A stretch of DNA of 46,735 nt from a virus, in the IMG/VR virus record IMGVR_UViG_3300034072_001749, positions 1 to 46,735 of that record; one strand, written 5' to 3'. The stretch's first letter is position 1; every line of letters begins with the position of its first letter. The notes under the pieces are model-generated. The model worked only from the letters and a program-made list of their open reading frames with translations. It was not told the DNA's origin and ran no database searches. Positions 1 to 46,735 of the stretch are shown here, one piece after another. The position numbers and the translations under genes were made by a program.

Positions 1-566
1 GGCGCGACCATGCCCTGCGCGAACAGCTCGGGGAACATGCGCGTCATGATCTCGCGATTTTCGAGCATGTAGGACACGCCCGAGGGGGTGCGGCAATTAT
101 CCTCCAGTACCTCGAAACTGCCCGGCCCGGTGCGCACGATATCGATGCCGACGATATGGCTGTAGACCTTCCCCGGCGGGGTGAAGTCGGCCATTTCGGC
201 CAGATAGGCGCTGTTGCGATAGATGATGTCGGCCGGCATGATGCCCGCCTTCACGATCTCGCCACGATGATAGACGTCGTGCAGGAAGGCATTGAGGGCG
301 CGGGCGCGCTGGCGGATGCCCTTGTCTAGGATGCGCCATTCGTTCGCGGTGAAGATACGGGGCAGCAGGTCGAAGGGGATCAACCGTTCCGGGTCGCCGC
401 CCTCGCCATAGACGGCGAAGGTGATACCGATGCGCCGGAAGATCGCTTCCGCCTCATCCATGCGACGATTGAGCCCGGCTATGCCTGTCCGCTCCACCCA
501 TTTCTGCACTTCGTCGTAACAGGGGCGCAGCGAACCATCAGGCTCAAACATTTCATGGAAGGGCAA
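1..566 (-). CDS. Circularly permuted ATP-grasp protein (partial, 5' part)
   Basis: The reading frame enters from the left edge and begins on the minus strand near 566. Its N-terminal ~188 residues resemble the circularly permuted ATP-grasp family (DUF404/DUF407), with the motifs MFEPDGSLRP, GITFAVYGEGG, LHDVYH and VLEDNCRTPSGVSYM. Members often sit beside alpha-E and transglutaminase-like genes and are thought to ligate peptides; the substrate is unknown. I chose a TTG start at 564-566 because a strong GGAGG lies 9 nt upstream and the residues MPFHEMFEPDG match the usual family start. The first in-frame ATG is at 551. This is host DNA, left of the prophage, and the C-terminal part lies outside the window. 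Confidence 0.85.
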   Translation of the reverse strand, partial: MPFHEMFEPDGSLRPCYDEVQKWVERTGIAGLNRRMDEAEAIFRRIGITFAVYGEGGDPERLIPFDLLPRIFTANEWRILDKGIRQRARALNAFLHDVYHRGEIVKAGIMPADIIYRNSAYLAEMADFTPPGKVYSHIVGIDIVRTGPGSFEVLEDNCRTPSGVSYMLENREIMTRMFPELFAQGMVA

Positions 567-792
567 GTTGTCGTTCCTCCCTCGGCCCTCGGCCGGTTGT
601 GCATTGCAACAATAGTGCGCCGCATCGTTGCGATTGCAAGACAAAAATGGCGGAGCGGAAAAAGCGTTCCGTCGGCGATGTCAGGATTGCGGAAATAGGT
701 CGCGCCGATCGTTTCTACGCGCGCAAACCAGCGCGCGACGGGGGCTCTGGTGGGGCGCTCAAAAAAGAATGCAGATTTTTGCAATCGCCCCG

Positions 793-821
793 TTGACCAC
801 CGCCCATCCCCTGCGTATAGC
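793..821 (+). promoter_or_regulatory. Promoter of the tRNA-Met gene
   Basis: A -35 hexamer TTGACC (793-798) and a -10 hexamer TATAGC (816-821) are separated by exactly 17 nt, which puts transcription start about 35 nt before the tRNA. The rest of 567-862 shows no convincing gene. The small plus-strand frames there lack ribosome binding sites and family resemblance. Confidence 0.65.
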
Positions 822-862
822 GCCGCCTCACCGCAGGGAAACACCCCCTGCGCGGCCCATGG

Positions 863-939
863 GGCGGAGTAGCTCAGCTGGTTAGAGCAGCGGAATCATA
901 ATCCGCGTGTCGGGGGTTCAAGTCCCTCCTCCGCTACCA
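863..939 (+). tRNA. tRNA-Met (CAT), elongator type
   Basis: This is a complete 77-nt cloverleaf with encoded CCA. The acceptor stem GGCGGAG pairs with CTCCGCT (first pair G-U). The D arm AGCTCAGCTGGTTAGAGC, anticodon stem GCGGA/TCCGC with loop ATCATAA, and T arm with GTTCAAGTC are all present. The CAT anticodon could in principle mark a tRNA-Ile2, but the body looks like elongator tRNA-Met. The last 14 bases coincide with the prophage attachment core, so integration keeps the tRNA sequence intact. The integrase stop codon lies inside the tRNA on the opposite strand. Confidence 0.93.
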
Positions 940-2527
940 CTTGTACAGTCCGAGGGGCGGTTGGTTGACCGCTTACCATGGCCAGGACGCTGGACAGACT
1001 GCCCAGCACTTCCACCTTTGCATTGTCAGGTTGGTTCGGATCATCGGTGATGACGATGCCTTCGACCAGGCTACGAATGACGGGCAGGAATTTGCGTGCC
1101 TTCTCGCCGGCGGCGATGGCCTGGCCCAGCATGCGGATGCGGCGGCGGTAGGTTTCGACGATCTGGGGGTGAAGGATGATGGCCGGCAAGGCCTCATGCT
1201 CTGCCAGGGCCGCTTCGGCGGCTTTGAGATCAGCCTTGCGCGCGTCGAGGCCTTCGCGGACTTCGCCCAGATCCATGCCGGCTGCTATCGCATTCACCAG
1301 GTTGCGGATCTCCGCCTGCAGTTGCTCGATCCTTTGTTCGACCATGAAGCGAGATGACTGGAGTTCGCGGCGCAGCTGGGCGCGGCGGTCATGATATTGT
1401 TTGACCACGGCGCTGACGACGTCTGGCGCGAGCAGCCGTTCCTGCAGGCCGTGTAGCACCCGCTCCTCCAGCCTTTCGGTCGAGATCCTGCGCGGATTGT
1501 CACAGGTGCCCTTTTCCCGGTGTCCAGTGCAGCCCCATCTATCCTTGGAAATCACGGTGTAGCTGTTGCCGCACCCACATTTAACCAGCCCAGAGAAGAG
1601 GTGCCGTGCGCGCGTCTGACGCTGGAATGGAACGGTTGCGAGCTCTTCCTTGCGCGCCTGGGCCGCCTGCCATGTCGCGTCATCGATGATCCGCAGCGCA
1701 GGCGCTTCGCTCTCTACCAGGTCCGGTTTCTGATCGACGCGAGAGAGACGCTTGCGGCTATGTGGATCCCGCACCATGCGGACGCGTCCATAGCGAATGA
1801 TGCCGGCATAGATAGGGTTGCGGAGAATGCCATAATCACGGGCTGCCGATCCATTGATGGTGCTGGCCCGCCATTCGCCGCCACGCGGAGATAATATGCG
1901 GTCGGCGTTGAGGCGGTGAGCAATCGCCCGCGGCGATTCGCCGGTCACATATTCAGCAAAGATCCGGCGGACGATGGCCGCTTCGCCTTCATTGATCTGG
2001 CGGTGGCCATATTCCACGCGGCCATCTGAATAGACAAGGGGGGCGACGTCGTAGCCGTAGCAGCGACCGCCAGGCACGCGGCCCCGCGCCACGCTGCCGG
2101 TGGCGCCGCGCCGGATCTTGTTGCGCATGTCCTTGAGCTGCAGGGCGCTCATGGTGCCGATGAAGCCGATATGCAGTTCATTGATGCGGTGATCGGCACA
2201 GGTGAAGAGCGCGACCCGGGCGAATTCCAGGCGCTTGTAGATGTGGGCCGTATCCTCGATATCGCGGGCAATGCGATCGAGCGATTCCGCTATGATGATG
2301 TCGAATTCGCGCCGATCGGCGGCTGCGATCATGGCATTGAGGTTCGGGCGGTGCTTGTCCTGGCCGGTGATGGCTGCATCGGGATAGGCGGCTACGACCT
2401 CCCACCCCTGCCGCTCAGCATAGCTTCTGCACAGCCGGATCTGATCCTCTGCTGACAGGGCGTTCTGCATGTCGGTGCTGAAGCGCGCGTATATGGCGGC
2501 GCGACGCCCTTCCGGTGACCAGCTCAT
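896..2527 (-). CDS. int: Large serine recombinase (phage integrase)
   Basis: This 543-residue protein has an N-terminal resolvase domain (AIYARFSTD, catalytic Ser17), a recombinase domain, a zinc ribbon (KCGCGNSY and later cysteines WGC, GTCDN) and a long C-terminal coiled coil. This is the standard order of large serine integrases, which join attP and attB without host factors and need a directionality factor for excision. The start has AGAGAGG 4 nt upstream. The gene is last in the early operon and runs through attL into the tRNA; its final residues EEGLEPPTRGL are read from antisense tRNA. In the excised phage the tail would differ (see findings). Serine integrases more often target protein genes than tRNAs. 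Confidence 0.95.
   Translation of the reverse strand: MSWSPEGRRAAIYARFSTDMQNALSAEDQIRLCRSYAERQGWEVVAAYPDAAITGQDKHRPNLNAMIAAADRREFDIIIAESLDRIARDIEDTAHIYKRLEFARVALFTCADHRINELHIGFIGTMSALQLKDMRNKIRRGATGSVARGRVPGGRCYGYDVAPLVYSDGRVEYGHRQINEGEAAIVRRIFAEYVTGESPRAIAHRLNADRILSPRGGEWRASTINGSAARDYGILRNPIYAGIIRYGRVRMVRDPHSRKRLSRVDQKPDLVESEAPALRIIDDATWQAAQARKEELATVPFQRQTRARHLFSGLVKCGCGNSYTVISKDRWGCTGHREKGTCDNPRRISTERLEERVLHGLQERLLAPDVVSAVVKQYHDRRAQLRRELQSSRFMVEQRIEQLQAEIRNLVNAIAAGMDLGEVREGLDARKADLKAAEAALAEHEALPAIILHPQIVETYRRRIRMLGQAIAAGEKARKFLPVIRSLVEGIVITDDPNQPDNAKVEVLGSLSSVLAMVSGQPTAPRTVQVVAEEGLEPPTRGL
926..952. other. attL: core plus phage right arm
   Basis: The core (926-939) is identical to 43978-43991. 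The phage-derived right arm, 932-952, is the inverted complement of the phage left arm 43957-43977 at 19 of 21 positions. Together with the central CTCCTC these form the dyad of attP. The core is also the 3' end of the tRNA and lies inside the integrase coding sequence on the opposite strand. Confidence 0.88.
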
Positions 2528-2636
2528 TCGACCTCTCTAGCGCTGCCGGCCCCGATTCGGCCTCCCGCGCAGCATCCTCGGCGGCCATATCGTCCGCAAT
2601 GGCCAAAGCCAGATCGAGGATGCTGAGCAGGTTCAT
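2415..2636 (-). CDS. Small hypothetical protein overlapping integrase start
   Basis: This 73-residue frame begins at an ATG that overlaps the stop of the upstream gene (ATGA), the usual coupling in this operon. Its first ~36 residues (MNLLSILDLALAIADDM...) are not covered by another gene. The remainder is read in a different frame through the first 113 bases of the integrase gene. The early part would form an acidic amphipathic helix. I recognise no family. The coupling argues for translation, but the long overlap leaves doubt. Confidence 0.45.
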   Translation of the reverse strand: MNLLSILDLALAIADDMAAEDAAREAESGPAALERSNELVTGRASRRHIRALQHRHAERPVSRGSDPAVQKLC

Positions 2637-2818
2637 TCCGAAGCGGCGTCTCGGCGCGCCAGATCACGCATGGCGGGCCGCGCCATGATGATGCGCTGGG
2701 CGTCATGAATGGCCTTCAGAAAGTCCATACGGTCGGAAGTGTGCTGCGCCGGCAGGGCCAGGAAGGCATTCCATGCTTGGGCAAGCCGTTCGACGACAGC
2801 CATTTCCTCGCCCGTCAC
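2633..2818 (-). CDS. Small conserved-type phage protein
   Basis: This is a 61-residue, mostly helical protein with the pattern AWNAFLALP...DFLKAIHDAQRIIMARPAMR. Short phage proteins of this general pattern are common; I do not know the function. A GTG start overlaps the methyltransferase stop (GTGA) and its stop overlaps the next start (ATGA), so it is translated in a coupled chain. No metal motif, signal peptide or membrane segment is visible. Confidence 0.7.
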   Translation of the reverse strand: MTGEEMAVVERLAQAWNAFLALPAQHTSDRMDFLKAIHDAQRIIMARPAMRDLARRDAASE

Positions 2819-3564
2819 GCGGCCTGATCCAACTCGGCTACGGCGGCAGTGATGCGCGCCACCGCCGTGGCAAAATGCTGGGGGGTGTGCTCGATGCCGT
2901 AGAAGCGCTTGCCGGCGCGGATAGCGGCAACACCGGTCGAGCCGGTGCCCATGAAGGCATCGCAGACCGTATCACCCGCCACGTTGCGCATGATCTTCGC
3001 CATGAGATCATCGGGCTTTGTCGTCGGATGATCGAATCGGGCGGCGCCACGCGGGCTGGTGATGCGGCTGACGCGCAGCTTGTCTTTCGCTTCGCCTGCC
3101 GGGTGATAGCCCCGGTTCCAGGCATGCACGTAAAATTCGATGTCCGGCCGATAATGTTTGTTCGCAATCGGTTGCGGATTGGTTTTCTGCCAGACGCACA
3201 GGGCATGGCGGTGAAAGCCCTGCACCCGCGCCAGCAGCTCAGCCAGTTGATCATTGTGCGCGAAGATGATCGCGGAACCGCAACGGGCGGGATTGATGAT
3301 GTCCATGTCGAAGCCGCGATGCAGATCATTGGCAATGAGACGGTCCATGTTCGGCCGCCGCTTCCGATACTGTCCTGCCCCGGTCGCCCGGATCAGATAG
3401 GGCGGATCCCAAATGTCGGCATCCACGAAGCCAAGGCCAGGCCGGATCGCATAGGCATCACCGAGATAGAGCGTGGCCCTATCGCCTATCGTCACGAAAG
3501 TAGGGCTTTCCGACACTTCATCGTGGATGAGGAAGGCCGGTTGATATGCGGCAAGCGAGCTCAT
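2815..3564 (-). CDS. DNA methyltransferase (N6-adenine/N4-cytosine, beta-type order)
   Basis: The 249-residue protein transfers a methyl group from S-adenosylmethionine to an amino group on DNA. The catalytic motif DPPY is at residues 53-56 and the SAM-binding motif FMGTGSTG at 204-211, near the C-terminus. DPPY before FxGxG is the beta-class order. PTTKP (about 185) precedes the SAM site, as is typical. I chose the ATG at 3564, which overlaps the ASCH gene stop (ATGA), over a longer in-frame start. No restriction endonuclease is next to it, so it is probably an orphan enzyme that protects phage DNA; the target sequence cannot be read here. Confidence 0.88.
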   Translation of the reverse strand: MSSLAAYQPAFLIHDEVSESPTFVTIGDRATLYLGDAYAIRPGLGFVDADIWDPPYLIRATGAGQYRKRRPNMDRLIANDLHRGFDMDIINPARCGSAIIFAHNDQLAELLARVQGFHRHALCVWQKTNPQPIANKHYRPDIEFYVHAWNRGYHPAGEAKDKLRVSRITSPRGAARFDHPTTKPDDLMAKIMRNVAGDTVCDAFMGTGSTGVAAIRAGKRFYGIEHTPQHFATAVARITAAVAELDQAA

Positions 3565-4049
3565 AGCGCCCCCGCGAAGCTGGCGGCGTCCGGCCAGGGC
3601 CAGATGCCCTGCATACCACGCATGGCCATCGGCGTTTCCCAGGCGTCGGGGTGGAGCATGGGCCAGCCCCAATTGGCCTGCTCATCGCGATCGCTGTCGT
3701 TGGCGCGGGGCACGCCGAAATCGGCAGCCACATCCGTGCCAAGGCGGGGCTCGCCCACGATCGCGGTGCCGATGCCGGCGCCCATGGGCAGTTCACCGCG
3801 CAGGAATGCCTCCAGCACCGGCACGGCCAAGTCACGATCGAGGCAGAGCTCGCGCGCGTCATCAGGGAAAAGTTCGAACAGGTCGATCATGTCCTGCACT
3901 TCATCCCGATCAACGCTGAGCTTGCCGGCGTGGATGACGATGCTTTGCCCGATGATAGTGCGCGGGGTGCGGTGCTTGCGGAATTCATAGGGCTTGGCGC
4001 CGGCTATGATCAGCGAAGCCCAGGGCTGCCAGATGGTGAGTGCTTTCAT
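3561..4049 (-). CDS. ASCH domain protein
   Basis: This 162-residue protein opens with MKALTIWQPWASLIIAGAK, the hallmark first strand and helix of ASCH/PUA-like domains, followed by YEFR and a strand IGQSIVIHAG. ASCH proteins bind or process RNA or modified nucleotides; several are phage-borne. The C-terminal half (NWGWPMLHP...MRGMQGIWPWP) is typical of phage versions. It is coupled to the methyltransferase (ATGA) and to the upstream small gene. A link between ASCH and DNA modification is possible but is inference. Confidence 0.85.
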   Translation of the reverse strand: MKALTIWQPWASLIIAGAKPYEFRKHRTPRTIIGQSIVIHAGKLSVDRDEVQDMIDLFELFPDDARELCLDRDLAVPVLEAFLRGELPMGAGIGTAIVGEPRLGTDVAADFGVPRANDSDRDEQANWGWPMLHPDAWETPMAMRGMQGIWPWPDAASFAGAL

Positions 4050-4258
4050 TTTTCGGCCCTCACGATCAGGTCTGACACCTTCACAAGGGCGCCGAGCAAC
4101 TTCAGCCGTTCGCCCGGCCTCTCGGTTTCGAGAGCGAAGGCCAGGGCATGATCGCCATGGCCGGTGCCCGCGAAGGCAAATGCCTCCAGACGGCCACTAC
4201 GCGCATCCGCGAGCGCGCGCTCGAGCGCCTCGATCATGGTCTGCTGATAGTCGGTCAC
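4046..4258 (-). CDS. Hypothetical small early protein
   Basis: This is a 70-residue, largely helical protein starting MTDYQQTMIEALERALADA. The GTG start overlaps the stop of the preceding gene (GTGA) and its stop overlaps the ASCH start (ATGA). I recognise no family, signal peptide or metal site. Confidence 0.65.
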   Translation of the reverse strand: MTDYQQTMIEALERALADARSGRLEAFAFAGTGHGDHALAFALETERPGERLKLLGALVKVSDLIVRAEK

Positions 4259-4398
4259 CGGCGTTCCTCCCGATCAGCCTGGAGCGCAGCTTCCGCGATG
4301 GAGCATTCAGCGAGATCTTCGATGCTGCGCCCCGTTTGAACGGATTGCCTGATCAATCGATCAAGCGTTTCGTCATCGACATAGCATTGCAATATCAT
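4255..4398 (-). CDS. Very small ribbon-helix-helix-like protein
   Basis: This 47-residue frame reads MILQCYVDDETLDRLIRQSV onward, ending IAEAALQADREERR. A short beta strand (ILQCYVD) followed by two helices (ETLDRLIRQSVQTG, SIEDLAECSIAEAALQ) fits the ribbon-helix-helix fold of small DNA-binding and antitoxin proteins. The start has GAGGAAA about 5 nt upstream, and the stop overlaps the GTG start of the next gene. No toxin partner is evident, so a regulatory role is the more likely guess. Confidence 0.6.
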   Translation of the reverse strand: MILQCYVDDETLDRLIRQSVQTGRSIEDLAECSIAEAALQADREERR

Positions 4399-4407
4399 GT
4401 CGTTTCC

Positions 4408-5634
4408 TCAGAGCAGGGCCGAACCGACGCCGCCCAGGGTGGCTTCGGTGACGGCGCGGGTGGGTTTGAAGGTGGGCACGAGGCCGGCGCCGGCCGCGAT
4501 GCGGGCGAGATGTTCCTCGAATGACAGGCGGCGCCTGGGCGGCGGCGGTGGGGGCATCAGCGGTGCCGTTGCGACCGGCGGCGGCGGCGCGATAATGGTG
4601 GGGGCCCGCTTGAGGGCAGGCATGGTGGCTACAGGCGCCGGCCGGGGGCGCGGTGCGATCGGCTTCGCCTTGGGCGGGGCGGCGTGGCCGAGCTGGGGGC
4701 GCTGATGCGGGGCAAGCGTCTTCGGGAAGGGCTTGCCCTGGGCTATCAGCTGTTCCTTGACCGTCTGGATGATCTTGTGGGCGCTCGATCCCCCGATGTG
4801 CAGATGCCTGGCCGCCGGCGCTACCGCCCAGCCATTGAGCCAGAGCCACTGCAGGTCGACCTTCTGCTGATCGGTGACGAAGCGGGAAGATTGCTTGACG
4901 GCAACACGGCGGCCGGTGATGTCGCAGCCGGGCAGGCATTCCCCTTTTCGCGCCAGGCTCTCGACCAGCTTGCGCCGGCGCTTCTTGGCGAAGCTGACAT
5001 GCACGCCAGCCAGATCCGCCACCTTCGCCGCGCCATAGCCCTGCATGAAATGATGATCGACCTGGAGCCGGACATCATTGTCATAGCGAGTGCCGGCATA
5101 GCAAAGCCCCTGCCCCGCCGGCGCGATAGCTTCGCCGGCCTGTTTCATGCGCCGGCGGTAATTGGACACACAGGCCGCACTGACGGCCATGCGGCGCTGT
5201 ATCTCCACATTGGGCAGGCCCTCGCGGATGAAGGCGCGGATCCGCTCCGCCTCATGCCGTAGGAGGCCCCCGGCGGCATCCCGCTGCGCCGGGGTGAAGC
5301 CGGCCCGTTCACATTCGATGGCGAGCACGGCATTGCTCACCGCCTGGGGCTTTACGCCCAGGATGCGGGCGATGGCCTCATAGCCCATGCCCTGATCGTG
5401 GAGGCCGATGATGGCGCCACGATCCTCTGTCGCGCAGGGCTGGCGCAGGCCTGCCGGCGTGCCGCCGGCAACGCCCAGGCGCACGGCACGCTGGCGAATG
5501 GCCTCCACCGTTCGACCGGGGAGCAAGGCCGCGACCTCCTCCACGCCCCTGGCATAGAAGCGGCAGACGATTTCCTCTTCGCGATGCGTCCATGGTTCGC
5601 GGGATCCGTGGCCGATCGGCATCAGCCTGCCCAT
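4408..5634 (-). CDS. Multi-HTH DNA-binding protein with proline-rich tail
   Basis: This 408-residue protein appears to hold five consecutive helix-turn-helix modules. The first is SANT/Myb-like (13-55: PWTHREEEIVCRFY...RQRAVRLGV). Four HTH units follow at about 71-107 (YEAIARILGVKPQAVSN), 128-163 (VEIQRRMAVSAACVSNY), 188-225 (AAKVADLAGVHVSFAKKR) and 257-296 (VAPAARHLHIGGSSAHKI). A proline-rich linker (310-375) with runs such as PPPPPPRRR leads to a short C-terminal helix. I know no named family for this arrangement. An alternative start at 5622 (TGATG coupling) would remove four residues. It lies mid early operon and is likely an early regulator or DNA organiser; function is inferred only from the modules. 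Confidence 0.8.
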   Translation of the reverse strand: MGRLMPIGHGSREPWTHREEEIVCRFYARGVEEVAALLPGRTVEAIRQRAVRLGVAGGTPAGLRQPCATEDRGAIIGLHDQGMGYEAIARILGVKPQAVSNAVLAIECERAGFTPAQRDAAGGLLRHEAERIRAFIREGLPNVEIQRRMAVSAACVSNYRRRMKQAGEAIAPAGQGLCYAGTRYDNDVRLQVDHHFMQGYGAAKVADLAGVHVSFAKKRRRKLVESLARKGECLPGCDITGRRVAVKQSSRFVTDQQKVDLQWLWLNGWAVAPAARHLHIGGSSAHKIIQTVKEQLIAQGKPFPKTLAPHQRPQLGHAAPPKAKPIAPRPRPAPVATMPALKRAPTIIAPPPPVATAPLMPPPPPPRRRLSFEEHLARIAAGAGLVPTFKPTRAVTEATLGGVGSALL

Positions 5635-5903
5635 CCTTCAAGAAAAGCGTCGGTGGCGTCTTTCAGCCCCGAAAGGAGAGCCAATTCATCGGCATCGAGA
5701 TATGTGTCGGGACGCGGATGCCCCTCAATGTCCAAGGACAGTTTCAGGGCTTCAGCAAGTTTTGCCACCACATCGGTCTCACCGAAGGGGCTGCGCTCGT
5801 TATGAGCGCCGTCGCTGATGAAGCGTAGAAGCTCCGCCAGAGCTTCGCTCGCCTGTGAAGCGGCGACGATCGCGGCGCGATCGGGGGTAAGTACAAGATC
5901 CAT
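5622..5903 (-). CDS. Hypothetical early protein
   Basis: This 93-residue acidic protein begins MDLVLTPDRAAIVAASQASE and is predicted to be mostly helical. The start overlaps the upstream stop (TAATG). No domain is recognised. The middle contains HPRPDTYLDADELALLSGL, without obvious catalytic residues. Confidence 0.65.
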   Translation of the reverse strand: MDLVLTPDRAAIVAASQASEALAELLRFISDGAHNERSPFGETDVVAKLAEALKLSLDIEGHPRPDTYLDADELALLSGLKDATDAFLEGWAG

Positions 5904-6334
5904 TAGAAGGAAACCTCGTCATCAAAATCGATTGTCGGGGGTGCAGGGCGGTCCCAGCCAAAGCTGCGAAGATGCTGGTCTGCGCCAAACATAGCGGCAT
6001 GGAGAAAGCCGAAGCTCTCGTTCGCCTCGTTCAGGGACCGCGCAATCGCCTGCCCGCCCGTCATCATCGACGCGAGCAGTTGCTCAGCCTGCAGCGCGCG
6101 CCGTTCGGCCAGATCGATCGCCAACTGATTTGACAGGCACATGACCGTACGCCCGCGCAAATCCGTCAAGCGTTCGAGCGCACGCTCGTATACAGGTCGA
6201 GCATGACCATGAGCCGTCTCGTCGAATTCCCCTGCGAGGAGGAAATCGAGTACGCCAATCGCAGCATCAAGCTGCGCGGGAGTGAGGGCCTGGGCGATGA
6301 CGGCTTCGGATCGGACAACCGGCGACCGCATCAC
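5903..6334 (-). CDS. Hypothetical early protein
   Basis: This 143-residue helical protein begins with a GTG (or the next ATG) that overlaps the stop of the upstream gene (ATGTGATG). It contains a segment LTPAQLDAAIGVLDFLLAGEFDE and ends with an acidic DFDDEVSF. No recognised domain, signal or membrane segment. Confidence 0.65.
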   Translation of the reverse strand: MMRSPVVRSEAVIAQALTPAQLDAAIGVLDFLLAGEFDETAHGHARPVYERALERLTDLRGRTVMCLSNQLAIDLAERRALQAEQLLASMMTGGQAIARSLNEANESFGFLHAAMFGADQHLRSFGWDRPAPPTIDFDDEVSF

Positions 6335-6678
6335 ATATGATCCAGCAGCAAAGCATCGCCGCCAAGGCCATTGGCGCGCGCAAGTTCCGCCAGGCGAGGC
6401 TTTTCTTTGAGGATGGTGCGATAGGCCTCGACGCGCCTCTCGAGACGCTCTGCCTCCGCCCGCGCGCCTTCCAGGCGATCGGTGGCGTTGCGGAGACTGT
6501 CGAGCGCGGCCAACTCCTTCAGGTTGTCGTCCACCTGTTTTTCAACCCAGAATCGGAGTTCCGCCAACGCCTTGTGGGGATCCTCGCCTGTCTCCAATTG
6601 TGCACGGGCCTCGACCGCACTGTTATTATATCCTCGCCCGGTTTTCAGGCTGCGATAGCCGATCTCGGTGATGATCAT
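6331..6678 (-). CDS. Hypothetical coiled-coil early protein
   Basis: This 115-residue protein has a charged central segment (about 50-95: NATDRLEGARAEAERLERRV) that would form a coiled coil. The N-terminus MIITEIGYRSLKTGRGYNN is a beta-type segment reminiscent of DNA-associated proteins. The start overlaps the upstream stop (ATGA). Family unknown. Confidence 0.65.
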   Translation of the reverse strand: MIITEIGYRSLKTGRGYNNSAVEARAQLETGEDPHKALAELRFWVEKQVDDNLKELAALDSLRNATDRLEGARAEAERLERRVEAYRTILKEKPRLAELARANGLGGDALLLDHM

Positions 6679-6983
6679 GCGTGGCGCCCCCCGCCCTGAA
6701 TGTCGACGGATGCCGCGACCCTCGGATCATCTCCTAGGGCGATCAACTCTGCGGAAGTTGCGGGCTTTGCCGGCTGATTTTCATAAGGCTGCCCACAGAA
6801 GGGACAGTAGGTGCAGCCGAAGATGCTAGGCTTACCCCGGCGGCTTTCATGCTTACCATTATCTTTCCGCATTATGCGGATGTTCGGTGTAGCGATCAGG
6901 GTTCCGCCGGTATAACGGATGGCGATGTCCAACTGATGCTCGGGGGCCAGCTTCTTATCGATTTGGGATATGCAGTCGCACAT
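6675..6983 (-). CDS. Small zinc-ribbon-like phage protein
   Basis: This 102-residue protein starts MCDCISQIDKKLAPEHQ with AAGGA upstream. I trimmed a longer in-frame reading because of that binding site. The segment CTYCPFCGQPYE, with the N-terminal CDC, suggests metal binding. Short proteins with an MCDCI start are frequent in phages; the function is unknown. Upstream, 6984-7122 is a GC-rich gap that reads in frame but shows no gene of its own. Confidence 0.7.
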   Translation of the reverse strand: MCDCISQIDKKLAPEHQLDIAIRYTGGTLIATPNIRIMRKDNGKHESRRGKPSIFGCTYCPFCGQPYENQPAKPATSAELIALGDDPRVAASVDIQGGGRHA

Positions 6984-7122
6984 AGACTGTCCTTTCTGTG
7001 AAGATAGTTGGTTGGGGAAGACGGGCCTGGGAACCGGTGGTCCCGCCTCCCCCGTTTCCCGCCGGGGCCTACGCCGCAGCTGACAGCCGTGCAGGGCCAT
7101 CGTGCGTCCCCGACGAGAAGGG

Positions 7123-7428
7123 CTAGTCCGGGTTCCCGACTGACATCGTTTCGAGGAGACGAAACAGGCCGGCCTTGTCGAGCGCGGCACGGCACCGCTC
7201 TTCAGTCATGTCAGCGAGCATCCGGAGCGTTGCGCTGTCCCAATTGCGGACCCCGTCGTCAGATATGGAACCTGACAAGGTGATGCTGTATTCGACCGGA
7301 CCGATCGGCGCATCGCCCCAGACGCGAAAGCGGATGATGAGGCCCTCGGCATCATCTTCCTGGTCAAGATAGGCGAGCACCTGACGGCCTTCGATAGCGA
7401 ACAGGCGGGCGTGTAGTTGCTGGATCAT
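7123..7428 (-). CDS. Hypothetical early protein
   Basis: This 101-residue protein begins MIQQLHARLFAIEGRQVLAY. An N-terminal beta-rich half (EGLIIRFRVWGDAPIG, EYSITLSGS) precedes a helical C-terminal half. The start overlaps the upstream stop (ATGA). No family recognised. Confidence 0.6.
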   Translation of the reverse strand: MIQQLHARLFAIEGRQVLAYLDQEDDAEGLIIRFRVWGDAPIGPVEYSITLSGSISDDGVRNWDSATLRMLADMTEERCRAALDKAGLFRLLETMSVGNPD

Positions 7429-7745
7429 GCGTCTGGCCTTTCACCTAGGATGCGGTTCATCATGGCGATCGCTTCGGCCCGCATGGTCGGGTTCGGATTT
7501 TTGCCTGGGCAACGCGGGCGCTCCATCAGGCGGCGCCCGTTGGCGGCCAGGCCATCGCCCAGCAGCCGCCCCGCCTCCGCCCGGCGCTGGCGCCAGGCCG
7601 CATGATCACGAGATCGGAAAGCGAGGATCAGCGCCCGACTGACGGCTCCGGGCAAAAGGGCAAAGCAGCGGGGGCAAATGCGCTGCCAGCGTTCACGCTG
7701 GCGGCCACATCCATTCACATCGCAGATATGATTACGCTTTTTCAT
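7425..7745 (-). CDS. Hypothetical protein with N-terminal cysteine cluster
   Basis: This 106-residue basic protein begins MKKRNHICDVNGCGRQRERW and continues RICPRCFALLP, giving a C-x4-C...C-x2-C pattern that could bind zinc. The rest is arginine-rich with a C-terminal helix. It overlaps the upstream gene by 14 nt. It is possibly a nucleic-acid-binding protein; no named family. Confidence 0.65.
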   Translation of the reverse strand: MKKRNHICDVNGCGRQRERWQRICPRCFALLPGAVSRALILAFRSRDHAAWRQRRAEAGRLLGDGLAANGRRLMERPRCPGKNPNPTMRAEAIAMMNRILGERPDA

Positions 7746-7956
7746 GACGCTGTCCTTTCAGGAAGCGAACGCCGCGCGTCGACGCGATCTGTTGGATCGT
7801 GCGGCGCGATCGATGCGGGAGGCGGGCCTGCACGGCGGCGGAGCCGCCGGCAGGATAGAGGCTGTCGAGGATGGCGAGCTCGCTCCGACGCCAGCACCGC
7901 TGGTCCGGCAGATCATCAGCGTCGAAGCCGGTGCGCAGGGTCGGAACGGCGCGCAT
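7732..7956 (-). CDS. SANT/Myb-like small DNA-binding protein
   Basis: This 74-residue protein has a three-helix pattern, WRRSELAILDSLYPAGG...AVQARLPHRSRRTIQQIASTRG, that resembles SANT/Myb-like modules (W...E..IL...YP..G...V...L..R....I...A...G). It parallels the first module of the multi-HTH protein at 4408-5634. The start overlaps the GapR stop (TAATG). It is likely DNA binding; the target is unknown. Confidence 0.65.
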   Translation of the reverse strand: MRAVPTLRTGFDADDLPDQRCWRRSELAILDSLYPAGGSAAVQARLPHRSRRTIQQIASTRGVRFLKGQRHEKA

Positions 7957-8198
7957 TATTCCATGCCCAGCGCGGCGAGATAGGTTTCGAGCAGCGCCTG
8001 CATTTCAGCGCGCTCGTGCGGCGGCAATTTGCGGAGGCGAATGACCTCCTTCATCATCTTGGTGTCGTAACCTGTCGCCTTCGCCTCGAGATAGACATCC
8101 TTGATATCGTCGCCGATGCCCTTCTTCTCCTCCTCGAGGCGCTCGATCCGTTCGATCAGCAGGCGCAGTTGATCGTTGGCGATGTTGCCACTGCTCAT
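7956..8198 (-). CDS. gapR: GapR-family (DUF2312) nucleoid-associated protein
   Basis: The 80-residue protein matches GapR closely: [40 protein letters not shown] and the end [10 protein letters not shown]. GapR forms a clamp on overtwisted, AT-rich DNA ahead of replication and transcription machinery and helps topoisomerases in alphaproteobacteria. I chose the ATG at 8198, coupled to the upstream stop (ATGA), over a longer in-frame reading. Phage copies are known in this class of hosts. It probably assists phage DNA replication or competes with host GapR; this is inference. Confidence 0.93.
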
Positions 8199-8485
8199 TT
8201 TTCGTTCTCCGTCGTGATAGCGAGCAGCGCGTCGGCGCATTGCCGAACCGTCATGCCGCCGGTAATGATTGTGGTGGGGAGGTCGCGCCCGAGCTGCATT
8301 TCCAGCTCCATGATGATCGCGACCACATCGATTTCGTCACAGCCGAGATCCGTGAGTGACGTCTGACCGACGATAATTCGGGAAATCGCCATTTCAGGAT
8401 GCAGCGTCATGATGATGTACGACACCTGCGCCCAGAGTATGGCCCGTTGGTGGACGGCATCGGGCAGGATCGACCGCGCCGTCAT
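8195..8485 (-). CDS. Acyl-carrier-protein-like protein lacking the phosphopantetheine serine
   Basis: This 96-residue protein has an ACP-like core: [20 protein letters not shown] then LGRDLP and [12 protein letters not shown]. In acyl carrier proteins this region reads DLGxDSLDxVE, with the serine carrying the prosthetic group. Here residue 51 is Glu (D-E-I-D), so the normal attachment site is missing. The fold prediction rests on pattern only. It sits directly before gapR, both coupled by ATGA. A carrier role is unlikely; a protein-interaction role or mimicry of host ACP is possible. Confidence 0.65.
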
Positions 8486-8724
8486 ATTTCTTGCCTCTCG
8501 AAGGACATTTGGCCGGTTGCGACGTCGACCAGCACATCATGCCAATCAGGTGCACGCGCGAGCCGCGCGGTCCCACCGGCCCTGGCGATTATGAGAAGTG
8601 CCTCCAGCAACTGGACATCGTCGATCAGATCCGTAGGGAGCTCGAACTCGGTTCCCCCGTCCGGCTTCATGAGGTCCAGCTGACGAAAGGCCAGGTTCGG
8701 TTCGAAGCGATAGATGCGGCTCAT
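8482..8724 (-). CDS. Hypothetical small early protein
   Basis: This 80-residue protein starts MSRIYRFEPNLAFRQLDLMK, at an ATG overlapping the stop of the small membrane gene (ATGA). The longer in-frame reading to 8787 is not favoured. It contains an amphipathic helix DDVQLLEALLIIARAGG and no known domain. Confidence 0.65.
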   Translation of the reverse strand: MSRIYRFEPNLAFRQLDLMKPDGGTEFELPTDLIDDVQLLEALLIIARAGGTARLARAPDWHDVLVDVATGQMSFERQEI

Positions 8725-8864
8725 GACGCGCTCCTCGCTGCCGAAAGCAGAACAAGGCTGATCAGGCCTAAAGCGATCGCGAGCCAATAGACTCTCCGCC
8801 CCGCAGCCTGTCCCGCGGCGAATATGAAAGTGCCTGATAGAAATGCCAAATCGATCGGACTCAT
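8721..8864 (-). CDS. Tiny membrane protein
   Basis: This 47-residue frame reads MSPIDLAFLSGTFIFAAGQA then VYWLAIALGLISLVLLSA, giving two hydrophobic segments, one at each end, with GRR between. The start overlaps the upstream stop (ATGA) and its stop overlaps the next ATG. Coupling at both ends supports translation. Function unknown. Confidence 0.6.
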   Translation of the reverse strand: MSPIDLAFLSGTFIFAAGQAAGRRVYWLAIALGLISLVLLSAARSAS

Positions 8865-9376
8865 GACGATAGCCCTTCCCGGACCCGCTGGAGTCCGGCG
8901 ATCAGGTCATCCAGCGCCCCGGTGTCGGCGGTAAACAGAACGCCATCGTCGCCGGCGTCGCCGGCGAGCAGGATGGCGGCACCGCCAAGCTCAGGCATGG
9001 GCCAATGGGTAATCCGGACACCGGGGAGGATGCGCCACCCGCGCGTTCGCCCGCCCTGGCTGGTAAAGGCGGCGACCCGATCGGGATGGGCGGCGCGATC
9101 GACCGCGATCCAGGCACGGCAATGCCCGCCACGTTCCGATGCATCGACGATCAGAACCGTGTCGTTGTCGTTGGCCAGGCTCATGCGCGCATGGCGTGGC
9201 CGGTTCTCCCAGACGGGGATGCAATAGCCGCAGAGCTGGATATGAAGATGACCGGCGGCACGGACTTCCCAACCCTGGGGCAGTTCGCCATCCGTGGCTT
9301 CATGCCGCCCGCAGCTATTGCATTCGTAGCGGGCGGGCATGGTACCGGCGCCGATCGGGCTGACAGCGAGGCTCAT
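8861..9376 (-). CDS. Hypothetical early protein with CxxC motif
   Basis: This 171-residue protein starts MSLAVSPIGAGTMPARYECN. It has YECNSCGRHE near the N-terminus and LCGYC at about 50, a possible zinc knuckle, followed by a beta-rich C-terminal part (TVLIVDASERGGHCRAWIAV). The ATG at 9376 overlaps the stop of the upstream small gene (ATGA). No family recognised. Confidence 0.65.
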   Translation of the reverse strand: MSLAVSPIGAGTMPARYECNSCGRHEATDGELPQGWEVRAAGHLHIQLCGYCIPVWENRPRHARMSLANDNDTVLIVDASERGGHCRAWIAVDRAAHPDRVAAFTSQGGRTRGWRILPGVRITHWPMPELGGAAILLAGDAGDDGVLFTADTGALDDLIAGLQRVREGLSS

Positions 9377-9537
9377 GGGAGGATCCTTTCGAGGGCGGCC
9401 ATCAGGGGATCGACAGCGAGGCCAAGGATGGCGACAGCGGCGCTGGCGATGATCGTCCAGACGGCGTCGGCCTTGGTGAGAGGTTTGGCGCATTGACCGC
9501 AACGGCAGGTCTGCGCGTGATAGAGATCATGCCGCAC
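9373..9537 (-). CDS. Small zinc-knuckle/membrane protein
   Basis: This 54-residue frame starts at a GTG with AAGGAG 7 nt upstream, the strongest binding site in this stretch. It reads RHDLYHAQTCRCGQCAKPL, a CxCxxC cluster, then a hydrophobic helix WTIIASAAVAILGLAV. A cysteine cluster followed by one membrane-spanning segment suggests a small membrane-anchored protein. It overlaps the upstream gene by 11 nt and the downstream gene by ATGA. Confidence 0.6.
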   Translation of the reverse strand: MRHDLYHAQTCRCGQCAKPLTKADAVWTIIASAAVAILGLAVDPLMAALERILP

Positions 9538-9955
9538 GGCGTTTCTCCTTCAGGTCGGCGGTCAGGCAGGTAGGGGAAGTGCAAAGGTCGGGGCCGGACC
9601 AGGCGCAGGTCGCATGGCCGTTGAAACAGGCGTCGAATGTGGTGCAGCCACAGAAGCGGCAGATATGGGGCGTTCCGCCCATGCCGAGGTGCAGGTAAAT
9701 GACCGGATCAATCGGATAGACGTGGACCCGGATCAGCGACAATTCGCGCGTGCCGGCGATCGACAGGCCTGCTTCCAGGCGGACCATGTCCGCGCACGGA
9801 TCGCGCAGATATTCAAAATCCTCGCCCTGCCCGCGTCGCTCGATCCCGGCAAAGCCACCGCCACCATAGAGGGCGTGGTCGAGGCGGAGCTGGGCCACAT
9901 CGATCGTGAGGCCGGCGGCGCGGCGGCGCAGTTTCAGATAGTCATGCGCGTGCAT
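9527..9955 (-). CDS. Phage protein with N-terminal HTH-like part and cysteine-rich C-terminus
   Basis: This 142-residue protein starts MHAHDYLKLRRRAAGLTID, an XRE-like first helix pair. The C-terminal part has ICRFCGCTTFDAC...GHATCAWSGPDLCTSPTC, a cysteine pattern shared by many phage proteins (CxxCGC...C...W...DLC..C). I chose ATG 9955 because GGGAGAGGG precedes it; ATG 9973 (ATGA-coupled to the primase gene) adds six residues. It is likely DNA binding; no specific role is known. Confidence 0.7.
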   Translation of the reverse strand: MHAHDYLKLRRRAAGLTIDVAQLRLDHALYGGGGFAGIERRGQGEDFEYLRDPCADMVRLEAGLSIAGTRELSLIRVHVYPIDPVIYLHLGMGGTPHICRFCGCTTFDACFNGHATCAWSGPDLCTSPTCLTADLKEKRRAA

Positions 9956-9969
9956 ATTCCCTCTCCCTG

Positions 9970-12774
9970 TCATGCGGCCTGGTTGTGGGGCGCGCCGGCG
10001 GTCGAGCGCTGAAAGACCCAGCAATGGGTCGGCTTGCCCTTGATGGAATTGACCGTCTTGACCGCTACGAAGCGCGGTTCCTTGCTCTGTTTCAGCAGTC
10101 GGCGCAGGTCAGTGCCGTTGACCTGAAGGCGCCAGCGCTGCGAGGCAATCTGTTCATATTCGGCCAGGTTGATGGCATATTCGCCGCCGACATAATTGCG
10201 GCTGTGGTTGATCCAATTGCCCACGGTGGCGTCCTTGGCATCGGCCATGATCGCCTCCACCCGCTCCCAGAACTGGGCCACATCGGGATGTTCGGATTCC
10301 AGGGCCTGATGGCGCTTGATCGCCATGTCACGGGCCAGCGCCCGGGTTTCCTCCAACCTTTCTGCCGAGATCGGCAATAGGGTCTGCAGCGCGTCGATCA
10401 GGGCGAGCAGCTGGGCGTGATTATGCTCCAAGCGCTGGTTGATGATGGCGGGTATCGCGCGCAGTTCCTGCTCATGTCTGGCATAGGCCGTGCGGAAGGT
10501 GTCGAGGAACGCCTTCTCCCCCCGGGTGGCGCGCAAGATGAAGCCAGAGACGTCACGCACATCGATATTGTCGATGCGGCGGGCGGCCTGTTTGGTTTCG
10601 TCCGACCAGCCCTCCTTATTGAAGTCGAGGTGCATGATGCGTTCGAGCATGGCGGGTGAGGCATCGACCGGCGCATTCTGCTCGATCAGCAGGGCAGTGC
10701 GGAACAGCGGGGCATAGGTTTCATTGCCGCCGGTGGCCACGCCGCGGGTGCGCAGTGGGCGGCCATTATAGGCGGTGAGGAAATCATCATAGTCGAAGTT
10801 GGAGGGCTTGGCCTGCTGGCCATTGTCGCGCCGCGATTCCATGAAGACGAAAGGCAGGCCGCTGAGCTTTGCCATTTCGCGGGCGAGACCGGCCGTCGTC
10901 GTGCGGTTCGGATCGATGCCTTCATAGTTGATGCGGCCCAGCAGCTTCCACAGGAACATGAGCAGCGAGGTCTTGCCGGAACCGGGTTGCCCGATCAGTT
11001 CCAGGAAAGGGTAGGACGCCTGTTCTGCGCGGATCTGTTCGGCGAAGAGCGAGCCGGTCCAGAAGGCCAGCACGATCAGCCCCTTGGCGCGGTAGGCGGT
11101 CCAGAAATCGTCGAGCCAGCGGGTCGAGAAACGATCCTCGTCCGTCTCGATCTGCTCCAGAATCTTTTCCCGGCTCGCGAGCTTGGCTGACTTGCGCCCA
11201 AGCTCGAAAAAACCATTGTCGTTGACCGCGAGCAGCTTGCCTTCACGCACCGCGATATCGCCCAGCAGCCAGGCGCCGTGATCACGGCTATATCCGGTGA
11301 AGGGCACCGGCTCGACATCCTTGATATGCGCCATCTGGCGCTGAAGGATGCGGATCAGCTGGGCGGTTTCGCCGGTCCAATAGGCACCGGTGCCGATCGC
11401 CACCAGGCTCTTGGCGAATTCCGAGGATGCGGAGACGGCGGCGGGGCTGAAAGGCCCCTTGGTGCTGAGGCGGTCGGTCGGAAAATCGATGCGAAACCAA
11501 TAGGCTGTTTCATATGTCAGCTCATCGCGCTGCTTATAAAGGGCGCGGAAGGCACAATTGGCAATCTCGACCACGCTGGCCACCTTGCGGGCGGCGGCGA
11601 GCTCCTTCACCTCGACATTGGCCACGGACAATTCGGGTTCGTCCGCGAAGCCTTCCTTGATGCGCTCGCGAATGGCCTCCTTGTTGAAATAGGCCCAATA
11701 GGTGCGGTTGCGGAAGATGAAGTGGAAGCTGGAGAAACGCTTGCGCTTCCAGATGAGGAAGGCCTTGTCCTCGGCGCTGGGCGCAATCAGCACCTCACCA
11801 TGCCAAAGATAGTCCTCAATCTGTTCGGCATTCATCCGGTCACCGCGCAGGAACAGATCATCCCAGTCGAGATTGATGCCCGGTTCATCCTCCATACGGG
11901 GCAGTGCCGCAGTGACATCGGGCCAGCCATCGTCGGTGGCGCGCTTCGTAAAGATGCGGCAGGCCGCCGTCCCTGCCCCGCCATTGTCCATGGCGAACAC
12001 CAGGCGCGGTATCTTCTGGGGCGTGGGGCCGTCCGCGATGGCGGCGCGCAGTTCCTCCAGCGCCTTGTCAGGATAGAAATTGCTGGACATGCAGGACACC
12101 GCATGGCGGCGCACCAATGGCAGGGCAGGACGATCCTCATCCTGTGCCGCTTCGTCGAGCAGATCGCGATCCTTGCGGAAGCGGCCCTGTTCTAAGCCAA
12201 TCGCCTTGAAAATCCCCTCCGTCACCCAGATTTCATCTGCCTGGGCCAGCTGATCGATGTCGGTGCCGGGATAGGTCCACCATTGGCCGTCGATCGACCC
12301 GCCGGGCTTGAAATTGGCCTTGCGCCCCAGGCGTCCGGTCTGGTCGAGCAGCCGCTCCCACCAGAAACCTCCGGGCAGTTCGAACCGCACGGTTGCGGAT
12401 CCCAGCTTGAGTTTCTGATCCTGATAATATTCCTGGGTATAGGCGGGGCGCAGGCCCATCAGGTCGAAGCCGCGTTCATGCCCCAGATAGGCGTCCGCGG
12501 TGGCGGTCGGGTTTTCGCGGGTGACCGGATGCCGTTCGGACCAATTTGAGAACAGGTCGTCGAACAGGGTTTTTACATGCGCCTCATATCCGCAATTGTC
12601 CTTGCGGTTGCAGACCAGGACGAAAGGCTTGGCGGCATATGCATAAAGCTCTTTCCGACCACAATCGGGGCATTTGCCGCCGCGCAGATAGCGGCCCTTT
12701 GCCGGCTTCTTTGGAAAGTCGAAGTCCTGCTGCAGGCGGTCTATGATCTTGGCAGTCAATGTGGCGTCGGACAT
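9970..12774 (-). CDS. DNA primase-helicase (bifunctional replication protein)
   Basis: This 934-residue protein joins an N-terminal primase zinc finger (CPDC at 35-38, VCNRKDNCGYE at 54-64), a TOPRIM-like section (WVTEGIFKAIGL near 190, LVFAMDNGGAGTAA near 260) and a P-loop ATPase (GQPGSGKTS near 595-602, acidic Walker B-like FVFMESRRD). It would prime and unwind phage DNA at the fork. It replaces the rolling-circle initiator of P2, so this phage probably replicates by a theta-type or D5-like scheme. I chose ATG 12774 (MSDATLTAKI) over a TTG at 12807. The Ogr-type gene lies 97 nt upstream. It is the largest early gene. Confidence 0.87.
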   Translation of the reverse strand: MSDATLTAKIIDRLQQDFDFPKKPAKGRYLRGGKCPDCGRKELYAYAAKPFVLVCNRKDNCGYEAHVKTLFDDLFSNWSERHPVTRENPTATADAYLGHERGFDLMGLRPAYTQEYYQDQKLKLGSATVRFELPGGFWWERLLDQTGRLGRKANFKPGGSIDGQWWTYPGTDIDQLAQADEIWVTEGIFKAIGLEQGRFRKDRDLLDEAAQDEDRPALPLVRRHAVSCMSSNFYPDKALEELRAAIADGPTPQKIPRLVFAMDNGGAGTAACRIFTKRATDDGWPDVTAALPRMEDEPGINLDWDDLFLRGDRMNAEQIEDYLWHGEVLIAPSAEDKAFLIWKRKRFSSFHFIFRNRTYWAYFNKEAIRERIKEGFADEPELSVANVEVKELAAARKVASVVEIANCAFRALYKQRDELTYETAYWFRIDFPTDRLSTKGPFSPAAVSASSEFAKSLVAIGTGAYWTGETAQLIRILQRQMAHIKDVEPVPFTGYSRDHGAWLLGDIAVREGKLLAVNDNGFFELGRKSAKLASREKILEQIETDEDRFSTRWLDDFWTAYRAKGLIVLAFWTGSLFAEQIRAEQASYPFLELIGQPGSGKTSLLMFLWKLLGRINYEGIDPNRTTTAGLAREMAKLSGLPFVFMESRRDNGQQAKPSNFDYDDFLTAYNGRPLRTRGVATGGNETYAPLFRTALLIEQNAPVDASPAMLERIMHLDFNKEGWSDETKQAARRIDNIDVRDVSGFILRATRGEKAFLDTFRTAYARHEQELRAIPAIINQRLEHNHAQLLALIDALQTLLPISAERLEETRALARDMAIKRHQALESEHPDVAQFWERVEAIMADAKDATVGNWINHSRNYVGGEYAINLAEYEQIASQRWRLQVNGTDLRRLLKQSKEPRFVAVKTVNSIKGKPTHCWVFQRSTAGAPHNQAA

Positions 12775-12871
12775 GGGGTCTGGCACTCGGCTGAAAAAAG
12801 CGCGCAAAATTCCGGCCCGCCGGATAGGCCCGGCGAGTGGTCATCAGCGCAATTGGGTAATCGGTTCGGCG

Positions 12872-13207
12872 TCAGCCCTGTCGGCGGGGCGCCTCATCAT
12901 CATTGGCCGGCGGCCCGGTGATGCCCGTGCCCTCGCTGTTGGCGCGGATCATCTGCGCCAGGGTCGGGCCGAGCTTGATGCTGACATCGGGATGCGGACA
13001 GGCGCTCTGGACGATGGTGTGCACCACGTTGAGTTCGGCGAGCCAACTATGGCCGCACAGATGGTTGCGACATGACAGATGAAACTGTTTGTATGTCGGC
13101 GTGATCTGACGGCTGCCGTAGATCCGCCCTGGTGTCGCGCAGTGCGGGCAGAGCGCGTGAAGGCTCTTGAAATGGTTGGATTCCGCCGTGGCTTTTGGCC
13201 GTGCCAT
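12872..13207 (-). CDS. ogr: Ogr/Delta-type zinc-finger late transcription activator
   Basis: This 111-residue protein has the Ogr/Delta signature: LCPHCATPGRIYGSRQITPT then SCRNHLCGHSW and VVHTIVQSACPHP. Cysteines 20, 23, 46 and 51 would bind one zinc ion. In P2 and P4 these proteins bind upstream of the late promoters and recruit RNA polymerase. The start couples to the preceding gene (TGATG). Unlike P2, where ogr follows D, it is here inside the early operon, giving a direct early-to-late switch. Likely targets are the three TGTCGT-N13-ACGACA palindromes in this prophage. Confidence 0.88.
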   Translation of the reverse strand: MARPKATAESNHFKSLHALCPHCATPGRIYGSRQITPTYKQFHLSCRNHLCGHSWLAELNVVHTIVQSACPHPDVSIKLGPTLAQMIRANSEGTGITGPPANDDEAPRRQG

Positions 13208-13659
13208 CACCCTTCCTCCGTTCCGAGTTGCGCCAAGGCGCCCGTGAGCGAGCTGATGCCCTCCTCCAACTCCTTGCGAGCGACCTCCCGATCGCGCCGC
13301 GTGGCGCCGGGGCGGGCCGCCATGATGAGCGCAGCCATCGCCTCCCCGGTTTCCTTCGACGCTTCGCTGGCAGCGCGGGACAGCGCCTGGCTGCACGCAG
13401 TGAATGTAGCGCTCATGGTTTCAAGCGAGAGCGCGTAGCACTCCAGGAAGGGGGCGCCGACGCCGCCGGCAGCGCGATAAGCGAGGTCCAGGGTCCGGGC
13501 CTTGTCGAGGGTGATGCCCCCTTCAGCCTCTTCATCCGACCAATTGCGCAGCGTCCGTTCGGAGCGCCGGCAAATCTTGGCGCAATCCTGCCAGCCAATG
13601 ACGCCGGCAACCTTGGTCAGAGCGAGGCCGAAAGAAAGGGCGGGTCGTAGCTTGGTCAC
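13207..13659 (-). CDS. Phage early regulatory protein (HTH-like)
   Basis: This 150-residue protein begins GTG ACC AAG (MTKLRPALSFGLALTKVAG) with GGAGAG 5 nt upstream. The segment WQDCAKICRRSERTLRNWSD resembles an HTH, as in phage regulators that respond to a DNA-bound operator. A helical C-terminal half follows. The GTG overlaps the stop of the upstream gene (GTGA). It is likely a Cox-like or CII-like early regulator by position; the exact role is not shown. Confidence 0.65.
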   Translation of the reverse strand: MTKLRPALSFGLALTKVAGVIGWQDCAKICRRSERTLRNWSDEEAEGGITLDKARTLDLAYRAAGGVGAPFLECYALSLETMSATFTACSQALSRAASEASKETGEAMAALIMAARPGATRRDREVARKELEEGISSLTGALAQLGTEEG

Positions 13660-13868
13660 AGACGCTCTCCGAAAGGTTGAGCCGCACCGGGTGCCTCCAG
13701 GGCGGGTCGCGGGGCTCCAAACAGCACCCGGCACGGCTCTTCCGGCGACGGGGGCGCCGGATTCTTATCTGCGATGTAGTGCCCCCCGGCACGCATCAGC
13801 TTATCGCCTGCAAAATCGGCCACCGATTGCAGGCGACGAGTTGTGGCGGTCGCGATACAAACGCGCAC
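13656..13868 (-). CDS. Hypothetical early small protein
   Basis: This is a 70-residue frame starting at a GTG at 13868; an ATG start at 13796 is an alternative (MRAGGHYIADKNPAPPSPEE). Its stop overlaps the next GTG (GTGA), which supports a coupled cistron. The proline-rich second half has no known domain. Confidence 0.5.
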   Translation of the reverse strand: MRVCIATATTRRLQSVADFAGDKLMRAGGHYIADKNPAPPSPEEPCRVLFGAPRPALEAPGAAQPFGERL

Positions 13869-13889
13869 GAAGGGGGTATGATGGCCGAC

Positions 13890-14159
13890 TCAATCATTGG
13901 CGATCTCGCCGTCCTTAAGACCAAGCGCCACGGCAATATCATGGCTCTGGCCCCGTAGCGCTCGACGATTACCGTTCAGCACCGCCTGGACAATCTTCGG
14001 ATTAAATCCGTTCTCGCTTGCCCAGGACCGGAGGCTCTTGCCGCTGCTGCGGAACTCATGGCGTACCTTCTCCCGGCGAGCGGGATCTACGCCATAATTT
14101 TGTTGGGACGCGACAGCAGCGGCAGGCATGTGTAAAGGCTCCGTCAGATTTGTAGCCAT
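13890..14159 (-). CDS. BcepMu gp16-like DNA-binding protein, first early gene
   Basis: This 89-residue protein has an HTH region RREKVRHEFRSSGKSLRSWA and NGFNPKIVQAVLNGN...GQSHDIAVALGLK. That is the pattern of the BcepMu gp16 family of phage DNA-binding proteins (WA..NGF....V..VL.G). It lies first in the early operon, divergent from the XRE repressor, the position of a Cro-like regulator. It likely binds the 52-bp intergenic operator region. Confidence 0.78.
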   Translation of the reverse strand: MATNLTEPLHMPAAAVASQQNYGVDPARREKVRHEFRSSGKSLRSWASENGFNPKIVQAVLNGNRRALRGQSHDIAVALGLKDGEIAND

Positions 14160-14211
14160 CTGTTGCCTAGATGCCCAGATTATTAGTCATCGTCAAGAGG
14201 GATGCATAGAA
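14160..14211. promoter_or_regulatory. Divergent control region between early genes and repressor
   Basis: This 52-bp gap separates the first early gene (leftward) and the repressor (rightward). On the minus strand TTGACG (14191-14196) is a good -35 for the early promoter; 17 nt further, CATCTA (14168-14173) is only a weak -10. Repeats such as TAGATG/GGATGCATAGA may be operator half sites. I could not define a clear operator palindrome. Confidence 0.45.
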
Positions 14212-14595
14212 ATGTCGTCAATTGGGGCGAGATTGAAGAAAATTCGCGTCAAATCAGGCCTTTCGCAGACTGATTTCGCGGCGCAATTTGGCGTTTCACG
14301 CGCAACCCAGACCAACTATGAAACCGACAAGAACCCGCCTGACGCAGGCTATCTTGCTGCAATGCATGAGGCGGGCCATGACATCACCTACGTGGTGACG
14401 GGGCAGTTGCAATCCGACGCATTGAGTCCCGACGAGACGGCCCTCGTCCACATGTTCCGGCGAGTGGATCCCGAAAGGCAAGAGGTTGTCTTGGCAACTC
14501 TGCGCCTGATGGCGCCGCCTCAGTCCCAGATCGAAAAGACCACACCGCCATCTGCCAGCCTGCACGACAACGGGCCGGATTATCGCGCCGAATAA
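14212..14595 (+). CDS. XRE-family phage repressor
   Basis: This 127-residue protein begins MSSIGARLKKIRVKSGLSQT, with a classic XRE HTH (about 5-60: LSQTDFAAQFGVSRATQTNYE). RBS-like AGAGGG precedes the ATG at 14212. The C-terminal half is short and carries no S24 peptidase motif, so it should not self-cleave like lambda CI; induction would need another route. It is the only plus-strand gene at the switch and should keep the early operon off. Confidence 0.88.
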   Translation: MSSIGARLKKIRVKSGLSQTDFAAQFGVSRATQTNYETDKNPPDAGYLAAMHEAGHDITYVVTGQLQSDALSPDETALVHMFRRVDPERQEVVLATLRLMAPPQSQIEKTTPPSASLHDNGPDYRAE

Positions 14596-14970
14596 CGATA
14601 GTATCGCTGACTTGTTGTCGATCGACGCTGTCATCGCTCATGGTCTGCTCGACAGACATGCGCCCTCCTTCGCCGGCGAACCATCCAGTCGGGACGGTTT
14701 GCCGCGCGCGAACACAGGAACACGCGCCCTGCGTATTTCCCATGGGGTATTTTATTCAGCAGGCCGCCCGACCTGGAAGGTCGAGAGCCTGTGTTCACCG
14801 CGTCATCGCGGGCTGCCCCTCACGGCAAAGATCGGGCCAACGGCCGGACGGTAGGGCTGTGGAATGATTCTGTCCATGCAGTGAATCTCCTGTCCGACTG
14901 TACCAGTATAGGACTCGACAGAGCCGCATGATGCGACATAGCGTCACCGTCGAAGCGGGGAGGATTCGTG
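14596..14970. other. Intergenic region after the repressor
   Basis: This 375-nt stretch separates the repressor and the next plus-strand operon. I see no convincing plus-strand gene. On the minus strand an ATG at 14659 has a strong AAGGAGG upstream and opens a frame that runs antisense into the repressor 3' end (to 14384). TATAGG (near 14918) could be a -10 for the 14971 gene, but no good -35 is present. Confidence 0.4.
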
Positions 14971-15174
14971 ATGAAATTCGGAATTAGAAAGCCCAGCATC
15001 CGCCAGTCCTTCGCTGCGAGGACTTCGCCCAAGCGGATGATCCGGCATAATCTGGGCCTGAAAGCGCCGCGCGGCATGGGAATATTCACCAATCCCAAGA
15101 AGGCGAGCTATAATTTCGCCTATAACCGCACATCAATTTCCTTCTGGTCGATCCTGCGCAAGCTGTTCAAATGA
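14971..15174 (+). CDS. Small conserved phage protein (lysogenic strand)
   Basis: This 67-residue basic protein reads MKFGIRKPSIRQSFAARTS, RMIRHNLGLKAPRGMGIFTN and PKKASYNFAYNRT. This KAPRG...TNPKKA.YN..YNRT pattern recurs in small proteins of many prophages, function unknown. GGGGAGG lies 7 nt before the ATG. It is on the repressor strand and thus may be expressed in the lysogen. Its stop overlaps the start of the next gene (ATGA). Confidence 0.75.
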   Translation: MKFGIRKPSIRQSFAARTSPKRMIRHNLGLKAPRGMGIFTNPKKASYNFAYNRTSISFWSILRKLFK

Positions 15175-15707
15175 GGCTTACGCTTTGCGTCGCGGTGCTG
15201 ATGGCGTCACCGTGCGCGATGGCACAGGACTGCCTGACTGACGCGCAAATTGAGCAGGCGGTCGGCACTCAGGTGCGAGCAGGGGCATTTTTCGTCGATA
15301 CCCGGCATTTGCCAGACAGGCCGCTATGTTCCGGTTTGACGCTGGCCCAGCATATCCAGCGGATGAGGGCCGAAGCGTTTCCGCCAGCGCCACCCGAGGT
15401 CATAGAGGCCGCACAGGTGCCGGAGCCTCCTACACATGCTGAGATGGTGCAGCCGGTGGTTGATGCTATGATCGACAACACCGCCCCCGCGTCCAAGGCC
15501 ATGTCGCCGAGAACGGAAAGTGCCCGCCCAAAGCCCATTGCACGCAAGATCGAACGACCGTCCGCTCTACCGGCGCGCGCGCCCAGCCGAGCCTTCTACC
15601 GCAGTTGTCGGGAAGCCCGCGCGGCGGGCGCCGCACCGATCAGGCGCGGACAATCAGGCTATGGCCGTCACCTCGATCGCGATGGTGACGGGATCGCGTG
15701 CGAGTAG
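15171..15707 (+). CDS. Secreted protein with Excalibur calcium-binding domain
   Basis: The 178-residue protein has a signal peptide (MRLTLCVAVLMASPCAMA, cleavage before QDC). A proline-rich middle (about 68-135) leads to a C-terminal Excalibur-type motif, FYRSCREARAAGAAPI to DRDGDGIACE. Excalibur domains bind calcium through the DxDxDG loop and usually act outside the cytoplasm. It is coupled to the previous gene (ATGA) on the lysogenic strand. It is a candidate lysogenic-conversion or superinfection-exclusion factor acting in the periplasm; this is inference. Confidence 0.8.
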   Translation: MRLTLCVAVLMASPCAMAQDCLTDAQIEQAVGTQVRAGAFFVDTRHLPDRPLCSGLTLAQHIQRMRAEAFPPAPPEVIEAAQVPEPPTHAEMVQPVVDAMIDNTAPASKAMSPRTESARPKPIARKIERPSALPARAPSRAFYRSCREARAAGAAPIRRGQSGYGRHLDRDGDGIACE

Positions 15708-15721
15708 CGATCAGGCCGCCG

Positions 15722-16768
15722 CTAGGCCGATGTTTCGAGCTTAAGCCTCGTCCGATAGCCGCCGGCATCAACAGAATGCGTCACTTCCGAGATCAGCCAT
15801 TTCTGGGCATCGATCTCTGCCTTGAAGCCGCTGACGGTTGCGCGCCGTTCCGGGTATATGCCGGCGTCGCCGAGCGCGAGGGACAGGGTGAGCTCGGCTG
15901 AACTGCGGCTGATGCGGTTCGCCTCGGCCTCTGCAGCCGCCTTTGCATCGGCCTGTGTGGCATAGATCCGCTTCAGACGCTTGGGGCTGGCGCCCGTACC
16001 CTTCGCCCCAGCCTTCTCCGTTTTGCGCTTTGCTGCGCCCTTGTCGTGCCAACGCGCTTCGGCCCCGTCATATTTGTCGCGCTCGGCTCGCCGGTAATCG
16101 TGACGATCGCCGAGCGCGCGGGTGATGGCCAGCGCCGGGATGGCGAGACCCGAGCTGGTGACGCCGGCGCCGACGCGCGCGAATACCAGCCTGCGATCCT
16201 TCACCGTGGCGACCGCGTCATATTTCTTGCCCAATTCCCGTACCAGAGCCATGTCGCTCTTGCCGTCCTGATCGACCAAGTCGACGGCGATCGCGGCCAG
16301 GTCGGACGCGACACGCGGTTCGAGACCGTTGTCGGCCGCGATCTGGCCGACGACAGCGCCGATCGTGGTGCTGCGCCAGCTGCGTTCCTTGCGGACGCGA
16401 AATTCCCCCTGCAGATCCGCCGACCGCGCGCTGATGGTGATTATGTCCGGCGGGCCACTATGGCCGGCCTCGTCCACCTTGAACCGTCCCTTCGCCACCA
16501 GCCCCTTGGACACATTCCTGCCCTGCGCCCATCCCAGCGACAGGCTGATGATTGCCCCCTCCTTTGGAATGGCAAGATCGCCCTGACTATCGTCCAGAAC
16601 CAGATCAAGCTGGTCGGCCTCCCCGCCCCGCTTTTCGGTCAGGGAGAGGGAAATCAATCGGGGGCGGATCGCGGCGCTGATGTCCTTGCCATCGACAATG
16701 ACGACGTAGGCCGGGACATTCGCCTGCTGACGGGCGCCACCGTCGTCGCGCGATACGAGCTCGCTCAT
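15722..16768 (-). CDS. D: Phage late control protein D (tail hub)
   Basis: This 348-residue homologue of P2 gpD belongs to the gp27/VgrG-like hub fold that joins the tail tube to the spike. Typical features are the N-terminal PAYVVIVDGKDISAAI, the middle region GEFRVRKERSWRSTTIGAV and a late Q-A-L-GDRHDYRRAERDKY segment. It is the last gene of the D-U-T operon and lies 14 nt from the convergent lysogenic-strand gene. Its start overlaps the U stop (ATGA). Confidence 0.93.
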   Translation of the reverse strand: MSELVSRDDGGARQQANVPAYVVIVDGKDISAAIRPRLISLSLTEKRGGEADQLDLVLDDSQGDLAIPKEGAIISLSLGWAQGRNVSKGLVAKGRFKVDEAGHSGPPDIITISARSADLQGEFRVRKERSWRSTTIGAVVGQIAADNGLEPRVASDLAAIAVDLVDQDGKSDMALVRELGKKYDAVATVKDRRLVFARVGAGVTSSGLAIPALAITRALGDRHDYRRAERDKYDGAEARWHDKGAAKRKTEKAGAKGTGASPKRLKRIYATQADAKAAAEAEANRISRSSAELTLSLALGDAGIYPERRATVSGFKAEIDAQKWLISEVTHSVDAGGYRTRLKLETSA

Positions 16769-17151
16769 CCGTCGACCCGCTTGAGATCGATGGCGAAGTC
16801 CGTCTTGCGGGCGACGCCATTGTCCAGGAAATGGCTTTTGCGCTCGTCGAGCGCGGTGATGACATATTGACCGATGATCCGGCCCCGGCCGTCAATCAGC
16901 GGATAGGCATCGCCGGCTTCTGCCATGGCGCGCACGGTCTCGATCGAATCTAGCGTGCCGGCGGCCTCTGGCATCAAAATGCCGGACAGGGTGACCGTGT
17001 CTTCACCGGGGCCAACAAATTGCGCAGCCGCGCGCGCGCCCACCCGATCAGAGGTTGGATGACGCCAGTCCGATCGCCGCTGCAGTTCAGAAAAGGGGAG
17101 AGTGGCCAGTTCGAAAACGAAGAGGCCAAGGGACATCAACTGCATGGTCAA
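16765..17151 (-). CDS. U: Tail protein U (tail terminator/tube protein)
   Basis: This 128-residue P2 gpU homologue has LMSLGLFVFELATLPFSELQ at the N-terminus and DTVTLSGILMPEAAGT in the middle. gpU is needed for tail completion. It is coupled to T upstream and D downstream by ATGA overlaps. Confidence 0.92.
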   Translation of the reverse strand: MTMQLMSLGLFVFELATLPFSELQRRSDWRHPTSDRVGARAAAQFVGPGEDTVTLSGILMPEAAGTLDSIETVRAMAEAGDAYPLIDGRGRIIGQYVITALDERKSHFLDNGVARKTDFAIDLKRVDG

Positions 17152-19439
17152 TCATCCTGGTCGCGATAGGCCGAGCGCGCGGCGGAGGCTTCCCTTGCAC
17201 GCATCTCCGCAATTTTGCGTTCGAACATGTCGCCTAGCTGTTGCTCCGACAGCCCCGATCCTTGAATACGAATATCGTAATAATGGTGGTGAACCCCGCC
17301 GGATGCGGCGGAACTCGCCGTTGACGGCGCAGCCCCGCCGGAGGCCGCACCAGCAGCCGCCAGGCCCGTCGCGACCGTGCGGATGCTGCGCAGCGGACCA
17401 CGGGCGCCGCGGTCGATGCCGATCGCCAGGCCATCCGTTATATTACCGCCCATTTCCATGAACACTCGACTGGGCGAGCGGATCTTGAGAACGTCCGCGA
17501 ACCAGGTCTTCATCTGGCGGGCGATAGCCTCCACCCGGGCGCGCACGGCCGGCCAGCGACCGTTGATGCCATCCTCTATGCCGCGCATCATATTCTGACC
17601 CAGCGCCTGGGATTCGCCGCGCATTTGGCCAAAACGCTGGCGTAGCTGCGCCCGCATAGTCTCGCTTTCCTCGAGGATCCGCGCGGTGGTCTCCCGTTGA
17701 CGGGCGACAGCCTCATTGCTGGCCTTGTCATCAACAGCCTTGGCGTTGGCGGCTTCGCGCAGCCGATCGGCTATCGCCTTTCGATCGGCTTCTCGCTTCG
17801 CCTGGATTGCCTTTACGTTCCGGTCGAACCCTTCACCCGACAGGATGTTGGTTGCGGTGTCCAACAGCCAGTTGGTGACCGGACGCGCGCGCTGACCTGC
17901 GCGCGCCTGGTTCTTTTCCCATTGCGCCTGGAGCTTCTGCCATTTGGCCTCCGTATCGGTGGCACGACGGACAAAAGCGTTGTGAACGGCGTTGTCGCTC
18001 TTGTCGATCGCGTCGCGCATCTGGCGATATTTGTCGAGGCCCTGGATCAGCGGGCGCATGGCCGCCTGCACCTGGGCATCGCCGAAAAGCCAGCTGAGGC
18101 GCGACATGTCACCGCCCAATGCCTTTTGCGTCAATTCCGCCAAGGTTTCGAGCGGGTCGCGCCCTTCCCGTTCGGCCTTTTTCAGCGCCGCCGGCAAGTC
18201 GACACCGAATTTCTTGAAGCGCTTTTCCGTATCCTCCGAATATATCTTGTTCAGAAGATTGTTGAGGTTGTTGGCCGCCTCGGACTCGCTGCCGGCGGCG
18301 GGCTCCAGCACCTGAAGCGCGGCGACCAGCTGAACCAGGGCATCTTCGCCGGTCTGGCCCAGCGCCTTGTAGGATGCCGTCAGCGCCTTGAGCTCGGTCG
18401 CCATGGCAGGAACGCCAAAGCCCCCCTTCTCGTCACCGGCCGCCATGATATCGACGATCCGGCCGATGCGATCCTTGGCAATGTCGAGATTGTTGATGGC
18501 GGCGAAGCCGGCATCCGACAATTCCTCCATCGGGACTTTATAGGCGAAGGAAGCACGGCCCAGCTTGTCAACGATCCGCTCGATCCCCTGCGCATCGAGT
18601 CCCTTGGCCAAAAGCGTGTCGACGCCGCCGGCGAGTTCGCTAGGCAGCTTGTAGATTGTCGGCCCGATCTCTTCCAGAGTGTTGCGCAGCTTGTCCGCCT
18701 GCTCTCTGGTCAGTTGGGCCTTGAGCGAGATATCAGTCATGCGGCTCTGCATCGCCGCATCGGTCTTTGCCGCCTCGATCCCGGTTGCGGTGGTTGCCGC
18801 AGCGATCGCCATGCCAACCAGGCTGGCGCCCTGCTTGATCCGCTCGGCACGGCGCGTGCGCCGGCGATCCTCCTCCCGTTCGATCTCGCCATCGACCCGT
18901 GCTTCCGCCTGTGCCCGGCGCAAGCGCTCGCCCGACGTCTCCTGCAGATCCGCCATCGCCTTTCGGCGCTGCTTCAGCTCGCGCGTCGTATCTTCGATCC
19001 GCGTCTTGAGCAGCCGCTCCGCATCGCCGAGCAGTCGCGTGGAATAGCCAGCCGCATCGAGGCGATCACGATAGGTCTGGAGGTCGCGCTGCTGGGCCTG
19101 AAACTGCCGGCCAAGATCGGCCGCTTCACGCTTCGCCCGCGCAAAATCGCGCGTCAGTTTCTGGGTCGGCCGATCGGTCTCGGCAATCTCGGCCGCCAGG
19201 CGGCGCGCGCGGACCTGCGCCTGGTCCATGGCCTGCGACGTTGTCTGGATCCCGCGCTTCAGATCACGGAACCCCTTGAGGTCCGCCTGTGCCTTTTCCA
19301 GCTTGTTGAGGGCAGTCTGCGTTGCGCGGAGATCAGTCGCTGCCTTACGGGTTTCGGCGCGGATCTTGCCGATCGGGCCCGACGCCTTGTCCATGGCGTC
19401 GAGCAGGATCTTTATACGCATGTTCCTGTCGACGCTCAT
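17148..19439 (-). CDS. T: Tail tape measure protein
   Basis: This 763-residue protein fixes tail length and exits into the host at infection. It begins MSVDRNMRIKILLDAMDKAS and has long coiled coils up to about residue 200. A hydrophobic segment follows (ASLVGMAIAAATTATGIEAA), then a TP901-type region (AINNLDIAKDRIGRIVDIMA). The C-terminus, with DGLAIGIDRGARGPLRSI and a glycine/alanine-rich stretch, is typical. By position it equals P2 gpT (815 aa in P2). Confidence 0.93.
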   Translation of the reverse strand: MSVDRNMRIKILLDAMDKASGPIGKIRAETRKAATDLRATQTALNKLEKAQADLKGFRDLKRGIQTTSQAMDQAQVRARRLAAEIAETDRPTQKLTRDFARAKREAADLGRQFQAQQRDLQTYRDRLDAAGYSTRLLGDAERLLKTRIEDTTRELKQRRKAMADLQETSGERLRRAQAEARVDGEIEREEDRRRTRRAERIKQGASLVGMAIAAATTATGIEAAKTDAAMQSRMTDISLKAQLTREQADKLRNTLEEIGPTIYKLPSELAGGVDTLLAKGLDAQGIERIVDKLGRASFAYKVPMEELSDAGFAAINNLDIAKDRIGRIVDIMAAGDEKGGFGVPAMATELKALTASYKALGQTGEDALVQLVAALQVLEPAAGSESEAANNLNNLLNKIYSEDTEKRFKKFGVDLPAALKKAEREGRDPLETLAELTQKALGGDMSRLSWLFGDAQVQAAMRPLIQGLDKYRQMRDAIDKSDNAVHNAFVRRATDTEAKWQKLQAQWEKNQARAGQRARPVTNWLLDTATNILSGEGFDRNVKAIQAKREADRKAIADRLREAANAKAVDDKASNEAVARQRETTARILEESETMRAQLRQRFGQMRGESQALGQNMMRGIEDGINGRWPAVRARVEAIARQMKTWFADVLKIRSPSRVFMEMGGNITDGLAIGIDRGARGPLRSIRTVATGLAAAGAASGGAAPSTASSAASGGVHHHYYDIRIQGSGLSEQQLGDMFERKIAEMRAREASAARSAYRDQDD

Positions 19440-19443
19440 GGTC

Positions 19444-19563
19444 CTAGCCGTTCACCAATTTGAAGCGATCCACGGCCTGTGCATGCCAGCGCATCAGATC
19501 GGGATAGGGCATCGCCTCCATATGAGGGGGTGCCCAGTGGAAGATCACGGCGATATCCGCCAT
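19444..19563 (-). CDS. E': GpE-type tail protein E' (frameshift extension)
   Basis: This 39-residue frame reads MADIAVIFHWAPPHMEAMPY, matching the GpE+E' family (ADIAVxFHWxP). In P2 this part is made as the C-terminal extension of gpE after a -1 ribosomal frameshift. Here the frame joins E at a TTTTTTG slip site (19611-19617), giving a continuous E+E' product. The stop lies 5 nt before the tape measure start. Confidence 0.88.
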   Translation of the reverse strand: MADIAVIFHWAPPHMEAMPYPDLMRWHAQAVDRFKLVNG

Positions 19564-19571
19564 GACGCTCT

Positions 19572-19880
19572 CTATGCTGTCGGGGAGGCCATCCTCGACC
19601 GCAGCGGTAGCAAAAAATTTGAAAGCTCCGTCGCCAGTGCGAGGAAGTCGAACGGGTTCATCAAGGCCAGCTCATGCTGTTCCAGCGGCGGCTGGGTGCA
19701 GCGCGGAAGCGCCACGATCATGGCGTTGACTTCCATCTCGAGCAGATCCCGCAAGCTGCAGCCCTTGATCTGGCCCACCACATGCAGATTGACGATGACG
19801 GATTCGACCTTCGTCTCGCCCCGGATCAGAGGCTTTTCCAGCACCACCCGTTCACCGGGCAGCTGCGTTTGTTCGCTCAT
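19572..19880 (-). CDS. E: Tail assembly protein E
   Basis: This 102-residue P2 gpE-type tail assembly chaperone starts MSEQTQLPGERVVLEKPLIR with AGGGGG before the ATG. Near the C-terminus is NPFDFLALATELSNFLLP. It is thought to coat the tape measure with the frameshifted E+E'. The slip site at 19611-19617 diverts a fraction of ribosomes into E'. Confidence 0.9.
   Translation of the reverse strand: MSEQTQLPGERVVLEKPLIRGETKVESVIVNLHVVGQIKGCSLRDLLEMEVNAMIVALPRCTQPPLEQHELALMNPFDFLALATELSNFLLPLRSRMASPTA
19611..19617 (-). promoter_or_regulatory. Programmed -1 ribosomal frameshift site (E/E')
   Basis: The minus strand reads AAT TTT TTG in the E frame, a heptamer T-TTT-TTG. Slipping back one base gives TTT TTT then GCT ACC..., which stays open through E' to 19444. 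P2 uses the same kind of T-rich slip site between E and E'. Confidence 0.85.
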
Positions 19881-19894
19881 TTCGATCCCCCTGT

Positions 19895-20464
19895 TTAGAT
19901 GGTGATGCTGGTGCCGATGCCGCCGGCGGAAACATTGACGCCGATACCAAGGCTGGCTGAGCCGTCCAGCGCAGCGCGGATCTGCGCCATGCGATCGATG
20001 CCGTCGATCAGCATGATGTTGTTGATCACGTCGATCTCGACCTCGACCCGGCCGTTGATGGTCCATTTGAGGTAAGAAAGCGTTGACTTGATCTTCCAGG
20101 CAGTGTCGTCGCCGGCCTTGGCGGTGCCGGGATCGATCTCGACATGCTTGCCCCGCACCACGAGTTCGGCCGCCGTGACGATGCCCTGCTGCTCATCCTG
20201 GTACGCGCCGTTGAAGCGAATCATCTGGCCGGCAACGCCGACCAGGCCGAAGCGGCGCAGGATCGGGATCGCAAGGCCGCCGACGGTGGTTTCCATCTCC
20301 ATCTTCTCGAGGCCGAGGCCAACGTCCACCTCGCCCAGCATGCTGCCGCCGCGATAAGCCTCCACCTTTTCGGCGATCTTGGGCAGGGTGATTTCGGGCA
20401 CCTCATGCAGGAAGGCGTTACCGTTATCGTGATGGTTGAAATTCTTGAGCTTGGAAGGAAGCAT
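19895..20464 (-). CDS. FII: Major tail tube protein FII
   Basis: This 189-residue homologue of P2 FII begins MLPSKLKNFNHHDNGNAFLH and has the motifs VPEITLPKIAEKVEAYRGGS and MRFNGAY-like IRFNGAYQDE. It polymerises into the inner tail tube. It follows the sheath gene with a 47-nt gap. Confidence 0.94.
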   Translation of the reverse strand: MLPSKLKNFNHHDNGNAFLHEVPEITLPKIAEKVEAYRGGSMLGEVDVGLGLEKMEMETTVGGLAIPILRRFGLVGVAGQMIRFNGAYQDEQQGIVTAAELVVRGKHVEIDPGTAKAGDDTAWKIKSTLSYLKWTINGRVEVEIDVINNIMLIDGIDRMAQIRAALDGSASLGIGVNVSAGGIGTSITI

Positions 20465-20511
20465 GGCGCGGATCCTCGATCAGGGGTAGTCGGGGGTGAA
20501 GGACAGGAAGA

Positions 20512-21636
20512 TCAGGCGGCGCTGAAGCTGCCATAATATTTGTCGGTGATGCGTTGATTGAGGGTCAGGTCTTCCATCGGCGCGCAGGGAGTGAAGTCAT
20601 AGTCGATGACAAGCTTGCCGGCGGCCAGATCGCCCTGGCTGTTGAGCGAAGGATCGAACCAGCAGCTGGCACCAATCAGGCGGCCCTGGGCGATCTTTTC
20701 GCGGAAATCGGCATTAATGGTCTCGATAATATCCTTCACCAGCCCCTTGGTCAGAGGCTTGTCCACCGCCCACGCCAGGCCATTAGCGATGGAATCGCGC
20801 AGCACCTGGGCGGTGCGGGTGGCGCTTTCGAAGGCGAAGAGCGGCTCATCGGAGCAGGTCCGATTGCCCCAGAAGCGATAGCCGTTCATGCGCACGACGG
20901 TGGTGACCGGCGCGTCATTCAGCAGTCCGGCCGGCGTCGAACTGTCCTGCAGGTCGAAGAAGACGGGCTTGGCCAGGCCGGACATATTGGCGATCGCCAC
21001 GTTGGACAAGGTCTTGTGCCAGCCCGTGACCTCATCGATCTGGGCGCGCAGGCCGAGCGCGCGCGCAATGATGTCGCCCTCCCAGCCAGTGCTGTCCGGC
21101 CAGATCAGCATCTGTTCCCGCTGGCTGAACCCCTCCCGATAGAGGATGGCGTCGTCGACGTCCTCGCAGCCCGAGCAGAAGAGATAGGACATGGCATTGA
21201 GCTTCTTGGCGACGACGCCGAACGCGGCGGCGACAGGCGCCGTATCGAGTCCAGGCGCGCCAAGGATGCGCGGGCGGACACCGATCAGCGATTCCGCGCC
21301 GAGCAGGCCATAGACGCCGCTATAATCGGCCAGCGCGCCCACAACAGCGTCATTCTGGTCTTCGGGGTCGGCTACCTCCGCAACTCGCTGTACGACGATG
21401 ACGGGACTGGCCTGGTCGGCGATCGCCGCTAGCGCTTTGCCGATGGTGCCGTCATCGCCAACAGCCGACAAAGCCGCACGGACATCGGCGACCAGCACAG
21501 GCTTGTTCAGCGGAAACAGTTCGGCGTCGGCGTCGTCACCGGTGACGACCAGGCCGATGGTGGCGGTGGCGACATCCACGATATCGCGCGCGCCATCGAC
21601 CGGCTCGTTAACGAAAATTCCGTGGCGAATGGGCAT
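20512..21636 (-). CDS. FI: Tail sheath protein FI
   Basis: This 374-residue contractile sheath protein begins MPIRHGIFVNEPVDGARDIV and has VTGWHKTLSNVAIANMSGL and YRFWGNRTCSDEPLF near the end, all standard for P2 FI. It is the contractile outer tail layer; length is close to P2 FI (396 aa). Confidence 0.95.
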   Translation of the reverse strand: MPIRHGIFVNEPVDGARDIVDVATATIGLVVTGDDADAELFPLNKPVLVADVRAALSAVGDDGTIGKALAAIADQASPVIVVQRVAEVADPEDQNDAVVGALADYSGVYGLLGAESLIGVRPRILGAPGLDTAPVAAAFGVVAKKLNAMSYLFCSGCEDVDDAILYREGFSQREQMLIWPDSTGWEGDIIARALGLRAQIDEVTGWHKTLSNVAIANMSGLAKPVFFDLQDSSTPAGLLNDAPVTTVVRMNGYRFWGNRTCSDEPLFAFESATRTAQVLRDSIANGLAWAVDKPLTKGLVKDIIETINADFREKIAQGRLIGASCWFDPSLNSQGDLAAGKLVIDYDFTPCAPMEDLTLNQRITDKYYGSFSAA

Positions 21637-21647
21637 GGCTCGCTCCT

Positions 21648-22004
21648 TCAGGCGGCAAGGGGATAAAGTGGGACGGACAAGCGGACGAAGCTGTTGGGCT
21701 GCGGATCCTCGAGCGACAGGCCTTCGAGATCGATCACCGCCTTGCCCTGTGCATTCATGGAAAGGCCGACACGTGTCAGGCTGATGCGCGGTTCCCAGCG
21801 CATGAGGGCGATCGCCACCGCCGCGTAGATGCGCTGGACTCCCCGGCCGTTACCGGGTTGGTCCGCCAGCTCCAACAACGCGGATCCGTAGTCGCGCAGC
21901 ATCGTGCGCAAGCCAGGCAAAGTGGTAAGGATATCCCCGATCGATTGTGCCAGGTGGGCGCGGCCAGCAAGCGGCTTTCCGGTATGGCGATCCATGCCGA
22001 TCAT
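21648..22004 (-). CDS. W: Baseplate wedge protein W
   Basis: This 118-residue P2 gpW/T4 gp25-type protein contains MIGMDRHTGKPLAG, HLAQSIGDILTTLPGLRTM and RDYGSAL. It is coupled to V by an ATGA overlap. In P2 W lies next to J; here it is with V ahead of FI. Confidence 0.94.
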   Translation of the reverse strand: MIGMDRHTGKPLAGRAHLAQSIGDILTTLPGLRTMLRDYGSALLELADQPGNGRGVQRIYAAVAIALMRWEPRISLTRVGLSMNAQGKAVIDLEGLSLEDPQPNSFVRLSVPLYPLAA

Positions 22005-22522
22005 GCCGGCAGGCCCGTCTGCGCGGCGCCGGCCTGGACACCACCATGTTTGTGATTTTTCAGGCTGATGCTGTCCGCCACGACATCACCGCTTGCGCGG
22101 ATAGTGCCGGCGACATCGAGATCACCGATCAGACCGATGCCGCCATTGGCCACGATAGTGACGGTAGCGCCACCCGGAAGGATGGCCTCAAGCGCGTGAT
22201 GCTCAGGATCATAGGCGATCTCCGCGCCATCCTTGAACGAAATGACCTCGCGCAGGCTACTCTCCGGCGCCGGCATGGCATCGCTGTAGATGCCACGTAG
22301 CGCGACGCCGCCCGCAAGATCGCCACCGGGGCAGAGCAGGATCACCTGTTCGCCCAGGCTTGGCGGTGACCAGGTGCGGGTTGCACCCGCGCGTGCTTCT
22401 ATCCAGGGGATGGGAGTAGACAAGACGTCGCCGGTCTCGACAATGCATCGCGCGGCGGCCAGATCGACAGACGCGATCGTGCCGAAGCGCAGCATTTCAT
22501 CGAGGCCGGCGGCGTCAGACAT
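22001..22522 (-). CDS. V: Baseplate spike V
   Basis: This 173-residue P2 gpV homologue has an OB-fold N-terminal part (GTIASVDLAAARCIVETGD), a middle with LGEQVILLCPGGDL, and a C-terminal beta-helix. His157 and His159 in NHKHGG form the HxH motif that holds an iron ion at the spike tip. The spike pierces the outer membrane. Confidence 0.94.
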   Translation of the reverse strand: MSDAAGLDEMLRFGTIASVDLAAARCIVETGDVLSTPIPWIEARAGATRTWSPPSLGEQVILLCPGGDLAGGVALRGIYSDAMPAPESSLREVISFKDGAEIAYDPEHHALEAILPGGATVTIVANGGIGLIGDLDVAGTIRASGDVVADSISLKNHKHGGVQAGAAQTGLPA

Positions 22523-22525
22523 GGA

Positions 22526-23014
22526 TCAGGCGCGCTCGGTTTCCAGGCTGAGGGTAAAGACCTCTCCCGACAAAGGCGTGTAGGCAGCGCGAACTTCAAT
22601 CAGCGCATAGATTTTCTGGCTGGGCTTATCGGCGTCGATCAACAGATCGGCGGTCGCACGGCCAAAGGCCCCATCGCCCAGCGCCTGGCCCATGGTGATG
22701 TCCACCGAGCCGATATAGCCCTTCGCGATGCCATTGGTCACCGCGAACGCGCCGTTGTCACCTGCGGACACGGCCGGCGCTGCTTTGAAGAAGTGGATCC
22801 GGAACTGCGCATTGGTGAGATCGGCACCGGACTTCATCAGCCGGACGGCCTTGATCAGAGCCTCTCCGCCCGGATAACGGAGGACACTCGCCTCGATCGG
22901 AATAACATTGCCGGCGGTGGCGTGGTTGGCGAGCAGATCGCCCTGCGCATAGGCGGTAGTGTTGGCGAGCCGGGTCAGGAGCACGGCGGTGACGAGACGG
23001 AGTTGACGGGACAT
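22526..23014 (-). CDS. Hypothetical phage structural protein
   Basis: This 162-residue protein begins MSRQLRLVTAVLLTRLANTTAYAQGD. The pattern NTTAYAQGDLL resembles virion proteins in other phages, but no function is fixed. The N-terminus is not a clear signal peptide. It is first in the V-W-FI...D operon and lies 73 nt from the late operator at 23088-23112, so it is transcribed first in this late operon. Confidence 0.7.
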   Translation of the reverse strand: MSRQLRLVTAVLLTRLANTTAYAQGDLLANHATAGNVIPIEASVLRYPGGEALIKAVRLMKSGADLTNAQFRIHFFKAAPAVSAGDNGAFAVTNGIAKGYIGSVDITMGQALGDGAFGRATADLLIDADKPSQKIYALIEVRAAYTPLSGEVFTLSLETERA

Positions 23015-23087
23015 GGCAGCCTCACGGATCAGGGATCGATGTGGCGGCCATCGTTGCGAGCGCTGGGCGCAGGGGTCATCCGGCTAC

Positions 23088-23112
23088 TGTCGTCATCCCC
23101 GTTACCACGAAA
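23088..23112. promoter_or_regulatory. Late-operon operator C (candidate Ogr site)
   Basis: The plus strand reads TGTCGT, then CATCCCCGTTACC, then ACGAAA. It matches the 25-bp motif at 39080 and 32676 except for one base in the right half (ACGAAA instead of ACGACA). It lies 73 nt before the start of the structural operon 22526-15722. Confidence 0.68.
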
Positions 23113-23212
23113 GTGACGGGGTAAGAGCGATCTATGACGGCATGCACTGACTTGGCGGTTTCCGATGACATGGCGAACGTCTATCAAGTCGCCTGCTTTC
23201 GGAGGGCAGGAC

Positions 23213-23803
23213 ATGTCTGGATCGACCATTTTTGATGCCCATTGCCTTGCGCTGGGCAAGCTATGCGTAACCTGGGCGTTTGTGGATCGTCAGCTTAATG
23301 ACTTGTTGCGGGCTATGCTGGGCTGCTCAGAAGGTGCAGCTGCAAGCGTTTCCACATCAGCCGACAGCGTCGGAGCGAGAATAAACATCATTCGCCTTCT
23401 CAACGGAGAACGTCCGATAAGTCCAGATTGGTCCTCTGCCTTCGACACCCTGCTAAACTCGATCAATAATTGCGCGAAGCTACGAAATAGATTTGTGCAT
23501 GATCGATGGGAACTATCGGACGGCGGTCTGGTTCGCATAGATCGGCGCGCACGGACTAAAAAGCCGCAATCACGTAAGCCTATCATTCTGGAGTTTGACA
23601 CTGAGCATGTAACCGACCCAGGCGAAGTTGAAAATCTGATCACGAAGGTCGGCAAAATAATCTTCGCCCTCCACTGTGCAATTCGTGACCAAGAAGAGTG
23701 GCGCAGCAGCGATAATGGTATGATCGGTCGGCCGCTGTTATTGCGAGCTGGTGATTATGACGCGCTGCCTGATGCGATCGATATATTAGGCTTGTGCGGA
23801 TAG
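23213..23803 (+). CDS. HEPN-like protein, moron cargo gene
   Basis: The 196-residue protein starts MSGSTIFDAHCLALGKLCVT with GGAGG 7 nt upstream. It has an RNRFVH sequence (residues 91-96), the R-x4-H motif of HEPN RNase domains, within a helical protein (VDRQLNDLLRAM, FDTLLNSINNCAKL). HEPN proteins often act as toxins or abortive-infection nucleases. It runs opposite to the surrounding late genes, between tail-fibre and V/FI modules, where P2 carries Z/fun. Base composition is more AT-rich than neighbours, suggesting acquired cargo. Superinfection defence is a plausible role; not proven. Confidence 0.72.
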   Translation: MSGSTIFDAHCLALGKLCVTWAFVDRQLNDLLRAMLGCSEGAAASVSTSADSVGARINIIRLLNGERPISPDWSSAFDTLLNSINNCAKLRNRFVHDRWELSDGGLVRIDRRARTKKPQSRKPIILEFDTEHVTDPGEVENLITKVGKIIFALHCAIRDQEEWRSSDNGMIGRPLLLRAGDYDALPDAIDILGLCG

Positions 23804-23845
23804 CGGGCAGCTTGTCGGCAACGGCCGAGCTGATAGCCTGTCGAC

Positions 23846-24064
23846 ATGACGGTGAGTCGCATAGATCAGCTGATTGACGAGATAGAGTGGAGGTTCTGCG
23901 CGCCAATCGTCGATGAAGAGGCAGCCGTGGGCGCACTACAGGCGCTCTACGCGCATCTGAACGAAAGCCATGCTGATCTGACGGTCGAGCATGAGGCGCG
24001 ACTTGACGATATTCAGAGGCGGTTTCGCGCTGGCCCCGGCCTGTTCAAGGGCGATCTGCACTAG
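23846..24064 (+). CDS. Small hypothetical partner of the HEPN-like gene
   Basis: This 72-residue acidic protein begins MTVSRIDQLIDEIEWRFCAP. It lies 42 nt after the HEPN-like gene on the same strand and could be co-transcribed. It is helical, with no known domain. It could be an antitoxin or partner, but only position supports this. The ribosome binding site is weak. Confidence 0.5.
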   Translation: MTVSRIDQLIDEIEWRFCAPIVDEEAAVGALQALYAHLNESHADLTVEHEARLDDIQRRFRAGPGLFKGDLH

Positions 24065-24154
24065 CTGGTTTCCGGCGATGCGTGTCCCAACGCAAAATCA
24101 TGCTATGAGCGGCGTCAGAGGGCCCGGAGCGGTATGCGACCTGCCGTGCCTTTC

Positions 24155-24240
24155 GACCCCAGGGCGGATGTGCTTCCCCAAGCATGCCCTGGGGTCAATC
24201 GATCCCGGCGCCCGCCCTAGTGCTTTTGGGGGGTCGGGAT
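24155..24240 (+). terminator. Hairpin pair after the cargo operon
   Basis: Stem 1 pairs 24155-24165 with 24186-24196 perfectly (GACCCCAGGGC / GCCCTGGGGTC), with an inner TGCTT/AAGCA stem in its loop. Stem 2 pairs 24202-24207 with 24235-24240 (ATCCCG/CGGGAT), with CCC/GGG inside, and is followed by an AT-rich TATCTATTTAATATAATTAT. They likely terminate cargo transcripts; a structured RNA is another option. Confidence 0.5.
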
Positions 24241-24300
24241 TATCTATTTAATATAATTATGCGAGTTTGTTGGTAATTTAGTTGCGAATCTCTTGCGGGA

Positions 24301-24537
24301 TTGACACAGGTTCGGGCGTCATCAGTGCGACCCGATGGCTTTCCCGGCGTACTCGACATGCTTCCGGGAAATTTCTCCGACGCCTGGACCTGGGGACCGG
24401 TCTGGGCGTCGGGGATTTCTTCTTCCTCTCGGGAAACATACGCCCTATCTGGCGATTGCTGGCTGCTCAGCGGTTGCCAGCGATCCCGGCGCCTGCCCCT
24501 CGCTGTTGCGACCGGGCGCCGGGATCACCTGTGTCAA
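24301..24537. repeat. 237-bp segment bounded by an 11-bp inverted repeat
   Basis: TTGACACAGGT (24301-24311) is repeated inverted at 24527-24537. Inside are further stems: CCGACGCC/GGCGTCGG (24377-24384/24405-24412) and GATCCCGGCGCC/GGCGCCGGGATC (24482-24493/24515-24526, 12 bp). No gene is seen. The right repeat provides the stop codon of the tail gene 24534-25301. It could be a terminator, a structured RNA or a miniature insertion. Confidence 0.45.
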
Positions 24538-25301
24538 ATCACCAAGCCGCCGGATGCCAGAACGGCGGCCTGCAATCCCGTATAGCAGGACAGCACCTGA
24601 TTGTTGGTCAGCCTGCCAGCGTAGAAGGCCAGCGCCGCGATATCGACCGGGTCGGCGTAAGTGCTGTCGCTCGCAGCGCCCTCAGCATAGCGTCCGATTC
24701 CAAAGTGCAACGCGCCGCCGACAACCGCGACCGTAGTCGCAACGGTGTTGAATATCGCGTCTTCGCCGGGGTTTTTGCGGATCGCGACAACCTCGTTCGG
24801 CGCCCAGATGCCGCCCACCATGTTATGACCGGTGCCGCGATAAGCGGTTTCAGGAACTGCGGAGAAACTTGACCCGGCCCCGCCGTTCCGAACAGCCGCC
24901 TGCACATCGGAGCCAGCCGTCGTCAGCAGGCCGACATGCTTTGTCGTCACCGCATCGGAGCCACCAACGATCGCCGCCACCGCATCAGCCGACGTCCGTG
25001 CTACAGCGAGGATGGTAAAGCCGGTGTTGCCGGAGGCAGCGAACAAATCATCGCCGGAGAAGGGGGCGATGTATCCGGCCGGGAACGCGCCGATCGCGCT
25101 CGACGCCGCCCCCTCCACCGGCGCGCCTGTGCGCGCAAGATTGCGGTCGTTGCCCGAATAATCGCGCAACACATCCAGAGGCGCATCGGTGCCCAGAAGG
25201 TAGAATGCATATAAGGCGTCCGCAAAGTTCGGAAGCCAAGGCTGGTCATAACCAACATTGTAGATGGATGCGTCGGCGTCTTTGCAAATGAGAACTGGCA
25301 T
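24534..25301 (-). CDS. Tail-fibre-associated protein, lectin-like
   Basis: This 255-residue protein starts MPVLICKDADASIYNVGYDQ, with AAAGGA before the ATG. Its beta-rich sequence with GNTGFTILAVART and ALHFGIGRYAEGAASDS resembles laminin-G/concanavalin-like receptor-binding domains. It ends the J-I-fibre operon right after the spike gene, so a role in host attachment is likely. Confidence 0.6.
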   Translation of the reverse strand: MPVLICKDADASIYNVGYDQPWLPNFADALYAFYLLGTDAPLDVLRDYSGNDRNLARTGAPVEGAASSAIGAFPAGYIAPFSGDDLFAASGNTGFTILAVARTSADAVAAIVGGSDAVTTKHVGLLTTAGSDVQAAVRNGGAGSSFSAVPETAYRGTGHNMVGGIWAPNEVVAIRKNPGEDAIFNTVATTVAVVGGALHFGIGRYAEGAASDSTYADPVDIAALAFYAGRLTNNQVLSCYTGLQAAVLASGGLVI

Positions 25302-25305
25302 GTCG

Positions 25306-27159
25306 TTATCCTTTGACCTTCCGGAAGATTGGGCACCAGTTGTCCATTCTGAGGCCCTTATAGGTGATGCTGTCGCCTTGCCTGTCGCGCAGATTGCCGC
25401 GCGGGCCACTGGTCGGCCCGGTAACGTCGCCAAGGCCCGTTCCCCAAGCGTATCGGACCTCAGAGCCTGCCGACAGCACACCGCCCGAATGCTTTATCAG
25501 AACACGATCGGTTCCGATCAGCGAAACGCCGGTGATTGCGACGGCGGCGCCCGCATTGTTTACGAGCGAAAAGCCGTAGTTTCCGGGGTTCGTAACGGTT
25601 GCGGTATCGAATACCAATGAGCCCTCCGGCACATCGAAGGGCACGATAACGGAGCCGTTCAACCAGGTCGGGGCCAGCGGTCGAAGGTGACGCGGCTTAA
25701 CCCCATCGAAAAGCCAGCGCTTCCAGGCGATGCCTTCATAGGCGCCAAGCCGACGGTAGCTCGCGGGCGTCAGGTGAGCCAAGTCCGAGTGCGGCATGAA
25801 ATACAACGGCGTCGATAGCGCGAAATTCTCCTCGCTCTCTGCAAGCTCGACCAACGCCATCGCTATCAGCGGATCCGCAGCGTAATGGCGATGGCTCGCG
25901 AACTGATACACAATGCAAGGGATCGGCTGATCCACACCCGTCACACCGGCCGCGTAGGTCCTAAGAGCGCCTACGACCTGGTCTTTTAGTGCCGCCTTGT
26001 AGGTGGCCGGGTTTGTGCCCAGGGCGGTGTCGCGTTCACCCTGCCGCCATGTGATCCCGTGCACGAGATACGGCTGGCCCAGCGCTGCACCACGCGCCTG
26101 CCCGTTGGCCACATCGGCCTGAACGCGCGGCCAGTAGGTGCCGCCGGACTGAAGCGCGGAGATCGGCTGCGACCCCTCGCCCGGTGCAGAGAACAGGAAT
26201 TGCTGGCCGATTGCGCCAATGTCGATCCCATTCTCATCGAGAAGCAACTGGGCGATCATTTCGGCCATGCCGTAGGCGCCTGTTTCGCCATAGCCGTCGT
26301 CCGTGGCTGTATCGGCTTCCTTGAGACCAACGAGAGACGCATAGAAATTCGCGTTGTAGGCCGCGCTCGATACGTTGGCATCGCGCGATCGGAGGCCACC
26401 CTCGAACATACGGGCCCACGCAAGCCCGGCCACTGTCGATATGGCGGGACGGCCGTTCACACCGATTGACACCGACTGACCGTATAGAATGATGTGCGCG
26501 AGCAAAGCCCGTAGCGTGTAGGCCGCTTGTTCTGGAATCGACGCGCTGAATAGCCGGAGGCGCGTCACCTTCGTGCGCGTGCTGGCGATCTCGGCAGTGT
26601 TAGCCTCGGTCGAGGCTTTGAGCGCGTCGATTTCGACGTGCCTCAGACGCTCCGGTGTGACATCGAGGAAGATGCGATCCAGAGCATCCTTCAACCGCAA
26701 GCGATCGGTTGAGGCGTCCGGCACGAGAGCCTGCGCTACCGCATCACTGCGCTCCGACAGAAAATCAATCAGGACGTGCCTGATTGTTTCCGGAGTCACG
26801 TCCAGGAAGACACGATCCTGCCCATCCTTCAAACGCAGGCGATCTGCGGAACCCTCGGGAACCAGAGCTTCCGCCACCGCGTCGCTACGCTCCGCGAGCA
26901 AATCAATCAGGACGTGCCTAATCGTTTCTGGTGTCACGTCCAGGAAGACACGACCCACCCCATCCTTCAAACGCAGGCGATCGTCATGCGTTGGGCGCTC
27001 TACTGCATTATTTATCTCTTCCAGATTGGCGCGCTCATCCACCGTCATGCTGACATTGGTTTCGCCATCTGCAATAGCGTCGGCCGAAATGGTCGCATTG
27101 CCATTGTTGAAATCCTCAATGACTTCCGCCTTGAGCTTCTGAGACGTCTTGATGGCCAT
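25306..27159 (-). CDS. Tail spike with SGNH esterase-like domain and triple repeat
   Basis: The 617-residue protein opens with an N-terminal region, then three 46-residue repeats (60-197). An SGNH/sialate-O-acetylesterase-like domain follows: GQS at 227-229, WRQGERD at 371-377 and SDLAHL at 458-463, giving Ser229 with Asp459-x-x-His462 as likely catalytic residues. Such spikes deacetylate surface polysaccharide. The C-terminus (residues 485-617) is beta-rich. It follows another spike (27163-29568) by 3 nt in the fibre operon. Confidence 0.75.
   Translation of the reverse strand: MAIKTSQKLKAEVIEDFNNGNATISADAIADGETNVSMTVDERANLEEINNAVERPTHDDRLRLKDGVGRVFLDVTPETIRHVLIDLLAERSDAVAEALVPEGSADRLRLKDGQDRVFLDVTPETIRHVLIDFLSERSDAVAQALVPDASTDRLRLKDALDRIFLDVTPERLRHVEIDALKASTEANTAEIASTRTKVTRLRLFSASIPEQAAYTLRALLAHIILYGQSVSIGVNGRPAISTVAGLAWARMFEGGLRSRDANVSSAAYNANFYASLVGLKEADTATDDGYGETGAYGMAEMIAQLLLDENGIDIGAIGQQFLFSAPGEGSQPISALQSGGTYWPRVQADVANGQARGAALGQPYLVHGITWRQGERDTALGTNPATYKAALKDQVVGALRTYAAGVTGVDQPIPCIVYQFASHRHYAADPLIAMALVELAESEENFALSTPLYFMPHSDLAHLTPASYRRLGAYEGIAWKRWLFDGVKPRHLRPLAPTWLNGSVIVPFDVPEGSLVFDTATVTNPGNYGFSLVNNAGAAVAITGVSLIGTDRVLIKHSGGVLSAGSEVRYAWGTGLGDVTGPTSGPRGNLRDRQGDSITYKGLRMDNWCPIFRKVKG
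26569..26982 (-). repeat. Three tandem 138-bp coding repeats
   Basis: Three in-frame units of 46 residues begin DRLRLKD. Units 1 and 2 are nearly identical (RVFLDVTPETIRHVLID shared) and unit 3 has diverged (RIFLDVTPERLRHVEID). They lie in the N-terminal part of the esterase spike and could expand or contract by recombination. Confidence 0.9.
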
Positions 27160-27162
27160 GGA

Positions 27163-29568
27163 TTATGCTCCGTCCGTTTGGTCGCCGACCGCCGCGCCCA
27201 GTTCTTCGGACGTCGGGCGGGTGGGAGAGATGCGCAGCACGCCGTCATCGGCTGACCAGAGCCATGCGATGGTGCCGCCGCCCACGACGGGGCGAATTTC
27301 CAGCGGGGTGGCCATGCCGATATTGGCGACCAGATGGCCGTCATTGGCGATGACCAGGGGCGTGCCGACGCCCACGCCGTTATTGTGCGTGTTGAACTGC
27401 AGATCGCCATTGGCCAGCTGGTGGATCTGGGCCTGAAGTCCGTCCTCATTGAGGAAGTTGATCTTGCGGTCACCCGGCGCGACCAGGTTGACGTTGATTT
27501 CGCCGGCCTCGCTGCGGAAGGTGGGGTTGCCAAGGCTTTCAAAGCCGCCACCGGCCAGCATCGGGATGTTGGTTTCAAGGCGGCGTTCGGCCTGGTCGAT
27601 CAGGCCCGCGTCGATCGCGTTGTTGCCGACATTGACCCATTTGCCCTCCAGCATGCCTGTGGCCGAGCCGCTGACGCGCACCGGATAGCCGACGCCGGTA
27701 TTGACGTAGACGGCATGGGTCATGGTGCGCAGATCGGGTTCGCCTGCGTCCGGAATGGCTCGGCTTTCGATCGCCTGCACGTCGATCAGCAGCGGGCCGC
27801 GCTGGCCGAACACGGCAACGGCGCAGGAATGTTCAGGCGCGCCCTCAACGATGGTGCCGACATTCTCGACATCAACCGCGACGCGGCCGCCGCAGGCCTC
27901 CATGCGCACACCGGCATCGCGGCCGCCAGTGATCTGGCCGCTGATGTCCGCTTTCTTGAAGCCGGTGATCAGGATGCCCGGCCCGTCCATGTCGCGGTTG
28001 ATCATCGCGCCACGCACCGTGACCTGGTCGAACCCGGTGACAGCCAGGCCGCCATCTGCCGGCGTCACGCGGATAGCCTCAGGGACCATCGGCCAGTGCT
28101 TGCTGACATCCTCATAGCCGCTCTCGATGATCGGGCTGTCGATGACGACACGATCGGTGCCGGTGATCACGATGCTGGATTGCCAGACCTTGGGATGGAT
28201 CACCGAGACGCGACCGCGCTGGCGCGCGAAGACATCGCCTGCGGGCCGGCCATACCAGTTGCCCGAGGTCACGAAGCCGCGGCGAAAATGGCGCTGCGCA
28301 GCGGCGGCCTCCGGGCTGTCGGTATCATAGCCGGTGAAGTCGCCCAGCGTGTTGGCCCAGTTGGTGGTCGCGATCGTGGTGGACAGGCCGTCGCGGCCGT
28401 CGAAAATATCATTGATCGACACGATGTCGTAAAATTCTTCGGCCTCGCTATGCACCTCGATATTGGGGCCAAGGGCGGTCCATCCGCCATTGCCGTGCCA
28501 GCGATTGCGCTCCGAATAGAAGCGGGACATCGCGATCTGCGCGCCGCCCTGCATATTGTTGAAGACATCGCAGCCGATCACGGCCCAGTCATTGGACAGC
28601 TTGTCGGTGTCGAGATCGCTCCAGCCAAAGAGGGCATGGCCCCACCAGCCATGGATGCGGCATTCATAGGCCATGAGGCGCTGCACCGCGCCGCCGGAAA
28701 TGGCGTGCCCCTGAATCCACATCCGCCCGTCCGGCGTCTTGGCGGCATAGGCGGAATAGGTCTGGTTAGCCTCATTCCCGTCGATATCGAGCCAGCGGAA
28801 GCCGACGTCGCTGATGTTGCCACCCTCCAGATCTTCCCAGAATTTGGCGTAGAAGAGACCGCCGGGATTATGATCGCCGGGCGCGGCAAGGAATTTGGCG
28901 CGCGAGGCGCGGCTGTTGCCGACCAGTTCGACGCCCGACACAAGCGGGATACGCCCGCGCGGGAAAGGCAGGGTCTGGTCCGCCTGGCCCTTCTCGCGCA
29001 GGTTGAACGTGCCGAAATTTTCATAAGGGCCGCCGCAGACATAGATCTTGTCGCGGCCACCGCAATTGACGCGACCTACACCCCAGGCCTTGGCATCCCA
29101 CATCGCCTGTTTGATGGCTTCGGTGGTTTCGACCCAGTCGCTTTCGACGTCGCTGCCAAGCCGCGCTTTGCCGACGACTTCCCACAGGTTGATGCCGTGG
29201 TGTCGCAGCGATGCGCGCGTGGCGAAATGGGTGCGGACGGTCGCGCCTTCCGGGCCTTTTTCGGCGAGCATGGCTTCGCCATCTTCGGTGGCGACGAAGC
29301 CGCCGCTGGAGCCGTCAGCCGGAACGTCGGCATCGTCCTCAAGCTCCTCCAGGCTCTCATAGATATAGTCCTGGTTGTAGAGCATCTGGCCAAGCGCAGC
29401 GGCTTCGGAGCGATCGGCCTGGACGGCGGCCATATCGACATAGGGGATGGCCAGTTTCTGGACGACGGGCTGCACGCCGCCGCGCACCGTCTGGCCCAGC
29501 TGGACCATGGGGAATTGCTCATTGCCGCTGACTTCATCGGCAAGAGGGAGGGCCGTGATCTTCGCCAT
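27163..29568 (-). CDS. Tail spike protein, beta-helix type
   Basis: This 801-residue protein starts MAKITALPLADEVSGNEQFP. A capsular-spike-type N-terminus with QLGQTVRGGVQP leads to a large beta-helix region (GVELVGNSRASRAKFLAAPG, GISDVGFR-like ISDVGFRWLDIDG). It is likely a polysaccharide-binding or degrading spike. The predicted catalytic residues cannot be assigned from sequence alone. Its C-terminal segment carries SPTRPTSEELGAAVGDQTDG. Confidence 0.75.
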   Translation of the reverse strand: MAKITALPLADEVSGNEQFPMVQLGQTVRGGVQPVVQKLAIPYVDMAAVQADRSEAAALGQMLYNQDYIYESLEELEDDADVPADGSSGGFVATEDGEAMLAEKGPEGATVRTHFATRASLRHHGINLWEVVGKARLGSDVESDWVETTEAIKQAMWDAKAWGVGRVNCGGRDKIYVCGGPYENFGTFNLREKGQADQTLPFPRGRIPLVSGVELVGNSRASRAKFLAAPGDHNPGGLFYAKFWEDLEGGNISDVGFRWLDIDGNEANQTYSAYAAKTPDGRMWIQGHAISGGAVQRLMAYECRIHGWWGHALFGWSDLDTDKLSNDWAVIGCDVFNNMQGGAQIAMSRFYSERNRWHGNGGWTALGPNIEVHSEAEEFYDIVSINDIFDGRDGLSTTIATTNWANTLGDFTGYDTDSPEAAAAQRHFRRGFVTSGNWYGRPAGDVFARQRGRVSVIHPKVWQSSIVITGTDRVVIDSPIIESGYEDVSKHWPMVPEAIRVTPADGGLAVTGFDQVTVRGAMINRDMDGPGILITGFKKADISGQITGGRDAGVRMEACGGRVAVDVENVGTIVEGAPEHSCAVAVFGQRGPLLIDVQAIESRAIPDAGEPDLRTMTHAVYVNTGVGYPVRVSGSATGMLEGKWVNVGNNAIDAGLIDQAERRLETNIPMLAGGGFESLGNPTFRSEAGEINVNLVAPGDRKINFLNEDGLQAQIHQLANGDLQFNTHNNGVGVGTPLVIANDGHLVANIGMATPLEIRPVVGGGTIAWLWSADDGVLRISPTRPTSEELGAAVGDQTDGA

Positions 29569-29571
29569 GGG

Positions 29572-30036
29572 CTATTCCTTCGGCCAGGCAGGGTGATTGG
29601 CGATGTCGATGGCGGCGAGCGCGGCATCGTCGGCGGCGCTGATTTGCGCCTCGATCGTGTCGGAGGCGGTGCGCACGGCGTCGATCGCATCGAAGCGGGC
29701 CGATGCCGGCGTGCCGATCCGATCGAGCGGCGGCCAGGTCGCGGCGAACCGGATATCGTTCAACTGCTGCCAGACCGGCGCTATGGCGGTGATGCGGCGC
29801 GATGCCTCCCGCTTGACCTGACGAACCAGGGCGGCGCGCCGGGCGGCGATGGAAGCGCTGGGGCGGCGCAGGCGAGGCTTGCCATTGTCCCCGGCCTCGA
29901 TCGCGGCGCCGGCGGCCTGGGCAAGCATGAGTTCGCGGTGACGGGCGGCGGTCAGGGGCTGCGCGTCGGCGGGCAGATCGGTGTTGATCCGATCATCGAA
30001 GAAGCCGTGCGCGGAGGCGGAATAATAGAGCGCCAT
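29572..30036 (-). CDS. Tail fibre assembly protein-like
   Basis: This 154-residue protein begins MALYYSASAHGFFDDRINTD, the typical start of tail-fibre assembly chaperones (MxxYYSxSxxGFY). It has a helical C-terminus with VWQQLNDIRFAATWPPLDR. It sits between the H-like fibre and the spikes, where a P2 G-type chaperone is expected. Confidence 0.8.
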   Translation of the reverse strand: MALYYSASAHGFFDDRINTDLPADAQPLTAARHRELMLAQAAGAAIEAGDNGKPRLRRPSASIAARRAALVRQVKREASRRITAIAPVWQQLNDIRFAATWPPLDRIGTPASARFDAIDAVRTASDTIEAQISAADDAALAAIDIANHPAWPKE

Positions 30037-30039
30037 GTG

Positions 30040-31131
30040 TCAGACCCCCAACGCGAAGAAGATGCGCGTGGCGCTGCTGTCGTCGGCGCTGAAAACCGAA
30101 AAGCCGGTCTGGCTGATCGAGGAGGCGACCAGCACCGGCGGGTTGTCCTGGCTGTCGGCGCCGCCGCTGACGCCGCCGTCGGACACGACGCCGAAGCATT
30201 CGGCGGGGAAGCTGATCGGGAACAGCGTGGACGAAGTTGCATTGGGCGAAGCGGAGAAGCGGCCCCATTGCAGGATCAGGCCGCCAAGGCCGGGTAGATA
30301 GGCATAGCCATTTTGCGCGAGCAGGCGTGGCAGGCCCGACAAGGCGGCGGGCGTCACGGCGCGGTCGGTGGCGCTGCCGGCGCCGACATCGGCGGCGGAC
30401 GCGGCCAGCACGGTCAGCACCCTACTGGCGCTGAGATTGCCGCCACCGCTGACCAGGCCGCCGCCGGTGATGGTGCGAGCGACCAGGGCGGCGATGATGG
30501 CATCAAAGCCGTCCGACAGGGCGGCAAGGTCGGCATCGGTTTCGGCCGCCAGATCGGCGATGGCCGCGCCGATCGCGGCAGTGAGCGCAGCCGACAGGGC
30601 GGCCAGGCGCTGGGCAAGGGTGAGCGGGGTGATGATCCGCTCATGATCGGTGCCGGTGGCCGCTTCTTGCTGCGTGGCGATTTCGGCGACGCCCTTGACC
30701 GTCTCGCTCGCCTGCGGGTTCAGGAACAGGACGTCGCCAAATTCGATCGCACCGGCGACGGGCGAGCCGAAGGCGATGTCCTGGACCAGCAGCATGGTGG
30801 TCGCCGAGACCTTGCGGAAGAGCGGGTCTTCCTGGGCATAGACGGCGAACAATGTGCCATCAGCCAGATAAAGGCCAAAGCCCCGCAGTTCGAAGGCATC
30901 CTGGGTCGCATCGATCGCGGTCATGTGGATGATCGTTTCGCTGACAGACTGGCCCGACACCGTGTCCAGGCGCTTAAATTCACCCGGCAGTGCGTCGATC
31001 GTCGGCGCGGGCGTGAAGCCGGTTTCCGTGAGGCCCACCGCTTCGATGCGAATGGTGTCGGCGCCGCCCTCCTGCGCGTTGACAAGGGCATCAAGGCCGG
31101 CTTGCGTGACGATAAGCTGCAGCGGCTGCAT
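30040..31131 (-). CDS. Tail fibre protein (P2 H-like)
   Basis: This 363-residue protein has the phage tail-fibre N-terminal domain (QAGLDALVNAQEGGADTIRI, VRKVSATTMLLV-like RKVSATTMLLVQDI, GDVLFLNPQASETVKGVAEI). A repetitive coiled middle and a short C-terminal knob (LILQWGRFS, FSVFSADDSSATRIFFALGV) follow. It attaches to I/J of the baseplate. Confidence 0.85.
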   Translation of the reverse strand: MQPLQLIVTQAGLDALVNAQEGGADTIRIEAVGLTETGFTPAPTIDALPGEFKRLDTVSGQSVSETIIHMTAIDATQDAFELRGFGLYLADGTLFAVYAQEDPLFRKVSATTMLLVQDIAFGSPVAGAIEFGDVLFLNPQASETVKGVAEIATQQEAATGTDHERIITPLTLAQRLAALSAALTAAIGAAIADLAAETDADLAALSDGFDAIIAALVARTITGGGLVSGGGNLSASRVLTVLAASAADVGAGSATDRAVTPAALSGLPRLLAQNGYAYLPGLGGLILQWGRFSASPNATSSTLFPISFPAECFGVVSDGGVSGGADSQDNPPVLVASSISQTGFSVFSADDSSATRIFFALGV

Positions 31132-31134
31132 AGC

Positions 31135-31782
31135 TCAATGCTCCAAAAATGCGCGGGTTTCGGCGAGGATCGGCTCGCCCTGTTCTGTCTGCAGATAGCT
31201 GTCCCAGATCGGGTCTTGGGCGGCGTCCGTATCGGCCCGCTCGTCGAGGCGGCCTTGCCCAGCGATGCCGGAGGCCGACACCAGCCAGGCCTGGACATCG
31301 GCCTGCATGCGGTAGACGGCGGTGAAATCGGCGCGAACCGGCTTCACCTGGGCAATGTCGCGCAGGATCTGCGCCACCGTCAGATCATCATAGACGATGT
31401 CGCTGTCGGCCAGCAGCGGCAGCTCAAGCCGGAACGTGTAGGGATCGAGCGTCTCGCGATCCCTGAACCATTCTACGATCTGGATCATCGGATCGAAGCG
31501 ATCGAGCACGGTGCGCAGCGAGGCGGGCGTGCCCTTGCGCCGCTGAAAGGCGATGGCGTCGGCAATGGCCGCGCGCTTTTCCGCCTCGCTCCAGGCCGAG
31601 TCCCAAATATCGATCGACAATTGCCAGGCAAGCCAGGGCAGCAGGGATGCGTCGATGGTCCAGGGGTTCCACAGCGTGTCGATCGCAACCGGCACCTGTT
31701 CGAGCGAAAGGGCCGGCGCGACCGACAGCGCGCGCTCCAGCGGCGTGGCGTTAGGCGGCAGCAGATGGGCGGGATCGGCCAT
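31135..31782 (-). CDS. I: Tail protein I
   Basis: This 215-residue P2 gpI homologue has LLPPNATPLERALSVAPALS, LVPWLAWQLSIDIWDSAWSE-like LLPWLAWQLSIDIWDSAW and GTPASLRTVLDRF. It joins J in the baseplate and holds the fibres. The start is adjacent to the J stop. Confidence 0.94.
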   Translation of the reverse strand: MADPAHLLPPNATPLERALSVAPALSLEQVPVAIDTLWNPWTIDASLLPWLAWQLSIDIWDSAWSEAEKRAAIADAIAFQRRKGTPASLRTVLDRFDPMIQIVEWFRDRETLDPYTFRLELPLLADSDIVYDDLTVAQILRDIAQVKPVRADFTAVYRMQADVQAWLVSASGIAGQGRLDERADTDAAQDPIWDSYLQTEQGEPILAETRAFLEH

Positions 31783-32633
31783 CAGAGCGCCTCGATCAGG
31801 ATGGAGGTGGGAAAGGCAGCCTGGGTCCGGCTGATCGCGATATCGGCCGCCGGGCTGATCAGTTGCAGCGTCTCGACGCCTGCGACCTGCAATGCACCGG
31901 CATGGCCTGAATAGCTGACGAGGCGACCGAGCTTGCGGCGTGTGGCCAGATAGGCGTCGAGCGCGGCCCGCGCGGTGGACAGGACCAGTTCCGTGTCGGG
32001 ACCATAGGCGATCTGCAGCCGGGCATGGATCGCATATTCTACGATTTCTGCGCTCTGCACCGTGACATGGTCGGTCAGCGGGCGCACCTCATCATGGGTG
32101 ACGATGGCTTCGACAGCGGCGATCTGGAGGGCGCTGGCAGTGCCGTCACCCGTAGCGCTCAGCAGGCTGACCAGCACTTCGCCCGGCGCGGGCATGATGG
32201 CGCTGGCGTCCGAGATGGTGACGTCGGCCGACAATGCGTGGAAGACATAAGCGCTTTCGGGGCCGGCCACCGAATAGCTGTCGGGGGCGAGCTGGACGCG
32301 GCGCAGCAGCGACGTGTCGTCTTCGCCATCGAGCCGCTCGACGCCGAAATAGGCGGCCAGGTTCTCCAGATCCGCCCCGGTGGCATAGGGCAGCAGCATC
32401 GACACGGCGCGCTCATTGAAATTCTGGCGCATGAGGAGTTCGCGATAGGCGAAAACCTCCACCAGTTTCATGGCCGGGTCGCTTTCAACCAGGGCGTCAA
32501 AGTCCGCGTAGCGCGTCTGGAAATCGGCCAGCATCTGACTTTTGATCGTATCGAAGCTGAGCGTTTCGATCACCTGCGGTGCGGGCAAACGCGACAGGTC
32601 GACGGCGACGGATGCGGACGGGAGGCTGGCCAT
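31782..32633 (-). CDS. J: Baseplate protein J
   Basis: This 283-residue P2 gpJ homologue has VDLSRLPAPQVIETLSF (P2 has DLNQLPAPDVVEEL), AYRELLMRQNFNERAVSML and QLAPDSYSVAGPESAY. I chose MASLPSASVAV at 32633; an ATG at 32657 is possible, as neither has a clear ribosome binding site. It is first in the J-I-fibre operon and lies 43 nt from late operator B. Confidence 0.93.
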   Translation of the reverse strand: MASLPSASVAVDLSRLPAPQVIETLSFDTIKSQMLADFQTRYADFDALVESDPAMKLVEVFAYRELLMRQNFNERAVSMLLPYATGADLENLAAYFGVERLDGEDDTSLLRRVQLAPDSYSVAGPESAYVFHALSADVTISDASAIMPAPGEVLVSLLSATGDGTASALQIAAVEAIVTHDEVRPLTDHVTVQSAEIVEYAIHARLQIAYGPDTELVLSTARAALDAYLATRRKLGRLVSYSGHAGALQVAGVETLQLISPAADIAISRTQAAFPTSILIEAL

Positions 32634-32675
32634 GGCCCATGTCGGCGCGGCGGCCATGCAAGGTTAAGGCAGCGC

Positions 32676-32700
32676 TGTCGTCATGACGGGGATGACGACA
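32676..32700. promoter_or_regulatory. Late-operon operator B (candidate Ogr site)
   Basis: On the minus strand TGTCGT, then CATCCCCGTCATG, then ACGACA form a 25-bp motif with a perfect 10-bp inverted repeat CTGTCGTCAT/ATGACGACAG (32675-32684 and 32692-32701). It lies between S and J and just upstream of J. Spacing and sequence match sites A and C. Confidence 0.78.
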
Positions 32701-32703
32701 GGG

Positions 32704-33189
32704 TCAATCGGATGCTAGCAGTTCCATCGCCATCGTCATAACCGCCTCTTCTTCTTCGGCCGTCAGGCCAAGCAGGACGCGTTGTGGATAGGTCACCTCT
32801 GGCGCGCCCGGCTTGCGGCTGACGCGATCGCGCAAGCCCAACTGATGCACCTGGCCGATGCGAGCCGCCGCCGCGGTAAAGCCCACTACTGCTTCTTGCG
32901 CCGTCGCGCTGTCTCGCAACCATCGCGCCTGACGCATTTTCCGGAACATCGACCGGGCCGCGACGCGTCGCTTTATTCGGCCAAGACGATCTCGCGCCGC
33001 CTCCCCCTTGCGCTTGCGCGGGGTGAAGCCCGACCCATCCGGATTTTTCTGTTCGGCAATGCGCTGGGCCTGACTGAGGCGCAGTCGACGGGCAACGGCA
33101 CGGGCGAAACGCAAGCGTGTGGCCGGCGTGACCGATGCCAGGATACGGCCAAGCTCCAGATCCAGCGGCGCGAACGGATCATCCGCCAT
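32704..33189 (-). CDS. S: Tail completion protein S
   Basis: This 161-residue P2 gpS homologue has RLSQAQRIAEQKNPDGSGFT and KKKGKA-like PRKRKGEAARD plus FTAAAARIGQVHQLGLRD. It is last in the O-N-M-L-lysis-R-S operon. The start lies 3 nt from the R stop. Confidence 0.93.
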   Translation of the reverse strand: MADDPFAPLDLELGRILASVTPATRLRFARAVARRLRLSQAQRIAEQKNPDGSGFTPRKRKGEAARDRLGRIKRRVAARSMFRKMRQARWLRDSATAQEAVVGFTAAAARIGQVHQLGLRDRVSRKPGAPEVTYPQRVLLGLTAEEEEAVMTMAMELLASD

Positions 33190-33192
33190 GGA

Positions 33193-33693
33193 TCAGGACA
33201 GGGGAAACAGGGGTTCGCCGCCCAGCCACAGGGCGGTTAGCGGAGGCCCATCCCCCAGCCCGGCCAAAGCCAGTTCGTCCGGCATGGCTAGCGGCGGCTC
33301 CTCGAGATGGACGATGTCATGGCCGCCATCTTCGCGGGGAATCAGGGTGACCGCTTCCGTCAGATTGAGCGTGATGTCGAGGTCGATGGCGCCGCCGCCC
33401 AATATGTCCGCCTCGAAACCGATAGCCTCGTTTCCGGTGCCATAATTCTGGAGCAGATCGACCTGCTCTACCGACAGCCAGCGGACTATTGCGAGCATCA
33501 CGACATCAGGATGACCGGTGAAGTCCAGCAGCGTGGCGCGCAGGCGATAGCGATATTCGAAGCTAGGGCGCCCCGGGTGGAAGCGCGTGGCAATGCGCCC
33601 CTGATCGACATAGATGGCGAGCCGATCGGGATCGCGCGCATATTCCGGGACGGCGGCGACCAGGGCGGCGCGCAGACGATCGGGCTTCAGCAT
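33193..33693 (-). CDS. R: Tail completion protein R
   Basis: This 166-residue P2 gpR homologue has KPDRLRAALVAAVPEYARDP, RFEYRYRLR-like FEYRYRLRATLLDFTGHPD and LTEAVTLIPREDGG. It overlaps the Rz1-like stop by 7 nt and S follows closely. Confidence 0.92.
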   Translation of the reverse strand: MLKPDRLRAALVAAVPEYARDPDRLAIYVDQGRIATRFHPGRPSFEYRYRLRATLLDFTGHPDVVMLAIVRWLSVEQVDLLQNYGTGNEAIGFEADILGGGAIDLDITLNLTEAVTLIPREDGGHDIVHLEEPPLAMPDELALAGLGDGPPLTALWLGGEPLFPLS

Positions 33694-33992
33694 GGCGCGT
33701 CGGGGCGGTGCCAGCGGATCAGCCGGCGCAGCTGGGAGGAGACATCGGCATAGGCCTGGGCCAGGCCAATCATCGGTGCACGGATCTCCGCCGGAATGGA
33801 TGCGGTGCGATCCTGCGGAAAGGCAGCGGGCACATCCGGGCAGAGGAGCAATGCCGCCGGCGGACGGCTATCGAGCGGCAACGCGATCACGGCCGGGGCC
33901 GGACGCGCCGTCTGGCGCGCGGCGCAGCCCTGCAACGCGGTTGAGAGCGTCAAACCAAGGGCCAGACACCCGATCCTGATCGATGCGGTCAT
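33687..33992 (-). CDS. Outer-membrane spanin lipoprotein (Rz1-like)
   Basis: This 101-residue protein has a lipobox-like LSTALQGC with Cys23 after a hydrophobic start, and a proline-rich mature part. It starts inside the Rz-like gene in another frame, overlapping it by 125 nt, the classic nested Rz/Rz1 arrangement. It would anchor in the outer membrane. Confidence 0.78.
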   Translation of the reverse strand: MTASIRIGCLALGLTLSTALQGCAARQTARPAPAVIALPLDSRPPAALLLCPDVPAAFPQDRTASIPAEIRAPMIGLAQAYADVSSQLRRLIRWHRPDAPC

Positions 33993-34383
33993 TCTCTTTC
34001 TCCATGGCGGCTAGGGCTTCGCGGGCGGTGCGCGCGTCGGCGCCGGCGCTGGCGGCGTCACCCTCAACCCGGGCGCGTTCACTGGCCTGATGCGCGGCCA
34101 ACGTGCGGTTCGATTCGGCCAGCGTCTCGCGCTCGAAGCGGGCGAGCGTGCCAAGCCGCAGGGTGCAGGCATCCGCGCGGCGGACTATGCCGGCGTCGGC
34201 CGCGATCGGCGCGTCGACGAAGGCGCAGGCGGTGCTGGCCCAGCGGCTCCAGGCATCACGGTCACGCCGCACCTGTTCATATTGGACATAGAGCCAGGCC
34301 CCTACCCCCGCCACGGCGAGCAAAGTGAGCCATTCCCGGCGCGCGGTGATGGCGGACCAGAGGCTCTTGACCAGGGCGATCAT
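33868..34383 (-). CDS. Inner-membrane spanin (Rz-like)
   Basis: This 171-residue protein has a single N-terminal membrane segment (WLTLLAVAGVGAWLYVQY, about 18-35) and a long coiled-coil periplasmic part. With the nested Rz1-like lipoprotein it would form the spanin complex that fuses inner and outer membranes at lysis. It overlaps the endolysin gene stop (ATGA). Confidence 0.8.
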   Translation of the reverse strand: MIALVKSLWSAITARREWLTLLAVAGVGAWLYVQYEQVRRDRDAWSRWASTACAFVDAPIAADAGIVRRADACTLRLGTLARFERETLAESNRTLAAHQASERARVEGDAASAGADARTAREALAAMEKENDRIDQDRVSGPWFDALNRVAGLRRAPDGASGPGRDRVAAR

Positions 34384-34919
34384 GACACCCTGTTCCGAAA
34401 CCAGCCGAACACGAAATCCTCATTGGCGGGCCGCGATCGTGCCAGATATTTATAGCGCTCGCCCTGTGAGCTGTTCAGGGCACGGAGCATGACAATCTCC
34501 GCATCGGCGCCGCGCGCCTTCAGATAGGCGCGGAAGGCCGTCAACGTCTTCGGCCCGATATCCCCATCTTCCTTGATATCGGGATAGAGCTTACCCTGCG
34601 CGTTGAAGGCGTTGAGCGATTCCTGAAACCAGAGCGCGGGAACCGATGGCCCCATGTTGACGCCCGTATCGAACAGCTCTTCACCCACCGCCGCGTTGAT
34701 TTCCGCAACGGCGGCAAAGCCGGTGTCGATGGCGTAGAGCTGCCGATAAATGGCCACTGCTGTCGCGCGAGGCAACAGACGCATATCCCCCTGATATCCC
34801 TGTTTCCGGGCCACGCGCTCGGTAATGCCCCACATGGTGGCGCCGCCAGTGTCGGAGGGGTGGTTTGAATAGCCGCCTTCACGGCCAATGACGTTGTCGA
34901 TCAGCGTTTCAATGCTCAT
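34380..34919 (-). CDS. Endolysin (GH108 with peptidoglycan-binding domain)
   Basis: This 179-residue protein starts MSIETLIDNVIGREGGYSNH with the GH108 catalytic Glu14 in EGGY, then TGGATMWGITERVAR. A C-terminal peptidoglycan-binding domain (DGDIGPKTLTAFRAYL) follows. There is no signal peptide, so it depends on the holin at 34923-35267. Confidence 0.93.
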   Translation of the reverse strand: MSIETLIDNVIGREGGYSNHPSDTGGATMWGITERVARKQGYQGDMRLLPRATAVAIYRQLYAIDTGFAAVAEINAAVGEELFDTGVNMGPSVPALWFQESLNAFNAQGKLYPDIKEDGDIGPKTLTAFRAYLKARGADAEIVMLRALNSSQGERYKYLARSRPANEDFVFGWFRNRVS

Positions 34920-34922
34920 GGA

Positions 34923-35267
34923 TCATTCCTTTTCCGGGATAAATCGCTTGCGCAGATCCGCTGGGAGGGCGCCGATCACATCGACACCGCCGGCAATGAA
35001 CCGAGGGGTGGCCTTGAACGCGATCATGGCGAGCACGAAGCTGATGGCGTCGGAGACGAACGGATCGAGGCGCAGCCAGGCCTCCAGGCCGCCGCCGACA
35101 TAATAGGACACGCATATGCCTATCGCCCACTGCATCAGCCGCTGGCTGAAGGAGAGGCCCTTTTCCCAGGCCTGGCCAACAGCCGCGCCGATCGCCGCCG
35201 GTGCCAGCGCGGATGCCGCGTCCTGCAGCCCGGCGATAATCTGATGAAGGAAGCCTTCGGATGCCAT
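34923..35267 (-). CDS. Holin-like membrane protein
   Basis: This 114-residue protein has two hydrophobic segments (LMQWAIGICVSYYVGG and FVSDAISFVLAMIAF). It lies 3 nt before the endolysin gene in the lysis cluster, between X and the endolysin. It probably forms the membrane pore that releases the endolysin. Confidence 0.75.
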   Translation of the reverse strand: MASEGFLHQIIAGLQDAASALAPAAIGAAVGQAWEKGLSFSQRLMQWAIGICVSYYVGGGLEAWLRLDPFVSDAISFVLAMIAFKATPRFIAGGVDVIGALPADLRKRFIPEKE

Positions 35268-35270
35268 GGA

Positions 35271-35480
35271 TCAATCCCACAAATTTACGAGAGCGACGGG
35301 CTCAGCCGAGGGCGAAACCGTGTCTGGAATGGTGACGATGCGCCCTTCGGCCAGTTGCGGGCCCTCGCCGGCCAGGCCGATATTGGCGGCCAGCACCGCC
35401 TGAACCACCGATGGGCCGCCGCCGTTGATGCGCCACACCAACTGGTCGATGCTTTCGCCCTGGACAGCCCGGACCTGCAT
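35271..35480 (-). CDS. X: Tail protein X
   Basis: This 69-residue LysM-like P2 gpX homologue reads MQVRAVQGESIDQLVWRING and VLAANIGLAGEGPQL. The start overlaps the L stop by one base. Confidence 0.93.
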   Translation of the reverse strand: MQVRAVQGESIDQLVWRINGGGPSVVQAVLAANIGLAGEGPQLAEGRIVTIPDTVSPSAEPVALVNLWD

Positions 35481-35971
35481 CAGATCAGCTCGGCATGGAT
35501 GCGCGGCACGGCGAGGATATCGCGCACGGCATGCAGGCCATCGCGGCGATAATCGTCCGCTGACAGCGCGCGCGCCTCCGCCCGGTCACTGCCGTCACCG
35601 GTGGCGCTGACATCACGGTGCGTTTCCGCCAGTTCGGCGCAGGCATAGTTGAAGATGGCGCGGCGCCAACGATGGCCATACCAGTTGCCGCCGTCGATAT
35701 CCGGCATGCCGGGAATGGCATCAGCACGGTCATAGCCGTCGAGCACCTGGGCCGTGCGCCATTCGGCCAGCTCGCGCATTGCCGTCGTCATGGCGGCGAT
35801 CACCGCCTCACGCAGACGCGCGTCCGTGACCGCCGTGCCCGTGCGCATGGCATCACGCAGATCGTGCAGGTCGATATCGGGGAAGAAGCCGTCCGCCGCC
35901 ACCAGCAGCGTGCAATCGGGCGAACCCGGGCAGGCGATCGACGGCGCGGGGACAGAAACGAAGCCGCTCAT
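35480..35971 (-). CDS. L: Head completion protein L
   Basis: This 163-residue P2 gpL homologue has FFPDIDLHDLRDAMRTGTAV, AMRELAEWRTAQVLDGY and WYGHRWRRAIFNYACAELAE, all family features. It caps the portal vertex after packaging. Before it, 35972-36128 holds no visible gene. Confidence 0.94.
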   Translation of the reverse strand: MSGFVSVPAPSIACPGSPDCTLLVAADGFFPDIDLHDLRDAMRTGTAVTDARLREAVIAAMTTAMRELAEWRTAQVLDGYDRADAIPGMPDIDGGNWYGHRWRRAIFNYACAELAETHRDVSATGDGSDRAEARALSADDYRRDGLHAVRDILAVPRIHAELI

Positions 35972-36128
35972 TTTCTTCCTTCCTGGTTCGCCCCGCGAAT
36001 TGGGGGGTGGGGAAAATGCGATCAGGGCGAATCCAGTAGCTGGGTGCCCTGCTCACTCTTTCCGCCCCCCAGACGCCGCGGGGCGAGCTGTTGGCCGGAC
36101 CTAGGGCCGGTGAACCGAAATGGGCCGA

Positions 36129-36260
36129 TCAACGCGGTGCGCGCGGGTGACCCGTGATCAGATGATCATGATGACGATGGCGGTAGAGGTTCGCCGCGAT
36201 CGGCAGCGCGAACATCAGCAGCACGAAGGCCAGCAGAATGAGACCGGGAAATAGATCCAT
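36129..36260 (-). CDS. Tiny membrane protein between M and L
   Basis: This 43-residue frame reads MDLFPGLILLAFVLLMFALP then IAANLYRHRHHDHLIT, with a single membrane segment and a histidine-rich basic tail. AAAGGAG lies 8 nt before the ATG. It lies in the capsid operon; its role is unknown. Confidence 0.6.
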   Translation of the reverse strand: MDLFPGLILLAFVLLMFALPIAANLYRHRHHDHLITGHPRAPR

Positions 36261-36274
36261 GATGTTACTCCTTT

Positions 36275-37036
36275 CTAAGCCGTGGGAGCCGGAATGGCCT
36301 TGGCCAGGCGTTCGAGCCGATCGACCTCCTTCTTGACGCCGACCGCGCTGTTGAGGCGCAGGGCCTCCTTCAGCTGGGCCAGGGCGGCGGACAGGGCCGC
36401 GCCCTTCCCGCCCGCCGGCCCGCTGTCGCCGGCCTCCATCCCCTCCGCCTTGCGCCCCAGCGCCAGGCCGATCGCCTTGCACAGCTTGGCGCGGACCGGA
36501 TCGAGCATATCCTTGTCAGCGGTGGCATCGGCCACGAAGCTGAGCCAGTCGAGATCGCAATCCTCACCCTGCTGGAGCCGCGCGAGCGCATTGTCCGCGC
36601 TGACTTCGGCGATAAATGTCGGGGCCGTCCTCGAAAAACGCTCCGGCAGGGCAAGGTCATGGTCGAGCACATAGGATACGGTCGACAGGGCGCGTTCATG
36701 GTCACCGATGTCGAGCGCCCACATCATCATGTGCAGGACGATATCATCCTGGACCGGCTTGCCGCCGGCAGACACGGCATCGAGCACGCCGGCAATCCAG
36801 GGGTCATATTTCTCGATCAGCTCGCGCTTCAGGTCGATCTTGCGATCGACCGCCTGGATGGACTTGAGCGCCTTCAGATCGGTGTCGAGTTCGGCCAGCT
36901 GCAGCTGGTAAGCGGACGCGCCCTCCCCCGTGACCACGGCAAGGCCATCCGTCTTGCCACCGTCACGCGTTTTCAGGACAGCCAGCTGCGCGCTCTTGCG
37001 CGCAAAATGCCGCTGGGCGGGGGTAAGGCGCGCCAC
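36275..37036 (-). CDS. M: Terminase endonuclease/small subunit M
   Basis: This 253-residue P2 gpM homologue has LTPAQRHFARKSAQLA near the start, then ELDTDLKALKSIQAVDRKID and DPWIAGVLDAV, and an IGDHERALSTVSYVLDHDLA motif. It cuts cos and starts packaging with P. Capsid gene N lies immediately upstream. Confidence 0.94.
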   Translation of the reverse strand: MARLTPAQRHFARKSAQLAVLKTRDGGKTDGLAVVTGEGASAYQLQLAELDTDLKALKSIQAVDRKIDLKRELIEKYDPWIAGVLDAVSAGGKPVQDDIVLHMMMWALDIGDHERALSTVSYVLDHDLALPERFSRTAPTFIAEVSADNALARLQQGEDCDLDWLSFVADATADKDMLDPVRAKLCKAIGLALGRKAEGMEAGDSGPAGGKGAALSAALAQLKEALRLNSAVGVKKEVDRLERLAKAIPAPTA

Positions 37037-37040
37037 CGGA

Positions 37041-38060
37041 TCAGCCCTCCGCCGCGAGCAGCTCGATATTTTCGAGCAGGAAGGTGGCCTCGTAATCCTC
37101 GATCACATAGCCTTCGTTCGACGAGTTATAGTCGGCCACGCGATCGGCCTCCGGCTCATCCTTGATGTGGCGGCGGCGCTTGCCATCCTGGAAATAGAGG
37201 GAAACGTTGGACAGCGGCGTGACCCAGATGGTGCCGTCCGGGAAGAAGGGCGGCGTCACCGGCGTCTTGCCGCCCAGGCGCTTGCTGGCCATGATCTGGT
37301 TGAGGGCCAGTTCCTCGGACGGCTTTTCGTCCTTGTTGACCTTCTCGAAATATTTGTCGTGGAGCAGATCCGCCGCGCAGATGGCCACCAGATCGGTGCG
37401 GTTGCGCATCCAGCTGGGTAGAAGCGAATGGGTGGCGTCCATCACCAGGGCGTCGAGATTGGCATAGTCACCGCCCTGGCCGATGGTGATCTTGCCGCTG
37501 CCAGCCACGACCTCATCCATGACGCGCGCCGCATTGTTGGTGCGCATGTCATGCAGCCAGCCCTTGTTGACGTCCTGCAGCAGGGGGTTGGTGGTGCGAT
37601 CCGTGTTGGCGGCAATGCTGGTACCGTTGAAGCCGATCATGATGCGGTCGAGCGCGCAGCGTTCGACGACGGCGGCGCCCCAGCGTGCTTGGAAGTCCGC
37701 AAATTTCGCCCACATGTCGAGCTTGGCGTAACGCAGCGCCACGTCGAAGTTGGTCTGGACCAGCTCAAAGCCCACTTCGTCCATCCCGGTCGGATCGCGC
37801 GGAACGCGGCGGCCCGCCCCGCTGGTATCGGTGCGTCCCGCAACGGTGCTGTTCACGCCCAGACCCAGCTTCGAACCCTTGAGTTCGGGAACGCCGGTGA
37901 TGTTGATGGCGGACAGGAAGGCGTGAGATTCCTGAATGCGAGTTTCCAGCGTCTGCTGGACCGAAGGCTCCACATTGAAACTTTCGGTCGGGGTGGTGCC
38001 GTTCAGCTCCTCGACGCGGGACAGATAGTGACGATAGGCCTGGCGAGTGTTCGGCTGCAT
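37041..38060 (-). CDS. N: Major capsid protein N
   Basis: This 339-residue P2-type capsid precursor begins MQPNTRQAYRHYLSRVEELN and has NITGVPELKGSKLGLGVNS, LRYAKLDMWAKF and IGFNGTSIAANTDRTTNPLL, all standard for the family. It is cut by the protease part of O. Confidence 0.96.
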   Translation of the reverse strand: MQPNTRQAYRHYLSRVEELNGTTPTESFNVEPSVQQTLETRIQESHAFLSAINITGVPELKGSKLGLGVNSTVAGRTDTSGAGRRVPRDPTGMDEVGFELVQTNFDVALRYAKLDMWAKFADFQARWGAAVVERCALDRIMIGFNGTSIAANTDRTTNPLLQDVNKGWLHDMRTNNAARVMDEVVAGSGKITIGQGGDYANLDALVMDATHSLLPSWMRNRTDLVAICAADLLHDKYFEKVNKDEKPSEELALNQIMASKRLGGKTPVTPPFFPDGTIWVTPLSNVSLYFQDGKRRRHIKDEPEADRVADYNSSNEGYVIEDYEATFLLENIELLAAEG

Positions 38061-38110
38061 GGGGTTACTCCGGTGTGCGGGTGTCGGGCAGGATCAGGGG
38101 AAAGGGCGCG

Positions 38111-38980
38111 TCAGAAATCGGCGAGCGCGAATTCGTGACCGCCACTGGCCTTCGGGCGCTGGGGGGTCTCGGTCTTTTCGGTGGTGTCGATCGACGCCTT
38201 GACGCCGGCAATCTCGCCCTTCAGTGCGGCCACATCGGCGCCCATCTTCTCCGACATGGCGGTCATGCCGGCGGTCATCTTTTCCATGCCGGTCATCAGC
38301 TGGGCGAAGCGCGCGTCATTGTCATTGGCGGGGGTGGGCTCTTCCTTGGCGGGCGGCTGTTCCTGCCCGCCCCCCTTGCCCAGGCCCTTGAAAAATTCGG
38401 TAGCGGCGGCGAACATCGACCGGTAATCGCCCGCGTCCGAAGGCGCCGGCGCATCCTCGAATTCCAGTTTGCCGACCTCCACCGCTTCCGAGAAGAAATT
38501 GCCCGGATCCTGCTTGCGGCCCACCAGGAAGCCCTGATCGCCCTTGCTCGCGGAAAACTGCAGCGCTTCGGTGCCGAGCGAAGCGGGTGAATCGGTGACG
38601 GCCAGACCCACAAGGGCGGCCTTGCCGGACTTGGCGAAATCGGGCTGGATCTCGACCGAGGTGAAGATCTTCTGCGCCTTCTGATTATAGGCCACCAGCT
38701 CGTCGGTAGGTTCGATCTGGGCATAGAGGCAGAGCTTTTTCGACGTCTTGCCGGCGATGGTGATATCGTCTTCCTGCGTCTTGACCGCGCGGACGTCACC
38801 ATAGGCCTTGAACGGGCCGTCCGCCGTGATGCCGCGAATATGCTCCATATTCACCCGCACCCCATAGGTGTCGGGGTTGAAGGTATCGGCCATCTGCTGG
38901 ATCCAGCTGCGCTCGATCGTGCGTCCGTCGACGGTGGCGCCTTCGACGGCTACGCGGTGAAATTTCGAGATCTTGCCCAT
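38111..38980 (-). CDS. O: Capsid scaffold and protease O
   Basis: This 289-residue P2 gpO homologue begins MGKISKFHRVAVEGATVDGR, with TFNPDTYGVRVNMEHIRG (protease) and a scaffold-type coiled C-terminus (about 205-275). I chose ATG 38980 over a longer in-frame reading that runs across operator A. It is first in the O-N-M-L-lysis-R-S operon. Confidence 0.94.
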   Translation of the reverse strand: MGKISKFHRVAVEGATVDGRTIERSWIQQMADTFNPDTYGVRVNMEHIRGITADGPFKAYGDVRAVKTQEDDITIAGKTSKKLCLYAQIEPTDELVAYNQKAQKIFTSVEIQPDFAKSGKAALVGLAVTDSPASLGTEALQFSASKGDQGFLVGRKQDPGNFFSEAVEVGKLEFEDAPAPSDAGDYRSMFAAATEFFKGLGKGGGQEQPPAKEEPTPANDNDARFAQLMTGMEKMTAGMTAMSEKMGADVAALKGEIAGVKASIDTTEKTETPQRPKASGGHEFALADF

Positions 38981-39079
38981 GCGGCCAACTCCGGCTGATG
39001 CTGTCACTGCGCCGGGCGGCCCCCCGCTCGGCAGATGCCGCAAAGAGCGCGCGAGGGGCGGCAAATCGCAACGCGCCCC

Positions 39080-39104
39080 TGTCGTCATCCCCGCCACCAC
39101 GACA
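39080..39104. promoter_or_regulatory. Late-operon operator A (candidate Ogr site)
   Basis: The plus strand reads TGTCGT, then CATCCCCGCCACC, then ACGACA, with an 8-bp perfect inverted repeat CCTGTCGT/ACGACAGG (39078-39085 and 39099-39106). It lies between O (leftward) and P (rightward), where P2 has its divergent PO and PP late promoters. It could serve both. Confidence 0.8.
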
Positions 39105-39150
39105 GGCAGGCGGCGAGGATCTCGGGTGCTCGCGACTAGCGTCGGCGCCG

Positions 39151-40989
39151 ATGACCCGCACTGCGCCACCACCACCCAATGCTCCGCTGGAGGGAGAGAC
39201 GTTCCTCAATCCACGGCTGCTGGCGCGCAGCCTCTATTGGCGCGGTTGGGATGTGCCGGAAATCGTCGAGGATCTGAACCGGGTCCACGGCCTGGGCCTC
39301 AACAAGAATACGGTGGCGAGCTGGAAACGGCGCGATGGCTGGGACCAGGCCAGCCCGCGCGAGCGATGCGAGGAAGTGACCGCCACCCGATATTGCATGC
39401 TGGTGGCCAAGGAACAGAAGACCGGCCAGGATTTCAAGGAAATCGACCTGCTGGGCCGGCGGATGACGGACTTCGCGCGGCAGCAGAAATTTGAGCGCGG
39501 CGGGAACGAGGCAGACCTCAACCCCAATGTTGCCGCACGCAATGTCGGGCCGAAGAAGAAGGCACGGCAGAACCTTATCACGCGCGATATGGTCGAGCAG
39601 TTGCGCCAGGCCTTCCTGGACCGGTGCTTCGGCTATCAGCTGGAATGGTGGGAAAACCGGGATAAGCGCACCCGCTTCTTGCTCAAGAGCCGCCAGATCG
39701 GCGCCACCGACTATTTCGCGCATGAGGCGTTCATTGACGCGCTGGAGACAGGACGGAACCAAATATTCCTGTCCGCCTCCCGCCGGCAGGCCAATATCTT
39801 CCGCCGTTACATCATCGAATTCTGTTTCCGTGTGACCGGCATCAGGTTGACCGGCGAGCATATCACCATCGATCGTGGTGAAGGTGAAGATGGCGTCACG
39901 ATGGAGATGCCCACCATCTTCTTCCTGGGCGCCAATTACCGCACCGCCCAAGGCGAACATGGCAATTTTTATTATGATGAATGCTTCTGGTCGATGGACT
40001 TCGAGCAGACCGATGATGTCGCCAGCGGCATGGCGAGCCAGAAGCGCTATCGCGAAACCTATTTCAGCACGCCATCGACCAAGCAGCACCAGGCCTACAA
40101 GAAATGGTCGGGCGAAAAATTCAACCAGGACCGGCCCAAGAAGGACTGGATCAAGGTCGACACCAGCTATGCCGCGCTGAAGGACGGCGCCATGGGCGCG
40201 GACGGCATATGGCGCCAGGTCGTGACGATCGAGGATGCCGAGGCCAAGGGCTGCGACCTGTTCGATGTCGAGGAGCTGCGCCGGCGCAAGTCGCCGGAAG
40301 TCTTCGAAAATCTCTACATGTGCGAGTTTATCGACGACGCGCAGTCCATGTTCCCATGGGCGCTGATGCGGCGGTGCATGGTCGACAGCGAAGACAAGTG
40401 GGATGACTTCCACCCCTATGCGCTGCGCCCCTACGCCGGTGACGTCTATCTGGGCTATGACCCCAATGGCGCGGCGGAGGGTGGCGACAAGGGCGCGCTG
40501 ATGGTGCTGGCGGCGCCGAAGACGAAGAAGGCGCCCTGGCGCGTGCTCGAGCGGCACCGCTATGACGGCAATGACTATATGGAGCAGGCCGAAAAGATCC
40601 TGCGCATGTGCAGCCGCTACAATATTGTCGGCATAGCCATCGACGCCAGCGGCATCGGTGACGCGGTCTGGCAGCTGGTGATCAAGCAGTTCGCGACCGC
40701 AAAGAAGATCGTCTATTCGGTCGAAACCAAGACACTGCTGGTCCACAAGTCGAAGAACATCATCCGGGCTGGTCGCCTGGAGTTCGACGCCGGCATGACG
40801 GACATTATCGAGGCTTTCGTCTCGATCCATGCCGAGCTCACCAACAAGCAGCGCAACGTCACCTATGTCGCCGATCGCGCCGGCGGCAACGGCCACGCCG
40901 ATGTGGCCTGGGCGACGATGAACGCCCTTTCCTTCGAAGAAATCGACGGCGAGCTCGCCGGCGGCGGCAATTACATGGAGACCTTCTGA
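39151..40989 (+). CDS. P: Terminase ATPase large subunit P
   Basis: This 612-residue P2 gpP homologue has a helical N-terminus (LYWRGWDVPEIVEDLNRVHG), an ATPase with LLKSRQIGATDYF (about 178-190) and FYYDECFW (about 271-278), and nuclease-type acidic residues in YLGYDPNG (about 433) and IAIDASGIGD (about 494). I chose ATG 39151 (MTRTAPPPP). Its stop overlaps the Q start (TGATG). Confidence 0.95.
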   Translation: MTRTAPPPPNAPLEGETFLNPRLLARSLYWRGWDVPEIVEDLNRVHGLGLNKNTVASWKRRDGWDQASPRERCEEVTATRYCMLVAKEQKTGQDFKEIDLLGRRMTDFARQQKFERGGNEADLNPNVAARNVGPKKKARQNLITRDMVEQLRQAFLDRCFGYQLEWWENRDKRTRFLLKSRQIGATDYFAHEAFIDALETGRNQIFLSASRRQANIFRRYIIEFCFRVTGIRLTGEHITIDRGEGEDGVTMEMPTIFFLGANYRTAQGEHGNFYYDECFWSMDFEQTDDVASGMASQKRYRETYFSTPSTKQHQAYKKWSGEKFNQDRPKKDWIKVDTSYAALKDGAMGADGIWRQVVTIEDAEAKGCDLFDVEELRRRKSPEVFENLYMCEFIDDAQSMFPWALMRRCMVDSEDKWDDFHPYALRPYAGDVYLGYDPNGAAEGGDKGALMVLAAPKTKKAPWRVLERHRYDGNDYMEQAEKILRMCSRYNIVGIAIDASGIGDAVWQLVIKQFATAKKIVYSVETKTLLVHKSKNIIRAGRLEFDAGMTDIIEAFVSIHAELTNKQRNVTYVADRAGGNGHADVAWATMNALSFEEIDGELAGGGNYMETF

Positions 40990-42005
40990 TGCAGGATATC
41001 GACGTCAGTGACGGCGATCAGCCTTTTGTGTTCGCCTTCGACGACGCGGTGAGCGTGCTCGATCGGCGGGACATTCTCTCCTATGTCGAATGCAACCATA
41101 ATGGCCGCTGGTATTATCCTCCGCTGTCACCGGACCATCTGGCCAAGAGCATGGATGTGGCGCCGCATCACGGCAGCTGCATCCGGTTGAAGGTCAACCT
41201 GCTGGCCCGGCAGCTGGAGCCTACGCGCTGGCTGAGCGTGGCGGAGCTGCGCAAGTTCGCCACCGATTTCTTGTGCCAGGGGAACGGCTATTTCGAGCGC
41301 CGCGACAACCTGGCGAACCGGCCGATGCGCCTGCAGACCAGCCTGGCGCGCTACACCAGGCGCGGGGTCGAGGATGGACGCTATTATTTCGTCCAGAACT
41401 GGAAGCAGGAACATGAGTTTCGGCGTGATTCGATCTTTCACCTGATCCAGGAGCACCCCACGCAAGAAATCTATGGCGTGCCCGAATATATGGGGGCGCT
41501 GCAATCGGCACTGCTCAATGAAAGCGCTACGCTATTTCGCCGCCGTTACTATCTTAACGGCAGCCATGCGGGTTTCATCCTCTATCTGAACGGCACCGAT
41601 TTCGGCCAGGTCGAAATGAAGAAGCTGTCCGAACAGATGAAACAGGCCAAGGGCGTCGGTAACTTCAAGAATATGTTGCTACATATCCCTAACGGCAAGC
41701 CGGAGGGGGTGAAGATCATCCCGATCGCCGAGGCCGGCGCGAAGGACGAATTCCTGGGCATCAAGAATGTCAGCCGTGACGACATGCTGGCATCGCACCG
41801 CACGCCGCCGCAGCTGCTGGGCGTGGTGCCGACCAATTCGGGCGGCTTCGGCGATGTGGGCAAGGCCACGGACGTCTATTTCACCAACGAAATCGAGCCA
41901 CTGCAGGGGCGCATCAGCGAGTTGAACGACTGGCTGGGCGTCGAGGCCGTGGTGTGGAAGCCCTATGAAAGGATCGGGGTCGCTGCGCCGCCTGCCACGG
42001 CGTGA
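40989..42005 (+). CDS. Q: Portal protein Q
   Basis: This 338-residue P2 gpQ homologue has NGRWYYPPLSPDHLAKSMDV, QGNGYFERRDNL and NESATLFRRRYYLNGSHAGF; the end HRTPPQLLGVVPTNSGGF is highly typical. It is coupled to P. Confidence 0.96.
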   Translation: MQDIDVSDGDQPFVFAFDDAVSVLDRRDILSYVECNHNGRWYYPPLSPDHLAKSMDVAPHHGSCIRLKVNLLARQLEPTRWLSVAELRKFATDFLCQGNGYFERRDNLANRPMRLQTSLARYTRRGVEDGRYYFVQNWKQEHEFRRDSIFHLIQEHPTQEIYGVPEYMGALQSALLNESATLFRRRYYLNGSHAGFILYLNGTDFGQVEMKKLSEQMKQAKGVGNFKNMLLHIPNGKPEGVKIIPIAEAGAKDEFLGIKNVSRDDMLASHRTPPQLLGVVPTNSGGFGDVGKATDVYFTNEIEPLQGRISELNDWLGVEAVVWKPYERIGVAAPPATA

Positions 42006-42037
42006 CCCCATAATGCCGGCGGACACAGGGCCGGCTC

Positions 42038-42859
42038 ATGGATGACCGACAAATGAACCCTTTGAGCACATCTGTGGCGCCGGTGGCGCCCGCTGCCGGC
42101 TATATTGGCGGCAAGCGCAACCTGGCTGCGCGGATCCGCGCCATCATCGATGCTGTGGAGCATGACGCCTATCGAGAGCCGTTCGTGGGCATGGGCGGCA
42201 TATTCCTGCGCCGCACCCGCCGGGTGAGGAGCGAGGCCATCAATGATATTTCCGGTGATGTGGCCACCTTCTTCCGCATCCTCCAAGAGCATTACCCCTA
42301 TTTCATCGATATGCTGCGCTTCCGCGTGGCAAGCCGGGCAGAGTTCGAACGGCTGCTGGGCATGGACCCGGCCAGGCTGACGGATCTGCAACGCGCGGCG
42401 CGCTTCCTCTATCTCCAGCGCCTGGCGTTCGGCGGGAAGGTGCGCGGGCGCAATTTCGGCGTCGACACGACCAACGGGGCGCGGTTCAACGTCACCAAGC
42501 TCGAACCGATGCTGGCGGATATTCACGAACGGCTGTCCGGCGTCGTGATCGAGCAGCTGGCCTATGGCGAATTCATCCGGCGCTATGATGGTGCGGGTGC
42601 CCTCTTCTACCTCGACCCGCCCTATTGGGGGTGCGAGACGGACTATGGCCAGGATGTCTTCGCGCCGTCTGACTTCACCGCCCTGGCGGAGCAGCTGCGC
42701 GGGATACGCGGCAAGATGCTACTGTCGATCAACGACAGGCCCGAGGTGCGCGAGATCTTCACCGGCTTCGAGATGACGGCGGTGGGCACGACATACAGCC
42801 TGGGGGCTGGCGCACCCTCTCCGGCAGGCGAATTGCTGATCAGCAACTTCCCGGTCTGA
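42038..42859 (+). CDS. DNA adenine methylase, D12 class
   Basis: This 273-residue Dam-like enzyme has YIGGKRNLAARI, the SAM site PFVGMGG (48-54) and the catalytic DPPYWG (193-198). It methylates adenine N6, probably in GATC-like sites, but the target cannot be read. It is cargo at the packaging end, downstream of Q and near cos, and is the second methylase of this prophage. No endonuclease partner is seen. Confidence 0.9.
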   Translation: MDDRQMNPLSTSVAPVAPAAGYIGGKRNLAARIRAIIDAVEHDAYREPFVGMGGIFLRRTRRVRSEAINDISGDVATFFRILQEHYPYFIDMLRFRVASRAEFERLLGMDPARLTDLQRAARFLYLQRLAFGGKVRGRNFGVDTTNGARFNVTKLEPMLADIHERLSGVVIEQLAYGEFIRRYDGAGALFYLDPPYWGCETDYGQDVFAPSDFTALAEQLRGIRGKMLLSINDRPEVREIFTGFEMTAVGTTYSLGAGAPSPAGELLISNFPV

Positions 42860-42871
42860 CGGATGATACCG

Positions 42872-42896
42872 CCCCGCGTCGAGATCCGGCGCGGGG
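42872..42896. terminator. Hairpin between convergent genes
   Basis: CCCCGCG (42872-42878) pairs with CGCGGGG (42890-42896) across an 11-nt loop. It lies between the methylase (plus) and the convergent zinc-ribbon gene (minus). No long T tract follows, so it is a weak terminator. Confidence 0.4.
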
Positions 42897-42911
42897 GGTT
42901 CCTCGCACCAC

Positions 42912-43256
42912 TCACCCTCGGGCTGATCTGATCAGCCGCTTCCGGCCATAATGATCGGCCGCGTGCCAGGCGCGCGGGCTTATCCCTTTGGGCACCCCAG
43001 CAGAGGGCGGGGTAATCCGGCTATCCGGCGCCGGATCTAGCGCGAAGTAGACATGCACGGGCCGCAGGCCGCATCCTCGACATCGGAACAGCCGCACTAC
43101 CAGGCGCCAATCGGTTCGCAGACTTCGCTGCCAGCAATGGTCGATCATGTCGTTCACCGTGACCGCGCCTGCCCGCCCGCAGCGCGGACAGCGCAGGGCT
43201 ATGTGCCCGACCTCCCCCCGCAAATCCTCCAATCGTGATGCCACGCGCCTCGACAT
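42912..43256 (-). CDS. Zinc-ribbon hypothetical protein
   Basis: This 114-residue protein begins MSRRVASRLEDLRGEVGHIA and has LRCPRCGRAG, DMIDHCW and FRCRGCGLRP, a C-x2-C...C-x2-C ribbon. It reads leftward from a region with two TTGAAA palindromes (43333-43387), which may control it. It lies next to cos. Function unknown; DNA binding is plausible. Confidence 0.65.
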   Translation of the reverse strand: MSRRVASRLEDLRGEVGHIALRCPRCGRAGAVTVNDMIDHCWQRSLRTDWRLVVRLFRCRGCGLRPVHVYFALDPAPDSRITPPSAGVPKGISPRAWHAADHYGRKRLIRSARG

Positions 43257-43332
43257 GTGGGTGATGGTGAACAAATAGAGAACAATAGGCAATCCGCCTT
43301 GTTGTCGGCGCTGCGCAATCCATTGCTCAACC

Positions 43333-43387
43333 TTGAAACATTATTTCAAGCGCATCGATATTTCCCAATCTTGAAATAATATTTCAA
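43333..43387. repeat. Two 17-bp palindromes near cos
   Basis: TTGAAACATTATTTCAA (43333-43349) and TTGAAATAATATTTCAA (43371-43387) are spaced 38 bp apart. Both read TTGAAA-N5-TTTCAA. They lie between the zinc-ribbon gene and cos, so they could be operators for that gene or terminase-binding sites. Confidence 0.7.
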
Positions 43388-43411
43388 ATCATCCGCCCTG
43401 ACCCGACGCGC

Positions 43412-43445
43412 CGCGCTTGCCCCCGCGCCTCGCCCGCACGCTTTT
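43412..43445 (-). other. Prophage cos-like packaging site
   Basis: On the minus strand the 34-bp segment contains GCGGGCGAGGCG followed by CGGGGGCAAGCGCG. P2's cohesive end begins GGCGAGGCGGGG (from memory of P2 literature). Position (beyond Q) and orientation agree with P2's left end. A matching sequence lies at 45173-45206. Confidence 0.7.
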
Positions 43446-43606
43446 GGCGTGACGTTTCGTGCAATGCGGAGCGCTGCTTGCATCCCGCAGTCATTGGCCC
43501 TGCACCGGGCCATCTGCCGACGATCGTGAGTGCGCCTTCGTGCGCTGCATGTGCAGTCCGCACCACCGGTCAACGAGAACCATAGGCCAGGCCCCATTTT
43601 GGCAGC

Positions 43607-43853
43607 GCCTAACATCCCTAACGCCACCGGCAGATGTCGCTTTAAACCCACGGAAAACAGCCATTTTCTTGATTAGACCTCATCCCTTTCAATCTCTAAC
43701 CACCACCATGCCAAATCCCTTACCCGACTGATAAATAAGGAAAATTATATCAATAAAAGTTAGATTACCTCCCTCTAATCCGGTTAGCATCTGGTTAGGC
43801 CAATGGTTATGTCTGTAAGCCGCAGAAATCCGCCGATGTTAGGGATGTTAGGC
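43607..43853. repeat. GTTAG/CTAAC repeat cluster, AT-rich region
   Basis: The 16-bp GCCTAACATCCCTAAC (43607-43622) recurs inverted as GTTAGGGATGTTAGGC (43838-43853). Between them are several GTTAG/CTAAC units (about 43698, 43764, 43790) in an AT-rich, gene-free stretch. It resembles iterons of an origin or regulator-binding cluster. Nothing else is seen in 43446-43956. Confidence 0.5.
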
Positions 43854-43956
43854 CCTTTTCGAAGCCGCCATTTTAATAGGGAGGTTTTCGCAATTATTCC
43901 TCCTCTCAAGGAAATCGAATAATCTGCGCTGAGATTCAGGCTGAGAATCGCCGAAC

Positions 43957-43991
43957 CGGACTGTCCAAGCGGTAGCGCTCCTCCGCTACCA
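43957..43991. other. attR: phage left arm plus core
   Basis: The core 43978-43991 is identical to 926-939. The left arm 43957-43977 is the inverted complement of 932-952 at 19 of 21 bases. Right of 43991 the sequence is not phage-like. Confidence 0.88.
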
Positions 43992-44096
43992 ACGGTAAGA
44001 TACCTATCCTGATCTTTGCGTTTCGAAGGGGCATTGTGTGCTCACCGGAAACGCTATTTCAAGCGAAATTCTGCATTCATCCGCTGGAGCCTGCGC

Positions 44097-44879
44097 ATGA
44101 CCGCGCGCGCATTCGGCGAAATCGCGTTCGGCTTCCTCGATCGCAAAGAATCGACCAGCCAGGACAAGCCGCCCCGCCGCTGGAGCTATGATGCCAACGA
44201 TCGGCGTGCGCAGGTATTTCGCCGCGTAGGCGATGGCAGCAAGGAACAAGGTTGGTCCTTGATCGGTGCCATGATGCAAGCTTTCGACGAGACCCTGCAG
44301 CAACAACGGATCAACGGCTATAAGGGCAAGGACCGTCTGCAGGATGGTGACCGGCGCATCCTGCTGGCGCTGCTCAAGCGCCTCGACTTCAAAACCGGCC
44401 GCCTGGACCCGTCCTACGCTGAACTTGCGGCCAAAGCTGGCTGCCATCGCAACACCGTGATCAAGGCATGCTATCGCTTTGTGAGGTGGCTAGGTCTGCG
44501 TTGGGTGCGGCGCACGACTGAGGCCGAGACGGTTGGCCAGAAAGGCCCTCAGCGAGAGCAAATCTCCAATGCCTTCTTCTTCGACATCCGATCGCTCCCG
44601 AACCGGGTCAAGCAACGCTGGCGCGAAGCCGTAAAGCGCCATTTTGCCAACAAAGGGCAACAGCCTCCGAAGGCAGTGACCAACTACGTCGAAGGCATCT
44701 CACCGCCCGACAGCCCCATCTGGCATCCCGAGTTTCGATCGAATATCGAAGCTGAAGAACGGAAGGGCAAAGCGGGATCACGCGCCCTGAATGAACGACT
44801 GGAAGCCCTCGGCCGCGCGCTCGATAGAGCCGCTAACGCGGGCACACAGAAAGTGCACTATCCTAGGGAAAGCTATTAA
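44097..44879 (+). CDS. Replication-initiator-like protein (RepA-type, winged helix)
   Basis: This 260-residue protein starts MTARAFGEIAFGFLDRKEST with TGGAG before the ATG; a TTG at 44016 would add 27 residues. A winged-helix region (DRRILLALLKRLDF, YAELAAKAGCHRNTVIKACY) is typical of plasmid and satellite replication initiators. It begins 105 nt right of attR, outside the P2-like prophage. I think it is the core of a second small element, as it is followed by a cos-like site. It could also be a stray plasmid gene. Confidence 0.6.
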   Translation: MTARAFGEIAFGFLDRKESTSQDKPPRRWSYDANDRRAQVFRRVGDGSKEQGWSLIGAMMQAFDETLQQQRINGYKGKDRLQDGDRRILLALLKRLDFKTGRLDPSYAELAAKAGCHRNTVIKACYRFVRWLGLRWVRRTTEAETVGQKGPQREQISNAFFFDIRSLPNRVKQRWREAVKRHFANKGQQPPKAVTNYVEGISPPDSPIWHPEFRSNIEAEERKGKAGSRALNERLEALGRALDRAANAGTQKVHYPRESY

Positions 44880-45114
44880 AGATTAAAAAGGACTGGCTGC
44901 GCCAGGCGTAGATTTGCGGAGATCACCACCACCATCGCCTTCAAGGGCCAGCAAACCGCTCCGATCGAACGTCGGGGACCGGTGCCGCTTGCGCGCCACC
45001 GGGGGCTTCCCAGGGGGAGCCCAGGTCGAAATGAGCGTATTGATCGAATGCCGCGCTAGCGGCCACCCGCGTGCATCAGTTTGCATCAGCGCGCAGTGTT
45101 GTAGGACAGGTCTT

Positions 45115-45133
45115 CGGCCTAGGACCTAGGCCG
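45115..45133 (+). terminator. 19-bp palindrome after the rep-like gene
   Basis: CGGCCTAGG-A-CCTAGGCCG is a perfect palindrome followed by TTTTAT. It could end rep transcription (stem CGGCC/GGCCG, T-rich tail) or bind a protein. It lies 40 bp before the cos-like site. No convincing gene is seen in the rest of 44880-45393. Confidence 0.5.
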
Positions 45134-45172
45134 TTTTATGCCGAATGCCGGCAGTGCATCAAAACCGACATA

Positions 45173-45206
45173 AAAAGCGCGCGGGCGAGGCGGGGGAATA
45201 AGCGCG
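45173..45206 (+). other. Second cos-like site, outside the prophage
   Basis: The plus strand contains GCGGGCGAGGCG then GGGGAATAAGCGCG. It matches the prophage cos segment at 29 of 34 positions without gaps and contains GGCGAGGCGGGG, the start of the P2 cohesive end as I remember it. It lies 0.3 kb after the rep-like gene. A satellite using its helper's cos would look like this. Confidence 0.58.
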
Positions 45207-45342
45207 TTCTCAGGGGTGGCGGCCGCCCGGATCGCCGCCAGCCCCCCGCCGCTGGGCGGTCTGGCGTCGCCGGGCGTCGATCGGCCCGCCTTGGCCCCGA
45301 ATTGAGATGACCTAGCGCGCAATAATCTTACGCGGTTTCCAG

Positions 45343-45375
45343 TTGACCGAATCGCCTGATGTTCTTCATATGTTC
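45343..45375 (+). promoter_or_regulatory. Promoter with LexA-type SOS box
   Basis: A -35 TTGACC (45343-45348), 17-nt spacer and -10 TCATAT (45366-45371) precede the 45394 gene. GTTC-TTCATAT-GTTC (45361-45375) is a perfect alphaproteobacterial LexA box and overlaps the -10, so LexA should repress this operon. Confidence 0.7.
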
Positions 45376-45393
45376 TCATCAAGGAGACTTGGC

Positions 45394-45567
45394 ATGGATC
45401 GGATCAACGATATCCGCGACGCGGTTGCGAGAGCGCTGGAGGCGCGCGGCTTGGACAACAGGAAGTTTCTGGGCGAACTGCGCGCGGGCCAGCGCGACGA
45501 CGGCCCCTATATGATCGGCGCCCTGGCCTGCGCGGCATTGGCCAAGATCGATATCATAGCGGAATGA
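45394..45567 (+). CDS. Small SOS-controlled protein (host)
   Basis: The 57-residue protein starts MDRINDIRDAVARALEARGL with AAGGAG 7 nt before the ATG. It is helical with LAKIDIIAE at the end. It is first in a two-gene operon behind the SOS box. Function unknown; I recognise no domain. Confidence 0.7.
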   Translation: MDRINDIRDAVARALEARGLDNRKFLGELRAGQRDDGPYMIGALACAALAKIDIIAE

Positions 45568-45568
45568 C

Positions 45569-45898
45569 GTGGCGCGGTATCAGGATGGTTTGAAAGTCCC
45601 GACCTCGCTGTTCGAGGCCGCTGCCTGGCATTATGCGGTCAAGGTGTCCTGCGGATGCGGGCATTTCGCGGTGTTCGATCCGCATGGCCTCTTCTGGCGT
45701 TTCCATCGCAAGGGATGGCCCGACAGCTTGGTCGATGCGAAGCGCCGACTATGGTGCAAATCGTGCCGCTCGTCGCTCGGCCAGAAGGTTCGCCCCAGGC
45801 GCGTTGACCTTGTGAAGCCTTATTCCGGCCCACGCATCACCTTGCCCCTGCCGGACGAACGGGAATGGAAGCGTATCATCAACCAATACAGAGGGTGA
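45569..45898 (+). CDS. Zinc-finger hypothetical protein (host)
   Basis: The 109-residue protein starts with GTG (MARYQDGLKVPTSLFEAAAW) and has SCGCGHFAVFDPHG and WCKSCRSSLGQKV, a CxC...CxxC pattern. I have an impression of similar small proteins in sphingomonad chromosomes but cannot confirm it. It follows the 57-residue gene by 1 nt in the SOS operon. Confidence 0.7.
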   Translation: MARYQDGLKVPTSLFEAAAWHYAVKVSCGCGHFAVFDPHGLFWRFHRKGWPDSLVDAKRRLWCKSCRSSLGQKVRPRRVDLVKPYSGPRITLPLPDEREWKRIINQYRG

Positions 45899-45918
45899 TG
45901 CATTACGGCGCACTTAAG

Positions 45919-45970
45919 GCGGTCGGTTCGCTCCTGGGCAGAAAAGCTGCCCGGCCCGAAGCGACCACTT
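45919..45970. repeat. 52-bp dispersed repeat, copy 1
   Basis: This segment, starting GCGGTCGGTTCGCTCCTGGG, matches 46245-46296 at 44 of 52 bases. The inner CCTGGGC...GCCCGG can pair. The copies flank the small membrane gene; they look like host intergenic repeats. Confidence 0.75.
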
Positions 45971-46003
45971 GCAGACATACTATGCACAGCATAGGGTTTC
46001 GAA

Positions 46004-46192
46004 ATGCGCGACTTTAGGGCCATCATTTTTGCAGTCATCGGGCTGGCAATTTACCATTTATCTTTGCTGGCGCTGCATGCAGTGGGCATGAATGGCTGGG
46101 TCGCAGCTAGTCTTGCATGCGTACTTAGCATTGCGACTGTTTTTGCCATTCTTAAATTTTGGCGGCTAATACGACAGCGGACGGGCAGCTAA
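46004..46192 (+). CDS. Small inner-membrane protein (host)
   Basis: This 62-residue protein, MRDFRAIIFAVIGLAIYHLS onward, has two hydrophobic segments (AIIFAVIGLAIYHLSLLAL and WVAASLACVLSIATVFAIL) and a basic tail. AGGG lies 7 nt upstream. Its AT content is higher than the neighbours. Function unknown. Confidence 0.55.
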   Translation: MRDFRAIIFAVIGLAIYHLSLLALHAVGMNGWVAASLACVLSIATVFAILKFWRLIRQRTGS

Positions 46193-46244
46193 CCACCCCC
46201 TGATAGACGCTCATCGCGCCGATCGGTGCCAGGCACACCCGACA

Positions 46245-46296
46245 GCGGTCGGTCCGCACCTGGGCGGGAAAGCTCCCCGGCAGGAAGCGACCATTT
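46245..46296. repeat. 52-bp dispersed repeat, copy 2
   Basis: This copy starts GCGGTCGGTCCGCACCTGGG and matches copy 1 at 44 of 52 bases. It lies in the gap between the small membrane gene and the partial ORF. No gene is visible in 46193-46376. Confidence 0.75.
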
Positions 46297-46376
46297 CTTG
46301 CCGTCCGTTCGGAAAATTGGATTGCCCGCAACTGGCCATTCGTTCAGCTTGATCAATTGAGTCTGGGGGGCGTCGT

Positions 46377-46735
46377 ATGGGCCAAAAGGAACGAATGGAC
46401 TGCGCGAACAATGCTTGGGAAGCGGCACCTTGGGATGCCAGTGATGAGATTGCCGACAGTCAGTTGAAAGGGTTCCAGCAGCGGTCCGAATGGCCGATTT
46501 TTTGGACCTCGGTTCGAGAATCGTCCGCAGAATTGTTTGGACTGGACAGGCAGTGGTTCATTTCTCGCGACGTTGAATATTATGCGGAACATGCCGGTGA
46601 GCAGCTATTGCTCATGCAGCTTGCATGGCACGGCTTTCCTGATCCTCCAGAATGGCGATTGGCTTCACGAAGCGCCGGAAAAATCGATGTGCCATGGAGC
46701 GAATGGGGCTATTTCGCTAAGTTACCCCAAGCTTG
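46377..46735 (+). CDS. Hypothetical protein, truncated by window end
   Basis: An ATG at 46377 follows GGGGGG by 5 nt and opens a frame that stays open to the right edge (about 119 codons). It starts MGQKERMDCANNAWEAAPWD and contains RQWFISRDVEYYAEHAGEQL. Aromatic-rich, no known domain. The 3' end lies outside the window. Confidence 0.55.
   Translation, partial: MGQKERMDCANNAWEAAPWDASDEIADSQLKGFQQRSEWPIFWTSVRESSAELFGLDRQWFISRDVEYYAEHAGEQLLLMQLAWHGFPDPPEWRLASRSAGKIDVPWSEWGYFAKLPQA

Follow-up and report, generated by a model that had tools for sequence, protein, structure and literature searches.

Ogr-dependent late operons have been described for phages P2 and Smp131 (PMC3931495). In Smp131, the divergent P and O genes share one site and further sites lie at the J and V promoters, and the same source, in the part considered here, gives the zinc motif of Ogr/Delta proteins as CX2CX22CX4C (PMC3931495). 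The late promoters of both phages carry TGT-N12-ACA. For the Ralstonia phages phiRSA1 and phiRSY1, a 25-bp dyad with an N13 spacer, four late regions and an Ogr homologue whose zinc finger is conserved were reported; the sequence given for phiRSY1 is TGTTGT-(X)13-ACAACA, stated to be an exact match to phiRSA1 (PMC5694545, in part). In the open literature, with subscription papers mostly outside its scope, we found no treatment of how Ogr recognises DNA.

We analysed a 46,735-nucleotide stretch of viral DNA, hereafter the window, which resembles P2 and Smp131 in its probable Ogr-dependent late operons, Smp131 in the arrangement of its P/O, J and V sites, and the Ralstonia phages in all four features listed above. 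Its half-site, however, is TGTCGT rather than TGTTGT, and its Ogr carries the motif YGSR. We consider it likely, with a probability of roughly 0.8, that the dyads bind the phage's own Ogr, which would activate sigma-70-type late promoters, with the first zinc-ribbon strand of the protein reading the half-site.

Three dyads at the heads of the late operons

The candidate operators are as follows.

39080..39104, no strand assigned: putative late operator serving two divergent promoters, P and O; TGTCGT-N13-ACGACA
32676..32700, minus strand: putative late operator before J, TGTCGT-N13-ACGACA
23088..23112, minus strand: putative late operator upstream of the V-W-FI-FII-T-U-D block, with one mismatch in the right arm (ACGAAA)

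An earlier note on this DNA had reported the same palindrome at all three places. This holds for the first two sites, which have perfect 6+6 arms (TGTCGTCATCCCCGCCACCACGACA on the plus strand at O/P and TGTCGTCATCCCCGTCATGACGACA on the minus strand before J), but not for the third (TGTCGTCATCCCCGTTACCACGAAA), where one arm is mismatched, giving TGTCGT in five of the six half-sites and TTTCGT in one. The identical spacing was borne out, with N13 and 25 bp at every site, as was the position at late operon heads, in the O/P gap and upstream of J and of V...D, which makes three sites for four operons. No fourth site was found in the window within two mismatches, and the 14-mer TGTCGTCATCCCCG occurs in it exactly three times. 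Perfect TGTCGT-N5..25-ACGACA pairs occurred twice, whereas 100 shuffles averaged 0.02 such pairs and no shuffle had two. When up to two arm mismatches were allowed, three sites matched against a shuffle mean of 0.91, with 7 of 100 shuffles reaching three; since this looser scan is weak alone, the weight rests on site position and conservation. A sister phage, G001, whose record IMGVR_UViG_2855426392_000006 apparently comes from an isolate genome and whose terminase is 96% identical, has the same imperfect V-block site, and the exact 25-mer pattern matched two stretches in the viral_contigs collection, both in this phage's record.

Could the dyads instead be terminators, or fragments of a dispersed host palindrome starting with the same 14 bases? 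They are intergenic GC-rich palindromes, the J site lies close behind the S stop codon, and the left 14-mer TGTCGTCATCCCCG was present in 54 of the 337 Sphingomonas-family genomes searched, the reversed-pattern control giving zero hits among the matches listed. Among 20 genomic 14-mer places that were read, nine were GC-rich hairpins resembling CCCCGCG-N-AGGCGGGG. The operator right arm at N13, however, was found at none of these 20 places, the window sites match the operators of relatives in position and spacing, and a terminator would be unneeded at the O/P site, whose flanking genes diverge. We therefore regard this explanation as very improbable and set aside a host repeat as the identity of the dyads on the basis of the 20 places read. 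The frequency of the 14-mer in sphingomonad genomes stays as a caveat, since the core on which the three sites agree may have arisen in a different way. A narrower pattern was absent from 397 genomes of the family, a null of limited reach because the pattern fits the J site alone, and the J-site region gave no match to plasmids.

In some sphingomonad genomes the left 14-mer begins a hairpin repeat; at the places read, the full dyad does not.

Late genes and promoter elements

The genes and promoter elements around the sites are listed below.

39151..40989, plus strand: P, terminase large subunit, likely start ATG 39151
40989-42005: Q, portal, after P
39137..39142, plus strand: -10-like element TAGCGT in the P promoter, at 45-50 bases from the centre of the operator
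39066..39071, minus strand: -35-like element TTGCGA in the O promoter, at 21-26 bases from the centre of the operator
38111..38980, minus strand: O, scaffold/protease, likely start ATG 38980 from sequence reading
31782..32633, minus strand: J, baseplate, in-frame ATG 32633 preferred by reading to 32657
22526..23014, minus strand: first ORF past the V-block operator, 162 aa, without a family match
15722..22522, minus strand: V, W, FI, FII, T, U and D tail block

Downstream of O on the same strand lie N, M, the endolysin gene, the tail terminator gene and S. In related phages, sigma-70-like elements lie a fixed distance away from the equivalent dyad. Across 109 stretches, the promoter signal consisted of T, T and G at +21 to +23 (64, 59 and 94 of 109, respectively) and T at +49 (67 of 109), while promoter elements at the window's own J and V promoters are poor. 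We infer that Ogr binds and dimerises on the dyads, probably with one zinc ribbon per arm, and that the bound protein activates host sigma-70-type promoters whose start sites would be some 55 bases away from the centre of the dyad. Both O and P would be switched on from the site between them, and J and the V...D block each from their own.

The P2 Ogr site is positioned near -55. The family-wide geometry of the dyads appears to agree with this position, which argues against the idea that another phage or host regulator binds the dyads while Ogr acts elsewhere, as does the covariation of the half-sites with Ogr residues described below. Such dyads are also attributed to Ogr by the authors of the phiRSY1 and Smp131 studies, in the parts of those papers considered here (PMC5694545, PMC3931495), and we think a different regulator improbable.

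Spacing and half-site compared to known operators

On the basis of spacing, the earlier note had proposed a new operator class, contrasting TGT-N19-ACA with the shorter P2 form. The figure of N19 counts the outer triplets, and in the register comparable to P2 the spacer is N13; the difference from the P2 and Smp131 spacer of N12 stands, but the spacing does not support a new class, as TGTTGT-N13-ACAACA was already published for phiRSA1 and phiRSY1. None of the window sites contains TGT-N12-ACA, and the two perfect sites have an inner CGT-N13-ACG, so that the inner triplet is CGT and not TGT.

Dyads of the TGTTGT-N13-ACAACA type are common among relatives. In 124 loci, some of them near-duplicates, TGTNGT-Nk-ACNACA was found 33 times at k=13 and 17 times at k=14, compared to 0-6 times at other k from 6 to 23. 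Bases 4 and 22 were T-A in 48 of 53 sites, C-G in five and non-complementary in none. A search of related phages, which the earlier note had suggested, recovered sites in 15 of 23 viral records with a single spacing per record. Of 20 phages with resolved operators, all 20 had their own site both in the O-P gap and before V or W, and 17 had it before J, counts that arise partly by construction because operators were defined within those regions. The proposal of Ogr-type operators before the late operons is consistent with an Ogr_Delta protein at 12872-13207 and with dyads that appear equivalent heading the same operons in relatives, and judged by sequence it is very probable that the phage's own Ogr uses the three dyads as operators. 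What stands out is the half-site, with CGT in place of TGT, and alongside it an Ogr motif that is itself unusual and that the earlier note had not included.

The Ogr protein and its predicted zinc ribbon

The protein and its proposed base-reading motif are encoded here:

12872..13207, minus strand: Ogr/Delta-type activator, 111 aa, CX2CX22CX4C, predicted zinc ribbon
13109..13120, minus strand: codons of Y30-G31-S32-R33, the motif proposed to read bases, located by counting from the start codon at 13207

The protein scores 37.6 bits against Pfam PF04606 (Ogr_Delta; curated cut-off 26.3), with C20, C23, C46 and C51 forming the zinc motif, while NCBIfam models gave no family at 1e-3. Y-G-S-R lies in the first strand of the predicted zinc ribbon, where most relatives have R-[T/S]-S-R/E. 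A search of viral_contigs with the window Ogr for more phages with C4 matched the sister phage alone. Solved structures searched with a 50-sequence Ogr profile included no Ogr/Delta entry among the 22 sequences at E <=1 (best RPB9, 0.0014). The top structural match to the predicted Ogr finger was the NrdR zinc ribbon (Z 5.5, rmsd 1.0 over 42 residues), although the Foldseek E of 0.12 is non-significant and Z <8 may reflect a common arrangement. By our own mapping, the DNA-recognition residues Asp15 and Arg17 of NrdR, a bacterial RNR repressor, would fall on the equivalent of the first Ogr strand (PMC12176259, in part). NrdR differs from Ogr in carrying an ATP cone, in recognising boxes of 16 bp and in acting as a repressor.

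Ogr residues covary with half-site bases

The panel comprised 84 pairs of Ogr and late region, with 37 accepted odd-frame operators, 12 even-length dyads and 35 pairs without an accepted operator; the even-length dyads were kept out of the tests because of their ambiguous register. Genome loci were paired to Ogr by hand using contig position and strand. We omitted cases in which the Ogr could not be assigned to the prophage of the late region or lacked a locus (L074, L087, L088, L091, L097, L107, L112, L123, L134, L143, L144, L148), genomes without an Ogr match (L083, L084, L141), records in which Ogr matched twice (G017-G019), second Ogr copies within a genome, and three viral records whose Ogr was already in the panel (G697, G705, G707). 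In L015, L016 and L017 the caller picked GC-rich false pairs, and TGTTGT-N14 sites exist there. Near-duplicates in the odd-frame set were merged solely for tests on 30 representatives; this merge placed TTTK (L275), which is 73-76% identical to RTTK proteins, under RSTE (L254) at 80% over 45 residues.

Most relatives have an inner half-site of TGT, compared to CGT in the window, and near relatives mostly have TGTTGT. Among the 30 representatives, Arg with a non-Arg neighbour went with TGT in 21 of 21, compared to 1 of 9 for other motifs (Fisher p 1.5e-6), and R or K at residue 33 went with G2 in 15 of 16, compared to 4 of 14 for other residues (p 3.8e-4). Motifs paired as RR with GGT, L/T-T with TCT, I/V-K with TTG and Y/E-G with CGT; one exception, a YDSV motif, kept TGT. 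Operators read by eye (G355, G703, G701, G698, G700, G912) stayed outside the statistics, among them that of G355 (HGSE), with C2 and C4 in all six half-sites. In G685, one 21-mer with inner GGT recurs unchanged at three places, as shown by a three-region caller that was later dropped. For the IKTK phage G496, the register of its even dyad, GGTTAG-N12-CTAACC, is uncertain, and no operator was resolved for the AKSR phage G886.

A possible but less likely account is that the dyads are Ogr operators whose link to the motif is mostly shared ancestry, with contacts elsewhere in Ogr; phage lineages would then differ in Ogr and in operators for reasons that have nothing to do with each other. Supported branches yielded three independent pairs per trait pair, too few for a sign test to reach significance, and the RR, IK/VK and HG/EG groups may each represent one event. 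Columns 65 and 88 outrank residue 31, third of 64 Ogr columns, for base 4, whereas the leading column is residue 33 for base 2, with z 9.1 against 5.3 for the runner-up, and residue 30 for base 5, where the two values are 6.3 and 3.3. Shared ancestry also fits poorly with one supported clade that holds four combinations (RTTK with GGTTGT, TTTK with GGTTCT, RSTE with CTTGT, LTSE with CTTCT), and with the best tree, where the window pair branches among RTSR-type/TGT relatives, although that placement is poorly supported.

The covariation suggests a residue-to-base code with exceptions. We lean, by a modest degree, toward a collinear code in which the first zinc-ribbon strand would lie along the half-site at about one residue per base, with residue 33 contacting base 2, residue 31 base 4 and residue 30 base 5. 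P2-like phages would have repeatedly rewired all late operators together through changes at these residues, and TGT/ACA, supposedly invariant in Ogr operators, would be the Arg version only. In the window, Y30-G31 would replace the usual Arg-Thr/Ser of relatives as TGTCGT replaced TGTTGT, and R33 would go with G2. Natural covariation yields a concrete residue-to-base map that is testable using existing proteins. If true, Ogr sequence would predict late promoters and late-expressed cargo genes, and the map would show a joint change in specificity of one regulator and several dispersed sites.

Hold-out predictions

In a first hold-out, 15 of 19 predicted prophages gave resolved operators and four gave none; two of the 15 (G379, G478) were at the null threshold of p 0.05. 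TGT had been predicted for all 15 and was seen in 13, with TGG instead in G478 and G063, whose motifs are RSAG and RTSG. At base 2, R/K predicted G correctly in two of four, and D/E predicted C in four of five, the fifth being mixed. No operator was resolved in G280, which had no prior written prediction. A second hold-out resolved one operator in nine, that of G716, where VKSR was paired with TTG as written beforehand.

Palindromes at the late operon heads

The window has a P2-like layout, and its late regions and regulatory features are listed below.

P, Q: rightward
O, N, M, endolysin, tail terminator, S: leftward
J, more tail and fibre genes, then the V, W, FI, FII, T, U, D block: after S
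12872-13207: Ogr/Delta protein
39080-39104: dyad in the O-P gap
32676-32700: dyad before J
23088-23112: dyad before the V block (right arm ACGAAA)
39137-39142: TAGCGT, P promoter
39066-39071: TTGCGA, O promoter

A Dam-like adenine methyltransferase gene, scoring under the NCBIfam cut-off, directly follows Q on the same strand (42038-42859), and a 162-aa ORF with no Pfam, PHROGs or NCBIfam match lies between the V-block operator and V (22526-23014).

The earlier note had described one identical palindrome at every late operon. Sites are present at O-P, J and V, but the perfect form, TGTCGT-N13-ACGACA, occurs only twice, in the O-P gap and before J, while the third dyad has one arm mismatch. Its statement that there are no further copies was borne out, as no fourth dyad within two mismatches was found anywhere in the window. 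The sister phage G001 (terminase 96% and Ogr 93% identical) has all three corresponding sites, including an imperfect V site identical to that of the window. Perfect arm pairs were strongly enriched (2 observed versus a shuffle mean of 0.02); with two mismatches allowed, the window count was not strong against chance. It is comparative evidence, not shuffle counts, that decides that the dyads exceed chance.

Conservation in related phages

We surveyed 124 loci (2.28 Mb), comprising 44 viral loci from a terminase search and the best 80 of 442 named-genome loci from an alignment search, the closest among the matches listed being from Sphingomonas and related genera. The spacing of TGTNGT-Nk-ACNACA peaked at k=13 (33) and k=14 (17), with 0-6 at each other k within 6-23. 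Bases 4 and 22 were complementary at 53/53 counted sites, window included (48 T-A, 5 C-G). Such dyads occurred in 15 of 23 viral records, at 2 to 5 per record and with a single spacing within each.

Operators were resolved in 20 phages: all 20 have a site of their own in the O-P gap and another ahead of V or W, and 17 have one ahead of J. This placement arises partly by construction, since operators were defined by comparing those same regions and the window's V region was widened by hand. With two arm mismatches allowed, 20 of 78 matches in these phages fell outside the O-P, J and V regions. Three of the 20 were perfect extra copies, in the phages L223+L224 (G403, joined position 13013), L225+L226 (G317, 12771) and L365+L366 (G652, 25999); records G002 and G008 have 4-5 operator sites each. 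These extra copies and sites might mark further late-expressed genes.

No PF04606 match was found in the genome of Pseudoalteromonas luteoviolacea NCIMB 1942, which carries a P2-like late region (L141). The O-P and V regions of this locus have in common a weak GTTAT...ATAAC dyad (score 12.5, scored without a null), and another activator may serve this region. Two adjacent Ogr_Delta matches were found in P2-like records G017-G019 (loci L058, L061, L063, L067-L069).

When 109 stretches were aligned on the dyad centre, T, T and G were found at +21, +22 and +23 in 64, 59 and 94, and T at +49 in 67, most clearly for O and V. A at +45 or +46 was prominent for the P, J and V promoters; the window's own J and V elements are weak. 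With the usual 6-7 bases from the -10 element to the start, the dyad centre would lie near -55, and P2 Ogr sites are centred near -55.

The three window sites have 14 bases in common, and this 14-mer is not private to the phage: TGTCGTCATCCCCG is present in 54 of 337 Sphingomonas-family genomes, with zero for the reversed control among the rows listed. This abundance would fit dyads that are terminators or pieces of a dispersed host repeat, an explanation we consider highly improbable: the operator right arm at N13 was absent from all 20 genomic TGTCGTCATCCCCG places read, so the full dyad differs from the genomic repeat. Nine of the 20 had the form of a GC-rich hairpin, CCCCGCG-N-AGGCGGGG, and a single genome, G067, accounted for seven of the nine. 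These dispersed hairpins, at Sphingomonas-family loci L439-L445, L454 and L456, start with TGTCGTCATCCCCG and resemble the operator core.

Comparison with known operators

The phiRSY1 paper prints TGTTGT-(X)13-ACAACA at a distance of 50-90 bases upstream of the start codon and states that it matches phiRSA1 (PMC5694545); spacing is as in the window, whereas the half-site differs (TGTTGT versus TGTCGT). For Smp131, the published description gives TGT-N12-ACA sites, one common to divergent P and O and others before J and V (PMC3931495), which matches the window in placement but not in spacing (CGT-N13-ACG). The dyad architecture was therefore already known. The proposal that spacing marks a new Ogr/Delta operator class fails, as N13 had been printed for phiRSY1/phiRSA1 and the N19 on which it relied is measured between the outer triplets. 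For a comparison with P2 the right register is that of the inner triplets, namely CGT-N13-ACG in the window and TGT-N13-ACA in most relatives.

Joint variation of Ogr motif and half-site

After the first CXXC, the Ogr proteins of the window and its sister read Y-G-S-R (residues 30-33), whereas in most others this stretch is R-[T/S/N]-S-[R/K/E]; the window's inner triplet is CGT. We take the window dyads to be, very probably, Ogr operators whose architecture is known but whose half-site is changed, alongside a changed Ogr motif.

Operators were called, blind to the motif, as dyads common to late regions and then paired with Ogr motifs. Of the resulting 84 pairs, 37 gave an accepted odd-frame operator and 12 an even-frame one, leaving 35 unresolved at a cut-off score of 13 and a null p of 0.05. 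Merging at 80% identity left 30 representative Ogr proteins. Arg preceding a non-Arg residue went with TGT in 21/21; the other nine were RR GGT (two), LT TCT, IK TTG, YG CGT, EG CGT, HG CCT, ED CGG and, as the exception, YD TGT. At residue 33, R/K accompanied G at base 2 in 15/16 and D/E accompanied C in 7/9. Separately, inner TGG operators accompany the Ogr proteins of a subfamily (L322 in G478, L208 in G063) that has RSAG/RTSG and one additional residue in its second knuckle.

The dyads could be Ogr operators while the motif/half-site link mostly reflects shared ancestry, which we judge rather unlikely. With the motif residues left out of the tree, 7 changes were required for operator class and likewise for Ogr class, and 8 each for base 2 and for the class of residue 33. 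The window pair fell among RTSR-type/TGT relatives in the best tree, with firm support for the pair itself only. Shared ancestry keeps some weight because each trait pair has just three supported independent pairs: for operator class these typically comprise two in agreement, one without a difference and none in conflict, with about the same pattern for base 2 and residue 33. Against it, one clade (98/97 support) contains four combinations, RTTK GGTTGT, TTTK GGTTCT, RSTE CTTGT and LTSE CTTCT, the TTTK and RTTK proteins sharing 73-76% identity across 45 residues. When 64 Ogr columns were scanned over 44 merged rows, hold-out rows included, in a ranking that ignores ancestry, residue 33 likewise came out top for base 2 and residue 30 for base 5; residue 31 was third for base 4, after columns 65 and 88.

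In a first hold-out, which mostly probes the common motif class, 15 prophages were resolved and 13 of them showed the TGT predicted in writing beforehand; the corresponding C2 prediction was right in 4/5 and that of G2 in only 2/4. In a second, one of nine prophages was resolved, a VKSR one, and the written TTG prediction was right. From these sequence patterns we infer a general Ogr residue-to-base reading code, with predicted binding, activation and contacts.

The AlphaFold finger is confident (pLDDT 97-98 over residues 21-60; mean 87.2), with predicted strands at 26-36, 39-46 and 54-60, which places the Ogr motif on the first strand. A sequence profile matched RPB9 weakly (E 0.0014). The top PDB superposition was the NrdR zinc ribbon (Z 5.5, rmsd 1.0, 42 residues; Foldseek E 0.12), below the level that would indicate kinship, and the predicted finger may be likened to it by analogy. 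For NrdR, DNA recognition is reported to involve residues including Asp15 and Arg17, with pairing of the zinc ribbons via the third strand (PMC12176259).

Follow-up and report, generated by a model that had tools for sequence, protein, structure and literature searches.

A phage attachment site inside a large serine integrase gene, with probable insertion into tRNA-Met and exchange of the integrase C-terminus

The window, meaning the whole stretch of 46,735 bases analysed here, is an IMG/VR virus record that holds a single prophage with apparently host DNA on both sides; the hosts of the virus are soil and water bacteria. Terminase, portal, major head and tail proteins were identified in the prophage (Pfam, PHROG), and its head, portal, terminase and tail genes are presumably P2-like. 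The features of the attachment region are collected in Table 1. Directly after attR, a gene at 44016-44879 has a weak HTH_36 match below the cut-off (Pfam); it is also found 3' of the tRNA in L260, a relative with an empty site, and may be part of another element at the same tRNA. On the minus strand, positions 4408-5634 encode a DNA-binding protein of 408 residues; it has several matches to helix-turn-helix domains and a remote one to a “D5-like” regulator.

Table 1. Features of the prophage and its attachment sites in the window
Feature	Position	Strand	Basis
Prophage, circle of about 43.05 kb between the crossover points	929..43980		Circle size; presumed P2-like head and tail genes
Right flank	43992..46735		Same sequence 3' of the tRNA in empty-site relative L260
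Large serine integrase (int), prophage form of 543 aa; Resolvase, Recombinase and zinc ribbon	896..2527	-	Pfam, PHROG integrase, PDB profile
tRNA-Met(CAT), regenerated target gene	863..939	+	ARAGORN; identical tRNA in empty-site relative L260
Core of attL, CTCCTCCGCTACCA; crossover dinucleotide CC = 928-929 (tRNA nt 65-66)	926..939	+	Position from family comparison
Right arm of rebuilt attP dyad (P')	932..952	+	Arm match
Left arm of rebuilt attP dyad (P)	43957..43977	+	Arm match
Core copy in attR; crossover dinucleotide CC = 43980-43981	43978..43991	+	Core repeat
Prophage-form tail GLEPPTRGL with its stop, encoded antisense to the host tRNA-Met	896..925	-	Sequence
Free-form tail RYRLDSPVRRFSA with its stop; contiguous with int in the excised circle only	43936..43977	-	Rebuilt; natural counterpart L005

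The integrase scores 85.7 bits with PF00239, 78.1 with PF07508 and 46.2 with PF13408, all above the curated cut-offs, and PDB profiles match it to the solved SPbeta integrase (5.4e-30) and to those of A118 and TP901-1. Its Resolvase, Recombinase and zinc-ribbon domains and long C-terminal helices are like those of the SPbeta YokA, A118, TP901-1 and phiC31 enzymes. The catalytic serine of serine integrases is held in the motif Y-x-R-x-S, and Y13, R15 and S17 are invariant across 38 aligned members of the clade. Large serine integrases carry out the attP x attB reaction alone and require a directionality factor for excision. Their attP is a dyad-symmetric site of about 48 bp, with a non-palindromic central dinucleotide in common with attB.

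When the prophage ends are joined, they give CGGACTGTCCAAGCGGTAGCG-CTCCTC-CGCTACCACTTGTACAGTCCG, a dyad of this size around a short core, with an inferred two-base crossover, in which 19 of 21 arm positions are complementary (the mismatches are 11 and 16 positions away from the centre) and the central dinucleotide is CC. The sequence-only reading had claimed these arms as inverted repeats around CTCCTC, a core shared with tRNA-Met and a symmetry of the kind expected for serine integrases, and all three points were borne out. The 14 bp of the core are repeated exactly and in direct orientation, the identity stopping at both edges, and constitute the 3' end of the tRNA-Met(CAT) gene detected by ARAGORN, of which nt 66-76 (929-939) come from the prophage side of attL; the sole integrase found is the large serine recombinase. 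With the left arm slid against the fixed right arm, none of 42,900 prophage positions reaches 19/21. The 14 outer arm positions, which are not derived from the tRNA, contain 12 matches, a score equalled at one of the 42,900 positions (mean 3.5, sd 1.5).

The empty site, given by 401-939 joined to the sequence after 43991, was searched in 397 genomes that belong to the same family as the Sphingomonas sp. genome G005. At least 264 matches were obtained; among the matches listed, most span little beyond the tRNA, and the left flank and tRNA are contiguous in three genomes (L260, L259 and L261). The sequence-only reading had predicted that in an uninterrupted genome the tRNA would continue into the sequence after 43991, and this is what L260 displays: left flank, identical tRNA and the right flank of the window are contiguous, the first 14 bases after the tRNA being identical and 805 of 1143 aligned bases agreeing overall. 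L259 and L261 have the same left flank and tRNA with a different sequence 3' of the tRNA, and are uninformative. The prediction is thus confirmed by one genome and contradicted by no genome having the right flank. As far as assembled sequences can tell, the anatomy of the att sites and the empty site are established.

Relatives of the integrase were collected from genome contigs (80 kept of 139) and from 41 viral contigs, at least four of which repeat loci of another set. The int frame ends within an antisense tRNA at 61 of the 80 genome loci (60 tRNA-Met and one tRNA-Gly); the others comprise three with a tRNA-antisense tail but without a complete tRNA, three that run off the contig and 13 with none. 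A separate search found relatives in 49 of the 397 genomes of G005's family. Thirty loci from those 49 genomes, three of them repeating earlier loci, were classified by reading: 10 end in elongator tRNA-Met, eight in initiator tRNA-Met and three in tRNA-Gly, while three stop just short of the tRNA or run across it, four have none and two are unreadable. The use of a tRNA by a serine integrase had been called unusual at the outset. Set against what PMC4383910 says of tRNA targets the remark is fair, but the clade is widespread rather than isolated, and a serine-recombinase phage at tRNA-Met already has an entry in print (PMC6536676). One contig of the collection, titled Nostoc favosum (L084), closely resembles Phyllobacterium (L065) in its integrase tail and tRNA-Met, and is probably a rhizobial contamination of the assembly.

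An attR was located at 26 of 41 loci with a nearby tRNA (8 of 14, 11 of 13 new and 7 of 14 in three rounds), which, with the window, gives 27 rebuilt attPs. Interiors of 1.3 to 80 kb were searched, the short ones at loci whose core was known from an earlier pattern search; for L012 only 2 kb were covered. Five earlier misses re-tested in the second round were again negative, and sites with a dyad below 9 were dropped in the third. Since an exact 7-nt match to the tRNA end was required in the second and third rounds, diverged attRs would have been missed; within these limits, attR was not found at 15 of the 41 loci (L012, L019, L022, L041, L045, L069, L202, L215, L036, L042, L046, L047, L040, L066 and L071). 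Over the 27 rebuilt attPs, the dyad averages 15.0 of 21 with its centre 11 nt from the tRNA 3' end, as against 4.4-7.1 at all other offsets from -23 to +12, and the outer arms alone average 10.2 of 14 at offset -11 as against 3.3-4.4 at the others from -17 to -5. The weakest accepted site, in L065, has a dyad of 9 and no clear maximum. Numbered from the tRNA 3' end, the centre falls at nt 65|66, which we take to be the junction of T-stem and acceptor stem, in elongator Met, initiator Met and Gly tRNAs alike.

The central dinucleotide is common to tRNA and attP in 26 of the 27 rebuilt sites. L211 was discarded as a true exception, because it has three tandem att sites of which the outermost fits. 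Cores are 12-14 nt long in most members; the shortest begin exactly at the central dinucleotide (L088, L213, L212 and L076), and on the other side of the core L004 differs at the last tRNA base. It is by combining these limits of identity with the dyad centre that the crossover is placed at the two CC copies of Table 1, and the central CC, put forward earlier as a candidate, is now strongly supported by sequence comparison as the crossover dinucleotide. Eleven further attP-like sites, found without rebuilding, have a mean dyad of 11.5 at the same offset and 3.5-6.5 elsewhere (Rhizobium phage RR1-A 12, Mae-JY30 17, L005/L093 17; six of the seven fMet-type sites are weak, at 7-11). Eight of these, in host-genome contigs, may be tandem-prophage junctions; the eleven were therefore not all accepted as true attPs, and RR1-A, Mae-JY30 and L005 alone were kept as free forms. 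L005 was rejected as part of a tandem array because, with up to one mismatch allowed, it contains the core only once, which makes a free phage genome more likely.

Two loci of this set show peculiarities of their own. In the attL of L004 (last 90 bases), the rebuilt tRNA-Met reads ...CGCTACCG rather than ...CGCTACCA, so that the prophage supplies a tRNA 3' end without encoded CCA. L213 (L236-L238) has two attR-like sites with the same core, at positions 17615 and 25686, 8 kb apart, as if elements were nested or in tandem at a single tRNA-Met; at the cut-off used, that region yielded no further integrase of the clade.

Could the site belong to something other than the serine integrase, or not be an attachment site at all? 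The inverted repeat sits at the 3' end of a gene, as an int transcription terminator would. This identity is highly improbable and was rejected: in the circle the open frame continues for 18 nt and a stop beyond the dyad, no T-run lies downstream of it, the arms adjoin only once the prophage is excised, and the dyad centres of the family coincide with nt 65|66 of three types of tRNA, no relative having been seen with the dyad but without the relation to a tRNA. That an ordinary tyrosine integrase uses the tRNA, with the serine recombinase as a bystander, would suit the statement in PMC4383910 that tRNA-targeting integrases are mostly tyrosine recombinases. Against it, PF00589 has no match in the window record in a search that was positive in all 14 control genomes, and it is the serine gene that adjoins and crosses attL and whose relatives so commonly end in antisense tRNA. 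With no tyrosine recombinase found in the record, this identity was also dropped, as very unlikely indeed.

The 3' end of int contains the attP, and as the insertion point lies within the gene, each insertion swaps the end of the integrase. In the prophage, the frame crosses attL and stops at a TGA inside the tRNA-Met, the complement of tRNA U33-C34-A35 (...VAEEGLEPPTRGL); in the rebuilt circle it continues on the other phage end (...VAEERYRLDSPVRRFSA) to a protein of 547 aa. What follows VAEE is thus GLEPPTRGL in the one and RYRLDSPVRRFSA in the other. Natural forms agree with the rebuilding: the viral contig L005 is a free form ending in ...VAEERYRLDSPLKKFRV, and the phage records RR1-A and Mae-JY30 have attP inside int with the phage-encoded tails ...VAGERFEQSPQIILGRFVA and ...VAEVRSNPSPPFRFGVIAA. 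Read from these records, the swap of the int tail is established.

The free tail stays conserved, in its reading frame, past the dyad. Sphingomonad elongator-Met tails are equal in length in 12 of 13 cases, with different stops (seven TGA, four TAG and one TAA). Beyond the dyad, the mean pairwise BLOSUM62 score is +1.13 in frame versus -0.45 and -0.62 in the other frames, a value reached by none of 2000 within-sequence shuffles, and codon position 2 is the least variable (0.485 versus 0.621 and 0.672). These features make protein-level selection on the tail a well-supported reading. Across all target classes, the last residue is A or V in 28 of 38 free tails, compared with 272 of 1033 background long ORFs from the same DNA, and 19 of 38 end in [hydrophobic]-x-[A/V], compared with 74 of 1033, tails related by descent being not independent in these counts; the A/V ending is absent from some, such as L088, L213, L056, L065 and L085. 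C-terminal protease signals of the ssrA-tag type resemble such an ending, with A or V last and a hydrophobic residue at -3. The tails are mostly basic (mean net charge +2.3, n=38). In a structure model of the L005 protein, the core is folded (mean pLDDT 81, pTM 0.61) and the tail outside it, residues 526-548, is disordered, so that the swap should leave the core intact.

We consider it highly likely that this site serves a P2-like temperate phage as attP and that the phage is inserted into tRNA-Met at CC by its large serine integrase, the int tail being swapped in the process. The integrase would recombine at the two-base CC between tRNA nt 65 and 66; attP would supply nt 66-76, and the tRNA would thereby be rebuilt. 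In the free circle, int would end in the conserved 13-residue tail; in the prophage this would give way to the antisense peptide, its stop fixed by the complement of U33-C34-A35. In its most likely role, the free tail would set the lifetime or activity of the integrase in the phage form, and integration itself would remove it. The two integrase forms would then be expected to differ in activity. For a regulatory role of some kind, the indications seem evenly balanced; that the tail is specifically a degradation signal is a less probable proposal. In a tentative version, which we hold possible while expecting it to fail rather than succeed, the tail may be self-erasing: a [hydrophobic]-x-[A/V]-COOH signal, conferring short life or a bias to integration, would be cut off at nt 65|66 and replaced by a host-encoded, anticodon-terminated peptide, so that the act of integration itself would change the enzyme, and some members would extend the scheme with two or three in-frame att sites, any of them usable.

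Two other views accept the att site but not this use of the tail. The swap may be incidental to the packing of attP into the end of int, both tails being inert, and the predicted disorder, the long or unusual tails of some relatives (L088, L213 and L065) and the few loci that keep a tRNA-like tail in the element itself would all fit. The equal length of the sphingomonad tails despite their different stops, the in-frame conservation past the dyad and the A/V ending shared by all target classes argue otherwise, and we regard inert tails as unlikely. The free tail may instead be needed for the reaction, as a basic peptide on DNA or on the synaptic tetramer, integration then exchanging an active tail for a weaker one with no degradation signal removed. 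The positive charge of the tails suits this role, as does the report that the swap in Mx8 changes the specificity of its integrase, made in a review (PMC6070905). The strongest common feature, A or V last with a hydrophobic residue at -3, would nevertheless be typical of C-terminal recognition and not of DNA binding, and a tail acting in the reaction seems somewhat improbable.

How new is such an arrangement? The best-known large serine integrases use protein-coding or intergenic targets and keep one protein sequence, whereas this clade targets tRNA genes at a fixed position and has its attP within the int coding sequence. Each element has some precedent, the closest being Myxococcus phage Mx8, whose Int is a tyrosine-type enzyme, and one Paracoccus phage. 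For Mx8, attP is placed within the integrase gene (intP) and integration creates a new int 3' end (PMC6070905, PMC4383910). Here too attP lies inside the int frame and integration gives a different C-terminus, as seen from the rebuilt circle and the free forms L005, RR1-A and Mae-JY30, but the enzyme is a serine integrase, three tRNA types are targeted at one fixed position, the free tail is conserved clade-wide and the other tail is antisense tRNA. The Paracoccus phage vB_PamS_Pami6 is active and has a serine recombinase and a predicted tRNA-Met integration site (PMC6536676); it is a single case in a table, and the passages on it describe neither crossover mapping nor a C-terminal change.

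The integration-dependent immunity of mycobacteriophage BPs likewise rests on an attP within a gene, and in these phages an ssrA-like tag is mentioned on the gene split by attP (PMC4557955). The split gene there is the repressor, unlike here, where it is int, with its tail replaced by host-encoded residues; immunity of the BPs type was accordingly rejected. As with the tRNA-targeting tyrosine integrases, such as IntS of a Mesorhizobium ICE, attP includes the 3' part of its target tRNA without mismatch (PMC5882170), but the enzyme family is unrelated, the core is short in most members and the dyad is centred at nt 65|66. IntM of Mesorhizobium was discarded as a serine precedent, since the same paper names it a tyrosine recombinase (PMC5882170). 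The combination in a serine integrase of a fixed position in three tRNA types, a conserved free tail and an antisense-tRNA tail was not found in the literature searched; the att tables of a large serine-recombinase survey (PMC10083194) may hold members. By using one structural position in three tRNA types, the clade offers many att pairs ready for use in conserved host genes. The tail swap suggests a connection of integration with integrase control that can be tested, and it shows how a conserved RNA gene of the host can serve a phage as protein-coding sequence.

The arrangement is varied at several loci. In L017/L096, L078, L097, L098 and L104, int terminates in the 3' part of a tRNA that lacks its 5' half; these roughly 44 nt, from the anticodon loop onwards, take the place of the phage-specific tail. 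As the element itself carries the tRNA-type tail, the swap would be silent there, and it is not universal. The int frame of L207 passes through a triple array of in-frame att-like sites with a spacing of 51 bp (17 codons). This array recurs in the attR of L211 (L239-L241), which would fit use of the outermost, host-side site. L208 has kept one unused att site and is integrated at the next, and L066 has two sites 57 bp (19 codons) apart. With either spacing the int frame stays open, and members appear to have used different sites of a tandem array of att dyads.
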